Below the pieces are notes generated by a model, which had not been told where the DNA came from, made no database searches, and saw only the letters and a program-made list of their open reading frames with translations. Below are positions 1-64,000 of a stretch of DNA of 64,000 bases, in pieces (within the stretch, counting starts at the first letter, position 1; the number at the start of each line of letters is the position of its first letter). The stretch is from Massilibacteroides vaginae (GTDB taxonomy: Bacteria > Bacteroidota > Bacteroidia > Bacteroidales > Tannerellaceae), in contig NZ_FXDJ01000006.1 in the NCBI RefSeq assembly GCF_900178525.1, forward strand, positions 1 through 64,000, given 5' to 3'. Position numbers and translations under genes: made by a program.

Positions 1-345
1 CTCTAGGATATCTTCCTTTTAAATAATGATTTATTGAATAGTACCTGTATTTAAGTCTTTGAACGGAAGTCAATTTTTTATTATCAAATTCCCTTTTCCT
101 TTTTTAATCTTGAACCATCTATTCTATACAATATATATACATAACATATATATACCACTAAACAGACAGACAAAACTGTACTACTTTTTAGTTGATATGT
201 AATTCTTTCAAAGATCGTTTAGCAAACTGACTTTCGTCCTGATTGCGGGTGCAAATATAGATGTTTTTATTCTTACAATCCAAAAAAAATCGTAAGAAAA
301 AAACATCTTTTTTTTAACGTAATGAGAACAAGCCTTTTAAAAAAT
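1..345. other. AT-rich intergenic stretch, no gene seen
   Basis: No supportable coding frame. The stretch is AT-rich, with an alternating TA segment near 130-155 that forms a weak inverted repeat and long A/T runs at 280-315 just beyond the stop of the HU gene. The T-run on the minus strand after HU could help termination, but I see no clear stem before it. Confidence 0.5.
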
Positions 346-660
346 TCATTTTTTAGATTTCGCTTTTGCTTTTTTTGCTTTCTTCTCGTCATTCAGTACC
401 TCAAGAAACCGAGTAGCCGGCTTAAACTTCACACTCAGGCGAGGTTTAATTACACACTCAACACCTGTACGTGGATTTCTACCTACACGTTCAGTTTGTT
501 TCCATGGAGAAAATACTCCAAACCCAAGCAATGATAAATTATTATCCTGCTTTAATTCTTCTCCTAATATTTCATGAAATGTATCCAGGAATTTTTGAGC
601 TTGAGATTGAGTAACTGACATCTTACTTGCCAGGCTTTTTGTTAACTCTGCTTTGTTCAT
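346..660 (-). CDS. HU-family DNA-binding protein
   Basis: A 104-aa histone-like nucleoid protein that bends and packages DNA. The HU/IHF fold is recognisable along the whole length: the N-terminal helices start MNKAELTKSLASK, and the DNA-binding arm carries the family signature GRNPRTG at residues 60-66. The C-terminus (92-104) is an added Lys/Ala-rich tail, DEKKAKKAKAKSKK, which is longer than in the classical 90-aa HU and probably gives extra nonspecific DNA contact. It is monocistronic, with more than 900 bp of noncoding DNA upstream and a good Bacteroidetes promoter about 140 bp before the start. It could act as a general HU or as one of several paralogues; the sequence does not decide which. 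Confidence 0.93.
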   Translation of the reverse strand: MNKAELTKSLASKMSVTQSQAQKFLDTFHEILGEELKQDNNLSLLGFGVFSPWKQTERVGRNPRTGVECVIKPRLSVKFKPATRFLEVLNDEKKAKKAKAKSKK

Positions 661-798
661 GATCTGATTCTTTAATAAACTAAATTAATACAATAATATA
701 TAACTCAAATAAAATTCTACCTTAAATTAGGTATTTGTCATTTTAATTCAATTCAGATGTAATAAATAATTTATAAAAACAAATAATCCTACTGATGC

Positions 799-828
799 AA
801 ATGTAGACATAATCTTTTAAATTCAAAA
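799..828 (-). promoter_or_regulatory. Promoter for the HU gene
   Basis: Read on the minus strand, TTTG (825-828) is followed after 18 nt by TACATTTG (799-806). This matches the Bacteroidetes -33 TTTG / -7 TAnnTTTG consensus. Transcription would start near 792, giving a leader of about 130 nt. Confidence 0.6.
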
Positions 829-1311
829 CGATGATTCCATTTAATATCAACATAATATTAAAAAAATTCTAGACATAGAGACTATCTAACATCTTAAATA
901 TCATATATATTACATTATTCATCATAAAAGATAGAATATTAAGTGCTGATTTTCTGCATATTACAAACATTTTCTCTGTTTATTTGTCTTTTTGACAATT
1001 CATCATGTCCGTAGAAAAAAACAAAACTTCAGCGTCCTTTTTTTATTTTATTTCTTTTATATAACAACTAATCATTGGAAAATGTTATACTTTTTTTCAT
1101 AAACAACAAGGGAAATTTACGTGTTGGGTGAAAAAAGATGATATTCCCAATTGTGAGGCTTCAGCGCAGGGGTTATAAAACATGATCTCTCACTATTTTT
1201 CAGCGATTTTATTAAAAATGAAAGATAAATTATTCGTTCCGGTTGGTTGTGTTTTTGTATCTATTCCGCTTTCGAGTTAGCGTAAGCAAATTCAGCTTTA
1301 AAATGGAGCAA

Positions 1312-1426
1312 TTTTTTACAATACTATATGAAAAAAAAATATATCCTTTATTTTTCAAAATATATCCTTTATTTTTCCGAAAATAACCTTTATGTTTTTT
1401 GATAGGTATAATAAGCTGATTATCAG
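1312..1426 (+). repeat. 22-nt iterated intergenic element, copy A
   Basis: The element starts with TTTTTTACAATACTATAT, then has three iterated AT-rich units (two with core ATATCCTTTATTTTTC, one with AACCTTTATGTTTTT) spaced 21-23 nt, and ends about 30 nt later with TGATTATCA. The same order of blocks occurs at 46088-46201 (same orientation) and at 35985-36096 (reverse orientation). It lies about 180 bp beyond the ridA stop. Confidence 0.85.
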
Positions 1427-1546
1427 AGATGTAAAAATGCATAAAAAACCATACCTTGTTTTAGCTTTTAAACAGGAAAATATCATCAAAAATAATTCTC
1501 AAAACAGCGACGGGCTAAATTTAAATTGGCTCTAACTGAAAAGCAT

Positions 1547-1579
1547 TAAAAAAGGTGATTGCACAACGGCAACCACCTT
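1547..1579 (-). terminator. Intrinsic terminator of ridA
   Basis: On the minus strand an 11-12-bp imperfect stem (AAGGTGGTTGCC paired with GCAATCACCTT) is followed by a run of T. It lies 28 bp after the ridA stop codon. Confidence 0.75.
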
Positions 1580-1606
1580 GAAACAAATCCCCCTGATCTG
1601 TATATA

Positions 1607-1984
1607 TTACTTGACCGCAATAATTTCTATTTCTACTAACGCATTTTTGGGAAGGGTTTTGACCGCAACGGCCGAACGCGCAGGATATGTGTCTTTGAAT
1701 TGGGTTGCATACACTTCATTTACTGTTCCAAAATCACCCATATCAGCAAGAAAGACGGTTACTTTTACAACATCTTCAATAGCATAACCGGCTTCGGCCA
1801 ATACCGCATGGATATTTTTAAATGCCTGTTCTGTCTGTCCTTTAACATCTTGTGCGGCAAATTCTCCACTTTCCGGAACAAGGCCTAACTGTCCGGAAGC
1901 AAAAAGCATATTTCCGGCTTGTATGGCCTGACTATAGGGTCCAATGGCTGCCGGTGCATTTTTTGTTACAATAATTTTTTTCAT
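1607..1984 (-). CDS. ridA: RidA family enamine/imine deaminase
   Basis: A 125-aa protein of the RidA/YjgF family, which hydrolyses reactive 2-aminoacrylate and related enamine/imine intermediates released by PLP enzymes and so protects cells from them. The family start motif (APAAIGPYSQAI, residues 10-21) is present, as is the active-site segment around Arg103 in YPARSAVAVKTLP, the arginine that binds the substrate carboxylate in active RidA proteins. Length is typical; the active form is a homotrimer in the family. It is followed by its own terminator and sits 99 bp after rlmB, so it may be read from rlmB or from its own promoter. Confidence 0.93.
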   Translation of the reverse strand: MKKIIVTKNAPAAIGPYSQAIQAGNMLFASGQLGLVPESGEFAAQDVKGQTEQAFKNIHAVLAEAGYAIEDVVKVTVFLADMGDFGTVNEVYATQFKDTYPARSAVAVKTLPKNALVEIEIIAVK

Positions 1985-2083
1985 ACGATTATAGTTTTTT
2001 TATATTAAGGTAGTATGGAACTCACATTATCATTCACGTTAGCGTAAACGATCGTTTTGCCTGTTCGTTTCATATACGTTTTT

Positions 2084-2833
2084 TTATTTTTCTTCCTGAT
2101 TGATACGTTGCCGCACTACTTCATACACTAAGATAGAAGAAGCGACAGAAACATTGAGTGAACCAATTTTTCCAAATTGAGGTATTTTCACCATATAGTC
2201 GGCAATGCGTAAATTTTCGTTGGCAACACCTGTATCTTCAGCTCCTACAACAATCGCGACCGGTCCATCATACGAAACTGAGGTATAAAGTTCGGTTGCT
2301 TTTTCTGTTGCCGCGTATACTTTCACACCACTGGCTTGCAAAAAACGTATAGCCTCGTTTATACTTTTTTCCTTACATACAGGCAAAGTGTGAAGTGCTC
2401 CTGCAGAAGTCTTGATCGCATCGGCATTCACGGTTACACTTCCACGCGATGGTATTACTATCGCATCTGCACCTGCGCATTCGCAAGTACGAGCTATGGC
2501 ACCAAAATTACGCACATCGGTTACTCCATCTAATAATACGATAAAGGGACTCCTTCCCTGTTCATATAGAAATGGAATTATATCTTCCAACTTTTGATAG
2601 GTAACCGACGAAATAAAAGCGATAACTCCCTGATGATTCTTTCGCGTAATGCGGTCTAATCTTTCAGGTGGCACACGCTGTATGGGGATGTCCCGACCTC
2701 TTAACACATCTAATAATTCTTTAGACAATTCATTTTTCATGTCCCTGCGAACAAGAATTTTATCTATTTCCTTATCTGCCTGAACGGCTTCGATAACGGC
2801 ACGGGTACCAAAGATTAATTCATTCTCTTTCAT
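2084..2833 (-). CDS. rlmB: 23S rRNA Gm2251 2'-O-methyltransferase RlmB
   Basis: A 249-aa SpoU/TrmH-type methyltransferase. The N-terminal substrate-binding domain (about 1-80) starts with the family motif IFGTRAVIEAV. The trefoil-knot catalytic domain carries motif 1 (LDGVTDVRNFGAIARTC), motif 2 (IVVGAEDTGV) and motif 3 (IPQFGKIGSLNVSVASSIL). The full-length two-domain layout fits RlmB, which methylates G2251 in the peptidyl-transferase P loop, better than the shorter TrmH or TrmL. It begins 23 bp after recN and is probably cotranscribed with it. Substrate specificity is inferred from family membership. Confidence 0.9.
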   Translation of the reverse strand: MKENELIFGTRAVIEAVQADKEIDKILVRRDMKNELSKELLDVLRGRDIPIQRVPPERLDRITRKNHQGVIAFISSVTYQKLEDIIPFLYEQGRSPFIVLLDGVTDVRNFGAIARTCECAGADAIVIPSRGSVTVNADAIKTSAGALHTLPVCKEKSINEAIRFLQASGVKVYAATEKATELYTSVSYDGPVAIVVGAEDTGVANENLRIADYMVKIPQFGKIGSLNVSVASSILVYEVVRQRINQEEK

Positions 2834-2856
2834 TTATCTTATTTCTTTTTTTATCA

Positions 2857-4515
2857 TCAAATTCCGAGTAGATCACGCGCGTTAGCTACCGAGGCCTCAG
2901 TCAGCGTTGCACCACTTAACATTCGTGCGATTTCCGACACACGTTCATTTTGATCCAGTTTTCGTATCGATGTGATGGTACGATCTGCCGAATCATGTTT
3001 ATATACATAATAATGACTCATTCCTTTTGCCGCAATCTGCGGAAGGTGAGTAATTGCCAAAACCTGCATATTATCGCCCAGCCCACGCATAATATCACCC
3101 ATTTTATCAGCAATATCTCCGGAAACTCCGGTATCTACTTCGTCAAAAATAATGGATGGCAAGGCTGTTGATCCGGCAATCATCGCCTTTATACAAAGCA
3201 TAAGCCGGGAAATTTCGCCTCCTGAGGCTGTTTCTGCCACAGGCTGCATAAGTCCGTTTTTATTTGCAGAAAAAAGAAACCGAATTTCATCGATCCCATT
3301 CATATCCGGTTCTTTCCGCAGAGATAATTCAACCGAAAAACGCATATTGGGCATACCCAAGGGTGCAATCATCTTCACTAATTCACGGGAAATCTGTTCG
3401 GCTGTCTGCTGTCTGGCTTCATGTATTTTTTTTGCAAGGGAAAGAACTGTTGTATATTGAGTTTTGATCTGTTTGTCGAGTTCTTCAATTTGTTCATCAA
3501 AAGATTCAATTGCCAATAATTGTTTTTGGTAGGTTTCCAGCAAAACAATCAGTTCATCGATCGAAGAAACACGATGTTTTTGTTCTAATGAATAAAACAA
3601 ATTCAACCGTTCGTTAACATAATCCATTCGTTCCGGATTATATTCTATGTTTTCTTGTTGGCCTTCGGCGTCTGCAGCCAGGTCATCCAAATCAATATAG
3701 ACCGAACGTAAACGCTCTTCCATTTGTTTTGATTTCGGATAGAAGCGTTCAATAGATCCTACCAATGCTATCGCATCTTTCAGCCCACGTACAACTCCTT
3801 GCTCTTCACCGTTAAGCAACTCATGCAATTTATATAGTGAGGTTTTTATTTCTTCAGCATGCGTCAAAAGAGTCTGTTCATTTTCCAGTTCTTCCTGTTC
3901 TCCGGCATAAAGATTTGCCTCTTCCAATTGTTCCGCCTGAAAGCGGATATAATCTTCTTCTTGCTTTGCCTGTGCCGCTTTATCCGATAGTTCTTTGCGT
4001 TCTTTTCGCAATCGGGTATAAGCCAGAAACTCCTCATGATAGTGTGACAGAAGTTGTTTGTTGTTCGCCATCACGTCAACTACACGCAACTGGAACATAA
4101 TATCTCCCAATAACAGGTTTTGGTGCTGCGAATGAATATCTATCAGGTATGCGCCAAGTTCTTTCATCACCGAAAGAGACACAGGCGAATCGTTCACAAA
4201 AGCACGGGATTTACCGGAAGCATATAATTCTCTTCTGAAAATACAAACTTCGGGATCGTATTCCAGATCATTCTCCTGAAAAAAGAAGGCTAATTCGTAT
4301 TTCTTAATATCAAAGATGGCTTCTATCGTGCATTTATCCGCTCCCAACTTAATACTTTTCCCATCTGCCCGTTGTCCTAAAACAAGAGCGAGTGCACCTA
4401 AAATTATAGATTTTCCGGCACCAGTCTCACCGGTAATAACAGAGAATTTATCATTGAAGTCTATCTCCAGATTATCTATCAATACAAAATTCTGTATAAG
4501 TAATGACTTTAACAT
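2857..4515 (-). CDS. recN: DNA repair protein RecN
   Basis: A 552-aa SMC-like ATPase acting in double-strand break repair. The Walker A motif GETGAGKS is at residues 29-36. The middle third is a long coiled coil rich in Glu/Gln/Lys. The ABC signature (TASGGEISRLMLCIKAM) and Walker B (PSIIFDEVDTGVSG) lie near the C-terminus, so both ATPase halves are complete. The start at 4515 gives MLKSLLIQNFVLIDN, the usual RecN beginning. It is 9 bp downstream of porD in a compact minus-strand run coaBC-porD-recN-rlmB. Confidence 0.95.
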   Translation of the reverse strand: MLKSLLIQNFVLIDNLEIDFNDKFSVITGETGAGKSIILGALALVLGQRADGKSIKLGADKCTIEAIFDIKKYELAFFFQENDLEYDPEVCIFRRELYASGKSRAFVNDSPVSLSVMKELGAYLIDIHSQHQNLLLGDIMFQLRVVDVMANNKQLLSHYHEEFLAYTRLRKERKELSDKAAQAKQEEDYIRFQAEQLEEANLYAGEQEELENEQTLLTHAEEIKTSLYKLHELLNGEEQGVVRGLKDAIALVGSIERFYPKSKQMEERLRSVYIDLDDLAADAEGQQENIEYNPERMDYVNERLNLFYSLEQKHRVSSIDELIVLLETYQKQLLAIESFDEQIEELDKQIKTQYTTVLSLAKKIHEARQQTAEQISRELVKMIAPLGMPNMRFSVELSLRKEPDMNGIDEIRFLFSANKNGLMQPVAETASGGEISRLMLCIKAMIAGSTALPSIIFDEVDTGVSGDIADKMGDIMRGLGDNMQVLAITHLPQIAAKGMSHYYVYKHDSADRTITSIRKLDQNERVSEIARMLSGATLTEASVANARDLLGI

Positions 4516-4524
4516 AGTTTCGGA

Positions 4525-5427
4525 TTATTTCTTTAAAGGCTCCAATCTTGTTGACTCCGCAGGATATAGTTCAGAAAGAGTTTTATAGCCTTCTTGTTTC
4601 TCTTGCATGGTTGCTTTGGAATAAATCGCAACCAACTCGTCTAACTTGGCATCGGAGAAGACAGACAACAACACAGAAGATGGTCTACTGCTTTTCAGTT
4701 CGGTCAGCGCAGGCAATAATGAAATAATCGTAGTACGTCCACGATCTGCATTTGCAGCCATCTCATCCAATCCTTTGCGATGATATGTATACCACATATT
4801 ACGGAATCCTTCACCGGTGTTTTCCGTCAGAGCTGTTGCTAATGCGTGCCTGTTTCGTTGGCTATCAAAAGGCTTCCAGCCATTCCAGGAGGCTTCAGAT
4901 TGCGCCAAAGTTACTATCTGCATGGCTTGTTGCAAGAAAGCATTTCCCCCTAATGGAGAAAAACTATCAAAATCCAGTCCGAGTATAAGATATACATAGA
5001 AGACAATCGTTGCTGTCAGGTTATTTTCCAGCGTATTTTCCGTGTATTGCAGTTGTTCGAATTCCACATAATTGAAATCTAATTGTGTGTCACGGAAATT
5101 TAACAATGTAGTTGTATAGGAGGAGTTATAAGCCGGTCGCCGGGCCTGCACCAACAATTCAGCTTTAAAACTATCATCCGAAGGACGCTCGTTTATTGTA
5201 AGATTTATCGTACAGTCAATCCGTTCATTCACGGCGAAAGTTGCATCAGTCCATTTCTTATTATTCACAAACTCAGTTAAAGCATTCTCCAGAGTGGTAA
5301 AAACTTGTTTGCTTGATCCCTGAATTTTGTCACTGTTAATTGTCACCCGGGCATTTATCTCCTGTGCCTTAACCGAACAGGTAAAACAAACAAACAGAAT
5401 AGGAATAATAATTTTTAATGCCTTCAT
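4525..5427 (-). CDS. porD: PorD-like protein (DUF4835)
   Basis: A 300-aa exported protein of the DUF4835 family, named PorD in the type IX secretion system of Bacteroidetes. A signal peptide (MKALKIIIPILFVCFTCSVKAQ) is followed by a soluble domain with family features such as NERIDCTINLTINERPS and YVYLILGLDFDSFSPLGG. The start codon overlaps the coaBC stop by 4 nt, a translational-coupling arrangement. PorD genes sit between coaBC and recN in many Bacteroidetes whether or not a full secretion system is near. No other T9SS gene lies in this window, so a role in secretion is inferred from the family name; a periplasmic or outer-membrane location is likely. Confidence 0.82.
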   Translation of the reverse strand: MKALKIIIPILFVCFTCSVKAQEINARVTINSDKIQGSSKQVFTTLENALTEFVNNKKWTDATFAVNERIDCTINLTINERPSDDSFKAELLVQARRPAYNSSYTTTLLNFRDTQLDFNYVEFEQLQYTENTLENNLTATIVFYVYLILGLDFDSFSPLGGNAFLQQAMQIVTLAQSEASWNGWKPFDSQRNRHALATALTENTGEGFRNMWYTYHRKGLDEMAANADRGRTTIISLLPALTELKSSRPSSVLLSVFSDAKLDELVAIYSKATMQEKQEGYKTLSELYPAESTRLEPLKK

Positions 5428-6626
5428 AATAACAAAGTCGCCAATTTATCTACAATATCAACAGCCACCTCTTGTTTCAGTTTTAAGGGAAACTCAGCGA
5501 TTGCTCCTTTTTGATCTATTATTGATATTTTATTCGTATCACAACGGAATCCCGCACCTTTCTCTTTTAAGGAATTCAAGACGATAAAGTCCAGATTCTT
5601 TCGTTTCAACTTATCTAAAGCATGTGCTTCTTCGTTGTTTGTTTCCAAAGCAAAACCAACCAGCACCTGTCCTTCTTTTTTAATTGCGCCTAAAGAAGCG
5701 GCAATATCTTTATTCGGAGTAAGTTGCAACGTAAGTTCGGCAGATGATTCCCGCTTGATCTTTTTATCCATGCTAACAGCCGGTTTATAATCAGCAACAG
5801 CAGCACAAAGTATACCTGCATCCACATGCGGAAAAACCGACATTGCCTCGTTGTACATCTCGTCTGCCGATTCCACATCTATGCGTGTTACGTTAGGATG
5901 AGCGATCGTTTCCGACACCGGACCGGATATCAAAATAACTTCCGCTCCTCGTTCAGCACAAGCCTTTGCCAACGCATATCCCATCTTTCCTGACGAATAA
6001 TTACCTATAAAACGTACGGGATCTATCTTTTCATATGTAGGACCTGCAGTTATTACAATTTTTTTTTCACGAAGGTCTTTCTGCTCTGCAAAAAAATGCT
6101 CCAAAACACATATAATACTATCCGGTTCTTCCATACGCCCCTTACCTATCAGATGGCTCGCAAGCTCACCTTCCGCTGGTTCAATAATACGATTTCCGAA
6201 AGTACGCAAGCGATCCAGGTTTTGTTGTGTTGTTGGATGGGCAAACATATCCAGATCCATTGCCGGTGCGATAAATACCGGAGCTTTGCATGAAAGATAA
6301 GTTGTAATCAGCATATTATCCGCAATTCCATTCGCTATTTTCCCGATTGTAGCTGCTGTAGCAGGAGCAATCAACATAGCATCTGCCCATAGTCCCAGAT
6401 CAACATGACTATTCCACGAACCGTCGCGATTTGAAAAAAACTCACTGATAACCGGGGCATTGCTTAATGTGGAGAGCGTCAGAGGTGTTATAAATTCTTT
6501 TCCGGCAGGTGTAATAACCACCTGAACATTAGCGCCCTTCTTCACCAACCCACGAATCAGATAAGCGGCTTTATATGCCGCGATACTACCCGTTACGCCT
6601 ACAATAATATTTTTACCCTTCAGCAT
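5424..6626 (-). CDS. coaBC: Bifunctional CoaBC (4'-phosphopantothenoylcysteine synthase/decarboxylase)
   Basis: Two steps of coenzyme A synthesis. The N-terminal CoaC flavoprotein (about 1-180) has GSIAAYK at the FMN site, the catalytic-His segment NSHVDLGLWADAML, the Asn motif APATAATIGKIANGIADN and the PAMDLDMF loop. The C-terminal CoaB part starts with VITAGPTYEKIDPVRFI and the NYSSGKMGYALA loop and forms the CTP-activated phosphopantothenoylcysteine. I place the start at 6626 (MLKGKNIIVGVTGS, 400 aa) because the 21 codons before it do not match the family and read through an intergenic segment. The 3' end overlaps porD by 4 nt. Confidence 0.94.
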   Translation of the reverse strand: MLKGKNIIVGVTGSIAAYKAAYLIRGLVKKGANVQVVITPAGKEFITPLTLSTLSNAPVISEFFSNRDGSWNSHVDLGLWADAMLIAPATAATIGKIANGIADNMLITTYLSCKAPVFIAPAMDLDMFAHPTTQQNLDRLRTFGNRIIEPAEGELASHLIGKGRMEEPDSIICVLEHFFAEQKDLREKKIVITAGPTYEKIDPVRFIGNYSSGKMGYALAKACAERGAEVILISGPVSETIAHPNVTRIDVESADEMYNEAMSVFPHVDAGILCAAVADYKPAVSMDKKIKRESSAELTLQLTPNKDIAASLGAIKKEGQVLVGFALETNNEEAHALDKLKRKNLDFIVLNSLKEKGAGFRCDTNKISIIDQKGAIAEFPLKLKQEVAVDIVDKLATLLL

Positions 6627-6649
6627 TACAAACCTATTTGTTTGAAAAG

Positions 6650-7804
6650 TTATAATCTTAAGCTCAATATTTCCTTTGCAGCCTGCCAATCAATATCTGC
6701 ATGTTCTCCCAACTGCCAGTTCATTTCACGAACATGTTGTACAAGAGAATTCAAATCATTCTCCTTAATTCCAAATTCTGATAAACGAGTAGAGAAACCC
6801 ATTGAACGGAAGAAAGCCTCAACAGCATCTATTGTCTCGTCAACCAGTGCAGACTCGCTGTTCGGCATAATATTAAAGACAGAAAGTCCAAGTGAAATAA
6901 TTTTATCTTTCTTCTCTTTCTTTTTATATTCCATCACACCCGGCAAAATCACTGCCAGTGTTTGTGCATGATCTAAGCCAAACAATGCAGTAAGCGAATA
7001 ACCAATACGATGAGACGACCAATCCTGAGGCACACCCTGTCCAATCCATGAATTTAACGCGTTAGACGCAGCCCACATCAGATTAGCACGAATAGCATAA
7101 TCATTTGGTTTTTTCAATACTTTTAGCCCTTCTTCTTTGATAATACACATCAAAGATTCAGCAAAAGCATCCTGCACGCGGGCATTTACCGGATAAGTTA
7201 GATATTGTTCGATCACATGCATAAAAGAATCCACTACTCCATTCGCGACCTGTTTGAGCGGTAAAGAATAAGTAACTTCTGGATCAAGAATAGCAAATTG
7301 AGGAAAAACAAGAGGTGATGCAAATCCAAGTTTTAATTTTGAGTCGTTTTTAGAGATAACAAAACGTTCATTCATTTCAGATCCTGTAGCTGCAAGTGTT
7401 AAAACACATCCTAAAGGCAATGCTTTTTTTATGGCGGCACCTTTCCTTAAAATGTCCCATGGATCCTCTCCTTCATAACAAGCTGCAGACGCTATAAATT
7501 TAGTAGCATCTATTACAGACCCACCACCTACAGCTAACAGAAAATCAATTTTTTCGTTCTTTACCAGCTCCACCGCCTTCATGCAGGTGTCATAATCAGG
7601 GTTTGGTTGTATTCCTCCGAACTCGAAAGTTTCGATACCGGACAAAGCGTTCTTTACCTGATCATATATGCCATTCTTTTTTATACTTCCACCACCATAA
7701 AGGATCAACACCTTTACACCGGCAGGTAATTGAGCCGTTAATCGGCTGATCATTCCTTTTCCGAAAATTATTTTTACCGGATTGCAAAACTCAAAATTAT
7801 TCAT
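6650..7804 (-). CDS. Iron-containing alcohol dehydrogenase (YqhD/BDH type)
   Basis: A 384-aa group III dehydrogenase that reduces aldehydes to alcohols with NAD(P)H. The nucleotide-binding GGGSVIDATKFIA loop is near residue 98. The metal ligands are in VVDSFMHVIEQYL (Asp and His), SSHRIGYSLTA (His) and GLDHAQTLAVILPG (His). The sequence resembles the NADPH-dependent YqhD/butanol dehydrogenase branch. Its physiological substrate cannot be told from sequence; scavenging short-chain or reactive aldehydes is the usual suggestion. It lies 4 bp after the DnaQ-like gene and 23 bp before coaBC, in the same direction. Confidence 0.88.
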   Translation of the reverse strand: MNNFEFCNPVKIIFGKGMISRLTAQLPAGVKVLILYGGGSIKKNGIYDQVKNALSGIETFEFGGIQPNPDYDTCMKAVELVKNEKIDFLLAVGGGSVIDATKFIASAACYEGEDPWDILRKGAAIKKALPLGCVLTLAATGSEMNERFVISKNDSKLKLGFASPLVFPQFAILDPEVTYSLPLKQVANGVVDSFMHVIEQYLTYPVNARVQDAFAESLMCIIKEEGLKVLKKPNDYAIRANLMWAASNALNSWIGQGVPQDWSSHRIGYSLTALFGLDHAQTLAVILPGVMEYKKKEKKDKIISLGLSVFNIMPNSESALVDETIDAVEAFFRSMGFSTRLSEFGIKENDLNSLVQHVREMNWQLGEHADIDWQAAKEILSLRL

Positions 7805-7808
7805 CTTC

Positions 7809-8579
7809 TTATTTTGAATTAAATCCCCTCAATTTAATCTCTGTTAATATCCGTTTTGTATTTAACGGGAAATCACCACTCATGATCCACCCATAATAGC
7901 CGGGATCTGTTTGTAAAACGTCTGCAACCAAACGCCCTTTATACTTTCCGAAATTAATAACCTCTTCCCCCTTATCATTATATACCATCCGTCCTGCGAA
8001 ATCCACATTATTCGTAAAACTGGAAAATTTAGAAAGAAAGTTTATGTCATTTTCCAAGTCCGGATAACGATCCAACTGTGACTTCAAAACTTCATAAGTA
8101 GCCAACGTATCGGCTTCAGCGGTATGTGCATTTTCTAATGTCTTATCACAATAGAATTTATATGCGGCGGCCAATGTACGCTGTTCCATTTTATGGAAAA
8201 TTGTTTGTACATCAATAAATTTACGCTTGTTCAAATCCACATCCACTTCAGCACGCAGAAACTCTTCGGCCAGCAAAGGGATATCAAAACGATTTGAATT
8301 ATAACCGGCCAGATCACATCCTTCTAATTGAGAGGCAAGAGATTTCGCTATCTCTTTGAAAGTCGGGCAATCCTTTACGTCATCATCCGATATTCCATGA
8401 ATAGCGGTAGCTTCCGGCGGTATAGGCATTCCCGGATTAACCCGACGTGTTTTTGATTCTTCTTTTCCATTGGGATAAACTTTCATAAAAGATATTTCGA
8501 CGATTCGATCTTTCACTATGTTGATCCCGGTGGTTTCCAGATCAAAAAACACCAACGGATTTTTCAAATTCAATTGCAT
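7809..8579 (-). CDS. DnaQ-like 3'-5' exonuclease
   Basis: A 256-aa DEDDh exonuclease like the proofreading epsilon subunit of DNA polymerase III. The motifs are FFDLETTG (ExoI, residues 11-18), GYNSNRFDIPLL (ExoII) and HTAEADTLATYEVL (ExoIII, with the H-x4-D spacing of the DEDDh class). A C-terminal extension (about 205-250, INFGKYKGRLVADVL...PGYYGWIM) resembles the small domain found after DnaQ domains in exodeoxyribonuclease X-like proteins. It follows dnaN by 15 bp; that neighbourhood with the sliding clamp fits a replication or repair nuclease. Whether it is the true epsilon or an accessory nuclease is open. Confidence 0.88.
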   Translation of the reverse strand: MQLNLKNPLVFFDLETTGINIVKDRIVEISFMKVYPNGKEESKTRRVNPGMPIPPEATAIHGISDDDVKDCPTFKEIAKSLASQLEGCDLAGYNSNRFDIPLLAEEFLRAEVDVDLNKRKFIDVQTIFHKMEQRTLAAAYKFYCDKTLENAHTAEADTLATYEVLKSQLDRYPDLENDINFLSKFSSFTNNVDFAGRMVYNDKGEEVINFGKYKGRLVADVLQTDPGYYGWIMSGDFPLNTKRILTEIKLRGFNSK

Positions 8580-8594
8580 TATATTTTGTCTTAT

Positions 8595-9719
8595 TTAATC
8601 ATTAAGCATCATTGGCATTATCAGCATCAGCAGATCCTCGTTTTCCTCATTTTCAGCAGGAACAATTGTTCCCGCACGAGTAGGATCAGCCAATTCAATC
8701 ACTACTTCTTCGGATGATATATTAGCTAATATTTCGATCAGGAAAGTACCCTTAAATCCAATCTTCAATTCAGGATCTACATACTGGCAAATAATTTTTT
8801 CTTCTGCGGAGGTGGAAAAATCGATATCCTGAGCAGAAATAATCAGCTGATTATCCAAAAGGTGAAGTTTCACTAAGCTACTTGCCGGATTGGAAAATAC
8901 AGAAACACGTTTTAAAGCATTCAGAAACGAAACGCGGTCTATCGTTACTTTATAGGGATTTTCCTGTGGAATCACACTGTTGTAATTTGGATAACGTCCT
9001 TCTATCAAGCGACAAACCATTTCAAAATTCGAACAAGTAAAATAAGCGTTATTCTCATCAAATTTAATCAGCACCTCTTCTTGTTCCTTCGCCAAAACAG
9101 AGCGAAGCAAATTGGCCGGTTTCTTAGCCAATATAAAAGCAGCCCTCTCCTCGCCTTTAATAGCGTAATTTCTCAAGCGGGCTAATTTATGACCGTCTGA
9201 AGCCACAAAAGTCATGCTATCCGTATTGATATCGAAATAAACACCGTTCATTACCGGACGAAGTTCATCATCTGCGGTTGCGAACAAAGCACGTCCAAGT
9301 CCGTTCAGTAGTATCTGAGCTTCGATCTGGAGCGAAGTTACATTCTCTCCTATCGGTTTCTGTTGAGGATACGTATCACCACGTTGACCTATAAAACTAT
9401 ATTGTCCGTTTTGAAAATGAATAAACACTTCCATATTATCCTCATTGATGCTAAAGTGCAAAGGTTGTTCAGGAAGTTCTTTTAATGGATCAAGCAATAT
9501 CTTAGCCGATATGGCAAACAAGCCTTCTCCTTCAACGTTCATCACGTCAACGGAAGTAAGCAAACGGGTTTCAGAGTCGGATGCTGTTATTGTAAGTTTA
9601 TCCCCCTCCAGATTAAAAAGAAAACTATCCAGAATCGGTAAAGAATTTTTTGAAGCGATCACCTTACTTATCGATTGCAAACGAGACAATAGCGCTGTGC
9701 TTGATACATCAAATTTCAT
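8595..9719 (-). CDS. dnaN: DNA polymerase III beta subunit (sliding clamp)
   Basis: A 374-aa ring-forming processivity clamp. The sequence starts MKFDVSSTALLSRLQSISKV, shows the three repeated clamp domains, and has conserved stretches such as ATDDELRPVMNGVYF, ASDGHKLAR and the C-terminal LIMPMMLND, typical of the beta C-terminus that lines the protein-binding pocket. It is the first gene of a run dnaN-dnaQ-like-adh-coaBC-porD-recN-rlmB on the minus strand. A possible -7 element is at 9782-9789. Confidence 0.96.
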   Translation of the reverse strand: MKFDVSSTALLSRLQSISKVIASKNSLPILDSFLFNLEGDKLTITASDSETRLLTSVDVMNVEGEGLFAISAKILLDPLKELPEQPLHFSINEDNMEVFIHFQNGQYSFIGQRGDTYPQQKPIGENVTSLQIEAQILLNGLGRALFATADDELRPVMNGVYFDINTDSMTFVASDGHKLARLRNYAIKGEERAAFILAKKPANLLRSVLAKEQEEVLIKFDENNAYFTCSNFEMVCRLIEGRYPNYNSVIPQENPYKVTIDRVSFLNALKRVSVFSNPASSLVKLHLLDNQLIISAQDIDFSTSAEEKIICQYVDPELKIGFKGTFLIEILANISSEEVVIELADPTRAGTIVPAENEENEDLLMLIMPMMLND

Positions 9720-9781
9720 ATCTTATCTATTTATATTGTTATTCTAGAATTATTTATTGCTATATAAATTAATAACAAAAA

Positions 9782-9789
9782 CAAAATTA
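9782..9789 (-). promoter_or_regulatory. Possible -7 element of dnaN
   Basis: TAATTTTG on the minus strand, 62 bp before the dnaN start, fits TAnnTTTG. No TTTG lies at the right distance upstream, so support is partial. Confidence 0.35.
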
Positions 9790-9841
9790 AGAAATAAATC
9801 CATTTTCCCTATTGATTAAGATCACAAATCTTCATTAACAG

Positions 9842-9880
9842 AAAAAGCCCTCTTCTGCATCAAAACAAAAGAGGGTTTTC
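9842..9880 (-). terminator. Intrinsic terminator of the rpmB operon
   Basis: On the minus strand AAAACCCTCTTTTG... and ...AGAAGAGGGCTTTTT form a GC-containing stem followed by a T run, 21 bp after the DUF4295 stop. Its A-rich other side may also help terminate transcripts from the right. Confidence 0.85.
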
Positions 9881-9900
9881 TCCTATTATTTCCAGCTTGA

Positions 9901-10053
9901 TTATTTCGCGAAATAATCTTTCACTGCTTCATTAGGGACCATTTCTTCCTGAAAGATATAAGCTCCTGTTTTTGGAGACTTAACCATTTTAATCACTTTT
10001 GAATAGGTACGTCCGTCACCTTTCTTAAATGTCGCAACCGCTTTCTTTGCCAT
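9901..10053 (-). CDS. Small ribosome-associated protein DUF4295
   Basis: A 50-aa basic protein (starts MAKKAVATFKKGDGRTYSKV, ends NEAVKDYFAK). This DUF4295 family is restricted to Bacteroidetes and is always found just after rpmB and rpmG, as here. It has been reported as an extra large-subunit protein (bL38) in a Flavobacterium ribosome structure; I rely on memory for that. Conservation of position and the basic composition support a ribosomal role. It starts 15 bp after rpmG and ends before a strong terminator. Confidence 0.9.
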   Translation of the reverse strand: MAKKAVATFKKGDGRTYSKVIKMVKSPKTGAYIFQEEMVPNEAVKDYFAK

Positions 10054-10068
10054 TGTTTAATCTCCTTA

Positions 10069-10257
10069 TTACTTAATTTCTTTATGAATAGTCATTCTCT
10101 TCAGAATAGGATTGTATTTTTTCAATTCCATTCTTTGAGTTGTATTTTTTCTGTTTTTTGTTGTTATATATCTTGAAGTACCCGGCATACCACTTTCTTT
10201 GTGTTCCGTACATTCCAATATAACCTGGATTCTATTACCTTTTGCTTTCTTAGCCAT
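10069..10257 (-). CDS. rpmG: 50S ribosomal protein bL33
   Basis: A 62-aa large-subunit protein. The motifs [38 protein letters not shown] and [11 protein letters not shown] are the usual bL33 pattern. The zinc-binding CxxC pairs of some bL33 forms are not complete (a single Cys at ECTE), so this is the zinc-independent type. It lies between rpmB and the DUF4295 gene in one operon. Confidence 0.96.
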
Positions 10258-10274
10258 TTCTTAGTCCTCCCAAA

Positions 10275-10514
10275 TTATGCGTTTAAATACCCTTTTTCAG
10301 CAGCCATTTTAATAGCAGCTTCAACACCTAACTTGTTAATCGTGCGCAAACCTGCAGCCGACACATTCAGGCTAATCCAACAATCCTGTTCTACCCAATA
10401 GAACTTTTTTCTAAACAGGTTAACATTAAATTTACGTTTCGTTCTTCTTTTAGAGTGAGAAACGTTATTGCCAACCATTGCTTTTTTTCCGGTAATCTGA
10501 CAAATCTTGGACAT
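10275..10514 (-). CDS. rpmB: 50S ribosomal protein bL28
   Basis: A 79-aa protein starting [22 protein letters not shown], the standard bL28 beginning, with [18 protein letters not shown] and the C-terminal [14 protein letters not shown] longer frame reaches 10604, but the extra 30 residues match nothing in the family, so I use 10514. It is the first gene of the rpmB-rpmG-DUF4295 operon. Confidence 0.96.
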
Positions 10515-10696
10515 CTCTATCTTAGTTTTATATATTATTCTTAAACTCTTACGACCAGACTCAAACTGGACATAGTTTGTTATACACCAGTATAAACACC
10601 CCATGAATCGATCATCTTCTTACTGAACTAGCATCACGTACAGGATCAAAGACAAAAAATACACGAATTACAAACGAACCCGCATCTTTCGGAGCG

Positions 10697-10704
10697 CAAA
10701 GGTA
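10697..10704 (-). promoter_or_regulatory. -7 element of the rpmB operon
   Basis: TACCTTTG read on the minus strand, followed by G+C-rich sequence, about 180 bp before rpmB. It matches TAnnTTTG; no good -33 TTTG is visible. It implies a long leader, which would be available for ribosomal-protein feedback. Confidence 0.45.
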
Positions 10705-10770
10705 AAAAAACTATTCTATATAACCTTAATAAATAGCCAAATAATTAGCTATTTTTATTATTAATCTTGT

Positions 10771-11319
10771 TTATTCACCTTTTACCCATTCAATTATCTC
10801 ATCAGACAAAGGGGATGTTTTTGGGGACACACTTCCAATCCATTCCCCGTTTTCGCTGATCATAAACTTCTGGAAATTCCAAGTAACTTCAGCATCAGCC
10901 TTGCCATTTCCTTCTTTTGTTGTCAACCATTTATATAACGGAGCGATATCGTTTCCTTGTACGGATATTTTCTCCATCATAGGAAACGTCACACCATAAT
11001 TTAAGGTGCAGAATTCCTGTATTTCTTCATTCGATCCAGGCTCTTGTCCTTTGAAATTATTCGCGGGAAACCCGATAATCATCAGTCCTTTTTCCGCATA
11101 TTTCGTATATAGTTCCTGCAAACCTTCGTATTGGGGAGTCAATCCGCATTTAGATGCGACATTAACCACTAACACTTTTTTACCTTTCAACTGACTCAGG
11201 GGATAATCTTTTCCATCAATCGTCTTCACGGTAAAATCATAAAACGAACCACCCTGTCCTAATAAGGATATCGGAAACAGCACAGTCATAATCAAATAAA
11301 GAATTGTTTTCATAAACAT
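10771..11319 (-). CDS. Exported glutathione peroxidase family protein
   Basis: A 182-aa thioredoxin-fold peroxidase that reduces hydroperoxides. A signal peptide (MKTILYLIMTVLFPISLLGQ) precedes the domain. Active-site blocks are VNVASKCGLTPQYEGLQ (the catalytic Cys in the selenocysteine position), GFPANNFKGQEPGSNEEI (Gln) and WNFQKFMI (Trp-Asn). Cys-type bacterial members usually take electrons from thioredoxin rather than glutathione, so this is probably a periplasmic thiol peroxidase. A start at 11313 is equally possible, six bases further in. It stands alone between rpmB and dapA. Confidence 0.9.
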   Translation of the reverse strand: MFMKTILYLIMTVLFPISLLGQGGSFYDFTVKTIDGKDYPLSQLKGKKVLVVNVASKCGLTPQYEGLQELYTKYAEKGLMIIGFPANNFKGQEPGSNEEIQEFCTLNYGVTFPMMEKISVQGNDIAPLYKWLTTKEGNGKADAEVTWNFQKFMISENGEWIGSVSPKTSPLSDEIIEWVKGE

Positions 11320-11398
11320 CCAATTAAATTAATTAAGATCAAATGTTCTTCAGACAGTCCGTGAACGCTTGCTATTTACCTCGCAAGGAAATCCGCTA

Positions 11399-12292
11399 TC
11401 AACACTTGATGTTAAGCTGGTTCAGAACTGTTCTGATCTTTTCGAAAGTAGTAATTCGCGTCGGCACTAATGGCAAACGCAATTTATTTTCAATATATCC
11501 CATTGCATTCAGCATACTTTTTACTCCTGCCGGATTGCCGTCTACAAACAACAGATCGAACAATTCCGTAAAACTATGATGAATAGTACGGGCATTGCCA
11601 TAGTCACCACTCAGAGCCAAACGAACCATTCGACTGAACTCACGGGGAAAAGCATTTCCAATCACTGAAATTACACCTACAGCACCAAGAGTTATCAACG
11701 GAAAGGTTATGCCGTCATCGCCGGAGATCACATTAAAGTTTGCCGGCTTATTCTTAATAATATCATCCATCTGAGTGATATTACCGGAGGCTTCTTTCAC
11801 TGCAATAACGTTTTTAAAGTCACGCGCGATTCTCAAGGTGGTCTCAGCCGTCATATTCACGCCTGTTCTTCCCGGCACATTATATAATACGATAGGCAGC
11901 CTGGTTGCTTCCGAAACCGCTTTATAATGCTGGTATAATCCTTCTTGGGAAGGTTTGTTATAATATGGGGTAACCGACAAAATAGCATCGATTCCCGAAA
12001 AATCGTCGTGTTTTAATGCGTCAACAACCGAACGAGTACAATTCCCTCCTACTCCCAACACAATAGGTATTTGGCCTTTAACTTTGGAGACAACCAAGCT
12101 TACTACATTTTTCTTTTCACTTTCTGTCAATGTAGGGGTTTCAGCGGTAGTCCCAAGTACAACAAGATAATCTGTGCCATTCTGCAACTGATAGTCTACC
12201 AAACGGTTCAGCGCATCATAGTCAACACTCTCATCTTCTTTAAACGGGGTTATCAATGCTACCCCCATTCCTTTTAAATTAATATCTGCCAT
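11399..12292 (-). CDS. dapA: 4-hydroxy-tetrahydrodipicolinate synthase
   Basis: A 297-aa aldolase that condenses pyruvate with aspartate semialdehyde, the first step toward diaminopimelate and lysine. The TIM-barrel signatures are GTTAETPTLTESEK (substrate Thr pair), LYNVPGRTGVNM (catalytic Tyr, Arg) and VIAVKEASGNITQM with the Schiff-base Lys. The last part contains the usual ISVIGNAFPREF segment. It is separated from the DUF6913-ligA pair by 53 bp and may be the last gene of that operon. Confidence 0.96.
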   Translation of the reverse strand: MADINLKGMGVALITPFKEDESVDYDALNRLVDYQLQNGTDYLVVLGTTAETPTLTESEKKNVVSLVVSKVKGQIPIVLGVGGNCTRSVVDALKHDDFSGIDAILSVTPYYNKPSQEGLYQHYKAVSEATRLPIVLYNVPGRTGVNMTAETTLRIARDFKNVIAVKEASGNITQMDDIIKNKPANFNVISGDDGITFPLITLGAVGVISVIGNAFPREFSRMVRLALSGDYGNARTIHHSFTELFDLLFVDGNPAGVKSMLNAMGYIENKLRLPLVPTRITTFEKIRTVLNQLNIKC

Positions 12293-12345
12293 GGAGATTT
12301 TGTTCTCTTCTTTATTCTTTTGTCATGCAAAAATAGGAAATAATA

Positions 12346-12864
12346 TCATTTCGAACGGATTGTTTGCAAATAAAATAATATATATCCAAACAATTCGGCC
12401 GTTCCTCCTCCATCTGTCATAATGATGGAAAAATCATAAATCGTTTCATCCATAAGTCTTTCCCCCACTTTAAAGCGAGAGGGATGTTGAAGCATAAGTA
12501 CTGATAATGCATGGCACTTTCCTCTGCTCAAATCAATCAACACATCTGCCTCTATTTTAGCCAACCGGGCACTTATGTCCGCGTTTGGTATTCCATATTT
12601 ATCGGCTTCTTTGTTTTTATTCACATAAAGCACAGAAGGGTCGTCGTGATCTATTGTTCCCGTATAGCTTACACAACAGGAGATCCGTTTACCGGAAGCA
12701 CGCAGTTTTTCCAACAGTGGTTCAACTGCTGCTTTATCTTCATTCCGAAATAAAACAAGCAAACTACGGGCATCTTCCAATGAGCAAAATTTATGCTTTC
12801 TGCCGTGCGAGTCTGCAATTAATTTCTGAACTTTCCGTTTAAAAAAATAGTTTCCAAATATCAT
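12346..12864 (-). CDS. DUF6913-like conserved protein
   Basis: A 172-aa soluble protein without a signal peptide. It resembles the Bacteroidetes DUF6913 family: a basic start ([19 protein letters not shown]), an alternating beta/alpha middle with [18 protein letters not shown], and a C-terminal [20 protein letters not shown]. The start codon overlaps the ligA stop by 4 nt, so the two are translationally coupled, which suggests but does not prove a role near DNA ligase. No catalytic motif is recognisable; I assign no function. Confidence 0.7.
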
Positions 12865-14867
12865 TCTTCAAGTAGCTTAAGAAACGCTTCTTCATCTAAA
12901 ATTTTCACACCTAATTTGGCCGCCTTTTCCAGCTTAGCAGGTCCCATATTGTCACCGGCCAGAATAAAATCAGTTTTTCCTGAAACCGACCCTACATTCT
13001 TACCGCCGTGTTGCTCTATCATGTGCTTATATTCGTCTCTGGAATATTTCGCGAATGTTCCGCTAATAACGACAGATTTTCCCGCCAGTTTGTTTGAGCG
13101 CATCGCAACCGACTCTTTTGAGATTTCCATCTGAACACCGGAATCTCTCAGCCGGGCCACCAGTTCTTTGTTTTTAGGATTGGCAAAATACGCTACCACA
13201 CTCTGAGCTATACGCTCTCCTATCTCGTCAACTTCCATTAATTGCTCTATGGAAGCTTGCCGCAGATTCTCTATATGCTGAAAAGCGTAAGCCAGTTTTT
13301 TGGCAACAGTTTCGCCAACATAGCGAATGCCCAATGCAAAAAGCACCCGCTCAAACGGTACACGCTTCGACGTATCGACACTCTTCATGAAATTTTCCGC
13401 GCTCTTTTCCGCCCATCGTTCCAGACGAAGCAGATCCGAGGTCTTCAACACATAAAGATCAGCCGACGTTTTCACATAGCCTGCGTTATACAGATCATCT
13501 ATTGTTTCAGGACCAATATTTATATTCATAGCCTTTCGAGTAACGAAATGTTCTATGCGCCCTTTTATCTGTGGCGGACAGTCCGTTTCATTCGGACAAT
13601 AATGGGCGGCTTCCCCTTCCGGGCGAATCAACGAAGTACCGCATTCCGGGCATTTTGTGATAAAGCGTACTTTTTCTCCAATCAGCAAAGGACGTGAATC
13701 GGTATCCACTCCCACTATTTTAGGTATGATCTCTCCGCCTTTTTCAACAAACACCTGATCTCCTATATATAGATCTAGACCGGCAATAATATCCGCGTTA
13801 TGCAACGAAGCCCTTCGTACGACTGTTCCCGAAAGCTGAACCGGTTCGAGGTTGGCTACAGGCGTTATCGCGCCCGTTCTTCCTACCTGAAAAGACACCG
13901 AATTCAAACGTGTTGCTGCCCGTTCGGCCTGAAATTTATATGAGATAGCCCAGCGTGGACTCTTTGCTGTAAATCCGAGGTTGCGTTGTTGCTTTAATGA
14001 ATTTACTTTCAGCACTACGCCATCGGTAGCTACCGGTAAATTCTTACGTTCTTTGTTCCAATAATTTAAATAAGAAAACACGTCTTCGGGGGTAGTACAT
14101 TTACGTATCACGCTCGGCACCTTAAATCCCCAGGAACGAGCTGCCTCCAGATTTTCAAAATGACTCTCAAACGGCAAATCTTCACCCAATAGATAATAAA
14201 AATAAGCATCTAATTTACGAGAGGCGACAACTACCGGATTTTGCAATTTAAGAGTGCCCGACGCCGCGTTACGCGGATTAGCAAACAAGGGTTCTTCCTG
14301 TTCTTCACGTTCTTTGTTTATACGTTCAAACTCCACCCATGGCAGTAGTATTTCTCCTCTAATTTCAAACACTTCCGGATAACCTGAGCCCATTAACCGC
14401 AACGGAATAGAACGAATTGTTTTCACATTAGCAGTAACATCATCTCCTTTCGTTCCGTCACCTCGCGTTACAGCGCGAACCAGCACACCATGCTCATATA
14501 ACAGAGAAATGGAAGTTCCATCGTATTTTAGTTCGGCAACCAGTTCGAAAGATTCATTCAAAAAGCGTGCTGTCCGTTCGTAAAAATCCCGCACCTCGTC
14601 TTCCGAATAGGTATTCCCAAGAGAAAGCATGGGGTAACGGTGTGTTACCTGCTCAAACTCTTTCGACAAGTCGCTCCCCACACGTTGGGTTGGGGAATAA
14701 GGATCAGCAAATTCCGGATGTTCAGCTTCAAGTGCCTGCAACTCTTTCATCAACGCATCAAACTCAAAATCACTTATCTTCGGTTGCGCGAGTACATAAT
14801 AGTTATAATTATGCTGCTCCAATATTTCCCGCAGCTCTTTAATCCTGTCTCCCGGAATATTATTCAT
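12861..14867 (-). CDS. ligA: NAD-dependent DNA ligase LigA
   Basis: A 668-aa enzyme that seals nicks using NAD+. In order: the Ia NAD-binding domain ([20 protein letters not shown]), the adenylation domain with nucleophile Lys114 in [10 protein letters not shown], the OB domain, a Cys4 zinc finger (CPECGTSL...[10 protein letters not shown]), helix-hairpin-helix repeats ([28 protein letters not shown]) and a C-terminal BRCT domain (about 595-668, [19 protein letters not shown]). Length and domain order are normal. Confidence 0.97.
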
Positions 14868-14900
14868 AGCTTTCTATTTACTGCCATTCAGACTAAACGC

Positions 14901-15464
14901 TTACTTCCCCGGTCTGCCGTATCGGAAAATGGAAGAAGTTCTCCCAAATATTCCTCGCTGCTTCGATCGTATATCCTCAACAATATAAAATGCATTCGGA
15001 TCAAAATCACGAACTACCGCTTCTGCATCTTTTTCAAACTTTCTGTTGAAAACAGATTCTACCACATCGACTTTCGAAACAGCCCCCTGTCCGGAAATAC
15101 AAGTAGACCCAAATCCTTTCGCATTTAGATTTTTAGTTAATTCCAATCCGTCTTTTTGTGTAAACACACGGAAAAGAATTACCCCGAAAGCAATACGTTG
15201 TTCGATTAATATACCAACAAAATTTCCGGCGGCATAACCGGCGGCATAAGACAAATAAGCTACTAAGTCATTGGCGCGCCCTAAGACCTGAGAAATGACG
15301 ACGATCCAGATGAAAACTTCAAAGAAACCCACCAAAGGAGCTTTGTACTTCTCTCCTTTAGAAACGAAAATAATTCTTAACGTCCCCAACGTCACATCAC
15401 AAATACGCCCGAAGAAAATAATGAAAGGTAATATCCAAGGGTATGTATCCAAAAAATCAAACAT
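14901..15464 (-). CDS. DUF5698/DUF2179 membrane protein
   Basis: A 187-aa integral membrane protein. It has three N-terminal hydrophobic segments (about 5-25, 38-58, 60-82; WILPFIIFFGRICDVTLGTLRIIFVSKG and FEVFIWIVVISQVL) and a soluble C-terminal DUF2179 domain (about 105-175, GFGSTCISGQGAVSKVDVVESVF). The start at 15464 (MFDFLDTYPW) is preferred to one 11 codons upstream because the family begins at the first membrane segment. DUF2179 domains are ferredoxin-like and thought to sense a small ligand; the function is unknown. It precedes ligA with a 33-bp gap. Confidence 0.8.
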   Translation of the reverse strand: MFDFLDTYPWILPFIIFFGRICDVTLGTLRIIFVSKGEKYKAPLVGFFEVFIWIVVISQVLGRANDLVAYLSYAAGYAAGNFVGILIEQRIAFGVILFRVFTQKDGLELTKNLNAKGFGSTCISGQGAVSKVDVVESVFNRKFEKDAEAVVRDFDPNAFYIVEDIRSKQRGIFGRTSSIFRYGRPGK

Positions 15465-15701
15465 GATATCCTGCTTTTTAGAATGTTTACACGACAAATA
15501 TAGCGATTTTTCTTCTTAGAAGACGGAAGGTAGCAGCTTGTTGTAGCTACTCGTCATCAGATTTGACACATCCTTAGGCTGATAGCTACAAAAACACATT
15601 CAATCCTGTCGCAATTTCTTTTAACTCTCCTTTTAGCGAATGACAGGAAACCTGTGAATAGTCGGAAACATGCTTTGGCGGAGAACCGGGAGGATTTAAC
15701 A

Positions 15702-15724
15702 AAGCCCTCCGATTAAAGAGGGCT
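15702..15724 (-). terminator. Intrinsic terminator of hicAB
   Basis: On the minus strand AGCCCTC-TTTAATCG-GAGGGCT is followed by TTGTTAAAT. The 7-bp GC-rich stem lies 24 bp after the hicB stop. Confidence 0.75.
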
Positions 15725-15726
15725 AA

Positions 15727-15739
15727 GTCTGTACAAATG
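15727..15739 (-). repeat. 13-bp direct repeat after hicB
   Basis: GTCTGTACAAATG on the plus strand, 8 bp from the hicB stop. The same 13-mer is at 16195-16207 just after hicA, and its ATTTGTACA core is part of the promoter palindrome at 16414-16430. A possible extra HicB site. Confidence 0.6.
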
Positions 15740-15747
15740 GTTTGATT

Positions 15748-16155
15748 TTATATAAGCCTTACGGCTGCCATTTCCTTTCCTAATTTGTTAACTGTAGTTT
15801 GGAGTTTATTTATTTGCTTCTCCGATGCAAATGTAAGACGTTTTTTGTACTGACGAAGTAAAGAAGCGTTTATTTCTGCTTTCTCCGCAAGTTTTGAAAC
15901 ATTAATCCAATCGTAATAGTCAAAGAAAGAAGCCAGATCATACTTGTATTCAAATTCCGGATCAATAAACGCCTCTGGTATTTCTTTACCCATTGACTCA
16001 TACATTTCAACATAATCTTTTAATCCTTCCAGTAATCCGTCTTTAGCTTCCTGTACTGTTGTGCCTTGTGCGTTAAGATTATGCTTCTCCATATCAGGAA
16101 CATAGATACTATATGTACCATCATCCCATAACTCCACAATAGCTGTAAATTTCAT
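15748..16155 (-). CDS. hicB: HicB-family antitoxin
   Basis: A 135-aa antitoxin. The N-terminal half is the partial RNase-H-like HicB domain (MKFTAIVELWDDGTYSIYVP, QEAKDGLLEGLKDYVEMYESMG). The C-terminal half is a helix-turn-helix (INVSKLAEKAEINASLLRQYKKR) that should bind the module's own operator. I place the start at 16155, where the family sequence begins; the longer frame reads into the intergenic repeat. It follows hicA, the usual order. Repeats upstream of hicA and after each gene share the half-site ATTTGTACA and are candidate operators. Confidence 0.9.
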   Translation of the reverse strand: MKFTAIVELWDDGTYSIYVPDMEKHNLNAQGTTVQEAKDGLLEGLKDYVEMYESMGKEIPEAFIDPEFEYKYDLASFFDYYDWINVSKLAEKAEINASLLRQYKKRLTFASEKQINKLQTTVNKLGKEMAAVRLI

Positions 16156-16194
16156 GTTAAATATATTTAAGTTACACAGCAACCCCTGTGTCAG

Positions 16195-16207
16195 GTCTGT
16201 ACAAATG
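16195..16207 (-). repeat. 13-bp direct repeat between hicA and hicB
   Basis: Second copy of GTCTGTACAAATG, 7 bp from the hicA stop. See the copy at 15727-15739. Confidence 0.6.
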
Positions 16208-16214
16208 TGCGGGG

Positions 16215-16400
16215 TCATTTCAACCCCGCATCTTTCATCATGCTGTTAAGAGTACCACTTTTAAGCTCTTGGCCCTGATGCCTTGACACCCTGAAAAACT
16301 TTTCAGTAACAGGACTGTACCAGACATCATGTTCTTTACCATGACTTACAAAATAGCAACCTATCTTAGCAGCCTTTTTAAGAAACTCTGATGTTTTCAT
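16215..16400 (-). CDS. hicA: HicA-family mRNA interferase toxin
   Basis: A 61-aa double-stranded-RNA-binding-fold toxin that cleaves mRNA until bound by HicB. It starts MKTSEFLKKAAKIGCYFVSHGKEHDVW; the family catalytic His is the one in the SHGKEH segment, and HQGQELKSGTLNSMMKDAGL is the typical C-terminus. Upstream in-frame codons to 16460 run through the operator and are excluded. It is first in the operon and has an excellent promoter with two palindromes. Confidence 0.9.
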   Translation of the reverse strand: MKTSEFLKKAAKIGCYFVSHGKEHDVWYSPVTEKFFRVSRHQGQELKSGTLNSMMKDAGLK

Positions 16401-16413
16401 AAAATCAAAGATC

Positions 16414-16457
16414 ATTTGTACAATACAAATATATAACACTATTGTTATATGTGCAAA
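16414..16457 (-). promoter_or_regulatory. hicAB promoter with two operators
   Basis: On the minus strand TTTG (16454-16457) is followed after 20 nt by TATATTTG (16426-16433). A perfect 8-bp inverted repeat, ATATAACA-CTAT-TGTTATAT, fills 16431-16450, exactly between the two promoter elements. A second palindrome, ATTTGTA-CAA-TACAAAT (16414-16430), overlaps the -7 element and the start site. Binding at either would block transcription, as expected for HicB autorepression. Confidence 0.75.
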
Positions 16458-16484
16458 CATATTTATAACTATTTTGTTATTTTT

Positions 16485-16622
16485 TTATTCAGTGATTACA
16501 GGCGTCAGCAGATAATATTTGCTATTCCACCTACCTCGAACAATCATTACTTCTTCTTTGTCGACTATAGCTAAATATTTGTCAATGTTTCTATTAAATT
16601 CTGAAGCAGTTATTAATACCAT
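16485..16622 (-). CDS. Phd/YefM-like antitoxin, short
   Basis: A 45-aa protein: it begins MVLITASEFNRNIDKYLAIV, continues with DKEEVMIVRGRWNSKYYLL and ends TPVITE. The first 35 residues look like the N-terminal DNA-binding part of Phd/YefM antitoxins (a start like S/REF..N...Y, then a beta-strand with a basic turn and a 'YxLTPV' end). It lacks the C-terminal toxin-binding tail of full-length antitoxins (usually 70-90 aa), so it may be a DNA-binding remnant or a minimal antitoxin. The start is 4 bp after the stop of the 38-aa frame upstream, so the two form one operon. No Fic/Doc or RelE toxin is adjacent. Confidence 0.55.
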   Translation of the reverse strand: MVLITASEFNRNIDKYLAIVDKEEVMIVRGRWNSKYYLLTPVITE

Positions 16623-16626
16623 AATG

Positions 16627-16743
16627 TTATTCTAAAGATCCAGTATCGTCTTTAAATTGGCCTGGATAATGCTCATTGATGTAGTTGTGGGCTTCCTTCG
16701 TATAAAGCTCTTCAATGAATTCCAAGGATTCGATATTAGTCAT
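16627..16743 (-). CDS. 38-aa acidic microprotein, partner of the Phd-like ORF
   Basis: A short acidic frame starting MTNIESLEFIEELYTKEAHN and ending with YINEHYPGQFKDDTGSLE. I do not recognise a family with certainty. It is followed after 4 nt by the Phd-like frame, with no other room between stop and start, which supports real translation. Upstream on the same strand lies a 12-bp inverted repeat (16754-16765 / 16808-16819) that could be the operator. An RNA or protein partner in a small toxin-antitoxin-like unit is a possibility only. Confidence 0.4.
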   Translation of the reverse strand: MTNIESLEFIEELYTKEAHNYINEHYPGQFKDDTGSLE

Positions 16744-16753
16744 ATTGTGTTTA

Positions 16754-16819
16754 TTTTGTGGTTTACAATCATTTGTTGTTTATTTCTATTTCACAATAGC
16801 TATTCACTAAACCACAAAA
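16754..16819. promoter_or_regulatory. Inverted repeat upstream of the microORF operon
   Basis: TTTTGTGGTTTA at 16754-16765 and its exact reverse complement TAAACCACAAAA at 16808-16819, 42 nt apart. It lies 11-76 bp before the 38-aa frame. Candidate operator pair or cruciform. Confidence 0.5.
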
Positions 16820-16867
16820 AGAAGACGTGGAACTCGCCAAGTCCGTAGTAGAGGTACTGGTATACCC

Positions 16868-16938
16868 TAGAGACGAAACAAGGCAAGCCCATGCCCCTAT
16901 TACGAGCATGAGCATTGCACAGTTTCCTTGTCTCTCTA
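16868..16938. other. Structured spacer between the microORF operon and the STAND gene
   Basis: Nested complementary blocks: TAGAGA with TCTCTCTA, CAAGG (16879-16883) with CCTTG (16926-16930), GCAA with TTGC, and CATGC (16890-16894) with GCATG (16906-16910). The segment 16830-16970 is visibly richer in G+C than its neighbours. A TATCTTTG -7-like element on the minus strand (17024-17031) points into it. It may be a small RNA, or a decayed coding remnant: a plus-strand frame stays open for about 57 codons here. Confidence 0.35.
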
Positions 16939-17086
16939 AAATTTCCAGTTTTCTGTTACAAGGTTTATGTGAACGCTAATGTATATCTACTTTATATGCG
17001 ACGCTTCGCTAATATGTTATTGGCAAAGATATAAATAATTCTGTTTTAATTAATTTGGATAGAATAGATTCGTTTTTAACTTTTAG

Positions 17087-17094
17087 TATGTTTG
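17087..17094 (+). promoter_or_regulatory. -7 element of the STAND-nuclease gene
   Basis: TATGTTTG, 26 bp before the start codon at 17120. It fits TAnnTTTG; the nearest TTTG upstream is too far (29 nt), so the promoter may be weak or activator-dependent. Confidence 0.45.
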
Positions 17095-17119
17095 TGTTGG
17101 TAATTACTAATAAACATAC

Positions 17120-19483
17120 ATGTATATGACAACTTACGATTTTTCAACATTAAATGATAAAGATTTTGAAGAATTATCAAGGGATCTATTAAATGCAGAG
17201 TTGAAATTGTTTTTTCAAAGTTTCACACAAGGTAGAGATGGTGGAATAGATTTACGATATGCTACTGTAAAAAACGAAAATAACATTATAGTTCAAGCAA
17301 AACATTATTTAGGTACAGGCTATAGTGGACTCAAGTCAAAACTAAAGAATGAAGAATTACCAAAAGTGGAAAATATGACACCAAAAGTGAATAGATATAT
17401 TCTTATAACATCTGTAAAGTTAACTCCTCTTAATAAAAAAGAACTCAAAAGATTATTTAAGGGATATATACAGACGACCAATGATATATTAGGACAAGAT
17501 GATCTAAATGGGTTGTTAGTAAAACATGGACATATTGAAAAGAAATACCATAAACTTTGGTTTTCAAATACACTTGTTTTAGAAAAAATATTTCAGAATG
17601 CAATTTCTGGTCGTTCTTCTTTTATCAAAGAAAAGATAGAAAAACACATACAGCTATATGTAGAGACTAAGGCGTTTGAAAAAGCCTTAAATATAATCAG
17701 AAATAACAAAATAGTCTTAATAACTGGAATACCAGGAATAGGCAAATCCACGTTAGCGAATATGCTAACATATCATATACTAGGGAATGATTTTGAATTA
17801 GTGTATATAGATGGTGAATTAAAGGAAGCAGAAGAACTTTTTGATAATTCAGCATCAAAACAACTATTTTATTTTGACGATTTTTTAGGTTCAAATTATA
17901 TTGAAATTGTTAATTCTAAAAATACAGACAGTAAGATTGTAAATTTTATTGAAAGAATTAGTTCTTCTAAAAATAAATATTTGATATTGACTACAAGGTC
18001 TAGTATTTTGAATCAAGCTAAGAGTTATCGTGAAAAATTAAATAATACAAACTTAGACAACTTAAAATATGAAATAGAGCTAAAAGATTACTCTGATTAT
18101 GACAAGGCAAAGATTCTATACAACCATCTGTATTTTTATGATTTAGAAAAAGAGTATATTTCAAAAATTTTCGAAAAGAAGAATTATTGGAAAATAATTA
18201 AGCATTCTAATTATAATCCTCGTCTGATAGATTTTTTTTCGAAGAAAAGTAATATTAAAGATGTCTCTACAGAAGATTATGTCTATTTCATAATGAAAAA
18301 CCTAAATAATCCGAACAAGATTTGGGAGCATGCTATTCAAAACCAACTAGATGATCCGGATAAATATCTGTTATTTACTTTACTGACTTTTAGGGGGTCA
18401 GTAAAAAAAGAACATTTAGAGATTGCTTTTAAAGAACGTATTAGTTATGAAGTAAATAATAATGGTTACCATAGAAGACAAGGTGCTTTTGAAAAATCTT
18501 TCAAACATTTATTAGATGGATTCATAAATCATCTTATTTCTAGAGATACAAACGATTCAAGGATTTCATTTGTTAATCCATCAATAGGAGACTATCTAAT
18601 ATCTTTTTTTAATTTGAATAATATCGAAAAATGGGATTTAATAAATTCATTGTTCTATATTGAACAATTTTCGTTTGTGTTTGAATATGATTTGCAAAAA
18701 GAAGGACGCAACAAAATAAACATAAAAAAAGAAGAGTTGGAAAGATTTATAAAGAAAATTGATGAATGCCAATGTTCGTTATATAGTTTTATTTCGCAAT
18801 CTCCAAGTAATATGTCTATTTTGATAATAAGTGTTTTATGTCATTTCCGTAATAAGGAATCATATATACTAATTGATGAAAAAATTGAAAGCAGATTAGA
18901 TAGTATAATTTGGGCTGATGTAACAGAGTTATACTCTTTAGTTCATGACATACTTCCTCTATTTCTTTCTGTAGAAGAGAAAAGTAGATTGTATGACATT
19001 ATTAAGAAAAAATGGATTGATGAAATATTACCTACTTTACTTAAAAGCTTGAATGATATAGAACAAATTGAACAAGTCAAAGAATTGTGTGTCAGGTTAG
19101 GATATAATTTATCTGAATTATATGCTGATGATTTTCATTCACAAATAGATTTATCTATAAAAAATATATATTTAGAGCAAGTTAAAGATATTAAAGAGAA
19201 TGAGTTACTCAATGTATATTCAGAAGAAGAATTTCAAGGAATAGAAAATGATGTTTGGGAGAGTTATACTACACTTTACCGAGAGATTCTAGGGGTTCAT
19301 CGAGAACTTCCAGAGAATATGACAGAAAGCTTATTTGCTGATGTTGATATTGAAGCTATAATACAACAAAATCAAGAAGAAGAAGCACGAGCCGAAGCTT
19401 ATATGGATGATTATAGATTTGATGATTCCCCAAGTGAAAGTTATATGATAGATAATTTGTTTTCATCAATGGATAAAGAATGA
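17120..19483 (+). CDS. Mrr-like nuclease fused to a STAND NTPase, candidate phage defence
   Basis: A 787-aa protein. Residues 1-150 form an Mrr/PD-(D/E)xK nuclease domain: NDKDFEELSRDLL, then Asp44 in GRDGGIDL and Gln59-Ala-Lys61 in IIVQAKHYL, the D...QxK pattern of type IV restriction enzymes. Residues 165-310 form a P-loop NTPase: Walker A GIPGIGKST (203-211), Walker B LFYFDDF (249-255) and the sensor arginine in LILTTRS (Arg293). This matches the nSTAND3 type. Residues 310-740 are all-helical and probably a ligand-sensing part; the C-terminus is acidic. STAND proteins sense an invader and then switch on the N-terminal effector, here DNA cleavage. Base composition is about 27-30% G+C, well below the flanks, which indicates transfer. 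A start at the third codon is possible. No partner gene is seen. Confidence 0.8.
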   Translation: MYMTTYDFSTLNDKDFEELSRDLLNAELKLFFQSFTQGRDGGIDLRYATVKNENNIIVQAKHYLGTGYSGLKSKLKNEELPKVENMTPKVNRYILITSVKLTPLNKKELKRLFKGYIQTTNDILGQDDLNGLLVKHGHIEKKYHKLWFSNTLVLEKIFQNAISGRSSFIKEKIEKHIQLYVETKAFEKALNIIRNNKIVLITGIPGIGKSTLANMLTYHILGNDFELVYIDGELKEAEELFDNSASKQLFYFDDFLGSNYIEIVNSKNTDSKIVNFIERISSSKNKYLILTTRSSILNQAKSYREKLNNTNLDNLKYEIELKDYSDYDKAKILYNHLYFYDLEKEYISKIFEKKNYWKIIKHSNYNPRLIDFFSKKSNIKDVSTEDYVYFIMKNLNNPNKIWEHAIQNQLDDPDKYLLFTLLTFRGSVKKEHLEIAFKERISYEVNNNGYHRRQGAFEKSFKHLLDGFINHLISRDTNDSRISFVNPSIGDYLISFFNLNNIEKWDLINSLFYIEQFSFVFEYDLQKEGRNKINIKKEELERFIKKIDECQCSLYSFISQSPSNMSILIISVLCHFRNKESYILIDEKIESRLDSIIWADVTELYSLVHDILPLFLSVEEKSRLYDIIKKKWIDEILPTLLKSLNDIEQIEQVKELCVRLGYNLSELYADDFHSQIDLSIKNIYLEQVKDIKENELLNVYSEEEFQGIENDVWESYTTLYREILGVHRELPENMTESLFADVDIEAIIQQNQEEEARAEAYMDDYRFDDSPSESYMIDNLFSSMDKE

Positions 19484-19520
19484 CTTTTTTATCCCTCGAA
19501 TTACCCCTCTATAAAAACAA

Positions 19521-19550
19521 AAAGCTTATAATCAATCGATTATAAGCTTT
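19521..19550. terminator. Bidirectional terminator between the STAND gene and the tRNAs
   Basis: A perfect 13-bp stem, AAAGCTTATAATC / GATTATAAGCTTT, with a 4-nt loop. On the minus strand it is followed by TTTTTG after tRNA-Leu; on the plus strand it lies 37 bp after the STAND stop. Confidence 0.8.
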
Positions 19551-19555
19551 CTATG

Positions 19556-19639
19556 TACTCGGAGCGGGACTTGAACCCGCACAGCTGCTATAGCCAAAGG
19601 ATTTTAAGTCCTTCGTGTCTACCATTCCACCATCCGAGC
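19556..19639 (-). tRNA. tRNA-Leu (TAA)
   Basis: An 84-nt tRNA with a long variable arm as expected for leucine. The 5' end reads GCTCGGATGGTGGAATGG; the anticodon loop ACTTAAAAT gives TAA; the T arm is GCGGGTTCAAGTCCCGC. No CCA is encoded. It is the second tRNA of the operon. Confidence 0.95.
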
Positions 19640-19660
19640 ATCCTTTTCTCTTAAAAGATG

Positions 19661-19733
19661 AGCGAAAGACGGGATTCGAACCCGCGACCCTAACCTTGGC
19701 AAGGTTATGCTCTACCAACTGAGCTACTTTCGC
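19661..19733 (-). tRNA. tRNA-Gly (GCC)
   Basis: A 73-nt tRNA. The acceptor stem GCGAAAG pairs with CTTTCGC, the D arm is GCTCAGTTGGTAGAGC, the anticodon loop is TTGCCAA (GCC) and the T arm is GCGGGTTCGAATCCCGT. It lies 21 bp before tRNA-Leu on the same transcript. Confidence 0.96.
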
Positions 19734-19758
19734 GTTTTTTTCTTTGGTTTTGCGAGTG

Positions 19759-19789
19759 CAAAGGTAGGGTATTTTTTGATTCTTCCAAA
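19759..19789 (-). promoter_or_regulatory. Promoter of the tRNA-Gly/tRNA-Leu operon
   Basis: On the minus strand TTTG (19786-19789), 19 nt, then TACCTTTG (19759-19766), a full match to the Bacteroidetes consensus, 25 bp before the tRNA-Gly 5' end. Confidence 0.8.
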
Positions 19790-19805
19790 CCTTTTGCGTG
19801 CAAAT

Positions 19806-20270
19806 TTAATTAGATATGTAAATTTTATTTCCTGTAAGTGTTGTTATGTTATAAAATTGACGTAGCCTTTTGCGTCCCCGGTCTTCTGTGCTTGGTCCTG
19901 AGACAGGTGCTCCACCTGCTTCAAGGCTAAATTGACTGCTACATTTTGAGCAGGATGCCGACAATCCGGACGAATCAACGTGCACTATTACGTCAGGGTT
20001 TATTTCGTATGGACATGCTGCGTCAAATGCAAGAAAACCGGAAGCACTATGATAAACCAAAACCCCACCAAAACCAACACGTTCATTTAATATGTTGATG
20101 TCTTTTAGTGTATAGATTTTATGGGATAGAATGCTATTTAGTTCCTTGTCCTTGAAGGTTAAATCTAATGTTAAGCTAACCCTTGTTGATGGTATATCCG
20201 AATATTCTGTTTTGCCGCAGGCTAATAGGAATAAGGCAAAGATTAGAAACGTCAGACGATTAGTTTTCAT
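19806..20270 (-). CDS. Rieske-like lipoprotein without the histidine ligands
   Basis: A 154-aa lipoprotein: the signal peptide ends in the lipobox LLAC (Cys18). The middle resembles the Rieske [2Fe-2S] fold (GFGGVLVYHSASGFLAFDAACPYE ... SKCSSQFSLEAGGAPVSGPST, with the GP-type loop), but a true Rieske centre has C-x-H and C-x2-H. Here only cysteines remain (CPYE and CSKCSS), so the cluster is probably absent or different. Similar degenerate Rieske-like lipoproteins are common in Bacteroidales; their role is not known to me. It overlaps the argH 3' end by 11 nt. Confidence 0.6.
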   Translation of the reverse strand: MKTNRLTFLIFALFLLACGKTEYSDIPSTRVSLTLDLTFKDKELNSILSHKIYTLKDINILNERVGFGGVLVYHSASGFLAFDAACPYEINPDVIVHVDSSGLSASCSKCSSQFSLEAGGAPVSGPSTEDRGRKRLRQFYNITTLTGNKIYISN

Positions 20271-21606
20271 TTGTCAATAATTTTTTCTCTGCGAAGTCTA
20301 TTCTTTCAAACGAAAAGCCATCGATAATATTTTGCATCAAGGCGGAAATTGCATCGTTGCATAGGTTGCCTATACTTCCCTCGTGCGTGTGATGAATCTT
20401 CTTGTCGGGAGAAAATTTGCCTGCTTCTATTTCTAAACCTACCTGTTTATAGGCATCGCGGAAAGGAGTGCCTTCTATTACGCGACGGTTTACTTCTTCA
20501 ACGCTGAAGAGCAGCGCGTATTTGTCGTCTTCCAAAATACTTTGGTTGACTTTTACTTCACGCATCATGTGAGCAACCATGCGAAGGCAGTCTTTCAATT
20601 CATCGAATGCCGGCACAAATAGCTCTTTAATTAGTTGCAAGTCTCTGAAATAACCGGATGGCAGGTTATTGCAGATTAAGGTGATCTGTTGAGGTAATCC
20701 TTGAATCTTGTTGCATTTTGCCCGGGTTAGTTCGAATACATCCGGATTCTTTTTATGAGGCATGATGCTCGATCCGGTGGTGAACTGATCCGGCAGCTTG
20801 ATGAAACCGAAGTTTTGACTATTGAACATGCAAGCATCAAAAGCCAGTTTGGATAAGGTAGCCGCGATTCCTGCCATGGCAAAGGCAACCGTTCGTTCCA
20901 TTTTTCCGCGCCCCATTTGCGCGTAAACCACATTGTAGTTCATGGAATCAAAACCCAACAGGTTGGTGGTCATCTTTCGGTTTAAAGGGAAAGATGAACC
21001 GTATCCGGCAGCAGAGCCGAGTGGATTTCGGTTGCATACTTTATAGGCGGCCTGCAATAATTGCAGATCGTCGGCCAGACTTTCGGCGTAAGCGCCGAAC
21101 CATAGTCCGAAGGATGAAGGCATAGCAACCTGTAAGTGCGTATAGCCCGGTAGTAAAACTTCTTTATAGCTTTCGCTTTGTTGGAGTAAAACATCAAACA
21201 GGTCTTTTGTTAGTTCTGTAAGTGTACGAATCTCCGCGCGGGTGAATAGTTTCAAGTCTACCAACACCTGATCATTGCGTGAACGTCCGCTATGGATTTT
21301 CTTACCTACGTCGCCCAGTTTACGGGTTAAAAGGAGTTCCACTTGCGAATGCACATCTTCAACACCTTCTTCTATTACAAATTCCCCTTTTTCGGCAATG
21401 TGATAGATGCTTCTAAGCTCATGGAGCAGCAAGTCGAGCTCTGCATTGGTTAGCAAACCAATACTTTCAAGCATTGTGATATGCGCCATTGAGCCAAGCA
21501 CATCGTATTTGGCCAAATAAATATCCATTTCACGGTCTTTACCGACGGTGAATGCTTCCACTTCTTTATCTACCTGTATGTTTTTTTCCCAAAGCTTCTG
21601 AGCCAT
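20260..21606 (-). CDS. argH: Argininosuccinate lyase
   Basis: A 448-aa enzyme of the fumarase/aspartase superfamily that splits argininosuccinate to arginine and fumarate. The superfamily signature GSSIMPHKKNPD is present, as are SGRSRNDQVLVDLKLF and LPGYTHLQVAMPSSFG with the catalytic His region. I use the ATG at 21606 (MAQKLWEKN). It is in a minus-strand run comF-pyrE-SRPBCC-argH. No other arginine genes are near. Confidence 0.95.
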   Translation of the reverse strand: MAQKLWEKNIQVDKEVEAFTVGKDREMDIYLAKYDVLGSMAHITMLESIGLLTNAELDLLLHELRSIYHIAEKGEFVIEEGVEDVHSQVELLLTRKLGDVGKKIHSGRSRNDQVLVDLKLFTRAEIRTLTELTKDLFDVLLQQSESYKEVLLPGYTHLQVAMPSSFGLWFGAYAESLADDLQLLQAAYKVCNRNPLGSAAGYGSSFPLNRKMTTNLLGFDSMNYNVVYAQMGRGKMERTVAFAMAGIAATLSKLAFDACMFNSQNFGFIKLPDQFTTGSSIMPHKKNPDVFELTRAKCNKIQGLPQQITLICNNLPSGYFRDLQLIKELFVPAFDELKDCLRMVAHMMREVKVNQSILEDDKYALLFSVEEVNRRVIEGTPFRDAYKQVGLEIEAGKFSPDKKIHHTHEGSIGNLCNDAISALMQNIIDGFSFERIDFAEKKLLTNEN

Positions 21607-21616
21607 AATCAATCTT

Positions 21617-22033
21617 TTAATAAGGAAGACCTGCCAGAACAGTAGAGATTTTATCTATCGCATCTTGCAATGGTTTCGACACCATTGGTTTAATAAACGC
21701 GTTCAATTCTGCCCGGGCGGTCAGTTTCATTTTAGTGTCGTTATCGCCGGCCTGTACCAATTGGATCCATAAAAACAGAGGAACCGGAGAATTGGTTGTA
21801 GCAAACTTGATCAGCTTGTTTGGCTCGCGCTCAACGATCTGGAATGTTATTTTACCAACAGGAGCAACCGTAAAGCTGCAACTGTCACTATCGAACTCAA
21901 AATCAGAGACCTTATCTTGTGGGATGCGATCCTTTATCTGTTCTAAATTAGACAGATCGGATAGCATCGCAAAGATACGATCGTCATTGTGAGGTATAGT
22001 TTTTACCTCACTAACAAAATCAGTCATAGCCAT
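21617..22033 (-). CDS. SRPBCC-fold lipid/ligand-binding protein
   Basis: A 138-aa single-domain protein with the START/SRPBCC helix-grip pattern: an N-terminal strand (FVSEVKTIPHNDDRIFAMLSDLSNLEQIKDRIP), a beta-sheet middle (GKITFQIVEREPNKLIKFAT) and a long C-terminal helix (FIKPMVSKPLQDAIDKISTVLAG). There is no signal peptide. Members bind hydrophobic ligands; the ligand here is unknown. It lies 19 bp after pyrE and 10 bp before argH, likely in one operon. A start two codons in is also possible. Confidence 0.78.
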   Translation of the reverse strand: MAMTDFVSEVKTIPHNDDRIFAMLSDLSNLEQIKDRIPQDKVSDFEFDSDSCSFTVAPVGKITFQIVEREPNKLIKFATTNSPVPLFLWIQLVQAGDNDTKMKLTARAELNAFIKPMVSKPLQDAIDKISTVLAGLPY

Positions 22034-22052
22034 TTCGTTTAGTTATACCTGA

Positions 22053-22685
22053 TTAGGGTTGCCAGTTTGCCGGATCTTTACGCCACTCCTGCAATGTCGC
22101 GATTTCAGACTCATCGATATAGTCTGTACGAACAGCTTCTTCAATCACAGCGTCATAGTTGCTCAAGGTGGTAAGCGTTACTTTCGCGTCTCTGAATTGT
22201 TGTGTTGCTACAGGGAACCCATGCGTAAAGATGGCTACCATACCAACAACATCACAACCAAAATTGCGAACTGCCTCTACCGCTTTAAGACTACTACCTC
22301 CGGTAGAAACTAAATCCTCAATTATCACGACTTTCGAACCCGGTCTCAATTCTCCTTCAATCAGGTTTTCCAATCCGTGATCTTTTGGCGTTGCGCGAAT
22401 ATAAACAAAAGGCAATCCCAGCAAATCTGCTACCAATGCGCCCTGAGCGATAGCTCCCGTTGCTACACCGGCAATAGCATCTGCGTTTTCATACTTTTCA
22501 CTAATAACACGCGCAAGTTCTAATTTGATAAATGTACGAACCGCCGGATAAGAAAGGGTCTTTCTGTTATCACAGTAAATTGGAGACTTCCATCCCGAAG
22601 CCCAAGTAAACGGATTAGCCGGTTGCAATTTTACGGCTTTGATTTTTAACAATTTCTCTGCAACTAATCTTTCCAGTGTTTTCAT
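22053..22685 (-). CDS. pyrE: Orotate phosphoribosyltransferase
   Basis: A 210-aa type I phosphoribosyltransferase forming OMP from orotate and PRPP. The PRPP motif is VVIIEDLVSTGGSS; the flexible catalytic loop YIRATPKDHGLEN and the N-terminal SGWKSPIYCDNR are typical. The start at 22685 (MKTLERLVAEK) is chosen since the upstream ten codons are not conserved. A possible TATTTTTG element is at 22713-22720. Confidence 0.95.
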   Translation of the reverse strand: MKTLERLVAEKLLKIKAVKLQPANPFTWASGWKSPIYCDNRKTLSYPAVRTFIKLELARVISEKYENADAIAGVATGAIAQGALVADLLGLPFVYIRATPKDHGLENLIEGELRPGSKVVIIEDLVSTGGSSLKAVEAVRNFGCDVVGMVAIFTHGFPVATQQFRDAKVTLTTLSNYDAVIEEAVRTDYIDESEIATLQEWRKDPANWQP

Positions 22686-22712
22686 ACCATGAATAAAATT
22701 TATATACAGACG

Positions 22713-22720
22713 CAAAAATA
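22713..22720 (-). promoter_or_regulatory. Possible -7 element of pyrE
   Basis: TATTTTTG on the minus strand, 28 bp before the pyrE start. No TTTG at the proper distance. Confidence 0.35.
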
Positions 22721-22768
22721 GCTAAACTAGGCGATATAACCTTAAGACAATGAGGTAAAATTTTTATG

Positions 22769-23455
22769 TCATTGAGCAACTGCCAGACAAAAGATGCTGA
22801 TTTTTATTTTCTCACAGCGCGATAATTCCTTAACACAAGCATTAAGTGTTGCGCCTGAGGTCATTACATCGTCAATAAGGAGCACGTGCTTACCTTCCAG
22901 GTTCTCGCCGGAGGTTAATTGAAAAGCAGTTTCGATACCGGTTATTCTATCGTATACGCTCTTCTTGGTTTGAGTTTCGGTTTTCTTAAGGCGTACGAGC
23001 GAAGTGGTGTCGATTGATTTCCGGCAAACCGAATTAAACCCTTTAGCAATCCATTCAGACTGATTATATCCTCTTTTTTTTAACCGTTTTTTATGGAGAG
23101 GAACAGGGATTATTACATCCGGTTGTTCAAAATCAACCTGCCGGATAAGCTGCAACGCTGCCATCCGGCCTAATAAGAAACCTAATTTCTTATTGTTATG
23201 GTATTTTAGTGAGAAGATCAGTTTTTGCGTGATACCTCCTTTTTCATAATGAAGGAATGCGTAAGCCGCGCTGATCTCATTTCTTCCGGCGAATAACAGC
23301 TCCGCCGGATTTTGATTAACGTTAAATCGAGTATAGGATAGTTGATTGAGGCAGGCAATACAGAGTTGTTCTTCGCCGATTATTAACGGAGACTTACAAT
23401 TAACACAGGTGTTGGGAAAAAATAAGTAAAGCAACTCAGTCAAAATCCGCTTCAT
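22769..23455 (-). CDS. ComF-family phosphoribosyltransferase-like protein
   Basis: A 228-aa member of the ComF/GntX family linked to DNA uptake in competent bacteria. The N-terminal zinc ribbon is CVNCKSPLIIGEEQLCIACL; the PRTase domain has PVPLHKKRLKKRGYNQSEWIAKG and the PRPP-like motif HVLLIDDVMTSGATLNAC. Its start overlaps the recX stop by 20 nt, so it is cotranscribed with prmC-recX. The biochemical role outside competence is not clear. Confidence 0.85.
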   Translation of the reverse strand: MKRILTELLYLFFPNTCVNCKSPLIIGEEQLCIACLNQLSYTRFNVNQNPAELLFAGRNEISAAYAFLHYEKGGITQKLIFSLKYHNNKKLGFLLGRMAALQLIRQVDFEQPDVIIPVPLHKKRLKKRGYNQSEWIAKGFNSVCRKSIDTTSLVRLKKTETQTKKSVYDRITGIETAFQLTSGENLEGKHVLLIDDVMTSGATLNACVKELSRCEKIKISIFCLAVAQ

Positions 23456-23927
23456 CCGTATCCGTATTGAGAATTTCTTTCAAACAAGCTGAAATAAACG
23501 GACTTTCAAACCCTCTTCCGGCAGCAAAACGATATAATTTCACAAAGACTTCTTGTGCTGTTTTGCCTTTCGTGCTTTTTTTCTTTTGAATTAAGATTTC
23601 TTTGAGCATGGTTTTGTAGGCTGTCTCATCTATCTCATTCAATATGTTTTCAATTAAAGAAGACGGGACTTCCTTTCCGCGAAGTTCATATTTAATTTTG
23701 ACGCGCCCCCATTTGCTGAACCGCAGCTTATCTTTGACAAAAGCCCGTGTGTATCGTTCTTCGTCAATGAACTTCTCCGAACAAAGGCGGTGGATAATTC
23801 GTTCGCATGCTTCATCTGTCAGGTCGGTTGCTTTTATTTTCTGCCGGATATCCCGAATGCAGTATTCTTTTACGGAACAAAGAGCAGCCATTCTTTGCAA
23901 AATAGTTGTTTCGGTTGTATTGCTCAT
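23436..23927 (-). CDS. recX: Regulatory protein RecX
   Basis: A 163-aa helical-repeat protein that caps and disassembles RecA filaments. Features are the LCSVKEYCIRDIRQKI start, the repeat CSEKFIDEERYTRAFVKDKLRFSKWGRVKIKYEL and the C-terminal acidic tail (NTDTDEADFD). The start overlaps prmC by 4 nt. recA is not in the window. Confidence 0.88.
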   Translation of the reverse strand: MSNTTETTILQRMAALCSVKEYCIRDIRQKIKATDLTDEACERIIHRLCSEKFIDEERYTRAFVKDKLRFSKWGRVKIKYELRGKEVPSSLIENILNEIDETAYKTMLKEILIQKKKSTKGKTAQEVFVKLYRFAAGRGFESPFISACLKEILNTDTDEADFD

Positions 23928-24763
23928 CGCGTAGCTTTGATTATTCTGTCTCTTTGAGAAAGGTCTTTACTAAGTATACAGTCTCGGTATCCCAATTCGG
24001 AGATTAGCACTTTCGTTTCCTGTCCTAAAGCAGCATTAATTTCAAAATATAGTCGACCGCCCTCTTTTAAATACCGGATACCGAACAAGGCAATTATCCG
24101 ATAGAAAAGCAAGGGATCTTCATCGGGAACAAACAGGGCATTATGGGGTTCGTAATCCAATACATTCTGCTTCATGGCCTCCATCTCCCGATTCATCACA
24201 TAGGGCGGATTACTTACAATAACATCTTGTTTCTCAAGTTGTAAATCATCGCTACTCAGTATATCCCGGTGTATGAAACGAACGTCGGCCTGATTTGCAT
24301 CAGCATTGCTTTTTGCTACTTCAAGTGCTTTTTCTGAAATATCCAAAGCGGAAACTACCGGTTGTTTGAGTTGTTTCGCCAACGAAATGGCGATACATCC
24401 GCTTCCGGTACCTATATCTAACAGGCGTAGGTTTTCCGCATGTTCCTCGTGAACAATTAAATCAACAAGTTCTTCTGTTTCGGGGCGAGGTATCAACACC
24501 GCGGGGGTAACCTTAAAAGAATAACCATAAAAAGAAGTGGAGCCTAATATATATTGAATAGGTTCATGCGCAAGTAATCTGTTCACGATCTGCCTGATTT
24601 GCTCTCGTGTTACTTCTGATAATTCCTTATCTTTGTGAAGGAGAATCTGATGAGGTTCAAAATTACATACATCCTTCAGGATAAGATGTGTTAAACTTCT
24701 GACTTCCTCCGGCTGAAAGTGATTTCCTAATGCTTGTTTTATATAAGCAATGGTGTTGTTCAT
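23924..24763 (-). CDS. prmC: Release factor glutamine methyltransferase PrmC
   Basis: A 279-aa SAM-dependent enzyme that methylates the GGQ Gln of peptide release factors. It has the helical N-terminal domain, the SAM loop LLDIGTGSGCIAISLAKQL and the substrate motif VSNPPYVMNREM (NPPY). The start at 24763 (MNNTIAYIKQAL) fits the family; the longer frame would overlap ribD's leader. It is first in the prmC-recX-comF operon and divergent from ribD with 57 bp between. Confidence 0.94.
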   Translation of the reverse strand: MNNTIAYIKQALGNHFQPEEVRSLTHLILKDVCNFEPHQILLHKDKELSEVTREQIRQIVNRLLAHEPIQYILGSTSFYGYSFKVTPAVLIPRPETEELVDLIVHEEHAENLRLLDIGTGSGCIAISLAKQLKQPVVSALDISEKALEVAKSNADANQADVRFIHRDILSSDDLQLEKQDVIVSNPPYVMNREMEAMKQNVLDYEPHNALFVPDEDPLLFYRIIALFGIRYLKEGGRLYFEINAALGQETKVLISELGYRDCILSKDLSQRDRIIKATR

Positions 24764-24820
24764 TTCGCATTTAATGTTTATCGGCAGACAAAAGTAATTA
24801 AAAACCAAACACGAATTGAG

Positions 24821-25861
24821 ATGACAGTTGACGAAAAATATATGAGACGTGCCATGGAACTGGCGTTAAACGGACGTGGCGCGGTAAAATCCAATCCGAT
24901 GGTAGGAGCTGTAATTGTGCATAACGACCGGATTATAGGTGAAGGGTTTCATTGCGAATACGGAAAAGCGCATGCGGAGGTAAACGCCGTTAATTCGGTG
25001 AAAGATGAAACTTTACTGCCGGATTCGACCATGTATGTAACGCTGGAACCTTGCTCGCATTACGGCAAAACACCTCCTTGCGCCGAATTAATTATACGAA
25101 AACAGATTCCCCGGGTTGTGATCGGCTCTCTTGACCCCTACCCTGAAGTGGCCGGAAGAGGAGTTGACATGTTGAGAAACGCCGGAGTTGAGGTCGTTAC
25201 CGGTGTTTTGGAAGGCGAATTGTATGAACTGAATCGTCCTTTTATTACAGCTCACATGCGCCAACGCCCTTATGTTATACTGAAATGGGCGCAAAGCGCT
25301 GATGGTTTTATTGATAAAATTCGAACAGACGCTTCTACCCCGGCTGTTGTGCTGTCGCCACCAGACTCTATGCGGTTAGTGCATAAATTGCGCGCGGAAG
25401 TAAGCGCTATAATGATTGGTACGCGTACAGCTATATTAGACAATCCGTCTCTGACCGTTCGCCATTGGGTGGGCGAGTCGCCCGTTCGGGTAGTATTAGA
25501 CAGGGCTTTAACTATCCCATCAAATTATAATATACTGGACGGATCTGTTCCTACGCTCGTTTTTACGGCAAAAAAAGCCGAAAAACGTCAGCATGTAGAA
25601 TACATCACGATTGATTTTGAAAAAGAGGTACTGCTGCAAGTGCTGCACCACTTGTACAAACGAAAATTGATCTCCCTATTGGTTGAAGGAGGAAGCATGC
25701 TTCATAACCAATTTCTCAAAGAAGGTTTATGGGATGAAATACGTATGGAAAAGACAGCCGGACTATTACACGAAGGCGTACACGCTCCGGATCTAACCAA
25801 AATTTCTTCCTCAGACCGGGGTGAGCAGCGAGGACGCTATATACATTATTATAATCGCTGA
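24821..25861 (+). CDS. ribD: Bifunctional riboflavin biosynthesis protein RibD
   Basis: A 346-aa deaminase/reductase acting on the second and third steps of riboflavin synthesis. The zinc deaminase domain (1-145) has HAEVNAV and PCSHYGKTPPCAE; the reductase domain (150-346) has ILKWAQSADGFIDK and LLVEGGSMLHNQFL. The start at 24821 (MTVDEKYMRRAMELA) is typical; 29 upstream codons are not. No FMN riboswitch fits the short 57-bp divergent spacer. It converges on pilus operon 1 with the repeat element at 25903-26022 between. Confidence 0.94.
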   Translation: MTVDEKYMRRAMELALNGRGAVKSNPMVGAVIVHNDRIIGEGFHCEYGKAHAEVNAVNSVKDETLLPDSTMYVTLEPCSHYGKTPPCAELIIRKQIPRVVIGSLDPYPEVAGRGVDMLRNAGVEVVTGVLEGELYELNRPFITAHMRQRPYVILKWAQSADGFIDKIRTDASTPAVVLSPPDSMRLVHKLRAEVSAIMIGTRTAILDNPSLTVRHWVGESPVRVVLDRALTIPSNYNILDGSVPTLVFTAKKAEKRQHVEYITIDFEKEVLLQVLHHLYKRKLISLLVEGGSMLHNQFLKEGLWDEIRMEKTAGLLHEGVHAPDLTKISSSDRGEQRGRYIHYYNR

Positions 25862-25902
25862 CAAAGGATTAAAAAAAGAATATATAGTACAAACAGATTT
25901 TC

Positions 25903-26022
25903 ATAAAGTATATTTTCTTTTTTCCATAGCTGTAGTAAAGTTTTTCCACAACTGTGGTAAAGTTTTTCTATAGCTGTAGAAAGCTTTTTCCATATATATA
26001 GAAAAAGAAAAATATACTTTAT
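25903..26022. repeat. 22-nt iterated element with terminal inverted repeats (ribD / pilin junction)
   Basis: Four 22-nt units at 25921-25942, 25943-25964, 25965-25986 and 25987-26008. Each starts TTTC and has a near-palindromic core: CCATAGCTGTAG, CCACAACTGTGG, CTATAGCTGTAG, CCATATATATAG. The array is bracketed by inverted repeats (ATAAAGTATATTTT at 25903 and its complement ending at 26022). It lies between two converging genes, 42 bp after ribD and 66 bp after the pilin stop, and may serve as a two-way terminator. Confidence 0.8.
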
Positions 26023-26087
26023 TTGGGAATAAACATCCTATATACAGCTAAAACAAACGTATCCTTTTTACTTTTATATCCCTATTG

Positions 26088-27950
26088 TTAATTATTTACC
26101 TGGTTTAATCTCAAATTTCTAGTTGCGGTCAGATCATTTAATGAGATTGTTTGACGATAGGTTCGACCATCTGTTTGATAGGTAAATGTTATGTTTGGGT
26201 TACTTTGCGTTGATGGCATGGTAAAAACATAATTCCCGTTTGAAGACACTTGAATTGTCGCGTTGTTGATACCTGAAATTATTACATTCGCATTGCTTGG
26301 CACATTAGTCCACTGGTTATTATTATTATTTCTACGATTATACTGTATAGGTCCACTTATCGTTATTGATGCATTTGAATGATAAGCCACCTGTCCATCC
26401 GTGAAATAATCTGCTTGTAGCGTGATCGTTTCCGAGTTACCTGATTTGTTTGTTTTAAAATGTATTGTTTGCTGTCCTTTTGATACCGCGCGATAGATAT
26501 AATGAATTTCTCCGGCTGCTACTTGTGCTTCCATTCCAGTTGTTGCCGCATATAAACCTTGCGTAAATATTTTTACAGGAAGAGGAAGTAAATCTTCCGG
26601 AAAATCGGCAGGTATATTGAATCTTAGTATCGCGTCTTTACCCTGTCCTTCTGCGATTTGAGCCGGGCTTTGATTGTTTATGCTTACCGGTATAAAGCGG
26701 AAGGGTTCTCTTAAAAAAACACGGATGGTACGAGCTAATTCTCCTTTTGAAACAACAAGAGTTGATTGTTGAGGCACAGCCGGCAAAACATTCACTGCAT
26801 TGACTGCAATAGTTCCGGAGCTTATATTAAGGGAGGGTGTGAGTGCGTTTCCACCCGGCTGTAACACGACCGAAACCGCTGTATTGTCTACTGTTGGAGA
26901 GCCAATGCTTGGAAAGAATTTGTACCAAACACTCATTGCCTGATTGGGCTGAGTTAAAACAACGATTGTTTTTTCGACTTCCAGTTTTCCAATACCATCT
27001 GAGATGATCGGATATTTTTCAATGATCGGATCCAGCGCGCTGTTATTGAGAGAGGCACCGTTCAGCGCATCTTCAAAGCTTGCATATCCGGCTCTGTTGA
27101 CTGTTTGAATTTTTACGGCATAATGATAATTTCGTTCGATGTTATATCTATTCTTGTTGGCGTCAATTAAGTCGATCTTGTAATAATAGTCGTGCCCTAC
27201 GTAATTACCCTTTATAATAACTGTTGTGATTTCTGAAGCGGAAGCGTTTTTTCTTTCAAATAAATACTTCTCCGTGTTGTTAATATCATTCACATTGGCA
27301 TTATGTAAAATCAAATCGGCAGGTTCGGTAATTACTCCGGCTAAAAACGAAGAGCTTATGCTGTAAGGAGCCACCGTTCCTGCCGATGGCGCTTTATGGA
27401 TTGTAAACCCAGAATAAGTAAATCCCGGAGCAATACTGCTTACGCTTATTTTAGCCTGATTCCGTAATAACTCGACCGACTGATTGGCAAAACCGGTTGC
27501 GGATATACCGGAATCAAGCACAACACGTGACCAGAAAACCGGATTTGACGGATCGCTACTCTTTATTGGCGTGATCACACCCACTTCATTTGTACCGGGA
27601 ATATCGGTGAAGTCCGCCTGATCATAATTCGATATGAAATGAATCGTGCGTTTCTTCGTACTTGCCGGTAGTTCAGCGGTGAATGCACCACCGGTTTCAG
27701 TCTGTGCGGATAGTGTTGCTTCTTTGCGTACAATAAAATTCCCATTCTCGTCAAAAACAAGCAAATACATACTGTTTACGCCTCCGCTTGCCCGGGTTCC
27801 CAATGTTTTAAACTCCGGAATTGTTGCTATAAAACTCAGTGTAACGTATTCTTTTTCAGTAAGGTTTTCGCCATTAAGGCTTTCTTCTTGCGTACACCCC
27901 GGCAAACAGATCAGGAGTAGTACGAACAAGCTATATGCGATCTTTTTCAT
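26088..27950 (-). CDS. Fimbrillin-family accessory pilus subunit (pilus operon 1, gene 5)
   Basis: A 620-aa lipoprotein; the signal peptide ends at Cys19 (CLPGC). Residues 35-330 are of the fimbrillin type, with the donor-strand region start KTLGTRASGG: an Arg-Ala step at 53-54 that could be the site of Arg-specific maturation. A segment at about 260-305, with IDANKN, a YNIERN-like step and NRAGYASFEDALNG, has a close match in the last gene of operon 2 (44413-46053), so the two are paralogues. The C-terminal third has beta-sandwich repeats. It is the last gene of the operon. Probable minor or tip-associated subunit of a type V pilus; exact position unknown. Confidence 0.75.
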   Translation of the reverse strand: MKKIAYSLFVLLLICLPGCTQEESLNGENLTEKEYVTLSFIATIPEFKTLGTRASGGVNSMYLLVFDENGNFIVRKEATLSAQTETGGAFTAELPASTKKRTIHFISNYDQADFTDIPGTNEVGVITPIKSSDPSNPVFWSRVVLDSGISATGFANQSVELLRNQAKISVSSIAPGFTYSGFTIHKAPSAGTVAPYSISSSFLAGVITEPADLILHNANVNDINNTEKYLFERKNASASEITTVIIKGNYVGHDYYYKIDLIDANKNRYNIERNYHYAVKIQTVNRAGYASFEDALNGASLNNSALDPIIEKYPIISDGIGKLEVEKTIVVLTQPNQAMSVWYKFFPSIGSPTVDNTAVSVVLQPGGNALTPSLNISSGTIAVNAVNVLPAVPQQSTLVVSKGELARTIRVFLREPFRFIPVSINNQSPAQIAEGQGKDAILRFNIPADFPEDLLPLPVKIFTQGLYAATTGMEAQVAAGEIHYIYRAVSKGQQTIHFKTNKSGNSETITLQADYFTDGQVAYHSNASITISGPIQYNRRNNNNNQWTNVPSNANVIISGINNATIQVSSNGNYVFTMPSTQSNPNITFTYQTDGRTYRQTISLNDLTATRNLRLNQVNN

Positions 27951-27970
27951 AGCGTTGTGTTTTTTAATCT

Positions 27971-29905
27971 TTAGTCTTTAATATCACGGATGCAACGAAC
28001 ATGTGCAGAAGTACTACTGGCTGAAGTGCTGATTGGAGCCTTCATACGATAAGCGTTGTTCGCTTTGTACGCGTCCCAATAATAATTGCCTCTCATTACC
28101 ACTCCTTGCGGATTGTTTGAGTCGTGTTGCAAATCATCAATGTATCTGATTTCAGCTTCTGTGGGTAAACGCCAATCCGAATAGCGTACCGTTAGTCCGT
28201 TTTTAGTCGTTTCCTCCCAATAATCCTGACAGTTTGTGGCCCCATTGTTGTAACTCATCGATGATGTTGCTCCCATTTGCGATGCCATCATAAATTTGGG
28301 CGAAACCATATTGGCAACTTCTGCCGAATTTATCGTATTGCCTTTTGAATCTACCGGAGGAAATCCCCATATAATACTACCGCTCGGAGCCAACGTGGTT
28401 ATTGAATACATGTATGGGTTTGTGTGTTCCGCATCGAGCTGATTTCTTAAATTGGATCTGTTTCCTTTTTCCGTTGTAAAATAAGTTGGCGGGAGTTGTC
28501 TTACAACTACTGTTTCAGTCAGATGTCCGTTCGTTAATTTGAATTCTATATCTTTTGGAATTTGGTTTACCGGAATTGCGCTGGTTATTACTATTGTTCC
28601 GGAAGCTACCCCGCTTTGTAGACTAACTGAAGGGTATTGAGAGCCGGTAGTAATGGCTACCGGAAACACCGTGCCGCTGTTGGCATCCACATAAGTATAG
28701 CTTGCTTTTAGACTGCCGCTTACCAATTTAACATCAGCAATTGAGGAATTAAAGGTTAAAGTGTAAGTAGAGATATTCGGCATAACAATGTTTGATTCGG
28801 ATACGACCAGGTAGTGGGCTCCTTTGATGTCGATTAAAACATTCATTGTGTTCCAATCAATAATGGTGCAGTTGCCGGTTGCAATTACCGGACGTTCGTC
28901 TAATCCGCCCAGTATCCGGATATCTACTGCAATATCATAAAGATGATTGCGAAATAAATTCGTCCTATATTTACTGTCTTCACCCGTCAACTCACCCGGC
29001 GTAATGGGAACCAAATATTTATACGTATCAGTCACATTGGATGTATTCCCTTTCAGAGGAATGTATAGTTCTAAATAAGTTTCCTTATCCGGATCACTGC
29101 TCCAATTATTGGCATAAGCGTAAAAAGGAGCCGCTGTGGAAAGTCCGTTTAAACCGTAGGGAAGAGTAGACGCTATGTTTCTGTCGCTTGAGGTTTTCCA
29201 GTCGGCATGCTTACTAATGGCAGCTGCTGTACCCTCTTCGAGTAAAACCGACTTATCGGTAAAGTGAACAAGCCGCGCGGTTGCTGTTCCATACTGTGTG
29301 TAGCCCGGAACAGCCACATTGATCAGCCGCATACGAATCTTTGCCGCTGCTCTTTTTAAACTGACGGTACCCAGAAAAGGATTGTTCACATTGATAACTT
29401 TGTTGGGCATCGTACCATCCATCAGGAAATCCGTTTGTGCTTCATATCCTCCTTTAGTCTGAAATTCGGAAGTTTGGAAAACGAGGTTTTTTAAATCGTT
29501 CAGATTCACCGCTCCTTCGCTTATCGAACTTAGATCTGCTTTGTTGTTTGCTATAATATAGATGTCGTACGTACCCGGAAACAAGTTATTTTTTGCTGAA
29601 GTGATCGGAACAGTTGCTTTCAGATCCGAATCATTGTAACTAATTCCGGAATTTACGGTTGAAGCATGCCATTTAAGCGTATTTTCTTGATAGAAGAAAA
29701 TATCAAGTGAATTGATCTTATCTTCATTAAGACTTCCTTCGTAATTACCCACTTCTTCACCTGGTGCTTTGGTTTTCAACGTACCAAAAGACAAATTCAT
29801 TACAAGGTTATTGTTACCTATATCAGGTTCGTCCGTTGCGCAACTTGTGTTTAAAATTAACGCTATAGAGAATAAGACGAATAGGTTGTTGACTATGTTT
29901 CTCAT
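27971..29905 (-). CDS. Pilus tip-like subunit with C-terminal FISUMP/lectin-like domain (operon 1, gene 4)
   Basis: A 644-aa lipoprotein (Cys22 in LNTSC). The N-terminal 330 residues are fimbrillin-like (INSLDIFFYQENTLKWHA, ...TVSLKRAAAKIRMRLI), then a beta-sandwich linker (about 360-470). The C-terminal 150 residues resemble the FISUMP/C-type-lectin-like module: YSDWRLPTEAEIRYIDDL and the end HVRCIRDIKD. Such modules cap type V pilus tip proteins. In place of the usual Arg processing site there is KTKAPGEE. Gaps to neighbours are 20-25 bp, so it is in the operon. Confidence 0.75.
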   Translation of the reverse strand: MRNIVNNLFVLFSIALILNTSCATDEPDIGNNNLVMNLSFGTLKTKAPGEEVGNYEGSLNEDKINSLDIFFYQENTLKWHASTVNSGISYNDSDLKATVPITSAKNNLFPGTYDIYIIANNKADLSSISEGAVNLNDLKNLVFQTSEFQTKGGYEAQTDFLMDGTMPNKVINVNNPFLGTVSLKRAAAKIRMRLINVAVPGYTQYGTATARLVHFTDKSVLLEEGTAAAISKHADWKTSSDRNIASTLPYGLNGLSTAAPFYAYANNWSSDPDKETYLELYIPLKGNTSNVTDTYKYLVPITPGELTGEDSKYRTNLFRNHLYDIAVDIRILGGLDERPVIATGNCTIIDWNTMNVLIDIKGAHYLVVSESNIVMPNISTYTLTFNSSIADVKLVSGSLKASYTYVDANSGTVFPVAITTGSQYPSVSLQSGVASGTIVITSAIPVNQIPKDIEFKLTNGHLTETVVVRQLPPTYFTTEKGNRSNLRNQLDAEHTNPYMYSITTLAPSGSIIWGFPPVDSKGNTINSAEVANMVSPKFMMASQMGATSSMSYNNGATNCQDYWEETTKNGLTVRYSDWRLPTEAEIRYIDDLQHDSNNPQGVVMRGNYYWDAYKANNAYRMKAPISTSASSTSAHVRCIRDIKD

Positions 29906-29930
29906 ATCAGATTCTGTCCTTTTATATCGA

Positions 29931-31301
29931 TTAATTACTTATCGGCTGTATAATTTTGACCCGGTTACCTTCTCCTATTAATGAGCTTCCCGATATCAGT
30001 GGTAGTTCAGAGAAATTACCATCCAATAATGCACTGATATAAAACGCTGTTTCCCGATTTGCAGCATCGGAAGGCGTTTTTTTTGCTTGTATGGTTATGG
30101 TAACTTGTTGGTTGGCTATTCCGCTACGTATTGATGTGATCTCAAAGTCTACTTCATTCGTGAGGTTTGCCGTCCAGGAAGCACCAATCGGATTTGTCAA
30201 ATTGAAGGTAAAGGAAATCTGATTAGACGCGTCCATTGTAAAGGTGTGATTCGCAGATGTAGGTTGCGGTGTAATACTCAATATCCAATCATACAAAATA
30301 GAAGAAGATACTTTTTTCCAGGGGAGAACGTTCGTTTCTAAGTTCAGACCGTCAAACTCTCCCATCCCGGTGATAGTTCCTGTAAGTACATACGCATAAT
30401 TACGCTTAATAGCGTAAAGATGATCATTTGGCGATGAGACCGAAGAACCCGGATTTCCTGCATTTACAAATGAAGAAATATTTTCATTAACATAAACACG
30501 GTATTTTGTATCAACACCATTGTAGGAAGCTTCTACTTCTACTTGGGTAGCATTGGTTATGATTCCGCCCGTTAAATTTTCATACACATAAATAACTTCA
30601 CTTCCGGGGAATGAGGTTGCGTCCGCGTTCAATATCATATTGTCGGTTGCAGAGATATAAGACCAATAATTTTGATTGGCATCAGGAATGCTGATTGCAC
30701 CATCTATCAGTCCTGATTTTTCGGTATTATTAAACAATGATACTTTCTTAATTATTACATTATCCGTAGTTTCTTTTCTGAACAACAATTGAATTTTGGC
30801 GGCAATTCGTTTTAAAGTAATCTCACTTATATTTGGTTGCCCCTCCATCACTGTAACCGAAGGCATATTGCCAATCATCATTAACGGTAAACTAAGCGGA
30901 GAATTTATGGTTTCTGCCAGCAATCCTTTCAGTTGGCTCACAGAGCTTATTACTGCTAAAGCAGAAGTGAGTCCGGCTGTTTCGTTAGCAATAACATAGA
31001 CCTCTTTTGTTCCGGTTTTCACTTCAATCTGAAAAGGGTTGCTGAAGTTTGTATTGCCTGAAATGAATACCTCGTTCTTTTCAATGTCTCCGTTTAAAAA
31101 CACAAGCACCCTTATTTTCTCGATTAAATCCTCGTTGGCAAATAAGCTTTCTGCCCTTAGCTGCGTGTTGTTCAATGAAACTAAAATAAAACCATTGCCC
31201 TTTTCTGTCGGAAAATCTTCATTCGTACATGATGGCGTGGCTATGAATAACAACATTGATAGTGCCAGTATTACATGGTGCGTTAAATATCTTTTTTTCA
31301 T
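29931..31301 (-). CDS. Fimbrillin-family accessory pilus subunit (operon 1, gene 3)
   Basis: A 456-aa lipoprotein (Cys25 in ATPSC). Fimbrillin-like features are IEKIRVLVFLNGDIEKN, the EVYVIANETAG strand and ISEITLKRIAAKIQLLF, the 'KR.AAKI' segment typical of Mfa1/FimA-type subunits. An Arg-Ala step (LRAE, 49-50) lies where Arg-specific proteolysis would expose the groove. It follows the anchor gene by 12 bp. Probably a minor subunit such as an Mfa3/Mfa4 or FimC/FimD counterpart; I cannot say which. Confidence 0.72.
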   Translation of the reverse strand: MKKRYLTHHVILALSMLLFIATPSCTNEDFPTEKGNGFILVSLNNTQLRAESLFANEDLIEKIRVLVFLNGDIEKNEVFISGNTNFSNPFQIEVKTGTKEVYVIANETAGLTSALAVISSVSQLKGLLAETINSPLSLPLMMIGNMPSVTVMEGQPNISEITLKRIAAKIQLLFRKETTDNVIIKKVSLFNNTEKSGLIDGAISIPDANQNYWSYISATDNMILNADATSFPGSEVIYVYENLTGGIITNATQVEVEASYNGVDTKYRVYVNENISSFVNAGNPGSSVSSPNDHLYAIKRNYAYVLTGTITGMGEFDGLNLETNVLPWKKVSSSILYDWILSITPQPTSANHTFTMDASNQISFTFNLTNPIGASWTANLTNEVDFEITSIRSGIANQQVTITIQAKKTPSDAANRETAFYISALLDGNFSELPLISGSSLIGEGNRVKIIQPISN

Positions 31302-31313
31302 ATCGCCGCTTAT

Positions 31314-32273
31314 TTATAATTCAACATGTTGGAATACCTGATTCCAAGGAGTGACCACTGTTTTTATTGATACGTTTGAAGGAACTTTCTGATCTTCACG
31401 GGGCGCTTCAAAGTGAATTATTATATTTAATAGCCTACCCACTTCCGGCACAAAAAGATGTCCGTTTGAATCTTTTGTATCTGCAAAAATGACTTCCCCA
31501 TTAAAACGAATATAAAGCGTATACGTCTTGCCGTCGGATGTTGGAAAGGTATGAAAAATGGGAGTAGATAGATTTCCCAGATTATCCATATTCGCTGCAG
31601 GAGAGTACCCGGTTATGTTATCGGTAAGGATTCCTGCTTCATTGTAAGTATCGAGAGATACTCCTAATTCGAAAGCATATTCTCCTTCCAAGTTTCTATT
31701 CCATAATTTTAACCCGAAAGCAGCAGTACTAACCTGAGCCGTCTTTCTTGAAAGTACTATAGTCTGATCACCGGACGGTTCAACCCCTCTATATTCAACC
31801 GGTACGCTCAGGTTACCATAGAATAAATCGTCGGGCGAATGAGAAATTTTGCCTGATGTCATCGTTTTTGCTTCGGCGTTTTTAAGGCTTACATATAGAT
31901 CGTTTATTTTTTTCACGGAATTAATAGTCGGAAATTCTACGTTCGGTCCTATATTTCCCCATGCAACAAACTGCAATGCCTGATGTCCGGGATAATCCAA
32001 CTTAACGTCGACTGGTTTATTACTTTTGATATGATTGGTATCAAGTTCAATAGCCTTTACAATCTCTTGTTTCTCGTTGAACACAAACAGAATCACTTGC
32101 TGCACCTCTCCCGAACTGGTAATATCGTTCATGTCGGCATCTATAGCTTTAATAAACAGTCTGAAGGGACGTGGACAATCCCCATAGCTATCCTTAATGC
32201 AACTGACAGACAGCAATCCGGTGATCAGCACTGCCACTATCATAATCAAGCGTATTATGTTTGTGTTGTTCAT
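31314..32273 (-). CDS. FimB/Mfa2-family pilus anchor lipoprotein (operon 1)
   Basis: A 319-aa lipoprotein with Cys25 in LSVSCIKDSYGDCP. The pattern SCI-[KR]-[DE]...DCP and the following beta-strand RLFIKAID are the signature of FimB/Mfa2 anchors, which stay lipid-attached and limit pilus length. Later parts include IVKAIELDTNH and the closing VVTPWNQVFQHVEL. There is no Arg-Ala processing site near the N-terminus, as expected for an anchor. It is second in the operon, 108 bp after the major pilin, with a strong hairpin in that gap. Confidence 0.85.
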   Translation of the reverse strand: MNNTNIIRLIMIVAVLITGLLSVSCIKDSYGDCPRPFRLFIKAIDADMNDITSSGEVQQVILFVFNEKQEIVKAIELDTNHIKSNKPVDVKLDYPGHQALQFVAWGNIGPNVEFPTINSVKKINDLYVSLKNAEAKTMTSGKISHSPDDLFYGNLSVPVEYRGVEPSGDQTIVLSRKTAQVSTAAFGLKLWNRNLEGEYAFELGVSLDTYNEAGILTDNITGYSPAANMDNLGNLSTPIFHTFPTSDGKTYTLYIRFNGEVIFADTKDSNGHLFVPEVGRLLNIIIHFEAPREDQKVPSNVSIKTVVTPWNQVFQHVEL

Positions 32274-32310
32274 CTCTTTTATTCTTTAATAATACGTGTA
32301 GTTTGTGAAG

Positions 32311-32338
32311 CCTCAGGTAGAAATGTTGCTACCTGAGG
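32311..32338 (-). promoter_or_regulatory. Hairpin between major pilin and anchor (operon 1)
   Basis: A perfect 10-bp stem CCTCAGGTAG / CTACCTGAGG with an 8-nt loop, 44-71 bp after the pilin stop. It is not followed by a T run on the minus strand, so it is more likely a transcript-end stabiliser or partial attenuator than a full terminator. Operon 2 has a hairpin in the same place. Confidence 0.7.
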
Positions 32339-32381
32339 ATAGATTGTTCTTCCTGATTGTTAAACGCAACAATTGCCGCAT

Positions 32382-33545
32382 TTACCAAATCACTTGCTGA
32401 TTAACCACTTCCCAAGGTTTAACTACTACCTTCACATCCAGAAACGCCGTTTCTGCCGGGTCTATTGAGGGGTTGCCAATACCTGTAACAGATAATGATA
32501 TGTTGTATTGCGTGTTACGGATAATCTTGCTGTCGGCCGTGTGATCCGGATTATAGCTGTAGCCGTTTTTTATCGCATTTACCCAGACAGGATAGTATGT
32601 ATATCCGCTTGCATCTGTGTATAAACCGGGAGCCACAACAGCAACACCGCTTAATGTCGGTTTAGCTCTCAATACAATTAACATTTGTTCCTGCTCTGTT
32701 TTTGCTGTGTTTTCGTTTACATAGAAGTAAGGCGCAGCAGTGTTTACGATTGGGAAATTTACCGCCCCTTCAAAAAGAGTCTGTTCCAAGGTTCCTGACA
32801 TATAGCTTCCTGAAGTAGAAAGCCAGTCCTGTCCAAAAAGATAAGCTGAGTTTTGCGCCAATTCAGCCCCGAAAAGCTTCGTTATTTCAGGAACATTAAA
32901 TAGGGCTACCTGAGCATCTGTTAAACCATCAAACAGTTGTGCTTCTCCTGCTCCGGGTGTTGCAAGATTGAGTGTAGCTCCAACGATAGCTACTCGCGCA
33001 TTGATGCGGATAAGCGCTAAAGGGTCGGTTGAAATGTAATTTTTTTCGGACGTTGTTGTTCCCGGGTAGCCATAGAAATTTTCACCTTTTACAAGCGCGA
33101 CATCCAAAGGATCGGCAGTCATAACCAAGCCTTTTGATATATCCTGAGAAAGTTTTTTTGTCAAAGCAGTAAGCGCAGTCAAAGTAGCTTGTGTGCCCAG
33201 ATTGGCATTTGCAACAACCACAAGCTTGCGTGCTCCGGAAGTAACTTCGATATCTTTGATCTCTAACGAGCCGGTTACAGAAGCATATTTTTCTAAAGCG
33301 TTTCCATTAAAAATCCATACTTCCAGTTGTTTGATCTCACTTTCCGCAACCAAACCCGGCGAAAGGACACCATCCCCTTTTAAGTCACCTGTTGCGCGAG
33401 TTTGCGAACCTGTACTGGCGGGATACACTTTTATTGAGATTGACGCGTCGGTACTTCCGTTGGCCGAATGAGGTACATCTTCGTCGCTACAAGCTACAAA
33501 ACCTAATGTTATAGCACTTAAAAAAAGAAATTTACGTAGTTTCAT
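32382..33545 (-). CDS. Major fimbrillin (Mfa1/FimA-like) of pilus operon 1
   Basis: A 387-aa lipoprotein precursor: Cys19 in GFVAC is the lipidation site. The segment QTRATGDLKG has Arg50-Ala51, the likely cut made by an Arg-specific protease when the pilin is assembled by strand exchange. The N-terminal domain has IKQLEVWIFNGNALEKYASV and GARKLVVVANANLG; the C-terminal strand region is VVKPWEVVNQQVIW, typical of Mfa1-type pilins and the donor-strand tail. It is first in the operon. Surface-exposed shaft subunit by family; ligand unknown. Confidence 0.83.
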   Translation of the reverse strand: MKLRKFLFLSAITLGFVACSDEDVPHSANGSTDASISIKVYPASTGSQTRATGDLKGDGVLSPGLVAESEIKQLEVWIFNGNALEKYASVTGSLEIKDIEVTSGARKLVVVANANLGTQATLTALTALTKKLSQDISKGLVMTADPLDVALVKGENFYGYPGTTTSEKNYISTDPLALIRINARVAIVGATLNLATPGAGEAQLFDGLTDAQVALFNVPEITKLFGAELAQNSAYLFGQDWLSTSGSYMSGTLEQTLFEGAVNFPIVNTAAPYFYVNENTAKTEQEQMLIVLRAKPTLSGVAVVAPGLYTDASGYTYYPVWVNAIKNGYSYNPDHTADSKIIRNTQYNISLSVTGIGNPSIDPAETAFLDVKVVVKPWEVVNQQVIW

Positions 33546-33962
33546 AATGCGAAAATTTAATAATGAGTAATTGAATTATCTATTTGATGATTTATTCTAT
33601 TGAATAAGCGATACGCCCGCTTTAGTTATACTGATTGATTGTGCGCAAGTTGTATTATAGTGGGAAAAAGTGTTTAATAAAGTTTTCTTAAAGCTCACTT
33701 ATCTGCTTGCAAAATTACGCCTGTAGAGCCGTCAAAGCCATTATTAAGCGTAAAATAATTCGTTAATAAGTAAAATATATACTCTCAAAAAGTAAAAAAT
33801 ACCAGGCAACTATGAAATTGCTTTTTCATGCTGTCCGGTTTGGGTTTATTAACATGTGGATACGCCGGTTTAATCAATTTATGCTTAAGTTTATCGGTGT
33901 AGAAATATGTGAATAACTTTCGATGAAAATTCATTTTAGAACTTTATAACTATTCAGGGTTT
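33546..33962. other. Regulatory spacer upstream of pilus operon 1
   Basis: 417 bp between the divergent pilin and regulator genes. It holds the possible promoter, a short inverted repeat TTATTC/GAATAA near 33591-33606, and otherwise AT-rich sequence. I looked for a pair of inverted repeats that could mark an invertible promoter and did not find one. Confidence 0.5.
33711..33718 (-). promoter_or_regulatory. Possible -7 element of pilus operon 1
   Basis: TAATTTTG on the minus strand, 166 bp before the major pilin start. A TTTG lies upstream but at 15 nt, shorter than usual. If used, the leader is about 160 nt long. Confidence 0.3.
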
Positions 33963-34505
33963 ATGCAGTTGGGACTTGTTAGCTTAGCGCCACTATTCGT
34001 TTGTGTATTTTGGAGTAACATTATGCTTATAATTGTACTTTTCATTATAGGATTGATCTTTGCTATATGTTATTTAGGTTATCGAAACTACGTAGCTCGT
34101 GGTTTAATGCGGGATAACGCGTCTGATTCATTCGACAATGACACTGCGAAAGACGTTAAATTGGAAAAGCAGACGATCAGACATGAGCTACTTATGCTAC
34201 TCGAAGACGAATCCGTATTTACCCGTAAAGGATTAAAGATTACCGACTTAGCCGACATGTTATATTCAAACAGAACTTATATATCCAATGTTATCAACGA
34301 TGAATTTAACATGAGTTTTACCGATCTGATTAATGAGTACCGGGTTGATTATACAAAAAAGATATTATCTCAACCGGAAAAAAGAGGTTTAACGCTGTCT
34401 GAGGTCAGGATAATGTCCGGGTTTTCCAGCGACAGTTCCTTTTATCGAATTTTCAAACAAAAGGAGGGGATTACACCGTTGGAATATAAAAAAAAGTGCT
34501 ATTGA
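33963..34505 (+). CDS. Short membrane-anchored AraC-type regulator
   Basis: A 180-aa protein. One or two hydrophobic segments (about 1-40, NIMLIIVLFIIGLIFAICYLG) are followed by an AraC/HTH_18 domain (about 88-178) with KITDLADMLYSNRTYISNVINDEFNMSFTDL (first helix-turn-helix) and LSEVRIMSGFSSDSSFYRIFKQKEGITPLEYKKK (second). Both helices needed for DNA binding are present, so it should be functional. The sensing domain of larger relatives is missing. Divergent from pilus operon 1, which is the likely target. Confidence 0.75.
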   Translation: MQLGLVSLAPLFVCVFWSNIMLIIVLFIIGLIFAICYLGYRNYVARGLMRDNASDSFDNDTAKDVKLEKQTIRHELLMLLEDESVFTRKGLKITDLADMLYSNRTYISNVINDEFNMSFTDLINEYRVDYTKKILSQPEKRGLTLSEVRIMSGFSSDSSFYRIFKQKEGITPLEYKKKCY

Positions 34506-34821
34506 AGTAACAGGATTACACTGACCCGAATTCGGAATTAAGATTAACTTTCACATTTTTAAGTAAAAGATTTATGAAAGAATAAAGAGAATGTTCATAT
34601 TTGTAAATGGATATCTCTTTCGTCATTTATATTTGACTGTAAATGAGCAAAGAATGTTTAGGACTATTAGCTGTTTATCGTTTTAACCGTTTTGTAATAT
34701 AATTTGTAATTCAGCTATAATCTCTGATATTAAGGACGAGTGGAGTATAGTATTTGTTTAAACTGACTTGTTCCGGATGAATCGGCAATAACTTGTTCGG
34801 ACCTAAAATCGGAAACGATTT
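34506..34821. other. Noncoding spacer
   Basis: About 310 bp with no conserved frame, between the regulator and the broken lipocalin-like gene. Confidence 0.4.
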
Positions 34822-35364
34822 CTTATCTGCACGGAGCAGTAAAAAACCGGCGATATATTTAACGAAATAGCTACATTAGCTTATGAAACCTGGTCGCAGC
34901 AAGACTCGCTGCTTATTCTTTCGGGAAACAGCATCGGCAATCGTCAAACAATTTCTTTCTCGGACACGTTTAATATTGATAAGTTGACAAAGGATAGCTT
35001 AGTATTGAGAAAAGGTAAACTTGTGCTGGGCTACGCAAGAGATGTTACGCCACAAGAGAAATCACGAGACACTATTCCTGCCGCATTAATTGTTCCGGCT
35101 AAAAAGAGTTTAAACGTAATTGGCGAATTGATTATCGGCCCGGAAGTTCGTGCGTTCAAACCGGAGGGTAGTTCTGAGATTTACTAGATTATCGATAAAA
35201 CAGGAGAACTTTATTTAGAGTATGATAAAAAAACAGGGGGAACCAAAAACGGACAACCTGTACAAGCTGATTTGCAAATCGTAGACATGGGAAAATCGGA
35301 TGAGGGATTTGCCGCGAATTACAAGGGTGTATATCATGTCTATAAAATTAACCGTTTGTATTAA
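34822..35364 (+). pseudogene. Broken lipocalin-like gene
   Basis: A decayed frame for a Bacteroidales lipocalin-like protein. One half reads ATLAYETWSQQDSLLILSG with GNRQTISFSDTFNIDKLTKDS; the other half reads VIGELIIGPEVRAFKPEG with IIDKTGELYLEYDKKTGG and ends YHVYKINRLY. An in-frame TAG at 35185-35187 stands where the family has Trp (EIY-W-IIDKT), one base from TGG. Upstream, an A6 run at about 34841 shifts the frame: with one A fewer, the sequence reads GAVKTGDIFNEIATLAYETW. The 5' end and signal peptide are gone. Two independent lesions make it a pseudogene. Confidence 0.7.
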
Positions 35365-35380
35365 TTAAAGGAAAAGAAGT

Positions 35381-35941
35381 ATGAAAAGAATTTATTTACT
35401 GCTGTTCTTGGTCGCTTTCGTTAGCAATGCGTTCAGTCAGAATAGACTTTCGCTCTACATAGGAAGCGCAAACCAATATGCCGCTGTGGAATTATCTGAT
35501 TTCCGCCAACGGCTATGTGTGGAGTATGGTATACCTGTTTCTTCATTAGATGATTATTACCACCGGTGCGGAAACGATTGGGGAAATGTAGGAATCGCGC
35601 TTGAAATTGCGAGAACCTCCGGAAGAAGCATGAGAGATGTTTGTAATTATTACGATCGCTACCGTCGCTACGGGTGGGATCGCGTTGTACTGGAAATAGG
35701 TATCAAACCCGGTTCTCGCTATTACAAACCGTTTTATGACAGAATACATCATCACCATGATGTTTGGGATCAACACTATTACAATTACTGTGAAAGACAC
35801 GGTAAGCACCACCCTAAAAATCATAAGTACAAAGCCAAACACAAGAAAAAGTATGACAATGGATACCATAGAGGATATGATAAACGATACAAGAAAAAGT
35901 ATCATGATGATGACGACGACGACGACGATTATGATGACTAA
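35381..35941 (+). CDS. Secreted His/Lys/Asp-rich protein
   Basis: A 186-aa protein with a signal peptide (MKRIYLLLFLVAFVSNAFSQ). Residues 30-115 are a conserved small domain (LSDFRQRLCVEYGIPVSSLD, RCGNDWGNVGIALEIARTSG, CNYYDRYRRYGWDRVVLEIG). The rest is low complexity: clusters of His (HHHHDVWDQHYYN, KHHPKNHKYKAKHKKK), then Lys/Tyr repeats and an end of eight Asp (DDDDDDDDYDD). It could bind metal ions or calcium salts; no enzyme motif. It starts 16 bp after the broken lipocalin-like gene. I recognise only a hypothetical family. Confidence 0.65.
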   Translation: MKRIYLLLFLVAFVSNAFSQNRLSLYIGSANQYAAVELSDFRQRLCVEYGIPVSSLDDYYHRCGNDWGNVGIALEIARTSGRSMRDVCNYYDRYRRYGWDRVVLEIGIKPGSRYYKPFYDRIHHHHDVWDQHYYNYCERHGKHHPKNHKYKAKHKKKYDNGYHRGYDKRYKKKYHDDDDDDDDYDD

Positions 35942-36244
35942 ATTGACCCTTCCGGGGATAAATTTTAGCCTATTTACACCAATCTGATAATCAAGCCGTT
36001 AGATACACCGAAAAACATAAAGGTTATTTTTGAAAATATAAAGGATATATTTTCAAAAATAACCTTTATGTTTTTATAAAGATAGTAATATAAAAATCGC
36101 TTGTAAAAATCACGCTGTTTATAGGGCTTCCAACTTACCCATTCACTTCGTATTTATTTCCCTTTTGAAACTACATTTTTTCCTGTCATCTCATAATCCG
36201 TATTCAGTCCCGCTTTTTCCGGCTTGGGTAAATTTTAACCCAAC
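35942..36244. other. Spacer holding the reversed repeat copy B
   Basis: 303 bp with the 22-nt iterated element at 35985-36096 and no gene. Confidence 0.6.
35985..36096 (-). repeat. 22-nt iterated intergenic element, copy B (perfect palindrome)
   Basis: Same family as copies A and C but in the opposite direction. On the minus strand it starts TTTTTATATTACTATC and ends TGATTATCA. Unlike A and C, the left unit is turned round, giving a perfect 29-bp inverted repeat (36011-36039 with 36047-36075) around a 7-nt loop. It starts 44 bp after the stop of the His/Asp-rich gene. Confidence 0.85.
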
Positions 36245-36469
36245 TTGCAGCGATCGCTCCTCACATGGTTAAATAAATTAGAGGAACAATTGAATCCTGA
36301 ACAGTTCTTCCGGGTGAACCGGCAGATGATACTGAACATCGATGCGATTGACCATGCGGCACCGTATTTTAAAGGTCGGATTAAAGTAACCGTTCATCCT
36401 TCTTTCAAATCAGACATTATAATAAGCGAAGGGAAAGCTTCCAATTTTAAATTGTGGCTTAATTACTGA
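36245..36469 (+). pseudogene. LytTR DNA-binding domain fragment
   Basis: About 74 codons from a TTG start. LLTWLNKLEEQLNPEQFFRV and NRQMILNIDAIDHAAPYFKG match the second half of LytTR domains of response regulators (F-R-x-N-R-x-x-I-N), and the frame ends SEGKASNFKLWLNY. The receiver domain and the first LytTR strands are missing, and no start motif precedes it, so this is a 5'-truncated response-regulator remnant. It converges on the regulator at 36478-37566. Confidence 0.7.
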
Positions 36470-36477
36470 TCTTACAG

Positions 36478-37566
36478 TTAAATTTTTCCGTCTAATTTGT
36501 CTACAAAATGCTTGTATCCTCTGTAACTTCTAAATCCGGCTCTAAGAACAAGCATTTCTTTATCATAATCTGATTTTACAGGTTCTTTTTCTAATTGTTT
36601 AAGTTCAATCAACCGGCAACTGTTTATATAACGGCTGAAACTCATACCATACGTTTTATTAATAAAAGTCGATAAATAAGTGCGGTTTGTACAAAGCTCG
36701 AACATCAGATCGGTAATTTTAAGACTTGGATTCAAATAGGGTTTTTTCTCCCGGATCAGTTTCTCGAATTCAGCTTTGTCAATATGAAGGTAATCAAGTT
36801 TCTCTTCTTTTAAATCAACTCCTACAGGATACATGATGATGTAGTTGTCTGTAAATACATTGTAAACTATAATTATTAATTGTAGCTGAAAAATAAAATG
36901 TATTATGGCCAAGAACAGGGAGATCATTACCTCTTCATCTCTAAAAAACACATATAAAACGGTAGGAGGTATTAATGAAAAGGTTAGTATTATTACTAAA
37001 ATAAGCCATCTAAGGGAAGTTCTGTCTTCGTCTGCCGAATAATCTTTAATGATATTTCTATATTTGAGAATCCTTCGTAAACCATAATATAAATAGACAG
37101 TTCCGTAAACCATCCAAATACAAAGCTTAAAAGACGAAACAACGACAAACCACTTTGGCGTATAAAGCAACGCAATATTAAAACCGGGTAAAATAGAATA
37201 CGAAAAAACATATTGAATTATCAGAATAAGAATCGGACTTAGGTAATGCCAATAAGAAAACGTTGTTCTCTTATCCACATTAGTAACCAGATAGATAATA
37301 TGGTAAATGATAATGATCGAATACAAAATCGACAGCATCGAAAAAAAATTTACATAAACATAAAGGGGTTTCAGGTAAATAAAAGAGAAGCTTGCAACAC
37401 TTACGAATACAATCATTATATAGTAAACCATCAACAATTTTAGCAGATAGACATTCTTTGTTTTGTCTTTCTCGAATAAACGCATTAAGATAAAACCTAA
37501 ACAAATAAACGCTGTCATGGCCGGAGCAGCCATACTGATAATAAAAAACAATTCTATGATACTCAT
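36478..37566 (-). CDS. Polytopic membrane AraC-type regulator 2
   Basis: A 362-aa protein with about seven hydrophobic helices in the first 250 residues (for example FFIISMAAPAMTAFICLGFI, YWHYLSPILILIIQYVF, FSLIPPTVLYVFF, VMISLFLAIIHFIFQLQLI) and a C-terminal AraC/HTH_18 domain (about 265-362: SLKITDLMFELCTNRTYLST, NKTYGMSFSRYINSCRLIEL, LVLRAGFRSYRGYKHFV). It is a one-protein membrane sensor and regulator; the signal is unknown. It lies 12 bp after its paralogue at 37579-38808 and was probably made by duplication. Confidence 0.8.
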   Translation of the reverse strand: MSIIELFFIISMAAPAMTAFICLGFILMRLFEKDKTKNVYLLKLLMVYYIMIVFVSVASFSFIYLKPLYVYVNFFSMLSILYSIIIIYHIIYLVTNVDKRTTFSYWHYLSPILILIIQYVFSYSILPGFNIALLYTPKWFVVVSSFKLCIWMVYGTVYLYYGLRRILKYRNIIKDYSADEDRTSLRWLILVIILTFSLIPPTVLYVFFRDEEVMISLFLAIIHFIFQLQLIIIVYNVFTDNYIIMYPVGVDLKEEKLDYLHIDKAEFEKLIREKKPYLNPSLKITDLMFELCTNRTYLSTFINKTYGMSFSRYINSCRLIELKQLEKEPVKSDYDKEMLVLRAGFRSYRGYKHFVDKLDGKI

Positions 37567-37578
37567 TACTGCTCTTTT

Positions 37579-38808
37579 TTATTGTTCTTCTTCTGATTGC
37601 TTAGCCCTTAGATAGCTACGAAAACTACCAAAACCGGCTTTCGACACCAATTCACGCAGTTCTTTATTTTTATTTGAGGGCAATCTTTGTAAAATAGCTA
37701 ACTCCTGTAAACGGCACTGATTCAGATACCGGTTAAAATTCACACCATATTCCGTATTTATAAATCGGGAAATATAGGTCCGGTTAACTTTAAGTTGCTC
37801 AACCAAATCAGTGATCTGATATTTCGGATCCAGATAAGGCTTGTTCTTTTTCATATAATTCTCAAAATTCCTCTTGTTAAGTATCGGGAATGGAGCGAAT
37901 ATCTCGGTGTCTGCATTTCTTTGATATCGGGTAACGGAACTTCTCTCTATCTGACTACCGATCGGATTTGTTTGATAATCTGCCGGTTCAATATCTCCAA
38001 TGTCTTCATCGTCCGGATTTGACGTAGTGATCGATTCGGAAAAATTCAGGAAATAATTACGCCTCATCACCTTATAACTCATCACAACATGACCGCATGC
38101 GATGAACAACACTATGAAAATATTCCTCAACAACTTATTCATATGTGCGTGAGAGCCAAGCGAGCTTATCATGGCAACTAATAAAATGACAATGCTCAAG
38201 CCTATTAAATACCACAGCCAGAATGTATACCTCTTATAGTCTGCGGGATATCGTCTCTTCACAAATAGGTTATACGACCAAAGCGTTTTCATGGATAACA
38301 AAACATAGACAATCAGGTATAAAATACGCATTACATGCTTTGATTCATAAAACATATAATAATATCTATATTCCGGAATTATGTTTGCCGATGAAGAAAC
38401 AATAGCATTCTGAACTTCATATGGAATAAAAAGAGACCAAACAAAAATAATGGCGCAAAGAATTAAAGGAGGCACATAATGCCACGCCGGAAAGTTCGGG
38501 GTTTCTTGGGAAGCGGTTAAATTATAAATAAAATGATATAAAGTTACCGAAGCCAATAATAAACTCAGATAGAACAGTGGATTTAAATAAATAAACAATT
38601 CGCTCTGATAGTTAAACAAAATGGTTCCGGCCCAAATAGTTAGTGCGAATAAATAATAGAAAATCAGTACCCATCTTATTCCTTTCTCTTCAGAACAGGT
38701 GCTATCCTGGTAGGTTAGTATCATTAATATGATGCAAATGGTTGACGAATATACCGGAATTGCATAAATGACAATCTCCATACATGTTAGAAAACTGGTT
38801 TGGTTCAT
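37579..38808 (-). CDS. Polytopic membrane AraC-type regulator 1
   Basis: A 409-aa protein with the same design: about seven membrane segments up to residue 250 (MEIVIYAIPVYSSTICIILM, VLIFYYLFALTIWAG, WHYVPPLILCAIIFVWSL, LWYLIGLSIVILLVAMI, NIFIVLFIACGHVVMSY), a loop rich in Asp/Ser, and a C-terminal AraC domain (about 310-405: YQITDLVEQLKVNRTYISRF, NTEYGVNFNRYLNQCRLQEL, LVSKAGFGSFRSYLRAKQS). It is divergent from pilus operon 2 with a 458-bp spacer, so operon 2 is the likely target. A possible -7 element TAAATTTG is at about 38911-38918 on the minus strand. Confidence 0.8.
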   Translation of the reverse strand: MNQTSFLTCMEIVIYAIPVYSSTICIILMILTYQDSTCSEEKGIRWVLIFYYLFALTIWAGTILFNYQSELFIYLNPLFYLSLLLASVTLYHFIYNLTASQETPNFPAWHYVPPLILCAIIFVWSLFIPYEVQNAIVSSSANIIPEYRYYYMFYESKHVMRILYLIVYVLLSMKTLWSYNLFVKRRYPADYKRYTFWLWYLIGLSIVILLVAMISSLGSHAHMNKLLRNIFIVLFIACGHVVMSYKVMRRNYFLNFSESITTSNPDDEDIGDIEPADYQTNPIGSQIERSSVTRYQRNADTEIFAPFPILNKRNFENYMKKNKPYLDPKYQITDLVEQLKVNRTYISRFINTEYGVNFNRYLNQCRLQELAILQRLPSNKNKELRELVSKAGFGSFRSYLRAKQSEEEQ

Positions 38809-39266
38809 TATTTCGTCGTGTTTAATAAATAAAAAATAAATAGAGAGCTTTTGCTACCAACAGATATAACACATACCCATAAACAAAGCACTTTTCTTGA
38901 AACACAAAGCAAATTTAAACAAAACAAATCTTTTAACCATTCTTTTTTACGTCTATTTTACAATTTGTCCAAAAAGAAAAGTAAACAAAACAGTACACAA
39001 AGAATGATATAAATGATAAAAAAACCTCATCGTTTCCACTCATAAAAAACACAAATAAAAACACGTAATCATCTCATTACCTGATGCATTTGTACAAATA
39101 TGAAGTGTATATATCATGTGTCCTTTTTTACATTTTTATATTTATCATTTGGCATGTTTTGAATATACAGTTTAGTAAAGAGAAATACATTTTTACCTGT
39201 TTTATTTGCAGTAATCAAAGTGAGATAACGAATCATTTCTTTTAATTAATTTAATAATAGAAAACT
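38809..39266. promoter_or_regulatory. Divergent regulatory region before pilus operon 2
   Basis: 458 bp, very AT-rich, with no gene. It must contain the operon 2 promoter and that of the regulator pair. On the minus strand TAAATTTG lies about 105 bp before the regulator. I found no full TTTG/TAnnTTTG pair for the pilin direction, which suggests activator dependence. No clear invertible segment. Confidence 0.5.
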
Positions 39267-40628
39267 ATGAAACTCCAAAATTTATTCATGACGACATCGC
39301 TTATTGCATTCGGAATTATTAGCTGCAATAACGAAGATTATGACCTTCAAAACAAAGGTGACGGCACGGATGGCGAAGAAACGTATATGAGCTTAACATT
39401 ATCTTTTCCTAAGACAGACGGACCTCAATTCCGTGCCACCGGAGATAATAATGCCACTTTAGAGGAAACGGCATTAGACAGAATTGATGTGTTTATTTTT
39501 AACTCTAACACCGGCTTTATGGTAAAAAACGCCGTGTTGAATGCTTCCAACTTTGATCAGATGGCATCTACCTCTTCAGAAGATGTTTGGAAGGCTAAAA
39601 CAACGATAGGCACAACGACCGGACAGAAAACCATTTTCGTAGGTATTAACTTGCCGGTAACTTTCGCACAGGGATTAAATAATACATCGCTTGCTAATTT
39701 TAATGATATAGCACATACCTTAAACATAAGCGAATTGGTTACAACCCAAGGTTTAGCCATGTTTAGTGCAAAAGGTACAACCAGCGAACTTAAACCTATA
39801 GGAGACCCTGCCTACAACACCAATAATGTACTTAAAATTCCAATTAAGCGAATGGTAGCTAAAATAACCGTAGAAGAAGGTGAAAACATGGTTATCAATG
39901 GTGCGGGTAAGTTGGATAATCTGAGCTTCGCGATAAGCAACATAAACAAAAAAATGTACTTAGTGCCTAAAACAGATGGTAGCGACCCCAATTATGCAGC
40001 CAATACATGGCTGGCGGGCGATTTTATTAGCGCAGTTAACACACCGGGAGGTGCGGGAGACGGTTTTATTCGTATTGATTCGGCTAAGACAGAAGTGAAA
40101 AAGCTGAAAACGCTTTATGCGACTGAAAACACATCTGTTAATCATTGGAAAGAAGAAATTACACGGGTTATAGTTAGAGCAACTTTTGTGCCGGAAAAAA
40201 TTACTGATCTCCAGGGTGCGAATTATGTTCAGATAGCAAACCCCAATAGTTCTCCAACTACATTCTGGACAGTCTTGCTGCAAAATGGTTTTAAATATTT
40301 CTTCTTAAACGAAAGTACGGCTAATGCTTATAAAGCGGCCAATCCGGGTAGTATTAAATCGGCTGCTTACACAAACGGTTATTGTTATTACGATATGTAC
40401 CTGAACAAAGACGGATACTTTCAAGGCAATATCGTAACGGCTAAAAAGTGGGATGTGTTCCGAAATGATTATTACCGTTGCCGCATAACGAACATACTTG
40501 CTCCCGGACGTCCAACGGAAAATTTAGTGGATCCTAAAACGCCGCCGGCAGTTGAAACAGACCTTCAGTTTGATCTTGACATTTTATTCTGGAATCTTAT
40601 TACCGGCGATTATTCGCTTGAACCTTAA
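39267..40628 (+). CDS. Major fimbrillin (Mfa1-like) of pilus operon 2
   Basis: A 453-aa lipoprotein precursor with Cys20 in GIISC. FRATGDNNATLEETALDRID gives Arg56-Ala57, the same R-A-T-G-D motif as in the operon 1 pilin. The next part, DRIDVFIFNSNTGFMVKNAV, and TGQKTIFVGINLPVTF are typical N-domain strands; IKRMVAKITVEEG is the family 'KR..AKI' segment; the end is DILFWNLITGDYSLEP. It is longer than the operon 1 pilin by about 65 residues. First gene of the operon; a shaft subunit by family. Confidence 0.83.
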   Translation: MKLQNLFMTTSLIAFGIISCNNEDYDLQNKGDGTDGEETYMSLTLSFPKTDGPQFRATGDNNATLEETALDRIDVFIFNSNTGFMVKNAVLNASNFDQMASTSSEDVWKAKTTIGTTTGQKTIFVGINLPVTFAQGLNNTSLANFNDIAHTLNISELVTTQGLAMFSAKGTTSELKPIGDPAYNTNNVLKIPIKRMVAKITVEEGENMVINGAGKLDNLSFAISNINKKMYLVPKTDGSDPNYAANTWLAGDFISAVNTPGGAGDGFIRIDSAKTEVKKLKTLYATENTSVNHWKEEITRVIVRATFVPEKITDLQGANYVQIANPNSSPTTFWTVLLQNGFKYFFLNESTANAYKAANPGSIKSAAYTNGYCYYDMYLNKDGYFQGNIVTAKKWDVFRNDYYRCRITNILAPGRPTENLVDPKTPPAVETDLQFDLDILFWNLITGDYSLEP

Positions 40629-40667
40629 CCGGGAAAAATTACACATTCCTATATGAATGTATGTTTC

Positions 40668-40698
40668 AACAAGGGAGAAATAAAACCTCTCCCTTGTT
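40668..40698 (+). promoter_or_regulatory. Hairpin between major pilin and anchor (operon 2)
   Basis: A perfect 11-bp stem, AACAAGGGAGA / TCTCCCTTGTT, with a 9-nt loop, 40-70 bp after the pilin stop. It is followed by a run of A, not T, on the coding strand. Same position as in operon 1 but a different sequence. Confidence 0.75.
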
Positions 40699-40737
40699 AA
40701 AAAAAGAGCCTCGTAAATAATTAAATACAAAAACAAC

Positions 40738-41706
40738 ATGGGAATACTATCTAACTTTAAGTTCTCCGCATGGTTCGTCTTGCTGCTAATCACGTCTTCA
40801 TGCATTCGGGAAGATCTTTCTGATTGTCCTGTGAAAATGGAGAAACTCCAAGTGGCTTTTTCATTCGACACACCGGCAGGACCGCGTAACATAGATCCCG
40901 CCGAGCTTAAAATAGCGCACCTTTACATATTTGATGTAGACGGAAATTACGTAAGCACCGTTACTTACCAAAATCCGCAACTTTATCACAATTATCCGAT
41001 AGAGGTTGATCTCCTCCCGGGCGAGTATGAATTTATTGTATGGATGAATACAGCAGAATATTTTGACGTATTGTCTGTCGATTCAAACGAAAAGCTCAGC
41101 AACCCGGACCGACACGAAGATATTATAAAGTTAGCAGTTCCGTCTTTGGGATATATTACATCTGAAATTCCTTTAATTATGTTTGGCGAAGTGAGTAACC
41201 AGCAGATTACCAACGACAATCAGATTATAACGATTCCGCTTGTACAAAACACAAACACAATTAATGTTACGGTTAAAGGATTGCCGCAAACCGGTCATGA
41301 GTACTATCAGGTAATTAGTGACAAAAATGCATACGAATCGTTTCAAAACAAACCTGTTGCAGGCGAAGAGATCAGCTATGTGGCTCCAATGAATCTGAGA
41401 GGAACAAAAAGTGTCGTAAATGAATCTACTGATCTTGTTTCCTCCTTAAGGGTACTTAAACTCTACAAGGAAAACCAACCTAAACTGGTTTTATGGAATG
41501 AAACTGAAAAGATAGATCTATATCCGGGGAAAAGTGGTTTATCGAATGATTTAATTAAAATGATCACCGAGAAATATCCGGATGTCGACTTTAAAACTAC
41601 CCACGTATTTGATATCATTCTTTATTACAATACGAACATGGAAGTTACTGTTGACATACAATACTGGAACGACTATGAAACGGATTATACAATAGAGCCT
41701 GATTGA
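40738..41706 (+). CDS. FimB/Mfa2-family pilus anchor lipoprotein (operon 2)
   Basis: A 322-aa lipoprotein, Cys22 in TSSCIREDLSDCP, the same SCI...DCP signature as the operon 1 anchor. Strand segments include LQVAFSFDTPAG, IAHLYIFDVDGNYVST and the YPIEVDLLPGEYEFIVWMNT block typical of Mfa2; the end is ITVDIQYWNDYETDYTIEPD-like. The outer-membrane lipid anchor of the pilus by family. It starts 109 bp after the pilin, with the hairpin between. Confidence 0.85.
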   Translation: MGILSNFKFSAWFVLLLITSSCIREDLSDCPVKMEKLQVAFSFDTPAGPRNIDPAELKIAHLYIFDVDGNYVSTVTYQNPQLYHNYPIEVDLLPGEYEFIVWMNTAEYFDVLSVDSNEKLSNPDRHEDIIKLAVPSLGYITSEIPLIMFGEVSNQQITNDNQIITIPLVQNTNTINVTVKGLPQTGHEYYQVISDKNAYESFQNKPVAGEEISYVAPMNLRGTKSVVNESTDLVSSLRVLKLYKENQPKLVLWNETEKIDLYPGKSGLSNDLIKMITEKYPDVDFKTTHVFDIILYYNTNMEVTVDIQYWNDYETDYTIEPD

Positions 41707-41741
41707 AATAAAAATGTCTATATAACAAAATAAATAAGCAT

Positions 41742-44393
41742 ATGAAATCTATTAATCATTACCTTTTAGTTATTGTGCCTGTTCTTTTTATGGTAGCGTG
41801 TAGTAACGAAATAGAACTCAGATCTAACTCATCAAATACAGAAGATATAGACGTTAATTTCAACCTGTCACTACCGGCACAAGACGAGCCCTCTGTGGAA
41901 CAGGCAGGGACTCAGAATGAAAACACAATTCTAAAAATCAACATCCTTGCGTATAAAGTTAATTCGGCAGGGAAAGAACACTTCGATTATCACACTGAAG
42001 GTGTACTGCAATCCGGTGCAGGAACTGCACTTCAAACATACAGCGCGAAAGTAAAAGTAAGATCCTACAAACAGCGTTTTGTTATTATTGCTAACGCACG
42101 TGACGAAGTAACGCAAATTTTACACACTTACGCCGGCCAACCAATTGAAAAAATTGAAATGCTGAAGATGTTGGAATTTACAAACGCAGCACCGGATCAT
42201 AAATGGAATATTAGTAACACAGCCGGGTTTACTCCTATTCCGATGTGGGGCGAAACACAGACTCCCCAACAAATTACCACCGCAACCGCAAGCATAGATA
42301 AAATTCCAATGCTTCGTATGGTAGCAAAAGTTGATGTCTTATTGGTCGATCAGGCATCCGGCAAGAAAATAAAAGACCATTTTAAGTTGAGCGAAATCTA
42401 CCTTTACAATATAAAAGAAAATAGTCGCATCGTTCCGGATACAAACACGTTAGAACTTTATTCCAACAACAGACTCATTGTTACAAAGCCAACATTAGCA
42501 ACATCACAACAGAACTGGTTCGGACCAATTAAATATGTTGCAGACAGTGAGACTTCTTTACTTAACACAATATATCTTTCAGAATCCCGGGCAGTTGTTC
42601 TCAGTTCAGATTTTTTAAACGCTACAGGGTTTGTTATAGGAGGTTATTATAGTGAGAATGGCATTGCCTGGGATTCTGCTCCCTCCTATTACAGATTAGA
42701 CATAATGACAGGCGATAAAACCGAAACGCGCGATATTTTACGCAATCATAGTTATCAACTCAATATCATTCAAGTAAACGGATCGGGACACCCCACGGCC
42801 GAGAAGGCTTGGAACAGGGGCACGGATATGAATTTAATGGTTGCCGACTGGAGCACGCAGGTTATTTCTGAAAATGTGCTGAAAAGACAGTTACATCTTT
42901 CGGCCACTGAAGCTGAAATTTCCGACGTAAGTGCATCAAGAATCTATTTTTGGAGTGACCAGAAAGAGGTTAAAGTGGAAAAACAAGGGTATATCGGATA
43001 TTCGAATACAAGCCCGTTTAATGTTAATGATTTTTTTGATGATTTAGCCGGTTCGCCTCTAACAACGAATTTTCAGTTCAATCCGGTAAGCGGACATGGG
43101 CATATGGACATAAGTACAATAAGCACACAGAAAACGACAAATGACATACGCAAAATCTACCTTAACGCCGGAGGGCTTAAGCGGGAAATAATTGTAAAGA
43201 CGAATATCTCAGACCCCCCGAAAACGTTTTTAGAGATCCCTTGGGTAGGAACCTTTCACCGTAAAAACGAAGTAGGAGAACGCGTTATTTACGCTGACCA
43301 TATAGGCGCATGGAGTGCTGAGGTAAATGATCCCACCGGAGAAGGACATTTCGTTGTTTTAAGTAAATCCCGGAGTGCGGACAAGTCTTTACGCACCGAA
43401 AACCCGGGAGATGCTGAAAATTATCCGGTAGTGGACGGTAAAAAAACAATAAGCGGAAATGGTCGTATTTACTTTCGCGTAGGGTTGACTTCAACCTACC
43501 AAAGCACGCCGACTAAGCCGGTACGTTACGCTACAATTAAGCTTACTCATTCAAAAGGTTATTCTACTATCTATGTACGCCAGGGAGAAGATGCAGATTA
43601 TTTAATGCGAATGAACGACCCGACTGTTGGGGTTAATCCCTCTATCCCCAAACGCCCATTTGCGAAAAAATTTAGTCCATACAATTTAACCGATCCTCAG
43701 GAAAGACCCGGGCGCGTAGGCGATTCAATCAATAGTAAATACGTATTTACTCAGTTTCCAACTCAGGCGGGGTATTATTTTCAGTTTGCTCGGACCTATG
43801 CCTGGTATCCTGATGTTGAAGCTCCGGAAAATTGGTACTACAATAGACCCAATGCACTATGGTATTTACACAAAAACGACTGGGAAAGCGCTCCTGCCGG
43901 ATATCGCCGTCCAAATGAGGGAAGCATTAGTAGTTATGCAACGTCCACGTCCAGCAGTGATTTAGAAATTAGCCAATCCCTATTATTAGATCCCAAGAAA
44001 AGAAGAGAAAATGATGATGCAAATACCTTGTGGGGATATTATGCTGATGGTTTTTTTGATCGCAGACCTATTCGAAAAAGCCTAACGGGCACAGAAGCCT
44101 CTACAGTTGGAAGTGGGGCAAAGCTGGCTTATATCGGACAGTTACATTTTAATCCCTACACAAATGCATCATTGTTCTTTCCGGCTGCCGGATATCGTGC
44201 TTCCAGCGAATCAAATCTTTTATATCCTATTAAAGGCGGGCTGAGGAGAAACGGAGAACGAGTTTATTTCTGGTCAACAGCCACACGCAACGATGGTAAT
44301 AGTTGGTTGTATAGAAGTTCCAAAGAAAACAAAGATGTTATGAGTGCCAGTTTACTTTATGGTTACAACATTCGGTGCGTAAAAGATGAATAA
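41742..44393 (+). CDS. Large pilus tip-like subunit with lectin-like C-terminus (operon 2)
   Basis: An 883-aa lipoprotein (Cys20 in FMVAC). The N-terminal 360 residues are fimbrillin-like (TILKINILAYKVNSAGKEHF, IPMLRMVAKVDVLLV). Then come beta-sandwich linkers (about 370-620). The C-terminal 200 residues contain APAGYRRPNEGS, the block SLFFPAAGYRASSESN, VYFWSTATRNDGNSWLYRS and the end YGYNIRCVKDE, the pattern of FISUMP/C-type-lectin-like modules found in tip adhesins. There is no clear Arg processing site. The stop overlaps the next gene's longest frame by 8 nt. Confidence 0.75.
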   Translation: MKSINHYLLVIVPVLFMVACSNEIELRSNSSNTEDIDVNFNLSLPAQDEPSVEQAGTQNENTILKINILAYKVNSAGKEHFDYHTEGVLQSGAGTALQTYSAKVKVRSYKQRFVIIANARDEVTQILHTYAGQPIEKIEMLKMLEFTNAAPDHKWNISNTAGFTPIPMWGETQTPQQITTATASIDKIPMLRMVAKVDVLLVDQASGKKIKDHFKLSEIYLYNIKENSRIVPDTNTLELYSNNRLIVTKPTLATSQQNWFGPIKYVADSETSLLNTIYLSESRAVVLSSDFLNATGFVIGGYYSENGIAWDSAPSYYRLDIMTGDKTETRDILRNHSYQLNIIQVNGSGHPTAEKAWNRGTDMNLMVADWSTQVISENVLKRQLHLSATEAEISDVSASRIYFWSDQKEVKVEKQGYIGYSNTSPFNVNDFFDDLAGSPLTTNFQFNPVSGHGHMDISTISTQKTTNDIRKIYLNAGGLKREIIVKTNISDPPKTFLEIPWVGTFHRKNEVGERVIYADHIGAWSAEVNDPTGEGHFVVLSKSRSADKSLRTENPGDAENYPVVDGKKTISGNGRIYFRVGLTSTYQSTPTKPVRYATIKLTHSKGYSTIYVRQGEDADYLMRMNDPTVGVNPSIPKRPFAKKFSPYNLTDPQERPGRVGDSINSKYVFTQFPTQAGYYFQFARTYAWYPDVEAPENWYYNRPNALWYLHKNDWESAPAGYRRPNEGSISSYATSTSSSDLEISQSLLLDPKKRRENDDANTLWGYYADGFFDRRPIRKSLTGTEASTVGSGAKLAYIGQLHFNPYTNASLFFPAAGYRASSESNLLYPIKGGLRRNGERVYFWSTATRNDGNSWLYRSSKENKDVMSASLLYGYNIRCVKDE

Positions 44394-44412
44394 TCAAAAA
44401 AAAATTACGTTT

Positions 44413-46053
44413 ATGAAACTAACAATAAATTTAAAAAAATATTATCTGCTTGGGTTTATTTTGCTCCTGCTAACCGCTTGTAGTGAAGAATATGACTTAA
44501 CAGATATGAAACCGGTAGATACTGCTGAGAGCACCGTGTTAGTAGAGCTTTTCACCCATACGGGTGATTATCAAACCCCTACAAATCAGCAAACAAGAAC
44601 ATTTAGAGGAGGTTTATCGGAGGCGATGCCTTGGGTAATCGTATTCTTGGGAGATACCGATCAGGCAATGTTTTCGCAAGTTGCTCGCGCAACAAAATCC
44701 GGGAATAAGATGGTTGTGTCGCTCACTGAAACAACGGTTAAAACACGGGTTATGATTATCGCGAATCCGCCGGCTGTTTTTTTCGACGGAACCATTGATA
44801 ATACACCTTTAAGTAAAGATGCGCTTACCTCAAAATTAACAGGCAAAACGTACAATGAGGCTTTATCAATACTCAACACCCCTAAACTCCAGTCGCCGCA
44901 AAAAAGCATACCGTATGCCGCAGAAGATATTCCGGCCACGCTATCCATAACACTCAATAAGATTGATAACAATACGGCTATAGGAACTGCCGCAAACAAA
45001 TTGAGCTTAATTCGTGTGGTTGCGAAAGTAACCGTAGAGAACAATTCGCCCGATTTCGTGCTTGAAGGTTTTTCGGTTATCGGAGCCTCGCAGTATGGAC
45101 GTTTAATTCCGTCGAATACATTTACAACTCAGGTAGATAAGGTGAATTATTTAGCAGCCCCTCCCCACGATTCAATTTGCGGAATCTCATCGGGTGAGCC
45201 TATTTACATATACGAATCGCTTGCCGGAGAATCTTCTGTTATCGTAAAAGGAAGCTACAAGGGGCAATCCGGCTATTATAGCTTGTTATTTCAGGACGCA
45301 AACAAAAATTCGTTCAACCTCATACGCAACAAATGGTATCAGTTTAAGCTAAAAGAAATTAATACCGCAGGCTATAAAACGATTGGTGAGGCGTTAAATG
45401 CTCCGCCCTCCAATATATTCTCAACAATAACTGTTATCGATCAAAACGCTATGGAGATTACCGATAATGGTCAGTACTTCATTGGGTTAAGCAATTCTGA
45501 ATTTATTGTATATTCAAACACAAAACAAGACAACCTAACGGCTGTAACAGTTTCTTATAACGCTCCTACCGGAGTTCTTGCACAAACAAAAGTAGTTGCT
45601 GCATCCCCTGCCGGATCAATAACGATAGCTAAAGGATTAGATCAGCCTAACGGAACGAACAACACGAGTGAAGTAAAACTAAATTTAGCCGCAAATTTCT
45701 CTAAAGGTCAAATCAGCATAGCAGTAGGCAATTTAGAGCGAATTGTACAAGTAAAACGAATGTCGCCAATCAATTGGATAGGAGAAATCGTTACATTCAA
45801 GGACAATTATGTATCGGCTAAAATAGAAAGTCAAGGAATTACCGATAGCACCTGGCTTCATTTATCAACAGATTTGCTACATTTCGTCGACACTGAAGTG
45901 GTACGTTTAGATACACCGGGAACAATTTACCTGAAAACGAGTATGAATCCACTCCTAACAAGAATACGAAAAGGAGGAATAATCTATCTATCACACAAAG
46001 AAAAAAACGGACGTATAAAATTATACCTTGAGCAAGGATCGCGAAATTTTTAA
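44413..46053 (+). CDS. Fimbrillin-family accessory subunit (pilus operon 2, last gene)
   Basis: A 546-aa lipoprotein from the ATG at 44413 (MKLTINLKKYYLLGFILLLL; Cys23). The start at 44386 would give nine extra residues with no lipobox advantage. Candidate cut sites follow Arg in NQQTRTFRGG. The segment FQDANKNSFNLIRNKWYQFK with NTAGYKTIGEALNA matches the last gene of operon 1. The C-terminus is a beta-sandwich (about 430-546). Its stop is 35 bp before the iterated repeat copy C. Confidence 0.72.
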   Translation: MKLTINLKKYYLLGFILLLLTACSEEYDLTDMKPVDTAESTVLVELFTHTGDYQTPTNQQTRTFRGGLSEAMPWVIVFLGDTDQAMFSQVARATKSGNKMVVSLTETTVKTRVMIIANPPAVFFDGTIDNTPLSKDALTSKLTGKTYNEALSILNTPKLQSPQKSIPYAAEDIPATLSITLNKIDNNTAIGTAANKLSLIRVVAKVTVENNSPDFVLEGFSVIGASQYGRLIPSNTFTTQVDKVNYLAAPPHDSICGISSGEPIYIYESLAGESSVIVKGSYKGQSGYYSLLFQDANKNSFNLIRNKWYQFKLKEINTAGYKTIGEALNAPPSNIFSTITVIDQNAMEITDNGQYFIGLSNSEFIVYSNTKQDNLTAVTVSYNAPTGVLAQTKVVAASPAGSITIAKGLDQPNGTNNTSEVKLNLAANFSKGQISIAVGNLERIVQVKRMSPINWIGEIVTFKDNYVSAKIESQGITDSTWLHLSTDLLHFVDTEVVRLDTPGTIYLKTSMNPLLTRIRKGGIIYLSHKEKNGRIKLYLEQGSRNF

Positions 46054-46087
46054 ACAAGGCAAAAAACAGCCTTATAAAAGAGGCGTG

Positions 46088-46201
46088 TTTTTTACATTAC
46101 TATATAAAAAAAAATATATCCTTTATTTTTCAAAATATATCCTTTATTTTTCGAAAAATAACCTTTATGTTTTTATCAAGATACAATACATTGATTATCA
46201 A
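46088..46201 (+). repeat. 22-nt iterated intergenic element, copy C
   Basis: Nearly identical to copy A: TTTTTTACATTACTATAT, two units with ATATCCTTTATTTTTC, one with AACCTTTATGTTTTT, then a 30-nt tail with TGATTATCA. It is 35 bp after the stop of the last pilus gene and may act as the operon end. Confidence 0.85.
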
Positions 46202-46343
46202 GCATATACAAGAAGGGCAAAAAAGCAGAAAATAGAGTCCTGTTTTTAACCAAAAAAAAATAAAATACAGTCATAGAAAACAACATATTTCACTTGATTC
46301 TTAATCTTTATAACTCTCAGCAAACTAAAGACTTGATTAATAA

Positions 46344-46385
46344 AAAAAGCCTGAACAACAACAACAGTTGTATTCAGGCTTTTTT
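46344..46385 (-). terminator. Terminator of tRNA-Arg
   Basis: A stem AAAAAGCCTGAA / TTCAGGCTTTTT with an inner loop containing CAAC/GTTG; on the minus strand it is followed by a T run. It lies a few bases after the tRNA 3' end. Confidence 0.8.
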
Positions 46386-46388
46386 CTT

Positions 46389-46464
46389 TGGTGACCAGGG
46401 TGGGATTCAAACCCACGACCTTCAGAACCGGAATCTGACGCTCTATTCACTAAGCTACCCAGCC
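46389..46464 (-). tRNA. tRNA-Arg (CCG), unusual tertiary pair
   Basis: 76 nt with encoded CCA. The anticodon loop TTCCGGT gives CCG and the anticodon stem TCAGA/TCTGA is perfect. The acceptor stem GGCTGGG / CCTGGTC has three G-U pairs. The D loop reads AGTGAATA and the T loop TTTGAAT: position 19 is A instead of G and position 56 is T instead of C, so the usual G19-C56 contact becomes A19-U56. A good promoter and terminator flank it, which argues for an active gene. Confidence 0.85.
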
Positions 46465-46473
46465 AAAGACCTG

Positions 46474-46504
46474 CAAAAGTAAGCATAATCTATCAGTAAT
46501 ACAA
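46474..46504 (-). promoter_or_regulatory. Promoter of tRNA-Arg
   Basis: TACTTTTG (46474-46481) on the minus strand with TTG about 20 nt upstream, 10 bp before the tRNA 5' end. Confidence 0.6.
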
Positions 46505-46581
46505 GCAGGAAATTTAAATTGACAAAATGAAACTATTCAAAGCCTCAAACATACCACTTTGTAAATTATAATACTTTTTCA

Positions 46582-46612
46582 TTGTTCTTATTTTATTATT
46601 CCGTTATCTTTG
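46582..46612 (+). promoter_or_regulatory. Promoter of asnA
   Basis: ATTG (ending 46584), 20 nt, then TATCTTTG (46605-46612), followed by the start codon 37 bp later. A good match to the Bacteroidetes consensus. Confidence 0.7.
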
Positions 46613-46649
46613 CATTCTAATTTAAACAAACACAAAGGAATAAACATAT

Positions 46650-47687
46650 ATGAGCTACCTGATCAAACCTACAGGATATAGAGCTTTGCTTAACCTTGCT
46701 CAAACAGAATTGGGCATTAAGAAAATTAAAGACTTCTTCCAACAAAATCTTTCTTCGGAGTTACGGCTAAGACGTGTAACCGCTCCTCTTTTTGTATTAA
46801 AGGGGTTAGGTATCAACGACGACCTGAATGGTATAGAAAGACCAGTAACTTTCCCTATAAAAGATTTAAATGATAATAAGGCTGAAATTGTACACTCACT
46901 CGCCAAATGGAAAAGATTAACTTTGGCTGATTATGAGATAGATCCGGGATTTGGTATTTACACGGATATGAATGCGATTCGCTCTGACGAAGAACTGGGT
47001 AACCTGCATTCTTTATATGTGGACCAATGGGACTGGGAGCGGGTAATGACAAACGAAGAACGAAACATTGACTTCTTAAAGGAAATAGTTCAACGCATTT
47101 ATGCCGCGCTTGTACGTACAGAATATATGGTGTATGAAATGTTTCCGGATATAAAGCCTGTGCTTCCTCAGCGAATACACTTTATTCACGCGGAAGACTT
47201 ATTACTAAAATACCCTACGCTGACTCCGAAAGACAGGGAGGATGAGATATGTAGAGAATACGGAGCGGTTTTCATCATCGGGATTGGATGTACACTGAGC
47301 AATGGGGAAAAGCACGACGGAAGAGCACCGGACTATGACGACTGGTCTACCGTAGCCGAAAATGGGCAAACAGGTTTAAATGGAGACTTATTGGTCTGGA
47401 ACGGGATTTTGAATCGTTCGGTAGAGCTTTCTTCTATGGGGATTCGTGTTAACAAGGAGGCTTTGCTTCGTCAGCTGAAATTTTCGAACGCGGAAGAACG
47501 GGCAAACCTTTATTTTCACCATCGCCTGTTAAACGACGAGCTACCTCTCAGCATAGGTGGAGGGATAGGTCAAAGTCGTCTTTGTATGTTCTACCTTCGC
47601 AAAGCACACATAGGCGAAATTCAGGCCAGTATATGGCCGGATGATATGCGGAAAGAGTCTAAAGCAGCCGGAATGCCGCTAATATAG
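46650..47687 (+). CDS. asnA: Aspartate-ammonia ligase (AsnA)
   Basis: A 345-aa class II synthetase-like enzyme making asparagine from aspartate and ammonia with ATP. Conserved blocks are SELRLRRVTAPLFV near the N-terminus, PVTFPIKDL, HSLAKWKRLTLADYEIDPGFGIYTDMNAIR and GGIGQSRLCMFYL at the end. Length equals the usual 330-350 aa. It is followed by ung after 19 bp and may be cotranscribed with it. Confidence 0.95.
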   Translation: MSYLIKPTGYRALLNLAQTELGIKKIKDFFQQNLSSELRLRRVTAPLFVLKGLGINDDLNGIERPVTFPIKDLNDNKAEIVHSLAKWKRLTLADYEIDPGFGIYTDMNAIRSDEELGNLHSLYVDQWDWERVMTNEERNIDFLKEIVQRIYAALVRTEYMVYEMFPDIKPVLPQRIHFIHAEDLLLKYPTLTPKDREDEICREYGAVFIIGIGCTLSNGEKHDGRAPDYDDWSTVAENGQTGLNGDLLVWNGILNRSVELSSMGIRVNKEALLRQLKFSNAEERANLYFHHRLLNDELPLSIGGGIGQSRLCMFYLRKAHIGEIQASIWPDDMRKESKAAGMPLI

Positions 47688-47706
47688 CAATTGAATCAAA
47701 AGAGGA

Positions 47707-48369
47707 ATGGATGTAAAGATTGAGGAAAGTTGGAAAACACAGTTAATTGATGAGTTTGAAAAAGATTATTTCAAGAATCTAACTGATTTTATCAGGCAGG
47801 AATATCAGCAAAGGCAGGTATATCCTCTTGGGCGTGATATATTCAATGCTTTTTCACATTGTCCTTTTGATAAAGTTAAAGTTGTTATCCTCGGGCAGGA
47901 TCCTTATCATGAGCCGGGGCAAGCACATGGACTTTGTTTCTCGGTCAAAGAGGGAATTACTGTTCCTCCTTCTTTAGTCAATATTTACAAAGAAATTAAA
48001 ACGGACCTTGGCATAACCAGTCCGCGTAGCGGGGATCTTACCCGTTGGGCTGACCAAGGCGTTTTGCTTCTCAACGCAACATTAACAGTTCGGGCGCATC
48101 AAGCCGGATCTCATCAAAACAAGGGTTGGGAAACATTTACCGATGCGGTGATACACCGTCTGGCAGAACAAAAGCAACAGTTGGTATATATCCTTTGGGG
48201 CTCTTATGCCCAACGCAAAGGTGCATTTATCGATACTTCCGCAAACCTGGTTCTTAAAGCACCTCATCCCTCTCCCCTATCTTCTTACAGAGGATTCTTC
48301 GGAAGTAAACATTTCAGTAAAACAAATGATTATCTGATCGCGAACGGACAGTCTCCGATAGCATGGTAG
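47707..48369 (+). CDS. ung: Uracil-DNA glycosylase
   Basis: A 220-aa family I glycosylase removing uracil from DNA. The water-activating loop VVILGQDPYHEPGQAHGLCFSV contains the catalytic Asp; the minor-groove loop APHPSPLSSYRGFFGSKHFS contains the catalytic His; LLLNATLTVRAHQAGSH is the beta-strand with the uracil-binding Asn. It converges on lptD with only 1 bp between the two stop codons. Confidence 0.96.
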   Translation: MDVKIEESWKTQLIDEFEKDYFKNLTDFIRQEYQQRQVYPLGRDIFNAFSHCPFDKVKVVILGQDPYHEPGQAHGLCFSVKEGITVPPSLVNIYKEIKTDLGITSPRSGDLTRWADQGVLLLNATLTVRAHQAGSHQNKGWETFTDAVIHRLAEQKQQLVYILWGSYAQRKGAFIDTSANLVLKAPHPSPLSSYRGFFGSKHFSKTNDYLIANGQSPIAW

Positions 48370-48370
48370 A

Positions 48371-51112
48371 TCAATACCATTTTTGTCCATCACGATAGTT
48401 GCTTCTTTGATCCCATTTCAGGTCTTTCAGCAAAGACGAATTTACCGCGATAGAGAAAGAATAAGTTTTATACGGACCTACCGGAACAAAACTTGCGGTC
48501 ATCTGCCAGCAGTGAAGTGTACGTGAGATATTGCAAGTCATGTAAGAAAGTTTATTATTATCGAAATCATACGTAGCGTTGAAGTTGAAACGCCAATTCT
48601 TCGTTGGTTGGATATTCCCATTAAAGCTCAGCGCATGGGTTATCTTGTATTTATATTCTGCATTTGCGATATCGATCTTCTGATTGTCATAATTAAGGTT
48701 CATGCTGTAATTAAAAGACAAACTCCAGGGGATTGTATTTACATAATAGCCATCGGCATCAGCGTCTGACGCTTCTGCCTTCTGATCTTTCCTTAACCTT
48801 CCTCCTTCGGTAGTAGCGGTTTCTTCATCAGGACCATTCATACCCGGTTGATCCTGATCGGCCGTGTTGTTCGCTGAAGCTCCCTGATCGCCTTTCTTTT
48901 CGGAGCCTCCCCCGCCAAACAACTTCGAGAATGTATCATTGTTGAATGTATAAGAAAAACTGGTACCCGTAGAGCGTAAACGCCCCAAACCTTTACCGGC
49001 TTCCCAACGCGTTTTGTTCTGTCTAACTAAAGAATTCGTATGATCATCATACCTGTAGGTATAAGTATCAAACATTGCGTTCAGGTTTAATGTATAACTT
49101 TTAGAGAACTTCAAACGTAAAGAGGCTGAAATATCACTCCATTGGAAAGAATCGGCCGCCAGATTATTACTTATACTTAAAGAAAGCTTATCAATTAAAC
49201 TGATCTTCTTAAATCCTGTAGAATCCTTATCCGAACGTATTTTTGCTTCCACATTATTAGATACCGAGAAAGAAACACTTCCCTGCTTTCCTTTTGATGG
49301 AATACCGAATTCTCGTCCTTCAAAAGGCGAGTAAACATGTTCTTGCTGTATCCCATTCATATCCTCATACAGATACGTCTTGTAAAATCCATAGCTGGGA
49401 TCTCCAAAGTCGGGTGCCGCACTGAATGAGATCGACGGTTCTAAGCGATGGCGTATCATCTGCACCGCATCTCCAAATATCGACCAAGGTTTAAAATTAC
49501 CATAAACGGTGGTAGAAGCAGAAACCGACGCATTATAGTCATACACTCTATAGAAACCATAGGTGGTGTCTTTTACCATTAAAGCATTTTGAGTGGGATC
49601 ATATTCTTTTTCCACCTTATTGCTATACCAACGCTCCGTGTAATTGAAAGTAGGCGTAATATTAATGTAATTAAACAACGAGAAAGTCGCACTTACTGGT
49701 ATTTTATGCTGCATGGCATTCTTCCAATCTTTAACGAGGCTGGCCTTAAGGAATTGATCTTCTTTCGTTGTAATACTGTTTCGCAAATAACCGGTGTACT
49801 GCATGGATATTTTTTCATACCATCGCTCAGCTCCTACACGCGATTTTCTTTTAAATGGGAAAATACGGCTCATCGTAACAGTTAAGTCCGGAAGGGTAAC
49901 CGCTAAAGAGGAGTCTTTCATACGCTGATTAACACTCATTGTACCGGAAATGCTGAATGGATTATTCGGAAAACGTTTGGTTATATTGACCGTTGATCCT
50001 TTCGTATTCTCGGTAGCACTACCATATCCGTTACTACTATTGCCGTTAAAATGTCCGTATTCATTATTCCTGTCAAAACTACTCGTCGCAAAATTTACGC
50101 TGGCAGAAAAAGTCAGGAAAGGATTCGATTTCGGATCCTGAGAATGCGACCAATTTATTTTGAAGTCTTTAGCCAAAGAGTAATCGGGCAATTTTTGTCC
50201 TTTGATAACATCTCCATATTTAGATACCTGATAGGCCAGGTTAAAGTTTCCGGAATACTTATATCGCTTACGATAAGAAGACTTAGCCGCTAGCCCCCAG
50301 GAACCTTTAGTGTAAATTTCGCCGGTCAAAGCTAAATCCATATAATCACTTAGCGCAAAATAATATCCGCCATCACGCAGGAAGAAACCGCGTGAACTTT
50401 CCTCTCCGAAAGTGGGCATAAGAATACCCGAAGAATAACTACTTGTAAAAGGGAAAAAGGCAAACGGTAGTCCGATCGGATAAAGCGGAACATCTTCGAG
50501 CACCAAATAAACAGGACCTGTCACGATGTCTTTTTTAGGCCTTACCTTGGCCTTCGTCATGTGAATATAGAAGTGAGGATGATCGTGTTCATCACACGTG
50601 GTATATCTTCCGGGTGCCATATTCAGCACATCCGATGGCATCTTCTTCGTTCTGCCCGAAGTTACAAACCCTTCTCCTTGTTGTGTTATTACGTCGGTTA
50701 TGTATCCCTTTTTCGAGCCGAAATTATAGCGCATGGTTTTAGATTCATACTGCTGTTCGCCTTCTTTAAAAAGCGGATAACCAAATTCCAGTCCGGCAGT
50801 ATCCAATGCGAATGTAGCATTGACCAAACTGCTATCCATATTCATCTGGATAAGCTCGGCTTCTAATTCTATATTCTGGTATTTAACACTGCCTTCGCCA
50901 TACAGGAAAGCCCAATTATCGGCAGTCATCACGATAGAGTCTTTTGCCTGATAGTTTACCGGAGCATCGAGTCCGTTTTTCTTTGGGGGAATTGTATCGA
51001 CAGGTACCACCTCAAGACTATCTGTTGGGATAGATTCTTCCTGGGCAGACACCACGAAACTTCTGGTTAAAAGAAATATCAGAAAAATAAAGACTCTGTA
51101 TCTTAAGAACAT
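48371..51112 (-). CDS. LptD-like outer-membrane LPS assembly protein
   Basis: A 913-aa outer-membrane beta-barrel protein of the Bacteroidetes LptD type. A signal peptide (MFLRYRVFIFLIFLLTRSFVVSA) is followed by an OstA-like N-domain (about 50-190: ADNWAFLYGEGSVKYQNIEL, RTKKMPSDVLNMAPGRYTTC) and a long barrel of alternating aromatic strands that ends in SNYRDGQKWY. A low-complexity linker rich in Gly, Asp and Gln interrupts the barrel (about 735-785). It inserts LPS into the outer leaflet with LptE by family. I use the start at 51112; ten codons upstream are not signal-like. Confidence 0.85.
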   Translation of the reverse strand: MFLRYRVFIFLIFLLTRSFVVSAQEESIPTDSLEVVPVDTIPPKKNGLDAPVNYQAKDSIVMTADNWAFLYGEGSVKYQNIELEAELIQMNMDSSLVNATFALDTAGLEFGYPLFKEGEQQYESKTMRYNFGSKKGYITDVITQQGEGFVTSGRTKKMPSDVLNMAPGRYTTCDEHDHPHFYIHMTKAKVRPKKDIVTGPVYLVLEDVPLYPIGLPFAFFPFTSSYSSGILMPTFGEESSRGFFLRDGGYYFALSDYMDLALTGEIYTKGSWGLAAKSSYRKRYKYSGNFNLAYQVSKYGDVIKGQKLPDYSLAKDFKINWSHSQDPKSNPFLTFSASVNFATSSFDRNNEYGHFNGNSSNGYGSATENTKGSTVNITKRFPNNPFSISGTMSVNQRMKDSSLAVTLPDLTVTMSRIFPFKRKSRVGAERWYEKISMQYTGYLRNSITTKEDQFLKASLVKDWKNAMQHKIPVSATFSLFNYINITPTFNYTERWYSNKVEKEYDPTQNALMVKDTTYGFYRVYDYNASVSASTTVYGNFKPWSIFGDAVQMIRHRLEPSISFSAAPDFGDPSYGFYKTYLYEDMNGIQQEHVYSPFEGREFGIPSKGKQGSVSFSVSNNVEAKIRSDKDSTGFKKISLIDKLSLSISNNLAADSFQWSDISASLRLKFSKSYTLNLNAMFDTYTYRYDDHTNSLVRQNKTRWEAGKGLGRLRSTGTSFSYTFNNDTFSKLFGGGGSEKKGDQGASANNTADQDQPGMNGPDEETATTEGGRLRKDQKAEASDADADGYYVNTIPWSLSFNYSMNLNYDNQKIDIANAEYKYKITHALSFNGNIQPTKNWRFNFNATYDFDNNKLSYMTCNISRTLHCWQMTASFVPVGPYKTYSFSIAVNSSLLKDLKWDQRSNYRDGQKWY

Positions 51113-51173
51113 TTTGTTTATTTGACCGTTATCAAAGTGCAAATGTATAACAAAATACCGCTACAAAGGATGT

Positions 51174-51716
51174 TTAATCTCCTAAAAAGAGTTTACACCA
51201 CCTATCAAATCGTTCTTCCGTCTCGCTTCCGTACTTCAAAAGTGATTTTTTTATCTTCTTGACAGGCTTTTCAACACCCAATTTAGTCTTGCTATAAAAC
51301 TTGTCGGCAAAACAGATCAGCTGCTCTTCAATCGAAACGGGCAGCATGTCCCGATGCGGCAAAGGCAGCCCTTCTTTTTCAATCATTGCCAAAGAAAGCC
51401 CGGTACCGGTATGCCGTTCACAAACCAAGGCATGTCGCTCCAACCCTTCTTTCCTCAGCAAGTCTGCCCCCAGATAGCCGTGACAGATATAAGGATACGC
51501 TCCGTAACATGCTATACCCGGCGCATCACACAAAAAAATTCCAATATCATGCAGCATGGCTGCTTCTTCCACAAAACGCGTGTCTATCTGCAATTCCGGA
51601 TGCATAGCTGCTATTGCTAATGCTTTATCGGCTACGCTTCTGCTGTGGGTTACAAGTATATGATAAGCTTCGGAACCGGGAACGTAATAATTTGAAATAA
51701 TATCTAAGGGATTCAT
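51174..51716 (-). CDS. HD-domain phosphohydrolase-like protein
   Basis: A 180-aa protein with the HD metal-binding pattern: a first His in YHILVTHSRSVADKA, the HD pair in EEAAMLHDIGIFLCD, a His in YICHGYLGADLL, and HALVCERHTGTGLS. Such small HD proteins act on nucleotides or phosphate esters; the substrate is unknown. It lies 102 bp after the DUF1080 gene with a terminator between, so it is probably transcribed alone. Confidence 0.8.
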   Translation of the reverse strand: MNPLDIISNYYVPGSEAYHILVTHSRSVADKALAIAAMHPELQIDTRFVEEAAMLHDIGIFLCDAPGIACYGAYPYICHGYLGADLLRKEGLERHALVCERHTGTGLSLAMIEKEGLPLPHRDMLPVSIEEQLICFADKFYSKTKLGVEKPVKKIKKSLLKYGSETEERFDRWCKLFLGD

Positions 51717-51740
51717 ACTGTCTGTGTATCTGAGTTTATT

Positions 51741-51796
51741 AAAAAAACCGGAAAAAGTGCTTCACTTATAACAAGTGGCATCTTCATCCGGTTTCT
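51741..51796 (-). terminator. Terminator of the DUF1080 gene
   Basis: On the minus strand AAACCGG ... CCGGTTTTTTT encloses a second stem (CACTTGTTATAAGTG). It is 23 bp after the DUF1080 stop. Confidence 0.75.
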
Positions 51797-51818
51797 CAAA
51801 TTTATATAATTCCTGTTT

Positions 51819-53105
51819 TTACAAAGTCTTTACTTTCAGGTTGCGCCAAAGAACTTTGATACCTCCTCCATCGTGTATCTGAAGGGCGATACGGCCTTTT
51901 CCGGCTCCGATCTTAGCGTCAGTAAGATTTACCATTTCCTGATCGTTCAACCAAGTAGTAACATTATCTCCCTGAACTTTAATACGCATGGTGTTCCAGT
52001 CTTTTACTTTCAGGATAGTTTCTTTTTCATCGGGTATTTGCTCCAACCAGCCACGTCCGTATGATTCGTAAATACCACCTGTATCATGTCCTTTTGGTGC
52101 TACTTCTACCTGCCAGCCGTTCACCTTCACTCCTTCTTCAATAAAAGAACGGATAAAGACACCGGAGTTACCGTCGGCTTCTTGTTTAAACTCAACAGTC
52201 AGGTCAAAATCATCGTAATAATCACGGGTAGCCAAGTAACCATATTGCTTATCTGGACCGCTTTCACAGATCAACAAACCATCTTTTACATACCAAAGTT
52301 CGGTTCCATAAGCTTCCCAACCGGTCAGGTCTACACCATTAAACAGATTAATGTCTTTCGGTTTGCGTGGCAATTCCTTTATCTTAATATTACGGAAAGA
52401 AGCCGGGTAGCCATGATCCTGCAAACAAAGAACGCCTTTCTGAGCCAATCCATATTCGGGCGCATTTTCCCATTTACCGCTATTTTTGCGTGCATGCCAA
52501 TCGTCTGTCCATGCTTCGAATTCAAGTATTTTTTCACCGTTCAGCCAATGTTCTACATGGCCATTGTCAAAAACGATTTTAGAATTATTCCATTTTCCTT
52601 GCGGATTAACTTTCATTTTTGATTTATCAGGCAAGTACATAGCATAATCTACGCCTAATTTTTGCCATTCTTCCAATGGTTCCGGAAAGTTAGGCTCGTC
52701 AATAAGTTGATATTCCGGTCCTGTTACATAAGGAACGGCGAATTGTGGGCGTTCTACTACGTGATATAACATACCACTATTGCCACCTTTAGACAATTTC
52801 CAATCCCACGACAATTCGAAATTTCCGTATTCTTTATCAGTAACTATGTATCCACTGGCGTCGCTACCATCGCCTTTCGCCTGTATACATCCGTCTACTA
52901 CATGCCAAGGTTGCGTAAGCGTGGTTCCATTATAGTCTTTCCAGCCGTTCAGCGTAGTTCCGTCAAATAGTAATTGCCAGCCTGCTGCCTCTTCTTCCGG
53001 AGTTAATACATTGTGCTGAGTCGTATCACACGAAGTCAGCACACAAAAAACTGAGCAGGAGAGAAATAGTCCAGCCAATGATCTTGTAATTGTTGTTGCT
53101 TTCAT
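51819..53105 (-). CDS. DUF1080 lipoprotein with two domains
   Basis: A 428-aa lipoprotein (Cys26 in VLTSC). Two DUF1080 (3-keto-disaccharide hydrolase) domains of about 190 residues each: GWQLLFDGTTLNGWKDYNGT ... (1) and INLFNGVDLTGWEAYGTELW ... (2). Each ends with a concanavalin-like strand pattern (IVFDNGHVEHWLNGEKILEF; MRIKVQGDNVTTWLNDQEMV). DUF1080 proteins act on sugars outside the cell, and some hydrolyse 3-keto-glycosides. The substrate here is unknown. No SusC/SusD pair is near, so it is not part of a polysaccharide-utilisation locus in this window. Confidence 0.85.
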   Translation of the reverse strand: MKATTITRSLAGLFLSCSVFCVLTSCDTTQHNVLTPEEEAAGWQLLFDGTTLNGWKDYNGTTLTQPWHVVDGCIQAKGDGSDASGYIVTDKEYGNFELSWDWKLSKGGNSGMLYHVVERPQFAVPYVTGPEYQLIDEPNFPEPLEEWQKLGVDYAMYLPDKSKMKVNPQGKWNNSKIVFDNGHVEHWLNGEKILEFEAWTDDWHARKNSGKWENAPEYGLAQKGVLCLQDHGYPASFRNIKIKELPRKPKDINLFNGVDLTGWEAYGTELWYVKDGLLICESGPDKQYGYLATRDYYDDFDLTVEFKQEADGNSGVFIRSFIEEGVKVNGWQVEVAPKGHDTGGIYESYGRGWLEQIPDEKETILKVKDWNTMRIKVQGDNVTTWLNDQEMVNLTDAKIGAGKGRIALQIHDGGGIKVLWRNLKVKTL

Positions 53106-53136
53106 TATAGATATGTGTTTAAAATAGAAGACACAA

Positions 53137-53144
53137 CAAAGATA
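53137..53144 (-). promoter_or_regulatory. -7 element of the DUF1080 gene
   Basis: TATCTTTG on the minus strand, 32 bp before the start. Good -7 match, no -33 TTTG. Confidence 0.5.
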
Positions 53145-53208
53145 GTAATATTAATCTATCTTAACACTATGAAGTCTTTTGATTTTCTATACACAAAGGT
53201 CGGAATTA

Positions 53209-53304
53209 AATTTTGAGGCGCCTCAAAAGACAAAAGCACGGCCGTCAAAAGATAAAAGCACGGCCGTCAAAAAACAAAAGCAGGAGCCTCAAAATTAAAA
53301 AAGG
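53209..53304. repeat. 22-nt iterated element with palindromic cores
   Basis: Units of 22 nt at 53217-53238, 53239-53260, 53261-53282 and a diverged fourth at 53283-53304. Each begins with a 6-bp core (GGCGCC, CGGCCG, CGGCCG, GGAGCC) followed by TCAAAAGACAAAAGCA or a close variant. Terminal inverted repeats AATTTTGAGGC (53209-53219) and GCCTCAAAATT (53286-53296). It lies 43 bp after the M48 gene stop and upstream of the DUF1080 gene. Confidence 0.85.
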
Positions 53305-53338
53305 CTGTATAACGGTACAGTTTCGATACGGTAATAAG

Positions 53339-54037
53339 TTAAATTGTATGGTATTTTTTCAGTTCCTGACGAAGTGCTTTCGATTGATTTTCCGTAACAG
53401 CATCCATCAATTTCCAGAAGCGTTCGTTATGACTCATTTCTTTGGTGTGGCACAATTCATGTAAAAGCACATAGTCGATCAGATGATCAGGCAGCAGCAT
53501 CAATGATCTTGAAAGGCTTATGGATTTCCGGGCATTGCAACTGCCCCAGCTTGTTTTACTTTTCGAGACTCGAACGCCGGTATAGGTAAATTTGTTTCGA
53601 ACGGCCAGATTGCGCAGTCGCCATGGCAAAACCAGTTTAGCCACGTGAAACAAAGCCCTTCCAAGTAAATCATACAGTATTTCCTGAACATGTTCATCCG
53701 AAAAATCAGTCTGAGACGGACAAGCAATATGCAGCATACCTTGTTCCAGTTTCATATAAAAGCCGCTTCGTTCTGTACAGAAAATATGCAGCCGGAATGT
53801 ATTCGTTTGCAAAACCGTAGATTCATTTAATTGCTCACGGGCAGGTCGCTTTTGCAAAGCCTTGATCAGTTGCTCCCGCTTCTCTTCAATAAAGGCAAGC
53901 ATCTGTTTCTCTTCTCCCTGTTCAGGCATAACAGCTTCAATCTTGCCATTCGCTATCTTCAGTGTATAACGAGTTGCTTTCGCACTCTTTCGAAGCGCTA
54001 TCACCCCTAAGTCCTTGTCTATAATTTCTCTTTTCAT
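53339..54037 (-). CDS. YgjP-like M48-type metallopeptidase
   Basis: A 232-aa protein of the YgjP/DUF45 group (M48). The zinc motif is LLHELCHTKEMSHNERFWKLMD: H-E-x-x-H followed by a Glu/Asp-containing helix. The N-terminal part (RKSAKATRYTLKIANGKIEA) and the SWGSCNARKSISLSRSLMLL strand are typical. There is no signal peptide, so cytoplasmic. The start at 54037 (MKREIIDKDLGV) is preferred to the 25-codon extension. Function in the family is unknown; it has been linked to restriction systems, with no such gene nearby. Confidence 0.85.
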   Translation of the reverse strand: MKREIIDKDLGVIALRKSAKATRYTLKIANGKIEAVMPEQGEEKQMLAFIEEKREQLIKALQKRPAREQLNESTVLQTNTFRLHIFCTERSGFYMKLEQGMLHIACPSQTDFSDEHVQEILYDLLGRALFHVAKLVLPWRLRNLAVRNKFTYTGVRVSKSKTSWGSCNARKSISLSRSLMLLPDHLIDYVLLHELCHTKEMSHNERFWKLMDAVTENQSKALRQELKKYHTI

Positions 54038-54090
54038 TCCTAAGGCAAAAGTAATATAATAGTGCAAACAATTAATACATCGGAAATCCC

Positions 54091-54098
54091 TATCTTTG
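54091..54098 (+). promoter_or_regulatory. -7 element of gpmI
   Basis: TATCTTTG followed by CGG, 41 bp before the gpmI start. Strong -7 match; no clear TTTG upstream. Confidence 0.5.
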
Positions 54099-54139
54099 CG
54101 GCTATTATACAAATTACAACTAAAATAGATATTTGAATT

Positions 54140-55663
54140 ATGGGCAAAAAAGCACTCTTAATCATTTGTGATGGCTGGGGAATCGGCAACCAGGGTAAAA
54201 GTGATGTTATTTTTTCGACACCAACTCCTTACTGGGATAGCTTAATTAAGAACTATCCTAACTCACAACTGCAGGCTTCGGGAGAAAACGTAGGTCTGCC
54301 CGACGGACAGATGGGTAATTCGGAAGTAGGTCACCTCAACATTGGTGCAGGACGTGTGGTATATCAGGATTTAGTTAAGATCAACATTGCCTGTCGTGAA
54401 AACACAATCATGAACAACCCGGAAATCAAACGTGCTTATAGCTACGCCAAAGAAAACAATAAAAATATTCATTTCTTAGGATTGGTTTCAGACGGGGGTG
54501 TACATAGCTCTATGGAGCATTTGATGAAGCTCACCGACATTGCCCGTGAATATGGCATTACCAAATCGTACGTACATTGCTTTATGGACGGGCGAGACAC
54601 CGACCCGAAAAGCGGAAAGGATTTTATTGAAGAACTTGAAAAGCACCTTCAAACAACAGGCGGAAAGATAGCTTCCATCATCGGACGCTATTACGCAATG
54701 GACAGAGACAAACGCTGGGAACGTGTAAAAGAAGCTTACGATTTGCTTGTGAACGGCATCGGAAAATCTGCTGAATGTATGGTTCAGGCCGTAGAAGATT
54801 CGTACGCCGAAGGAATCACCGACGAATTTATAAAACCAATCGTACACACCGAAAACGGCAAGCCGGTAGCTCAGATCGAAGAAGGGGATGTAGTGATCTT
54901 CTTCAACTATCGTAACGACCGTGCAAAAGAATTGACCGTTGTATTGACGCAACAGGATATGCCGGAAGCCGGTATGAAAACAATCCCGGGTCTGCACTAT
55001 TTCTGTATGACTCCTTACGACGCAAATTATAAAGGACTTCATATTCTTTTTGACAAGGAAAATGTAAGCAATACCCTGGGTGAATATCTGGCTGAACAGA
55101 ATAAAACTCAGCTTCATATCGCGGAAACCGAAAAGTACGCGCACGTAACGTTCTTCTTCAATGGTGGACGTGAAGAGCCTTTTTCCGGCGAAGATCGTAT
55201 TCTTGTGCCATCGCCTAAAGTGGCTACTTACGACCTGAAACCGGAAATGAGCGCATACGAAGTTAAAGACAAATTGGTTGAGGCTATTCATACGGAAAAG
55301 TACGATTGTATCATCTGTAATTATGCAAATGGTGACATGGTGGGACATACCGGCATTTACGAAGCCATCGAGAAAGCGGTTGTAGCCGTTGATAATTGCC
55401 TTCGCGATACGGTTGAAGCGGCAAAAGCAAAAGGATATGAAGTGATTATTATCGCGGATCACGGAAATGCGGACAATGCGGTTAATACTGACGGAAGTCC
55501 GAACACGGCTCATTCATTGAACCCCGTTCCTTGTGTATATGTTACAGATCGCGAAGGAGCGAAAGTAGAAAACGGAATTCTGGCAGATGTAGCCCCTACC
55601 CTTTTAGCCATACTGGGATTGGGTCAGCCTGCTGAAATGACCGGACGTTCATTGATAAAATAA
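54140..55663 (+). CDS. gpmI: 2,3-bisphosphoglycerate-independent phosphoglycerate mutase
   Basis: A 507-aa two-manganese enzyme that interconverts 3- and 2-phosphoglycerate. Motifs: [11 protein letters not shown] (metal Asp), [15 protein letters not shown] (the phosphorylated Ser), [31 protein letters not shown], and the metal block [13 protein letters not shown] with [14 protein letters not shown]. Length is normal. Followed by a perfect palindromic terminator. Confidence 0.97.
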
Positions 55664-55680
55664 GATTATATCATTACCAT

Positions 55681-55710
55681 AGTAAAGACAAGGCGCGCCT
55701 TGTCTTTACT
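55681..55710. terminator. 30-nt perfect palindrome after gpmI
   Basis: The 30 bases read the same on both strands, with 15-bp arms and centre GGCGCGCC, an 8-bp site cut by AscI. It folds into a hairpin with 13 bp and a four-base loop. An A/T-rich tract without a perfect U run follows. It lies 17 bp after the gpmI stop and before DUF3109. Confidence 0.7.
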
Positions 55711-55726
55711 ATTCATATTTTTATTT

Positions 55727-56314
55727 ATGATTCAAATTGAAGATACGCTGATCAGCTTAGATATCATCGAGAAGGCATTTATTTGCGACCTGGCGCAATG
55801 CAAAGGAGCCTGTTGTGTAGAAGGAGACTCCGGCGCACCTCTTGAAAGCAATGAATACCAGATCATCAAAAAGATACTACCCGAAATCTGGAATGACCTC
55901 TCACCTGAAGCGCAAGCTGTTATCGAAAAGCAGGGTGTTGGTTATATAGATGAGGATGGCGAGGTAGTAACCTCATTAGTAAACGGACGCGACTGTGTGT
56001 TTACCTTCTACGATGAAAAAGGCATTTGTAAATGCGCGATAGAAAAGGCGTACCGGGAAGGGCGGATCGATTTTTACAAACCGATATCCTGCCATCTTTA
56101 TCCAATTCGGGTAGCGAAGCACAATACATTCCGCGCGCTGAACTATAACAAATGGAAGATTTGCAAACCGGCTGAAATCCTGGGTAGCAAGGCCGGCGTT
56201 CCTTTATATAAATTTCTGAAAGAGCCCTTGATCCGCAAGTTCGGTGAAGCCTGGTACAACGAATTAGAGACAGTTGCTTCCGAATGGGAAAAACAAAAAG
56301 AAAGTGAATTGTAA
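55727..56314 (+). CDS. DUF3109 cysteine-rich protein
   Basis: A 195-aa protein of the DUF3109 family, related to the YkgJ CxxCx(n)CC group that may bind zinc or an iron-sulfur cluster. The cysteines are in FICDLAQCKGACCVEGDSGA, GRDCVFTFYDEKGICKCAIEKAYREG and KPISCHLYPIRV. No signal peptide. The start at 55727 (MIQIEDTLISLDIIEKAFIC) avoids nine hydrophobic upstream codons that are not conserved. The stop overlaps the next gene. Confidence 0.83.
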   Translation: MIQIEDTLISLDIIEKAFICDLAQCKGACCVEGDSGAPLESNEYQIIKKILPEIWNDLSPEAQAVIEKQGVGYIDEDGEVVTSLVNGRDCVFTFYDEKGICKCAIEKAYREGRIDFYKPISCHLYPIRVAKHNTFRALNYNKWKICKPAEILGSKAGVPLYKFLKEPLIRKFGEAWYNELETVASEWEKQKESEL

Positions 56315-57089
56315 GAATTGTGACACGGAAGTTAATACACCTTATTGTCCGCAATGTGGACAAAAAAGTGCTACCGAACCGCTAAATTATAAATCTTTAG
56401 CGCAAAGCGTAATGCTGAGCTTCGGAACAATAGACAGGGGTATGCTTCGCACATTGATCGACCTCTTTACTCAGCCTGCCCGTATGGCAGCGGAATATGT
56501 ATATGGCCGGCGTGTTACGTTCTTTGCCCCCTTCCAGCTGCTCTTCCTAACGGCAACTCTTTACATGATTATCTATTTCTGGAGTGGGGAGAGTAGTGAT
56601 TTTGAGATAGGCAACAGCTTCTCGAATATGTTAACACCCGCGGTAAATACTTTTTGCACGAAGTTAATCCGCTTCTTTCAAAATAACCGGGGAATCATGT
56701 GGGTGTTTTGTATCCCGTTACAGGTTTTAGTATTCCGCATGCTTTATAAAGAGATACGTTATCGGTTCACCTGGGTGGAGACCTGTTTCATCGCGGCTTA
56801 TTTCTTTTCACAGATCATTATTATCGAACTGATTTTTGTTTTGTTCAATGCGTTTTTCCCGTCTTATGCCATCAATGACAGTTACTTAATGCTTTCCTAT
56901 TTATTTTTTTTAAGTTACGACATGAAAGAGTTGACCGGAGGAACATGGAAAAAGAACATATTCAAATGTATCTTCGGGCAGTTTTTATTCTTTACTGTGC
57001 TGGGATTTATAGCCCTTTTCGTAACAATAGCAGGCTTCATTATTTACGGATTGCTTAAGCAACAAGAAAGCCTTGCCTTTTTGATGTAA
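56304..57089 (+). CDS. DUF3667 zinc-ribbon membrane protein
   Basis: About 261 aa from the GTG at 56304. A Cys4 zinc ribbon at the N-terminus (CKNCDTEVNTPYCPQCGQKS) is followed by a helical segment and about four to five membrane helices (PFQLLFLTATLYMIIYF, IMWVFCIPLQVLVFRML, FIAAYFFSQIIIIELIFVLFN, FLFFTVLGFIALFVTIAGFI). A TTG at 56274 is a longer alternative. It overlaps DUF3109 by 11 nt. The DUF3667 family is common in Bacteroidetes; its role is unknown. Confidence 0.78.
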   Translation: MNCKNCDTEVNTPYCPQCGQKSATEPLNYKSLAQSVMLSFGTIDRGMLRTLIDLFTQPARMAAEYVYGRRVTFFAPFQLLFLTATLYMIIYFWSGESSDFEIGNSFSNMLTPAVNTFCTKLIRFFQNNRGIMWVFCIPLQVLVFRMLYKEIRYRFTWVETCFIAAYFFSQIIIIELIFVLFNAFFPSYAINDSYLMLSYLFFLSYDMKELTGGTWKKNIFKCIFGQFLFFTVLGFIALFVTIAGFIIYGLLKQQESLAFLM

Positions 57090-57118
57090 AAAGCAAGGCT
57101 CCATTTGTTTCTTTTATT
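57069..57118 (+). terminator. Terminator of the DUF3109-DUF3667 operon
   Basis: The stem AGCCTTGC ... GCAAGGCT runs through the DUF3667 stop codon, followed by a T-rich tract. It lies between two converging genes and may serve both. Confidence 0.7.
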
Positions 57119-57125
57119 TAATTGC

Positions 57126-58097
57126 TTACTCCGCGTTTTTTATCAAATCTGTTGAAGATTGGTCTTCTTTCAGATAGGTTTCAATATGGCGTTTCTTCTT
57201 TTCTTCCAAAATTTCATTTATCGCGATCAGGATACCGGTCTCTTCTACCTCTCCGAATTCTTGGTTAACAGCAGTTCCGAATACGCGCATTTGTGGAGAA
57301 AGACTCATATATGCGCTTACTAACGGCGGAACGTTTATACCCAACTTACGCACCTCAGTATTCAATATCTTATAATTCTCCTTAAAGTTCTCATGCGGAA
57401 AAAGAGTCTTCATTTTTTCGATATCCGTATCTGTTTGCAGAGGACATACCGGAGTAATCAAGCGATCTTTATCGGGAAAATGCAAACTTAGAAAATACAG
57501 AATCATATTTCGGGCTTCTGTATTATAGGTGTTATACATGGTTACTTTGCCGAAAAAGTATTTAAGGGTAGGGTCTATTACCGACAAGGCTCCTAAGCCA
57601 TCCCACAGATTGTCTAAAACAAACAACCCTTTTGCGCCGGCACGCGTTGATTGATATTCCAACGTAACAAAAGATCTCCCCAGTTCAACAATATAGGGCA
57701 GATAATCTTTAATAAATTTCTCAGAAAAATTAAACAAATGCGAAGTGGCCAGCATTGGCTTCCCGTCCTTATCAAACTTTACATCCGAACCGCACAAAAA
57801 GCGATAGCCTCCTAAAATCATATCATCTTCCGGACTCCACACTATCAATTGACGATAAGCATTGTCCATCGTATCATACTCATCAATATCCATCTCTTTG
57901 CCTGTGCCTCCGCCATAGAAACGAAAGGCGATCTCGCGCAAACGTGCGATCTCGCGCATTACGTTTGGCGAATCATGAGCCGTAACGATATAAATTTCGT
58001 TATTGGATTTATTGGTTCTCCGTAAGAGTTTGTCTTTCGTCAGTTCCGCCTTAAGCAGTTCTATATCTACCGGACTAATTATCTCCTGCATTTGCAT
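57126..58097 (-). CDS. glsB: Glycine lipid N-acyltransferase GlsB-like
   Basis: A 323-aa GNAT-fold acyltransferase of the ornithine-lipid (OlsB/hemolysin) group. Conserved segments: LREIAFRFYGGGTGKEMDID, YRQLIVWSPEDDMILGGYRF, KDYLPYIVELGRSFVTLEYQ and DNLWDGLGALSVIDPTLKYF. In Bacteroides the GlsB/GlsA pair makes glycine lipids: GlsB adds a 3-hydroxy fatty acid to glycine. Here the partner is directly upstream with 13 bp between. I use the start at 58097; a longer frame to 58127 overlaps the partner. Assignment by similarity to that pair, so somewhat tentative. Confidence 0.7.
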   Translation of the reverse strand: MQMQEIISPVDIELLKAELTKDKLLRRTNKSNNEIYIVTAHDSPNVMREIARLREIAFRFYGGGTGKEMDIDEYDTMDNAYRQLIVWSPEDDMILGGYRFLCGSDVKFDKDGKPMLATSHLFNFSEKFIKDYLPYIVELGRSFVTLEYQSTRAGAKGLFVLDNLWDGLGALSVIDPTLKYFFGKVTMYNTYNTEARNMILYFLSLHFPDKDRLITPVCPLQTDTDIEKMKTLFPHENFKENYKILNTEVRKLGINVPPLVSAYMSLSPQMRVFGTAVNQEFGEVEETGILIAINEILEEKKKRHIETYLKEDQSSTDLIKNAE

Positions 58098-58110
58098 ACA
58101 TCTTGCTGTT

Positions 58111-58932
58111 CTAAAGTTTATAAACAATTTGCTTCACCCACTCAGCCCATTCAGCGGGCTTTCTACTTTTATCAAAGGTTTGCCAGGGAATCGGTTCTCC
58201 AAAATAAATTTTGAAGGTTTTATGTTTAGAATTAAACATTTCGTCCGGCAAATAAATCATTTCGTAATTCATTTTCACACCGAATGCTTTACGCACATTC
58301 GACAGGTTATAAAAGAAAGAGGAATTTTTTCCTTCAAAACGAACAGGAATAATATCCCGTTTATATTCTACGGCTTTTTGGATAAAAGACTTTTTCCATT
58401 CCAGATCTACAATATCGCCTTTTATCTTTCTGGAACAAAGTCCGGCCGGGAAAGTGACAATTTGATTATCCGAAGCATAAGCTTCTTCAAGCATTAGCGC
58501 CGCTTCCTTACCTTGCGATCCATGTTTGTTGATCGGAACAAAAATAGTTCTCAGATTAGCCAAGTAAAGCAATAAGTCGTTAACCAGATATTTTATCTTT
58601 CCATCAAACTTACCACCGATAACGGCAGACAAGCATATACCATCCAACCCTCCCAAAGGATGATTAGACGCGAATATAAAGCGCCCTTTATCAGGAATAT
58701 TTTCGTCGTTGACAAGTTGCAAAGTCAAATCGAAATAACCGATTAATTCTTGCATAAACTCTACACCTTCTTTATCCTGATATCTTGTCAGAATATCATT
58801 CAGTTCATCCTGGTGAACTGTTCTTATCAAATAGTTGACAATAAAGCCCGGTATTTTCCCGGCAAGGGAAGGTGCTTTTTGTCTTAAGATTTGTTTGAGA
58901 TCTATTCTGCAAATATTTTCTTTATCTGCCAT
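58111..58932 (-). CDS. glsA: Lysolipid acyltransferase GlsA-like
   Basis: A 273-aa PlsC-type acyltransferase. The catalytic H-x4-D motif is in FASNHPLGGLDGICLSAV; ALMLEEAYASDNQIVTFPAG and RDIIPVRFEGKNSSFFY are the usual later blocks. In Bacteroides GlsA adds the second fatty acid to make glycine lipids. It precedes glsB in one operon, and a TATCTTTG promoter element is at 58952-58959. A plain phospholipid acyltransferase role cannot be excluded. Confidence 0.72.
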   Translation of the reverse strand: MADKENICRIDLKQILRQKAPSLAGKIPGFIVNYLIRTVHQDELNDILTRYQDKEGVEFMQELIGYFDLTLQLVNDENIPDKGRFIFASNHPLGGLDGICLSAVIGGKFDGKIKYLVNDLLLYLANLRTIFVPINKHGSQGKEAALMLEEAYASDNQIVTFPAGLCSRKIKGDIVDLEWKKSFIQKAVEYKRDIIPVRFEGKNSSFFYNLSNVRKAFGVKMNYEMIYLPDEMFNSKHKTFKIYFGEPIPWQTFDKSRKPAEWAEWVKQIVYKL

Positions 58933-58951
58933 ACACTGATATATCTTGTCG

Positions 58952-58959
58952 CAAAGATA
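58952..58959 (-). promoter_or_regulatory. -7 element of the glsA-glsB operon
   Basis: TATCTTTG on the minus strand, 20 bp before the glsA start. Confidence 0.55.
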
Positions 58960-59046
58960 GAGTTAATAATGAAAACTACAGGACTTATAACCATTTAATT
59001 ATCTTAACGAATAGAGACTAAGGGTCATAAAAAGAGCTATAAAACA

Positions 59047-59098
59047 AAAGACCATGCCGTAATCAGGCTCTCTCAAGAACCTCTTTCCGGCATGGTCT
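59047..59098 (-). terminator. Terminator of the suf operon
   Basis: A stem AAGACCATGCCG / CGGCATGGTCTT with a 28-nt loop, followed on the minus strand by TTTGTTTTA. It lies 76 bp after sufD. Confidence 0.8.
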
Positions 59099-59173
59099 TC
59101 ATACAATTTTATCTATTTTCATCTATGATTATTAGCCGCTTTATTCGCTAACAATCAACACATAAAAGCATCC

Positions 59174-60514
59174 TTAAAAACAACTACAACCGGAACAGGT
59201 GGCCAATTCTCCACGAAAACGTTTTTCCACCAAAGCTGTCAGTCTTTCCCGTAGCGGTTCAAGCCGTATGTGGTCTAACACATCAGCCGTAAATGCAACA
59301 CTCAGCATCATACGCGCCTCAGCTTCGGGGATACCACGACTTCTGAGATAAAACAGCGCGTTTTCATCCAATTGTCCGGTTGTCATACCGTGCGAGCACT
59401 TCACATCATCAGCGTAAATCTCCAATTGTGGTTTGCTGTACATACGGGCATCGCGGGTAAGCAGCAGATTCCTATTACTTTGGTAAGCACGTGTTTTTTG
59501 AGCATCCAATTTCACCAATATACGCGCAGCAAAAGAACCTACCGAGTGATCATTCAGTACATTTTTGAATAATTCCGTACTATGGCAATTTGGTACCGCA
59601 TGCGTGATATGGCTGTAAACATCCACTTTCTTTTCCTTGTCCATCACTCCCATACCACATAACGTGGCTTCGGCATATTCACCGTTCAACTCAAAGTAGT
59701 AGTTGTTACGGCTAAGTCCGTTCATTAACGTGATACCATTGACAAGTACGTTTGAATTGGCTTCCTGTTTCACGTGCAATGAAGAGAAGCGCGTAGTCAG
59801 GTCGTTTGTTTCTTCCAACTCATAAAAGTCTAAAAAAGCACCTTCTCCAACGAATATCTCCACCACCTGTGTTGCCAAGAATTTCTTGTAATCAAGACAG
59901 TGGTCACAAACTAAAAGACGGGCTTCGGAATGTGCTTCCATAATAATCAGCATACGACGATTCGCCATCATCTCCACCTTACTACGTAAGATATTGATCA
60001 GCTGCATTGGCTTTTCCACCACTACTCCTTTGGGTACGTAGATTACAAAAGCATCTTGCGCCAACATGGAGTTTATTGCGATTATACCGTCATGTGCTGT
60101 TGATGCGGCTTTGCCGTAATACCGGGCTGCCACATCCGGATGCATCTCCGCAAATTTCCTGAATCCCCCGACGAATGTTCCATCGGGTAAGTTCTTATCC
60201 TTATGTGTTTTCTCAACATACGAATCGTTCACCATAAAGTAAAGCGATGTTCCCAGATTAGGAAGATCACAATGAAATACATCTTCCGGTTTGAAAGACA
60301 TATCCAAGCGGTTAAGATTCAATCCGTAATCAGAAGAAAAAGCTTTCTGAACATCCGTATATCTGTAGTTTTCATCATTTGATGAAGGGAATCCGATTCG
60401 TTTAAAGTCTTCGAAAGCCTGAGCCCGAAGTTTATTCATCACCTCAGGAGAATGTTTAGTTATCAAGTTCTCTTGTTGGGCGAACAAATCAATATATTGT
60501 TTTTCTGCTCCCAT
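59174..60514 (-). CDS. sufD: Fe-S cluster assembly protein SufD
   Basis: A 446-aa scaffold subunit of the SufBC2D complex. The beta-helix core (VFVKNVLNDHSVGSFAARIL-like, RAYQSNRNLLLTRDARMYSK, CSHGMTTGQLDENALFYLRS) and the C-terminal helix (EAEARMMLSVAFTADVLDHI) are typical. The protein ends in CSGCSCF, a cysteine-rich tail. It starts 1 bp after sufC. No sufS or sufE follows it in the window; the operon ends at the terminator. Confidence 0.95.
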   Translation of the reverse strand: MGAEKQYIDLFAQQENLITKHSPEVMNKLRAQAFEDFKRIGFPSSNDENYRYTDVQKAFSSDYGLNLNRLDMSFKPEDVFHCDLPNLGTSLYFMVNDSYVEKTHKDKNLPDGTFVGGFRKFAEMHPDVAARYYGKAASTAHDGIIAINSMLAQDAFVIYVPKGVVVEKPMQLINILRSKVEMMANRRMLIIMEAHSEARLLVCDHCLDYKKFLATQVVEIFVGEGAFLDFYELEETNDLTTRFSSLHVKQEANSNVLVNGITLMNGLSRNNYYFELNGEYAEATLCGMGVMDKEKKVDVYSHITHAVPNCHSTELFKNVLNDHSVGSFAARILVKLDAQKTRAYQSNRNLLLTRDARMYSKPQLEIYADDVKCSHGMTTGQLDENALFYLRSRGIPEAEARMMLSVAFTADVLDHIRLEPLRERLTALVEKRFRGELATCSGCSCF

Positions 60515-60515
60515 A

Positions 60516-61271
60516 TCATGCTTTTGTTTCAGGCTCCTTAATCCAATCGTATCCTTTCTTCTCCAGTTCCAGCGCTAATTCCGGACCGGCACTTTTTACA
60601 ATACGACCATTATAAAGGACATGTACAAAATCAGGTTTAATATATTCCAGTAGTCGTTGATAGTGGGTAATTACAATTGTCGCGTTTTCCGATGATCTCA
60701 TCTCATTCACTCCTTTTGCCACAATACGAAGAGCGTCGATATCCAAACCACTATCGGTTTCGTCAAGGATAGACAATTTAGGTTCCAGCATAGCCATCTG
60801 GAAGATTTCATTCCGCTTCTTTTCACCGCCTGAAAATCCTTCATTCACACTACGTCCGGCCAGTTTATTATCCAACTCCACAATAGCTCTTTTCTCACGC
60901 ATTAACTTTAAGAAGTCTGTTGCCGAAACAGGTTCGAGACCTTTATATTTGCGGTGTTCATTTACTGCCGCACGCATGAAGTTAACCATACTTACCCCGG
61001 GTATTTCAACCGGATATTGAAAGCTTAAGAAGATACCAGCGCGACTACGATCTTCCGGTTCAAGCTCCAGCAGATTCTTACCATTATATAGCACTTCACC
61101 TTCTGTCACTTCAAAAGCGGGATTTCCAACCAATACGCTACTTAGGGTACTCTTACCCGATCCGTTTGGTCCCATTATCGCGTGGATTTCTCCGGCGTTT
61201 ACTTTTAAATCTATTCCCTTTAATATTTCTTTGCCTTCAATGTTGGCATGTAAGTTCTTTATTTCTAACAT
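60516..61271 (-). CDS. sufC: Fe-S assembly ATPase SufC
   Basis: A 251-aa ABC-type ATPase that drives SufBD. Walker A GPNGSGKST, the Q-loop FQYPVEIPG, signature SGGEKKRNEIFQMAML and Walker B LSILDETDSGLD are all present, the last two with the E-x-D-x-G-x-D form seen in SufC. The start at 61271 (MLEIKNLHANIEG) removes 26 upstream codons that overlap sufB. Confidence 0.96.
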   Translation of the reverse strand: MLEIKNLHANIEGKEILKGIDLKVNAGEIHAIMGPNGSGKSTLSSVLVGNPAFEVTEGEVLYNGKNLLELEPEDRSRAGIFLSFQYPVEIPGVSMVNFMRAAVNEHRKYKGLEPVSATDFLKLMREKRAIVELDNKLAGRSVNEGFSGGEKKRNEIFQMAMLEPKLSILDETDSGLDIDALRIVAKGVNEMRSSENATIVITHYQRLLEYIKPDFVHVLYNGRIVKSAGPELALELEKKGYDWIKEPETKA

Positions 61272-61293
61272 GTTTATTATATATATCTTTATA

Positions 61294-62739
61294 TTATCCG
61301 ACACTGCCTTCCAGCGAAATACTGAGTAGTTTTTGTGCCTCAACGGCAAACTCCATCGGCAATTTATTCATTACTTCTTTTGCATATCCGTTTACGATCA
61401 ATCCAACCGCTTCCTCCACCGAGATGCCACGTTGCTGGCAATAGAACAATTGCTCTTCGCTGATCTTGCTGGTGGTTGCTTCGTGCTCTATTACCGCTGT
61501 TTCATTTTGCACATCGGCATAAGGGTAGGTGTGAGCTCCACAGGTGGAACTAAGCAATAAGCTATCACATTGGCTATGATTACGGGCTCCTTCAGCACGG
61601 GCTGATATTTTCACTAAACCCCGGTAACTATTATGGCTGAATCCGGCAGAGATTCCTTTAGACACAATACGGCTTCTGGTATTTTTCCCCAGATGGATCA
61701 TCTTCGTTCCTGTATCTGCCTGCTGATAATTGTTTGTTACGGCAACAGAATAAAATTCGCCTACCGAATTATCTCCTGCCAGAATACAACTTGGGTATTT
61801 CCATGTAATAGCCGAGCCGGTCTCTACCTGAGTCCACGATATTTTACTGTTATCTCCTTTACAAAGTCCTCTTTTTGTCACGAAGTTATAAATACCACCC
61901 TTTCCTTCTTTATCACCCGGATACCAGTTTTGAACAGTCGAATATTTTACTTCGGCATTCGTTTGAGCGATAATTTCCACAATAGCGGCATGCAATTGGT
62001 TTTCATCACGCATCGGGGCAGTACAACCTTCCAGATAGCTTACATAAGAATCATCTTCCGCAACAATAAGTGTGCGTTCAAACTGACCGGTATTGGCCGC
62101 GTTAATCCGGAAGTAAGTGCTCAACTCCATCGGACAGCGAACTCCCTTTGGTATATAAACAAAGGAACCATCTGAAAACACAGCGGAGTTTAATGCGGCA
62201 AAGAAATTATCACGATAGCTCACCACACTTCCCAAATACTGCTGAACAAGATCAGGGTGATGCTGAACGGCTTCACTAAAGGAGCTAAAGATCACGCCTT
62301 TCTCGGCCAACACTTCTTTAAACGTTGTTTTCACAGAAACACTATCCATTACAGCGTCAACCGCCATTCCGCTTAACATTTTCTGTTCTTCCAAAGGAAT
62401 TCCCAGTTTATCGAATGTTTTAAGCAATTCAGGATCTACTTCGTCCAGACTTTTCGGTCCTTCTTTTTGCTTCGGAGCAGCGTAATATATAATATCCTGG
62501 TAATCGATCGGAGGAATGGTTAGATGAGGCCATGTAGGCATCTCGAGCGTAAGCCAATGGCGATAAGCTTTCAGCCTAAATTCCAATAGCCACTCGGGTT
62601 CATTCTTCTTCGCGGATATAATACGAACAGTTTCTTCGTCTAATCCCTTGTGAATCGTCTCCGTATCAATATCAGTAACAAATCCGTATTTGTATTCACT
62701 GGTTGTTACGTCATTCAATATATCATTTGATTCTTGCAT
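61294..62739 (-). CDS. sufB: Fe-S cluster assembly protein SufB
   Basis: A 481-aa scaffold protein, first gene of the suf cluster. Family blocks: LRVEDDS-like [60 protein letters not shown] and the C-terminal [19 protein letters not shown]. The Cys residues used for cluster assembly are in EGCTAP and CGAHTYPY. It follows cvpA by 25 bp. Confidence 0.96.
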
Positions 62740-62764
62740 TATACTTTATTTAAAAAACAATCTT

Positions 62765-63253
62765 TTACTCGTTATAGAACAGTTTGTGAGGGTAAATGGT
62801 TGGCACGATTTCTTTTATCGGAGCATAGAAGCGAGACTCTACTTTGATTTCAGGAGCTATAAGCGCAGATTTCTTTTCAAAAACCTCAAGAAAGTTCAGT
62901 CCCAAACTTAAAAAAAGGAGCATGATAACCAAACCTAATGCCCCTCCTCCTAAATGATTTAATACGCCAAGCGGCGTTACACCGACAACCCGGTGTACAA
63001 TTTCTCCGGCCAATAAAATAATTCCAAGTATTAAAATAAAACCGAATATATAGCTGATGATCGTTACCGACTCGGCAGAGAACCAATCCAACCGTATCAG
63101 ATGTCCTTCCACCCAAACGGCAACCTCCGCACAAAAGTAAATAGCAACAGCCAAGGCTATAAGCGAAACAACCTGTTTGATCATTCCATCAAACAGGCCT
63201 TTCAAAAATCCTATACCTGCCAGACATAGCAATACAATGTCCAACCAGTTCAT
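62765..63253 (-). CDS. CvpA-family membrane protein
   Basis: A 162-aa protein with four hydrophobic segments (LDIVLLCLAGIGFLKGLFDG, VVSLIALAVAIYFCAEV, ITIISYIFGFILILGIILLA and LGLVIMLLFLSLGLNF), the CvpA/colicin V production family. The conserved G-x2-GLFDG near the start is present. The role in the family is not settled. Placed between infB and sufB, as in other Bacteroidales. Confidence 0.85.
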   Translation of the reverse strand: MNWLDIVLLCLAGIGFLKGLFDGMIKQVVSLIALAVAIYFCAEVAVWVEGHLIRLDWFSAESVTIISYIFGFILILGIILLAGEIVHRVVGVTPLGVLNHLGGGALGLVIMLLFLSLGLNFLEVFEKKSALIAPEIKVESRFYAPIKEIVPTIYPHKLFYNE

Positions 63254-63262
63254 ATCGTTGTT

Positions 63263-64000
63263 TTATAACGTTTGTTTAACCTCTATTTCTTCGTAAGCTT
63301 CAATAATATCGCCAACCTGAATATCGTTGTAATTGGTAATATTAAGTCCGCATTCATATCCGAAGGCAACCTCTTTCACGTCATCTTTAAATCGTTTCAG
63401 CGATCCTAAATTGCCTGAGTAAATCACAATACCATCACGAATCAGGCGGATTTTGTTAGAACGTTTGATCTTACCTTCCTTAACCATACAACCGGCCACA
63501 GTTCCGACTTTAGTGATTTTGAACACTTCACGTACTTCCACATTCGCGGCAAACACTTCTTTCACTTCAGGCGCAAGCATACCCTCCATTGCACTCGTTA
63601 CCTCTTCGATAGCATCGTAGATGATAGAGTACTGGCGAATCTCTACGCCTTCGTTTTCCGCGTTGCGTCTGGCAGCTTGCGAAGGTCTCACCTGGAAACC
63701 AATGATAATCGCATTTGAAGCAGCCGCAAGAACAACATCCGATTCCGAAATCTGCCCTACCGCTTTGTGTATTACGTTTACCTGTATTTGCTCTGTAGAC
63801 AAGCGAATCAAAGAGTCTGAAAGCGCTTCCACTGATCCGTCCACGTCTCCCTTCACAATCACATTCAGCTCCTGGAAGTTTCCGATTGCTATACGGCGAC
63901 CGATATCATCCAGCGTAAGCATTTTCTGCGTACGCAAGTTGAGTTCGCGCTGTAGTTGCTCACGACGATTCGCGATATCACGCGCTTCCTGTTCTGTTTC
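63263..64000 (-). CDS. infB: Translation initiation factor IF-2 (C-terminal part)
   Basis: The last 245 codons; the frame stays open to the window edge, so the GTPase domain lies outside. Visible are the C-terminal IF-2 domains: [77 protein letters not shown] and the final fMet-tRNA-binding barrel ([20 protein letters not shown] ... [18 protein letters not shown]). It precedes cvpA and sufB in the same direction. Confidence 0.95.

What the first reader, a model, noticed from the sequence alone, without database searches (positions are those of the whole stretch)
1312..46201. A 112-115-bp intergenic repeat family built from ~22-nt units, three copies in the window
Copies at 1312-1426 (+), 35985-36096 (-) and 46088-46201 (+) share an ordered set of blocks: TTTTTTACATTACTAT, two or three AT-rich units spaced 21-23 nt (cores ATATCCTTTATTTTTC and AACCTTTATGTTTTT), and a tail ending in TGATTATCA. 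Both outer blocks are conserved in all three, so this is a defined mobile or structural element, not chance AT-rich sequence. Copies B and C lie 35-44 bp after stop codons. Tandem-repeat MITEs made of short bricks are known from Porphyromonas (BrickBuilt); relation to those is inference.
Basis: partly seen in the sequence, partly recalled or inferred. Interest (0 to 1): 0.7.

Follow-up and report, generated by a model that had tools for sequence, protein, structure and literature searches.

The report
Dispersed transposon-borne 21-bp site arrays
The three repeats belong to a family of more than a hundred short dispersed elements in this bacterium, some of them clearly miniature transposons, that carry a strictly spaced array of 21-base sites; the array is better preserved than the transposon around it and the copies rarely lie close together, which suggests that an unknown protein uses them.

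Summary
The 112-115-bp blocks are the core of a dispersed family: 132 copies located (26 in 544 contiguous kb; 106 elsewhere), about 177 if the density of that stretch holds for 3.71 Mb. The core is three units spaced 21 bp (206 of 206 spacings between neighbouring exact units; 42 of 42 in a sister species), each AAAA-N-ATA-[WCCTT]-TAT-N-TTTT, some with the centre flipped in place, plus a degenerate fourth unit and a TGATTATCA-like palindrome. The best-kept copies are ~293-bp MITEs: terminal repeats matching the one ISL3-family IS found in the genome, which is interrupted, and 8-bp target duplications (5 of 33 copies, 0.47 expected). Unlike an ordinary MITE the interior is better conserved than the shell (mean core divergence 0.13 where shell divergence is 0.49), and copies avoid each other (no gap under 7 kb in 544 kb; 2 of 101 elsewhere against 21.7 expected), also in a sister Massilibacteroides. 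Not BrickBuilt; coding disfavoured. Best reading: a MITE-spread, selectively maintained binding array for an unidentified DNA-binding protein. What that protein does is inference.

The parts
1312..1426 (+). Copy A, conserved core (block 0, three 21-bp units, variable spacer, TGATTATCA palindrome)
   Evidence: nhmmer E 1.3e-21
1312..1327 (+). Copy A block 0: TTTTTTACAATACTAT, degenerate fourth unit
   Evidence: logo
1336..1356 (+). Copy A unit 1 (ATA-TCCTT-TAT, direct)
1357..1377 (+). Copy A unit 2 (ATA-TCCTT-TAT, direct)
1378..1398 (+). Copy A unit 3 (ATA-ACCTT-TATG, near-invariant unit)
1417..1425 (+). Copy A tail palindrome TGATTATCA
35985..36096 (-). Copy B, conserved core, with unit 1 inverted (pattern A- T+ A+); between convergent genes by my gene calls
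36012..36032 (-). Copy B unit 3 (ATA-ACCTT-TATG on the - strand)
36033..36053 (-). Copy B unit 2 (ATA-TCCTT-TAT on the - strand)
36054..36074 (+). Copy B unit 1, inverted relative to units 2 and 3
35985..35993 (-). Copy B tail palindrome
46088..46201 (+). Copy C, conserved core, 35 bp after the end of the ORF 44386-46053
46111..46131 (+). Copy C unit 1 (direct)
46132..46152 (+). Copy C unit 2 (direct)
46153..46173 (+). Copy C unit 3 (ATA-ACCTT-TATG)
46192..46200 (+). Copy C tail palindrome TGATTATCA

Best explanation
The repeats are copies of a dispersed element whose working part is an array of three (with a degenerate fourth) 21-bp pseudo-palindromic sites, AAAA-N-ATA-[W-CCTT]-TAT-N-TTTT, in helical register (21 bp, two turns) and followed by a short palindrome. 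Shown: in the best-kept copies the array sits inside a ~293-bp MITE with ISL3-type terminal inverted repeats and, in several, 8-bp target duplications; the one ISL3-family IS found in the genome has matching ends and an interrupted transposase. Shown: the array is better conserved than the shell around it; in units 1 and 2 conserved and free positions alternate with a 21-bp period; neighbouring exact units are never 20 or 22 bp apart; the 26 copies on the contiguous stretch are intergenic; copies rarely lie within 7 kb of each other (none within 12 kb in the sister species' list). Inferred: each unit is the footprint of a dimeric DNA-binding protein (centre read in either orientation), three adjacent units bind it cooperatively on one face of the helix, and the MITE served as a vehicle that spread these platforms. 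Inferred, less sure: the platforms have a host role in chromosome structure or long-range control, which would account for both the constraint and the spacing.
For: Family size and density. Register: 206 of 206 and 42 of 42 spacings of neighbouring exact units are 21 (20 and 22 would have been counted, larger shifts would not), whereas the distance from unit 3 to the palindrome varies (33 in 76, 32 in 22 of 98). Footprint: two linker positions at 0.39-0.43 bits beside arm positions mostly of 1.7-2.0 bits in units 1 and 2. Found without the core: a query of 99 bases of right shell gave 44 rows; of the 30 with loci, 27 have unit 3 at 18-21 of 21 and L199 has the core by profile; the other two are the L181 remnant and the weak hit L203. 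Core against shell. Ends and duplications. IS with matching ends. Spacing. Sister species with the same core and register. Copies present in G001 and absent from the matching G000 site.
Against: No binding protein was identified and there are no expression or binding data. In the look that did not start from G000 copies, none of 6 G001 copies with a flank matching C4 has a G000 copy at the same gene boundary, so retention of single sites across species is weakly supported and turnover is high. Most copies were found by their core (30 by BLAST with the whole core; the rest mainly by unit 3), so 'the core survives where the shell is gone' is partly built in; a copy that lost both would be invisible. 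No ISL3 shell is recognised on either side in 29 of 103 copies (10 of the 12 with an inverted first block), nor, by eye, in G001, so MITE origin is shown only for part of the family. The closest pair does not show the contrast (L165/L172: core 2 of 61, shell 1 of 141), and gap columns in the aligned core rise to 3.4 per pair in the most diverged bin against 13.9 in the shell.
Confidence: 0.65

Rival explanations
1. A purely selfish MITE: the central array is a cis-acting transposition enhancer or target-immunity site for the ISL3-type transposase (or another one), and the spacing is laid down at insertion by immunity. No host function.
For: TIRs, 8-bp duplications, IS with matching ends; high turnover between species; mutual exclusion over kilobases resembles target immunity as known, from recall, for Tn3, Tn7 and Mu.
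Against: The IS itself carries no unit within one mismatch. G001 has the core and the spacing but no ISL3 match. Immunity at insertion does not by itself keep the core conserved afterwards, although ascertainment weakens that argument. I do not know of target immunity in ISL3 (recall).
Confidence: 0.23
2. Concerted evolution by gene conversion: copies recombine where they are alike, so the core stays uniform without any function.
For: Species-specific consensus (TTTATG in G000, TTTATA in G001).
Against: Variable linker positions lie next to nearly invariant ones with a 21-bp period; conversion tracts would homogenise both. It does not explain the spacing.
Confidence: 0.08
3. A structured RNA, transcription terminator or mRNA 3'-end element.
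For: Core edges lie nearer to gene 3' ends (median 96 bp, n=113) than to 5' ends (median 220 bp, n=91) by my gene calls, without a null model. Individual tails can fold into hairpins, and the alignment of all 103 copies gives a consensus fold of -17.3 kcal/mol made of pairing within the pseudo-palindromic array plus a 4-bp tail hairpin (no shuffle control).
Against: Units 1 and 2 are both direct in 76 of 103 copies, and the fold follows from units that are palindromic as DNA anyway; tail alone -2.2 and left arm 0.0 kcal/mol; no Rfam match in the window except three tRNAs; no significant orientation bias relative to tandem genes (19 same, 32 opposite, P 0.09); 9 of 26 C4 copies lie between divergent genes.
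Confidence: 0.1
4. An array of sites for a site-specific recombinase: 8-bp inverted arms around an asymmetric 5-bp centre, which would explain in-place flips and loss of close pairs.
For: Centres occur as TCCTT/ACCTT and as AAGGA/AAGGT in the same place between unchanged ATA and TAT; arrays of 2 and 4 exact units occur with 21-bp steps.
Against: 21 bp is short for a tyrosine-recombinase core (recall); no recombinase gene was sought; inverted pairs should survive at short distance, yet on C4 there is no pair of either orientation under 7 kb.
Confidence: 0.07
5. A small protein-coding gene made of 7-residue repeats.
For: One frame is open through the core in 69 of 103 G000 copies.
Against: The same frame is open in 4 of 28 G001 copies, where other frames are open instead (24 and 22 of 28); no 3-base periodicity of conservation (1.47, 1.56, 1.51 bits by phase).
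Confidence: 0.02

Closest known systems
Correia elements (CREE/NEMIS) of Neisseria
   Same: MITE (204 bp as first described), >120 copies, with an IHF (nucleoid protein) site demonstrated in a studied copy (review PMC10969869: passages only)
   Different: The passages seen report no tandem array of 21-bp units, no interior better conserved than the ends and no mutual exclusion
BrickBuilt MITE of Porphyromonas gingivalis
   Same: Bacteroidales, strictly intergenic, short tandem units inside a MITE (PMC4596501: abstract and passages)
   Different: 23-nt direct bricks (18 full repeats in BrickBuilt_5), TIRs resembling IS5-family ISPg1/ISPg9, 19 copies; here 21-bp pseudo-palindromic units, usually three, ISL3-type TIR
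ISL3-family insertion sequences
   Same: Ends GGGTCAAnnnGAAAATCCGGTTG of the best-kept copy match a 1405-bp ISL3-family IS in the same genome; 8-bp duplications in several copies
   Different: The IS contains no 21-bp unit; the array is an addition
REP/BIME repeats of enterobacteria (recall)
   Same: Many intergenic palindromic repeats bound by DNA proteins
   Different: REPs go with a Y1 (RAYT) transposase; no PF01797 match in this genome
Repressor operator arrays and stoperators of phages; parS/Noc sites (recall)
   Same: Palindromic sites in helical register, or dispersed sites for one protein
   Different: No sequence relation sought beyond this: the full L168 element matched no phage or plasmid record of the collections

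Membership tests
[quoted passage not shown]
   Three pairs at different places share 282-283 bp (L068/L109, L024/L109, the L080 pair); other pairs share shorter stretches and L006/L011 share 581 bp; 18 of 103 copies match the 300-position profile to within 15 positions of both ends
[quoted passage not shown]
   L168: GGGTCAAGAAGAAAATCCGGTTGACG ... TCGCCAACCGGATTTTCCGGTTGACCC; a strict search for both ends found 6 of 103 copies, so imperfect or lost in most
[quoted passage not shown]
   8-bp exact in 5 of 33 testable copies, null mean 0.47 (0 of 200 permutations as high), 4 at the identical offset; with one mismatch allowed 8 of 33 against 3.58, P 0.025
[quoted passage not shown]
   ISL3-family IS, C1:328912-330316, its end 91% identical over 23-24 bp to both ends of L168; transposase frame interrupted
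[quoted passage not shown]
   No shell on either side in 10 of 12 inverted-block copies; G001 outer arms differ by eye and no ISL3 match there
BrickBuilt | 23-nt direct repeats and TIRs of the IS5-family kind | tested here: not met
   21-bp units, ISL3-type TIR
REP/RAYT | Y1 transposase in the genome | tested here: not met
   PF01797: 0 matches; 5 of 14 control genomes positive
Structured RNA family | Rfam match | tested here: not met
   window only: three tRNAs and nothing else at gathering scores
Structured RNA family | Conserved fold beyond the DNA palindromes | tested here: inconclusive
   RNAalifold on 103 copies, no shuffle control
Protein-binding operator array | Periodic footprint in helical register | tested here: met
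Protein-binding operator array | A protein that binds it | not testable with these tools
   no binding data; candidate gene not identified

The most novel reading that the evidence does not exclude
A previously undescribed chromosome-organising (or long-range silencing) system: well over a hundred MITE-delivered, helically phased protein-binding platforms, kept mostly 7 kb or more apart along the chromosome, whose array is kept by selection while the vehicle decays and is replaced, in at least two species of the Massilibacteroides group.
Probability: 0.3. Interest if true: 0.88.

Novelty: new variant of a known kind. Interest (0 to 1): 0.64.

Why it matters
MITEs are usually read as decaying relics whose ends matter most (recall). 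Here only 18 of 103 copies keep both ends while the interior array stays in exact helical register, and copies exclude one another over kilobases in two species. That makes a direct test possible of whether a bacterial transposon family has supplied its host with genome-wide protein-binding platforms, or whether an element can space itself by immunity although the one matching transposase found is interrupted. Bacteroidales chromosome architecture is, as far as I know (recall), little studied.

Tried and rejected
Rfam on the window: only three tRNAs. Y1/RAYT transposase: none. RNA consensus fold: left arm 0.0, tail -2.2, whole -17.3 kcal/mol, the last made of the pseudo-palindromic array and a 4-bp tail hairpin; no shuffle control, so not excluded but not favoured. 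Small ORF: disfavoured. GC-skew polarity of orientation (as for KOPS-like sites): none, P 0.19 and 0.11. Orientation to tandem genes: a crude gene caller (16 same, 30 opposite) and a better one (19 same, 32 opposite, P 0.09) agree in sign; of the 11 tandem copies on C4, 9 are same and 2 opposite; no claim is made. One search's crude ORFs overlapped 7 of 98 copies; only the 26 C4 copies were placed with the better caller as intergenic. Phage and plasmid records: no match for the full L168 element; 3 viral contigs with one exact unit pair each were not followed. Order-wide: one unit pair in one of 392 other Bacteroidales genomes (G174), taken as chance since the reversed control also has one hit (G318). 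Papers: Massilibacteroides with repeat and intergenic, 0 papers; three further searches on MITE, binding sites, ISL3 and nucleoid proteins gave listings in which no title named this element; nothing wider about print is claimed. The L131/L122 and L061/C4 alignments were too diverged to show a base-exact empty site.

Rows dropped: one search examined 28 of the 44 rows; L199 and L203 were looked at later (L199 has a core, L203 none) and 14 rows without loci never. One search used the 100 listed rows (contigs C1-C3, C3 incomplete, exact matches only), second matches of one array removed, leaving 89 positions; one search repeats the test with 106 copies located outside C4. In one search, 24 of 110 G001 contig lengths were known, the others simulated; its 56 places are 55 and one, and about 7 of them are variant unit pairs of less certain kinship. 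One search used 42 of 103 copies (shell recognised on both sides). One search's listing was used only to find PMC4596501 and PMC10969869.
Full report
What is there. Copies A, B and C are at the stated coordinates. Aligned with further copies from the same genome (98, 103) they resolve into a core: a degenerate block, commonly CATTACTATAT, three contiguous 21-bp units, about 16 variable bases, and a short palindrome (TGATTATCA or TTGATTTTCAA). Each unit reads AAAA-N-ATA-[TCCTT or ACCTT]-TAT-N-TTTT with free linker bases between units. The centre occurs in either orientation between unchanged ATA and TAT: the commonest patterns of arrays with at least two exact units in G000 are T+T+A+ (46), T+A+A+ (19) and A-T-A+ (14); in G001 T-T+A+ (14). 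Copy B is A-T+A+.

How many. The motif TAACCTTTATGTTTTT with up to one mismatch has 187 matches in 3.71 Mb, the reversed control none. A scan of 544 contiguous kb of the window's contig with a profile of the core gives 26 copies at E<1e-3, 23 of them strong; that density would give about 177 in the genome. A further 106 copies were located on other contigs, not exhaustively. The genome-contig scan named only Massilibacteroides sp. STF2_31 (17 stretches); contig lengths there equal those of G001, so the window's genome is a congener of it by the tool's kinship. Of 40 genomes searched by BLAST, 2 matched, the own genome and G001. Of 393 Bacteroidales genomes, the exact unit pair occurs 254 times in the own genome and once in one of the 392 others; the reversed control also has one hit in one genome. 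G002, same genus, has none with up to one mismatch.

Part of the family is a MITE. Three pairs of copies at different places share 282-283 bp (L068/L109 88.7%, L024/L109 83.7%, the L080 pair 83.7%); other pairs share less, and L006/L011 share 581 bp. The ends are an imperfect terminal inverted repeat, best kept in L168; 18 of 103 copies match the profile to within 15 positions of both ends. Of 33 copies in which both ends could be placed, 5 have an exact 8-bp direct repeat there, against 0.47 expected when right flanks are exchanged between copies; 4 of the 5 lie at the identical offset. A search for DDE_Tnp_ISL3 found one transposase in the genome; the 1405-bp IS around it has 33-bp identical ends beginning GGGTCAAGTGGAAAATCCGGTTGG, 91% identical over 23-24 bp to both ends of L168. 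Its reading frame is interrupted, so this copy is probably not active. The IS contains no unit within one mismatch. G001 has no ISL3 match and G002 has two fragments.

It is not an ordinary MITE. Among 42 copies with shell on both sides, pairs with mean shell divergence 0.11, 0.21, 0.32, 0.40 and 0.49 (five bins) have mean core divergence 0.07, 0.10, 0.12, 0.12 and 0.13. To lessen the bias of having found copies by their core, I searched with 99 bases of right shell only (44 rows, 30 with loci): 27 of 28 examined have unit 3 at 18-21 of 21, the other being a 43-bp remnant in a susD-like gene; of the remaining two loci L199 has a core and L203, a weak hit, has none. Spacing of neighbouring exact units is 21 in 206 of 206 cases and 42 of 42 in G001, in runs of A and T where slippage should be easy. 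In units 1 and 2 two linker positions have 0.39-0.43 bits, arm positions mostly 1.7-2.0 (one 1.32, the N positions 1.1-1.2), and the flipping centre 1.1-1.6. Against this: the closest pair (L165/L172) has 2 core and 1 shell differences, gap columns appear in the core of the most diverged pairs (3.4 per pair against 13.9 in the shell), and part of the sample came by a whole-core search.

Copies avoid each other. In 544 kb the smallest distance is 7.05 kb. All 26 lie between genes by my own gene calls. Drawing 26 of 156 intergenic regions of at least 100 bp at random gave no draw of 20,000 with so large a minimum, and 7.4 gaps under 7 kb on average. Among 106 copies located elsewhere, 1 of 101 gaps is under 5 kb (16.0 expected for uniform placing) and 2 are under 7 kb (21.7 expected; 0 of 5,000 as few): the similar L080 pair at 3.3 kb and L196/L100 at 6.2 kb (an earlier, smaller list agrees). 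In G001, 56 listed places give 16 within-contig gaps, the smallest 12.1 kb; 7.9 gaps under 12 kb were expected in a simulation in which most contig lengths had to be assumed.

Evolution. G001 has the same core and register but its own consensus (TTTATA for TTTATG, tail TTGATTTTCAA) and, by eye, different outer arms. In G000, 12 of 103 copies have an inverted first block; of these 9 have units 1 and 2 inverted, 7 have the G001-like tail and 10 have no ISL3 shell on either side. Five G001 copies lie beside a gene whose counterpart lies beside a G000 copy, three in the same and two in the opposite orientation, but that look started from G000 copies. In the look at C4, which did not, none of six G001 copies with a matching flank (L061, L128, L129, L131, L132, L144) has a G000 copy at the same gene boundary; for L128 and L144 a G000 copy lies one gene away. 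L061 and L131 match on both flanks and have no element in G000. Sites therefore turn over fast, although the core is constrained.

Mechanism. The period, register, dyad symmetry and free linkers are what a dimeric DNA-binding protein on adjacent sites would leave. I infer cooperative binding on one face of the helix. I do not know the protein. Two readings account for the spacing: a host function that needs sites at intervals, or immunity of the element to insertion near itself. The first also accounts for constraint on the core after insertion; the second fits the turnover. I favour the first slightly. RNA, terminator, coding, gene-conversion and recombinase readings are weighed under rivals.

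Known families. BrickBuilt differs in unit, TIR and IS family (PMC4596501, abstract and passages). Correia elements are the nearest in kind, MITEs with a nucleoid-protein site in a studied copy (PMC10969869, passages). Comparison with target immunity of Tn3, Tn7 and Mu, REP elements, phage operators and parS/Noc sites is from recall.

Noticed in passing
L237:1412-2872 (G000 C1, about 328.9-330.3 kb): The one ISL3-family IS found, with interrupted transposase; its left end is preceded by two further partial copies of the end (GGGTCAAGTGGAAAATCC and a variant) and the whole is flanked by a ~22-bp direct repeat TTTTTTTTGCTCACTTTGAAGG.
   Followed up: partly
L068 and L070, about 500 bp downstream of the copies: 240 bp identical (100%) between two loci of contig C2, a different dispersed repeat.
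   Followed up: no
L167, L076 (G000) and L064, L158 (G001): A second short dispersed sequence (CCTGTTTAAATTTTGCTCGTTG / AAACAGGCTCTAA) seen by eye near copies in both species.
   Followed up: no
L167:1487-1527: 43-bp right-end remnant of the MITE read in frame into a susD-like coding frame that lacks its usual 5' part as far as I can tell by eye.
   Followed up: partly
G001 C103:59317, C32:24325, C46:85968: Variant unit pairs ATAACCTTTATRTCTCGGAAR... suggest a second array subfamily in G001.
   Followed up: no
window 35381-35941: The ORF before copy B ends in a run of GAT/GAC codons (acidic residues) after AAA/CAC-rich codons, read by eye.
   Followed up: no

Follow-up and report, generated by a model that had tools for sequence, protein, structure and literature searches.

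An 88-bp dispersed repeat with four dyad boxes at constant 22-bp spacing in a Bacteroidales genome

BrickBuilt, the nearest described relative in design of the element analysed here, is an intergenic and species-restricted MITE of Porphyromonas gingivalis; its 19 copies are built of head-to-tail 23-nt units, from 1 to about 23 in number, and have leader and tail segments and IS5-family-like terminal inverted repeats (GAGACC...) (PMC4596501). In the literature on tandem or palindromic repeats in Bacteroidales, only the BrickBuilt work was found to be relevant. REP/BIME repeats with their RAYT transposases are a second point of comparison, being short intergenic palindromes in either orientation with a species-dependent sequence, as here (PMC3733652).

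The window (the whole stretch of 64,000 nucleotides that was analysed, from a genome of 3.71 Mb denoted G000) contains at 53209–53296 an 88-bp element that resembles BrickBuilt in several respects: both are dispersed, intergenic and species-restricted, consist of tandem units without spacers (22 versus 23 nt) and occur in the order Bacteroidales. The differences are that the 88-bp element has no leader or tail, exactly four boxes, arms that flip and a constant spacing in 12 G000 copies; its ends, AATTTTGA/TCAAAATT, are not IS5-like on visual comparison with the table of PMC4596501, and it shows no target-site duplication. Because leader and tail, IS5-type ends and a duplication are lacking, we file it as an element that works like a BrickBuilt/BIME-type repeat, and not as a member. 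It differs from REP/BIME systems in that G000 has no RAYT and the boxes no GTAG/CGTC tag, and in its four palindromes, exact helical spacing and fixed length. The Tn7 TnsB sites and the Mu ends are repeated transposase sites of about 22 bp, three to four in number; site number and length are similar, but the sites of the present element are palindromic and stand alone, no transposase gene having been seen next to them. Iteron and operator arrays are bound cooperatively by dimers at two-turn spacing and occur at one origin or promoter, whereas the present element is dispersed, at a dozen copies per genome, and its protein is putative. Repeats are normally recognised by their sequence; here the conserved feature is the spacing.

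Anatomy of the element and its copies

The element comprises four 6-bp palindromic or near-palindromic cores with centres 22 bp apart and three 16-nt arms, and inverted half-arms close both ends. The features of the locus are listed below; the gene calls are crude, being the longest open reading frames.

53209..53296, no strand: whole 88-bp element with four boxes, three arms and inverted half-arm ends
53209..53216, no strand: left terminal half-arm AATTTTGA, which the right end repeats in inverted form
53217..53222, no strand: core 1, GGCGCC, palindrome, dyad centre 53219.5
53223..53238, forward strand: arm 1, TCAAAAGACAAAAGCA
53239..53244, no strand: core 2, CGGCCG, palindrome, dyad centre 53241.5
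53245..53260, forward strand: arm 2, TCAAAAGATAAAAGCA
53261..53266, no strand: core 3, CGGCCG, palindrome, dyad centre 53263.5
53267..53282, forward strand: arm 3, TCAAAAAACAAAAGCA
53283..53288, no strand: core 4, GGAGCC, near-palindrome, dyad centre 53285.5
53289..53296, no strand: right terminal half-arm TCAAAATT
53339..54112, reverse strand: neighbour gene, YgjP/SprT-like metallopeptidase; stop codon 42 bp from the element
51819..53105, reverse strand: neighbour gene, 3-keto-disaccharide hydrolase (PF06439); start 103 bp from the element

The first-pass annotation had described an array of 22-nt period with palindromic 6-bp cores, framed by 11-bp inverted repeats. The period was recovered as a tandem array at 53223–53294 with a TRF score of 107 and copy spacings of 22 and 22, compared to a maximum of 76 for arrays of any period in five 800-kb Markov controls of intergenic DNA; the window array is well above chance. 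The frame is an exact 11-bp inverted repeat (AATTTTGAGGC, 53209–53219, and GCCTCAAAATT, 53286–53296). The cores, which form the variable portion of the 22-nt unit, are perfect palindromes in three of the four cases, while the last, GGAGCC, pairs at 2/3 positions. The consensus of a box is A n G n / n C n T, usually with a 6-bp palindrome, and the element ends are TTTTGA ... TCAAAA. The neighbouring metallopeptidase is 65% identical to a Massilibacteroides protein, a genus that NCBI places in Porphyromonadaceae.

The array does not stand alone: it has six close and five diverged copies in the same genome. Six further copies were obtained by blastn against the whole 3.71-Mb genome, giving seven with that of the window (family C); these were also recovered by a motif scan, without manual placement. 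The second subfamily of five diverged copies was reached through a weak match and has different arms (e.g. TCAACAAACAAAACAA) and the cores AGCGCT and AGAGCT. The layout of four cores, three arms and 88 bp was found in 12/12 G000 copies of both subfamilies, and no base was gained or lost between the boxes in any of them, despite strong divergence of the arms between the subfamilies. The arm orientation is uniform in five family C copies and mixed in the L004 and L006 copies, with the spacing constant throughout. The first core of the copy upstream of nnrD, GGCTCT, is typical of other subfamilies.

All family C copies sit between genes, with a gene start at a distance of 26–104 bp from each of the seven; four of the six outside the window lie in divergent gaps without an adjacent stop. 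This share of divergent gaps (four of seven, versus 60/224 available gaps) is not a significant excess. Adjoining genes encode thymidylate synthase, aldose epimerase, rhamnosidases, PAP2, nnrD and choloylglycine hydrolase, with no common pathway. Two of the twelve elements, one per subfamily, are immediately upstream of genes for HU-HIG (PF18291) DNA-binding proteins (L002 1660–2262 and L206 812–1438). In the seven family C copies no conserved sequence was found outside the 88 bp that could serve as leader or tail, and no target-site duplication, the longest flanking repeats being 3–7 nt versus 8 nt for mismatched flank pairs. A terminator scan gave no terminator-like site at 53000–53500, and an Rfam search gave nothing meaningful. 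Predicted RNA folding energies of the copies ranged from −14.6 to −53.5 kcal/mol, depending on the arm orientation; a common RNA fold is not supported by these predictions.

Dyad symmetry and the shared 21–23-bp period

Symmetry was counted around the box centres of 14 elements (56 boxes); the second-subfamily and sister-species elements were excised by hand from the matches and set in a 16 + 6 register by eye before counting. Complementarity across the centre was 96% at ±2, 98% at ±4 and 70% at ±3. The mean over ±8 positions was 0.56 at the box centres and 0.15–0.29 at all 21 other phases, and core pairing was 118/168, versus 66±6 in shuffles (maximum 86). The clear dyad signal came from this box-centred counting; the palindromicity test on TRF consensus units, averaged over all 21–23-bp arrays of the genome, was weakly above shuffles. 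The pattern A-n-G-n-n-C-n-T repeated four times occurs six times at a spacing of 22 in 800 kb, each time in the 88-bp element, and at the other spacings of 15–30 not once in the same 800 kb; five consecutive occurrences were not found there either. The spacing is kept while the sequence changes quickly: the twelve G000 copies and the sister-species relatives hold four palindromes 22 bp apart as the letters change, and the far commoner family A holds 21 bp in every interval. By drift alone some length changes between the boxes would be expected; there are none in G000, for which a need for helical phase would be the simplest reason.

The period is shared well beyond the element. In the 800 kb of G000 that were read directly (searches covered the remainder), 76 of the 90 arrays with a period of 15–40 have one of 21–23, which equals 95 per Mb; the corresponding densities are 5 per Mb in E. 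coli K-12 (200 kb) and 3.8 per Mb in the Markov control. The number of units is tight, about 3 copies in 43/64 arrays, and most of the 21–23-bp arrays belong to family A.

Family A accounts for 37 arrays in the 800 kb; pattern matches number 287 in the whole G000 genome, 55 in the sister species (G001) and 0 in a third species (G002) and 58 other genomes. It has three near-palindromic boxes AAAAATAAAGGATATTTTT in either orientation, whose centres are 21 bp apart in 76/76 intervals; this value was derived from the motif offsets, which are 21 for the ++ and −− pairs, 23 for +− and 19 for −+. Across 31 copies, box 1 shows the same sequence differences from boxes 2 and 3. Flanking boxes are centred 33 bp upstream (TTGATAATCAA) and 21.5 bp downstream (ATATAGTAAT), with spacers that are not conserved in sequence; family A, but not family C, has conserved flanks similar to the BrickBuilt leader and tail. 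One copy (G000 contig C4, near 528482) lies in an insertion of roughly 210 bp relative to G002 L127, where two convergent genes are about 13 bp apart without a family A insertion.

Family B consists of 22-bp units framed by inverted family A boxes, and the box ATAAAGGATAT is common to both; by this framing, families A and B are not wholly unrelated. At 25919–26004 in the window, family B has three to four 22-bp units with the interchangeable half-cores ATAT, ACAG and ACAA. The third species, which is without family A, combines a TTGAAAATCAA-type box with different unit cores (CATAGGTATG, GATCCCGAAG), in most cases spaced at 22 bp; at G002 L137 13766, TTGATTTTCAA/TTGAAAATCAA boxes stand on either side of an array of GATCCCGAAG boxes, i.e. 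the family A frame around other cores. Other genera of the bacterial family contain 21–22-bp arrays of quite different sequence, such as TTAGAGGTACCTCTAA palindromes 22 bp apart in G014. The samples from G002 and the other genera were small, at most 40 kb per genome. Within G000, contig C4 is dense in 21–23-bp units of the TGTCAACCCGACCACCC type, together with 40–46-bp units containing GATGAGATGCTTCGACAGGCTCAGCATGACA, at about 476.5–493.4 kb and 566.4–568.9 kb.

These data bear on the proposal of the first-pass annotation that a period shared by unrelated sequences points to one mechanism rather than to common descent. The shared period is borne out by the 76/90 arrays at 21–23, and by those of two sister species and other genera; the broad spread of unit lengths that would have spoken against the proposal was not found. 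As to the mechanism, two helical turns are the best account of the 21–22-bp period shared across families and of the constant length; the alternative offered, a common replicating enzyme, was not found in a search directed at a REP-type Y1 transposase, which G000 lacks. The opposition to common descent has to be given up: the copies of a family are related and have a fixed unit number, and families A and B share a box. Common period and common descent are not alternatives, as each family stems from one element while the period is common to the families. A distance of 43 bp to a stop codon, taken as a rule, did not hold either; it is 42 bp here and ranged from −4 to 970 bp for 40 intergenic 21–23-bp arrays.

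Relatives in other species and the age of the insertions

The family C query matched G000 only, among 124 genomes of its bacterial family. A third variant with the arm TCGGCAAACTGAACCA gave about eight matches in G001, two of which are full elements, again with 4 cores, 3 arms and 88 bp. Other G001 copies are shortened to two or three boxes, and a 3-nt insertion occurs in one; in G001 the spacing is not absolute. Two of the G001 loci, L187 and L189 (contigs C41 and C19, near the contig ends), share 65 identical bases of the element in different flanks, which is either a recent copy or an assembly effect. G002 contained one two-box remnant.

The L006 copy lies between two rhamnosidase genes, and both relatives are colinear with G000 on both sides. 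At this position the G002 genes are separated by a short gap that contains no element, i.e. an empty site, and G001 has a shortened element of the G001 arm type, with one arm resembling the G000 arms. An 88-bp element also precedes nnrD in G000 (at 106 bp) and in G001 (at about 170 bp), the arms differing between the two species; in G002 none was observed ahead of this gene. The genes flanking the empty sites are ∼70–77% identical, a divergence at which the exact ends of the element are not readable. The two neighbours of the window's copy are on different contigs in both relatives, which makes its own empty site unreadable; the flanks of the remaining family C copies are not conserved on both sides or uninformative. 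By a rough estimate, two positions in common, given about 12 copies in one genome and 8 in the other, would exceed what random insertion into a few thousand gaps gives. The shared nnrD and L006 positions therefore suggest that some positions are old and inherited and that recent transposition is not the sole process. They also suggest that the sequence is homogenised within a species, through conversion between copies or selection by a changing binding protein, in addition to new insertions. The genomes represent one per species, a sampling in which recent movement is not visible.

Nothing pointed to a phage or plasmid origin: the exact unit pattern had no match in the genome contigs and IMG/VR, and blastn against plasmid and phage collections was equally negative. 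The search for a mobilising gene was directed at Y1 transposases. No Y1/RAYT transposase (PF01797) was detected in G000 at E≤0.001, a search that was positive in control genomes, and G001 has one such protein.

A putative binding protein and competing explanations

We favour, at a probability of roughly one half, that the element is a dispersed, non-autonomous MITE/BIME-like repeat carrying four helically phased sites for a putative dimeric DNA-binding protein. The four boxes would each bind a homodimer, and with 22 bp being about two helical turns, the four dimers would be aligned on one face of the helix. The element may have been spread and homogenised within the species, through copying by a trans-acting enzyme and/or conversion between copies; the sequences of boxes and arms would turn over quickly, and the geometry that binding requires would stay. 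Families A (21 bp) and B (22 bp) would follow the same design. What is observed of such a phased array are dyad sites at a fixed two-turn spacing, retained as the sequence diverges. If a protein underlies the spacing, a single DNA bait could retrieve it, and its sites could be read directly from the genome; this would likewise be relevant to the P. gingivalis BrickBuilt minisatellites and to the many 21–23-bp arrays of this bacterial family. A wider and distinctly more speculative possibility is a new class across a Bacteroidales family, defined by geometry: three to five dyad boxes at 21–22 bp, with sequences that change in concert per species and track a dimeric DNA-binding protein that evolves fast and is either chromosome-organising or selfish.

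A classical MITE, in which an insertion sequence would have left a non-autonomous remnant with short inverted ends (AATTTTGAGGC) and inner units that are passengers, as proposed for BrickBuilt, is unlikely, albeit not strongly so. The inverted ends, the 12 dispersed intergenic copies, the empty site in G002 for one family C copy and the insertion of about 210 bp that holds one family A copy and is absent from G002 would all fit, but there is no target-site duplication, the ends are unlike the IS5-type ends reported for BrickBuilt (PMC4596501), and no parent insertion sequence was found in the transposase search, which was for Y1. Passengers, furthermore, are not expected to hold an exact helical spacing while sequence identity goes.

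Decidedly less probable is a REP/BIME system, in which short, clustered palindromes are mobilised by a Y1 (RAYT) transposase and act mainly as transcribed hairpins. It would account for short intergenic palindromes in both orientations with a species-restricted sequence, and REPs do cluster in head and tail orientations (PMC3733652). However, the exact spacing and the fixed count of four boxes are foreign to REPs, the wide range of folding energies argues against a common RNA fold, and none of the seven family C copies has a GTAG or CGTC tag next to its boxes. RAYT-driven mobility is not supported, PF01797 being absent from G000.

We consider it similarly improbable that the copies are operator arrays of a dispersed regulon, with four transcription-factor sites ahead of target genes. 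The short distance to a gene start in all seven family C copies is what such a regulon predicts, and the element that precedes nnrD in G000 as well as in G001 and the two copies immediately upstream of HU-HIG genes would agree with it; in addition, the second subfamily has AAGCGCTT-type cores, which may resemble operators of common dimeric regulators. Against this, the adjoining genes have no common pathway, the L006 site is empty in G002, and the excess of divergent gaps is not significant.

Independent minisatellites that arose by slippage at each site, their period being favoured by replication or by structure, would explain why the period clusters at 21–22 bp across families, but are very improbable. 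Distant copies agree in unit number, which is tight overall, and in family A (31 copies) also in the position-specific sequence of the units, which contradicts local slippage and shows that the arrays were inherited as wholes. Intrinsic terminators at gene 3′ ends would suit the stop codon 42 bp from the window array, but can practically be dismissed, as the window has no terminator-like site at the element, most family copies are away from 3′ ends, and the gap types of family A (22 tandem, 7 convergent and 8 divergent, versus 130, 34 and 60 available) match the general mix. Family A itself is an element of roughly 230 bp with copies in the window at 1336–1398, 36010–36061 and 46111–46173; it is more abundant than the 88-bp element and perhaps more interesting.
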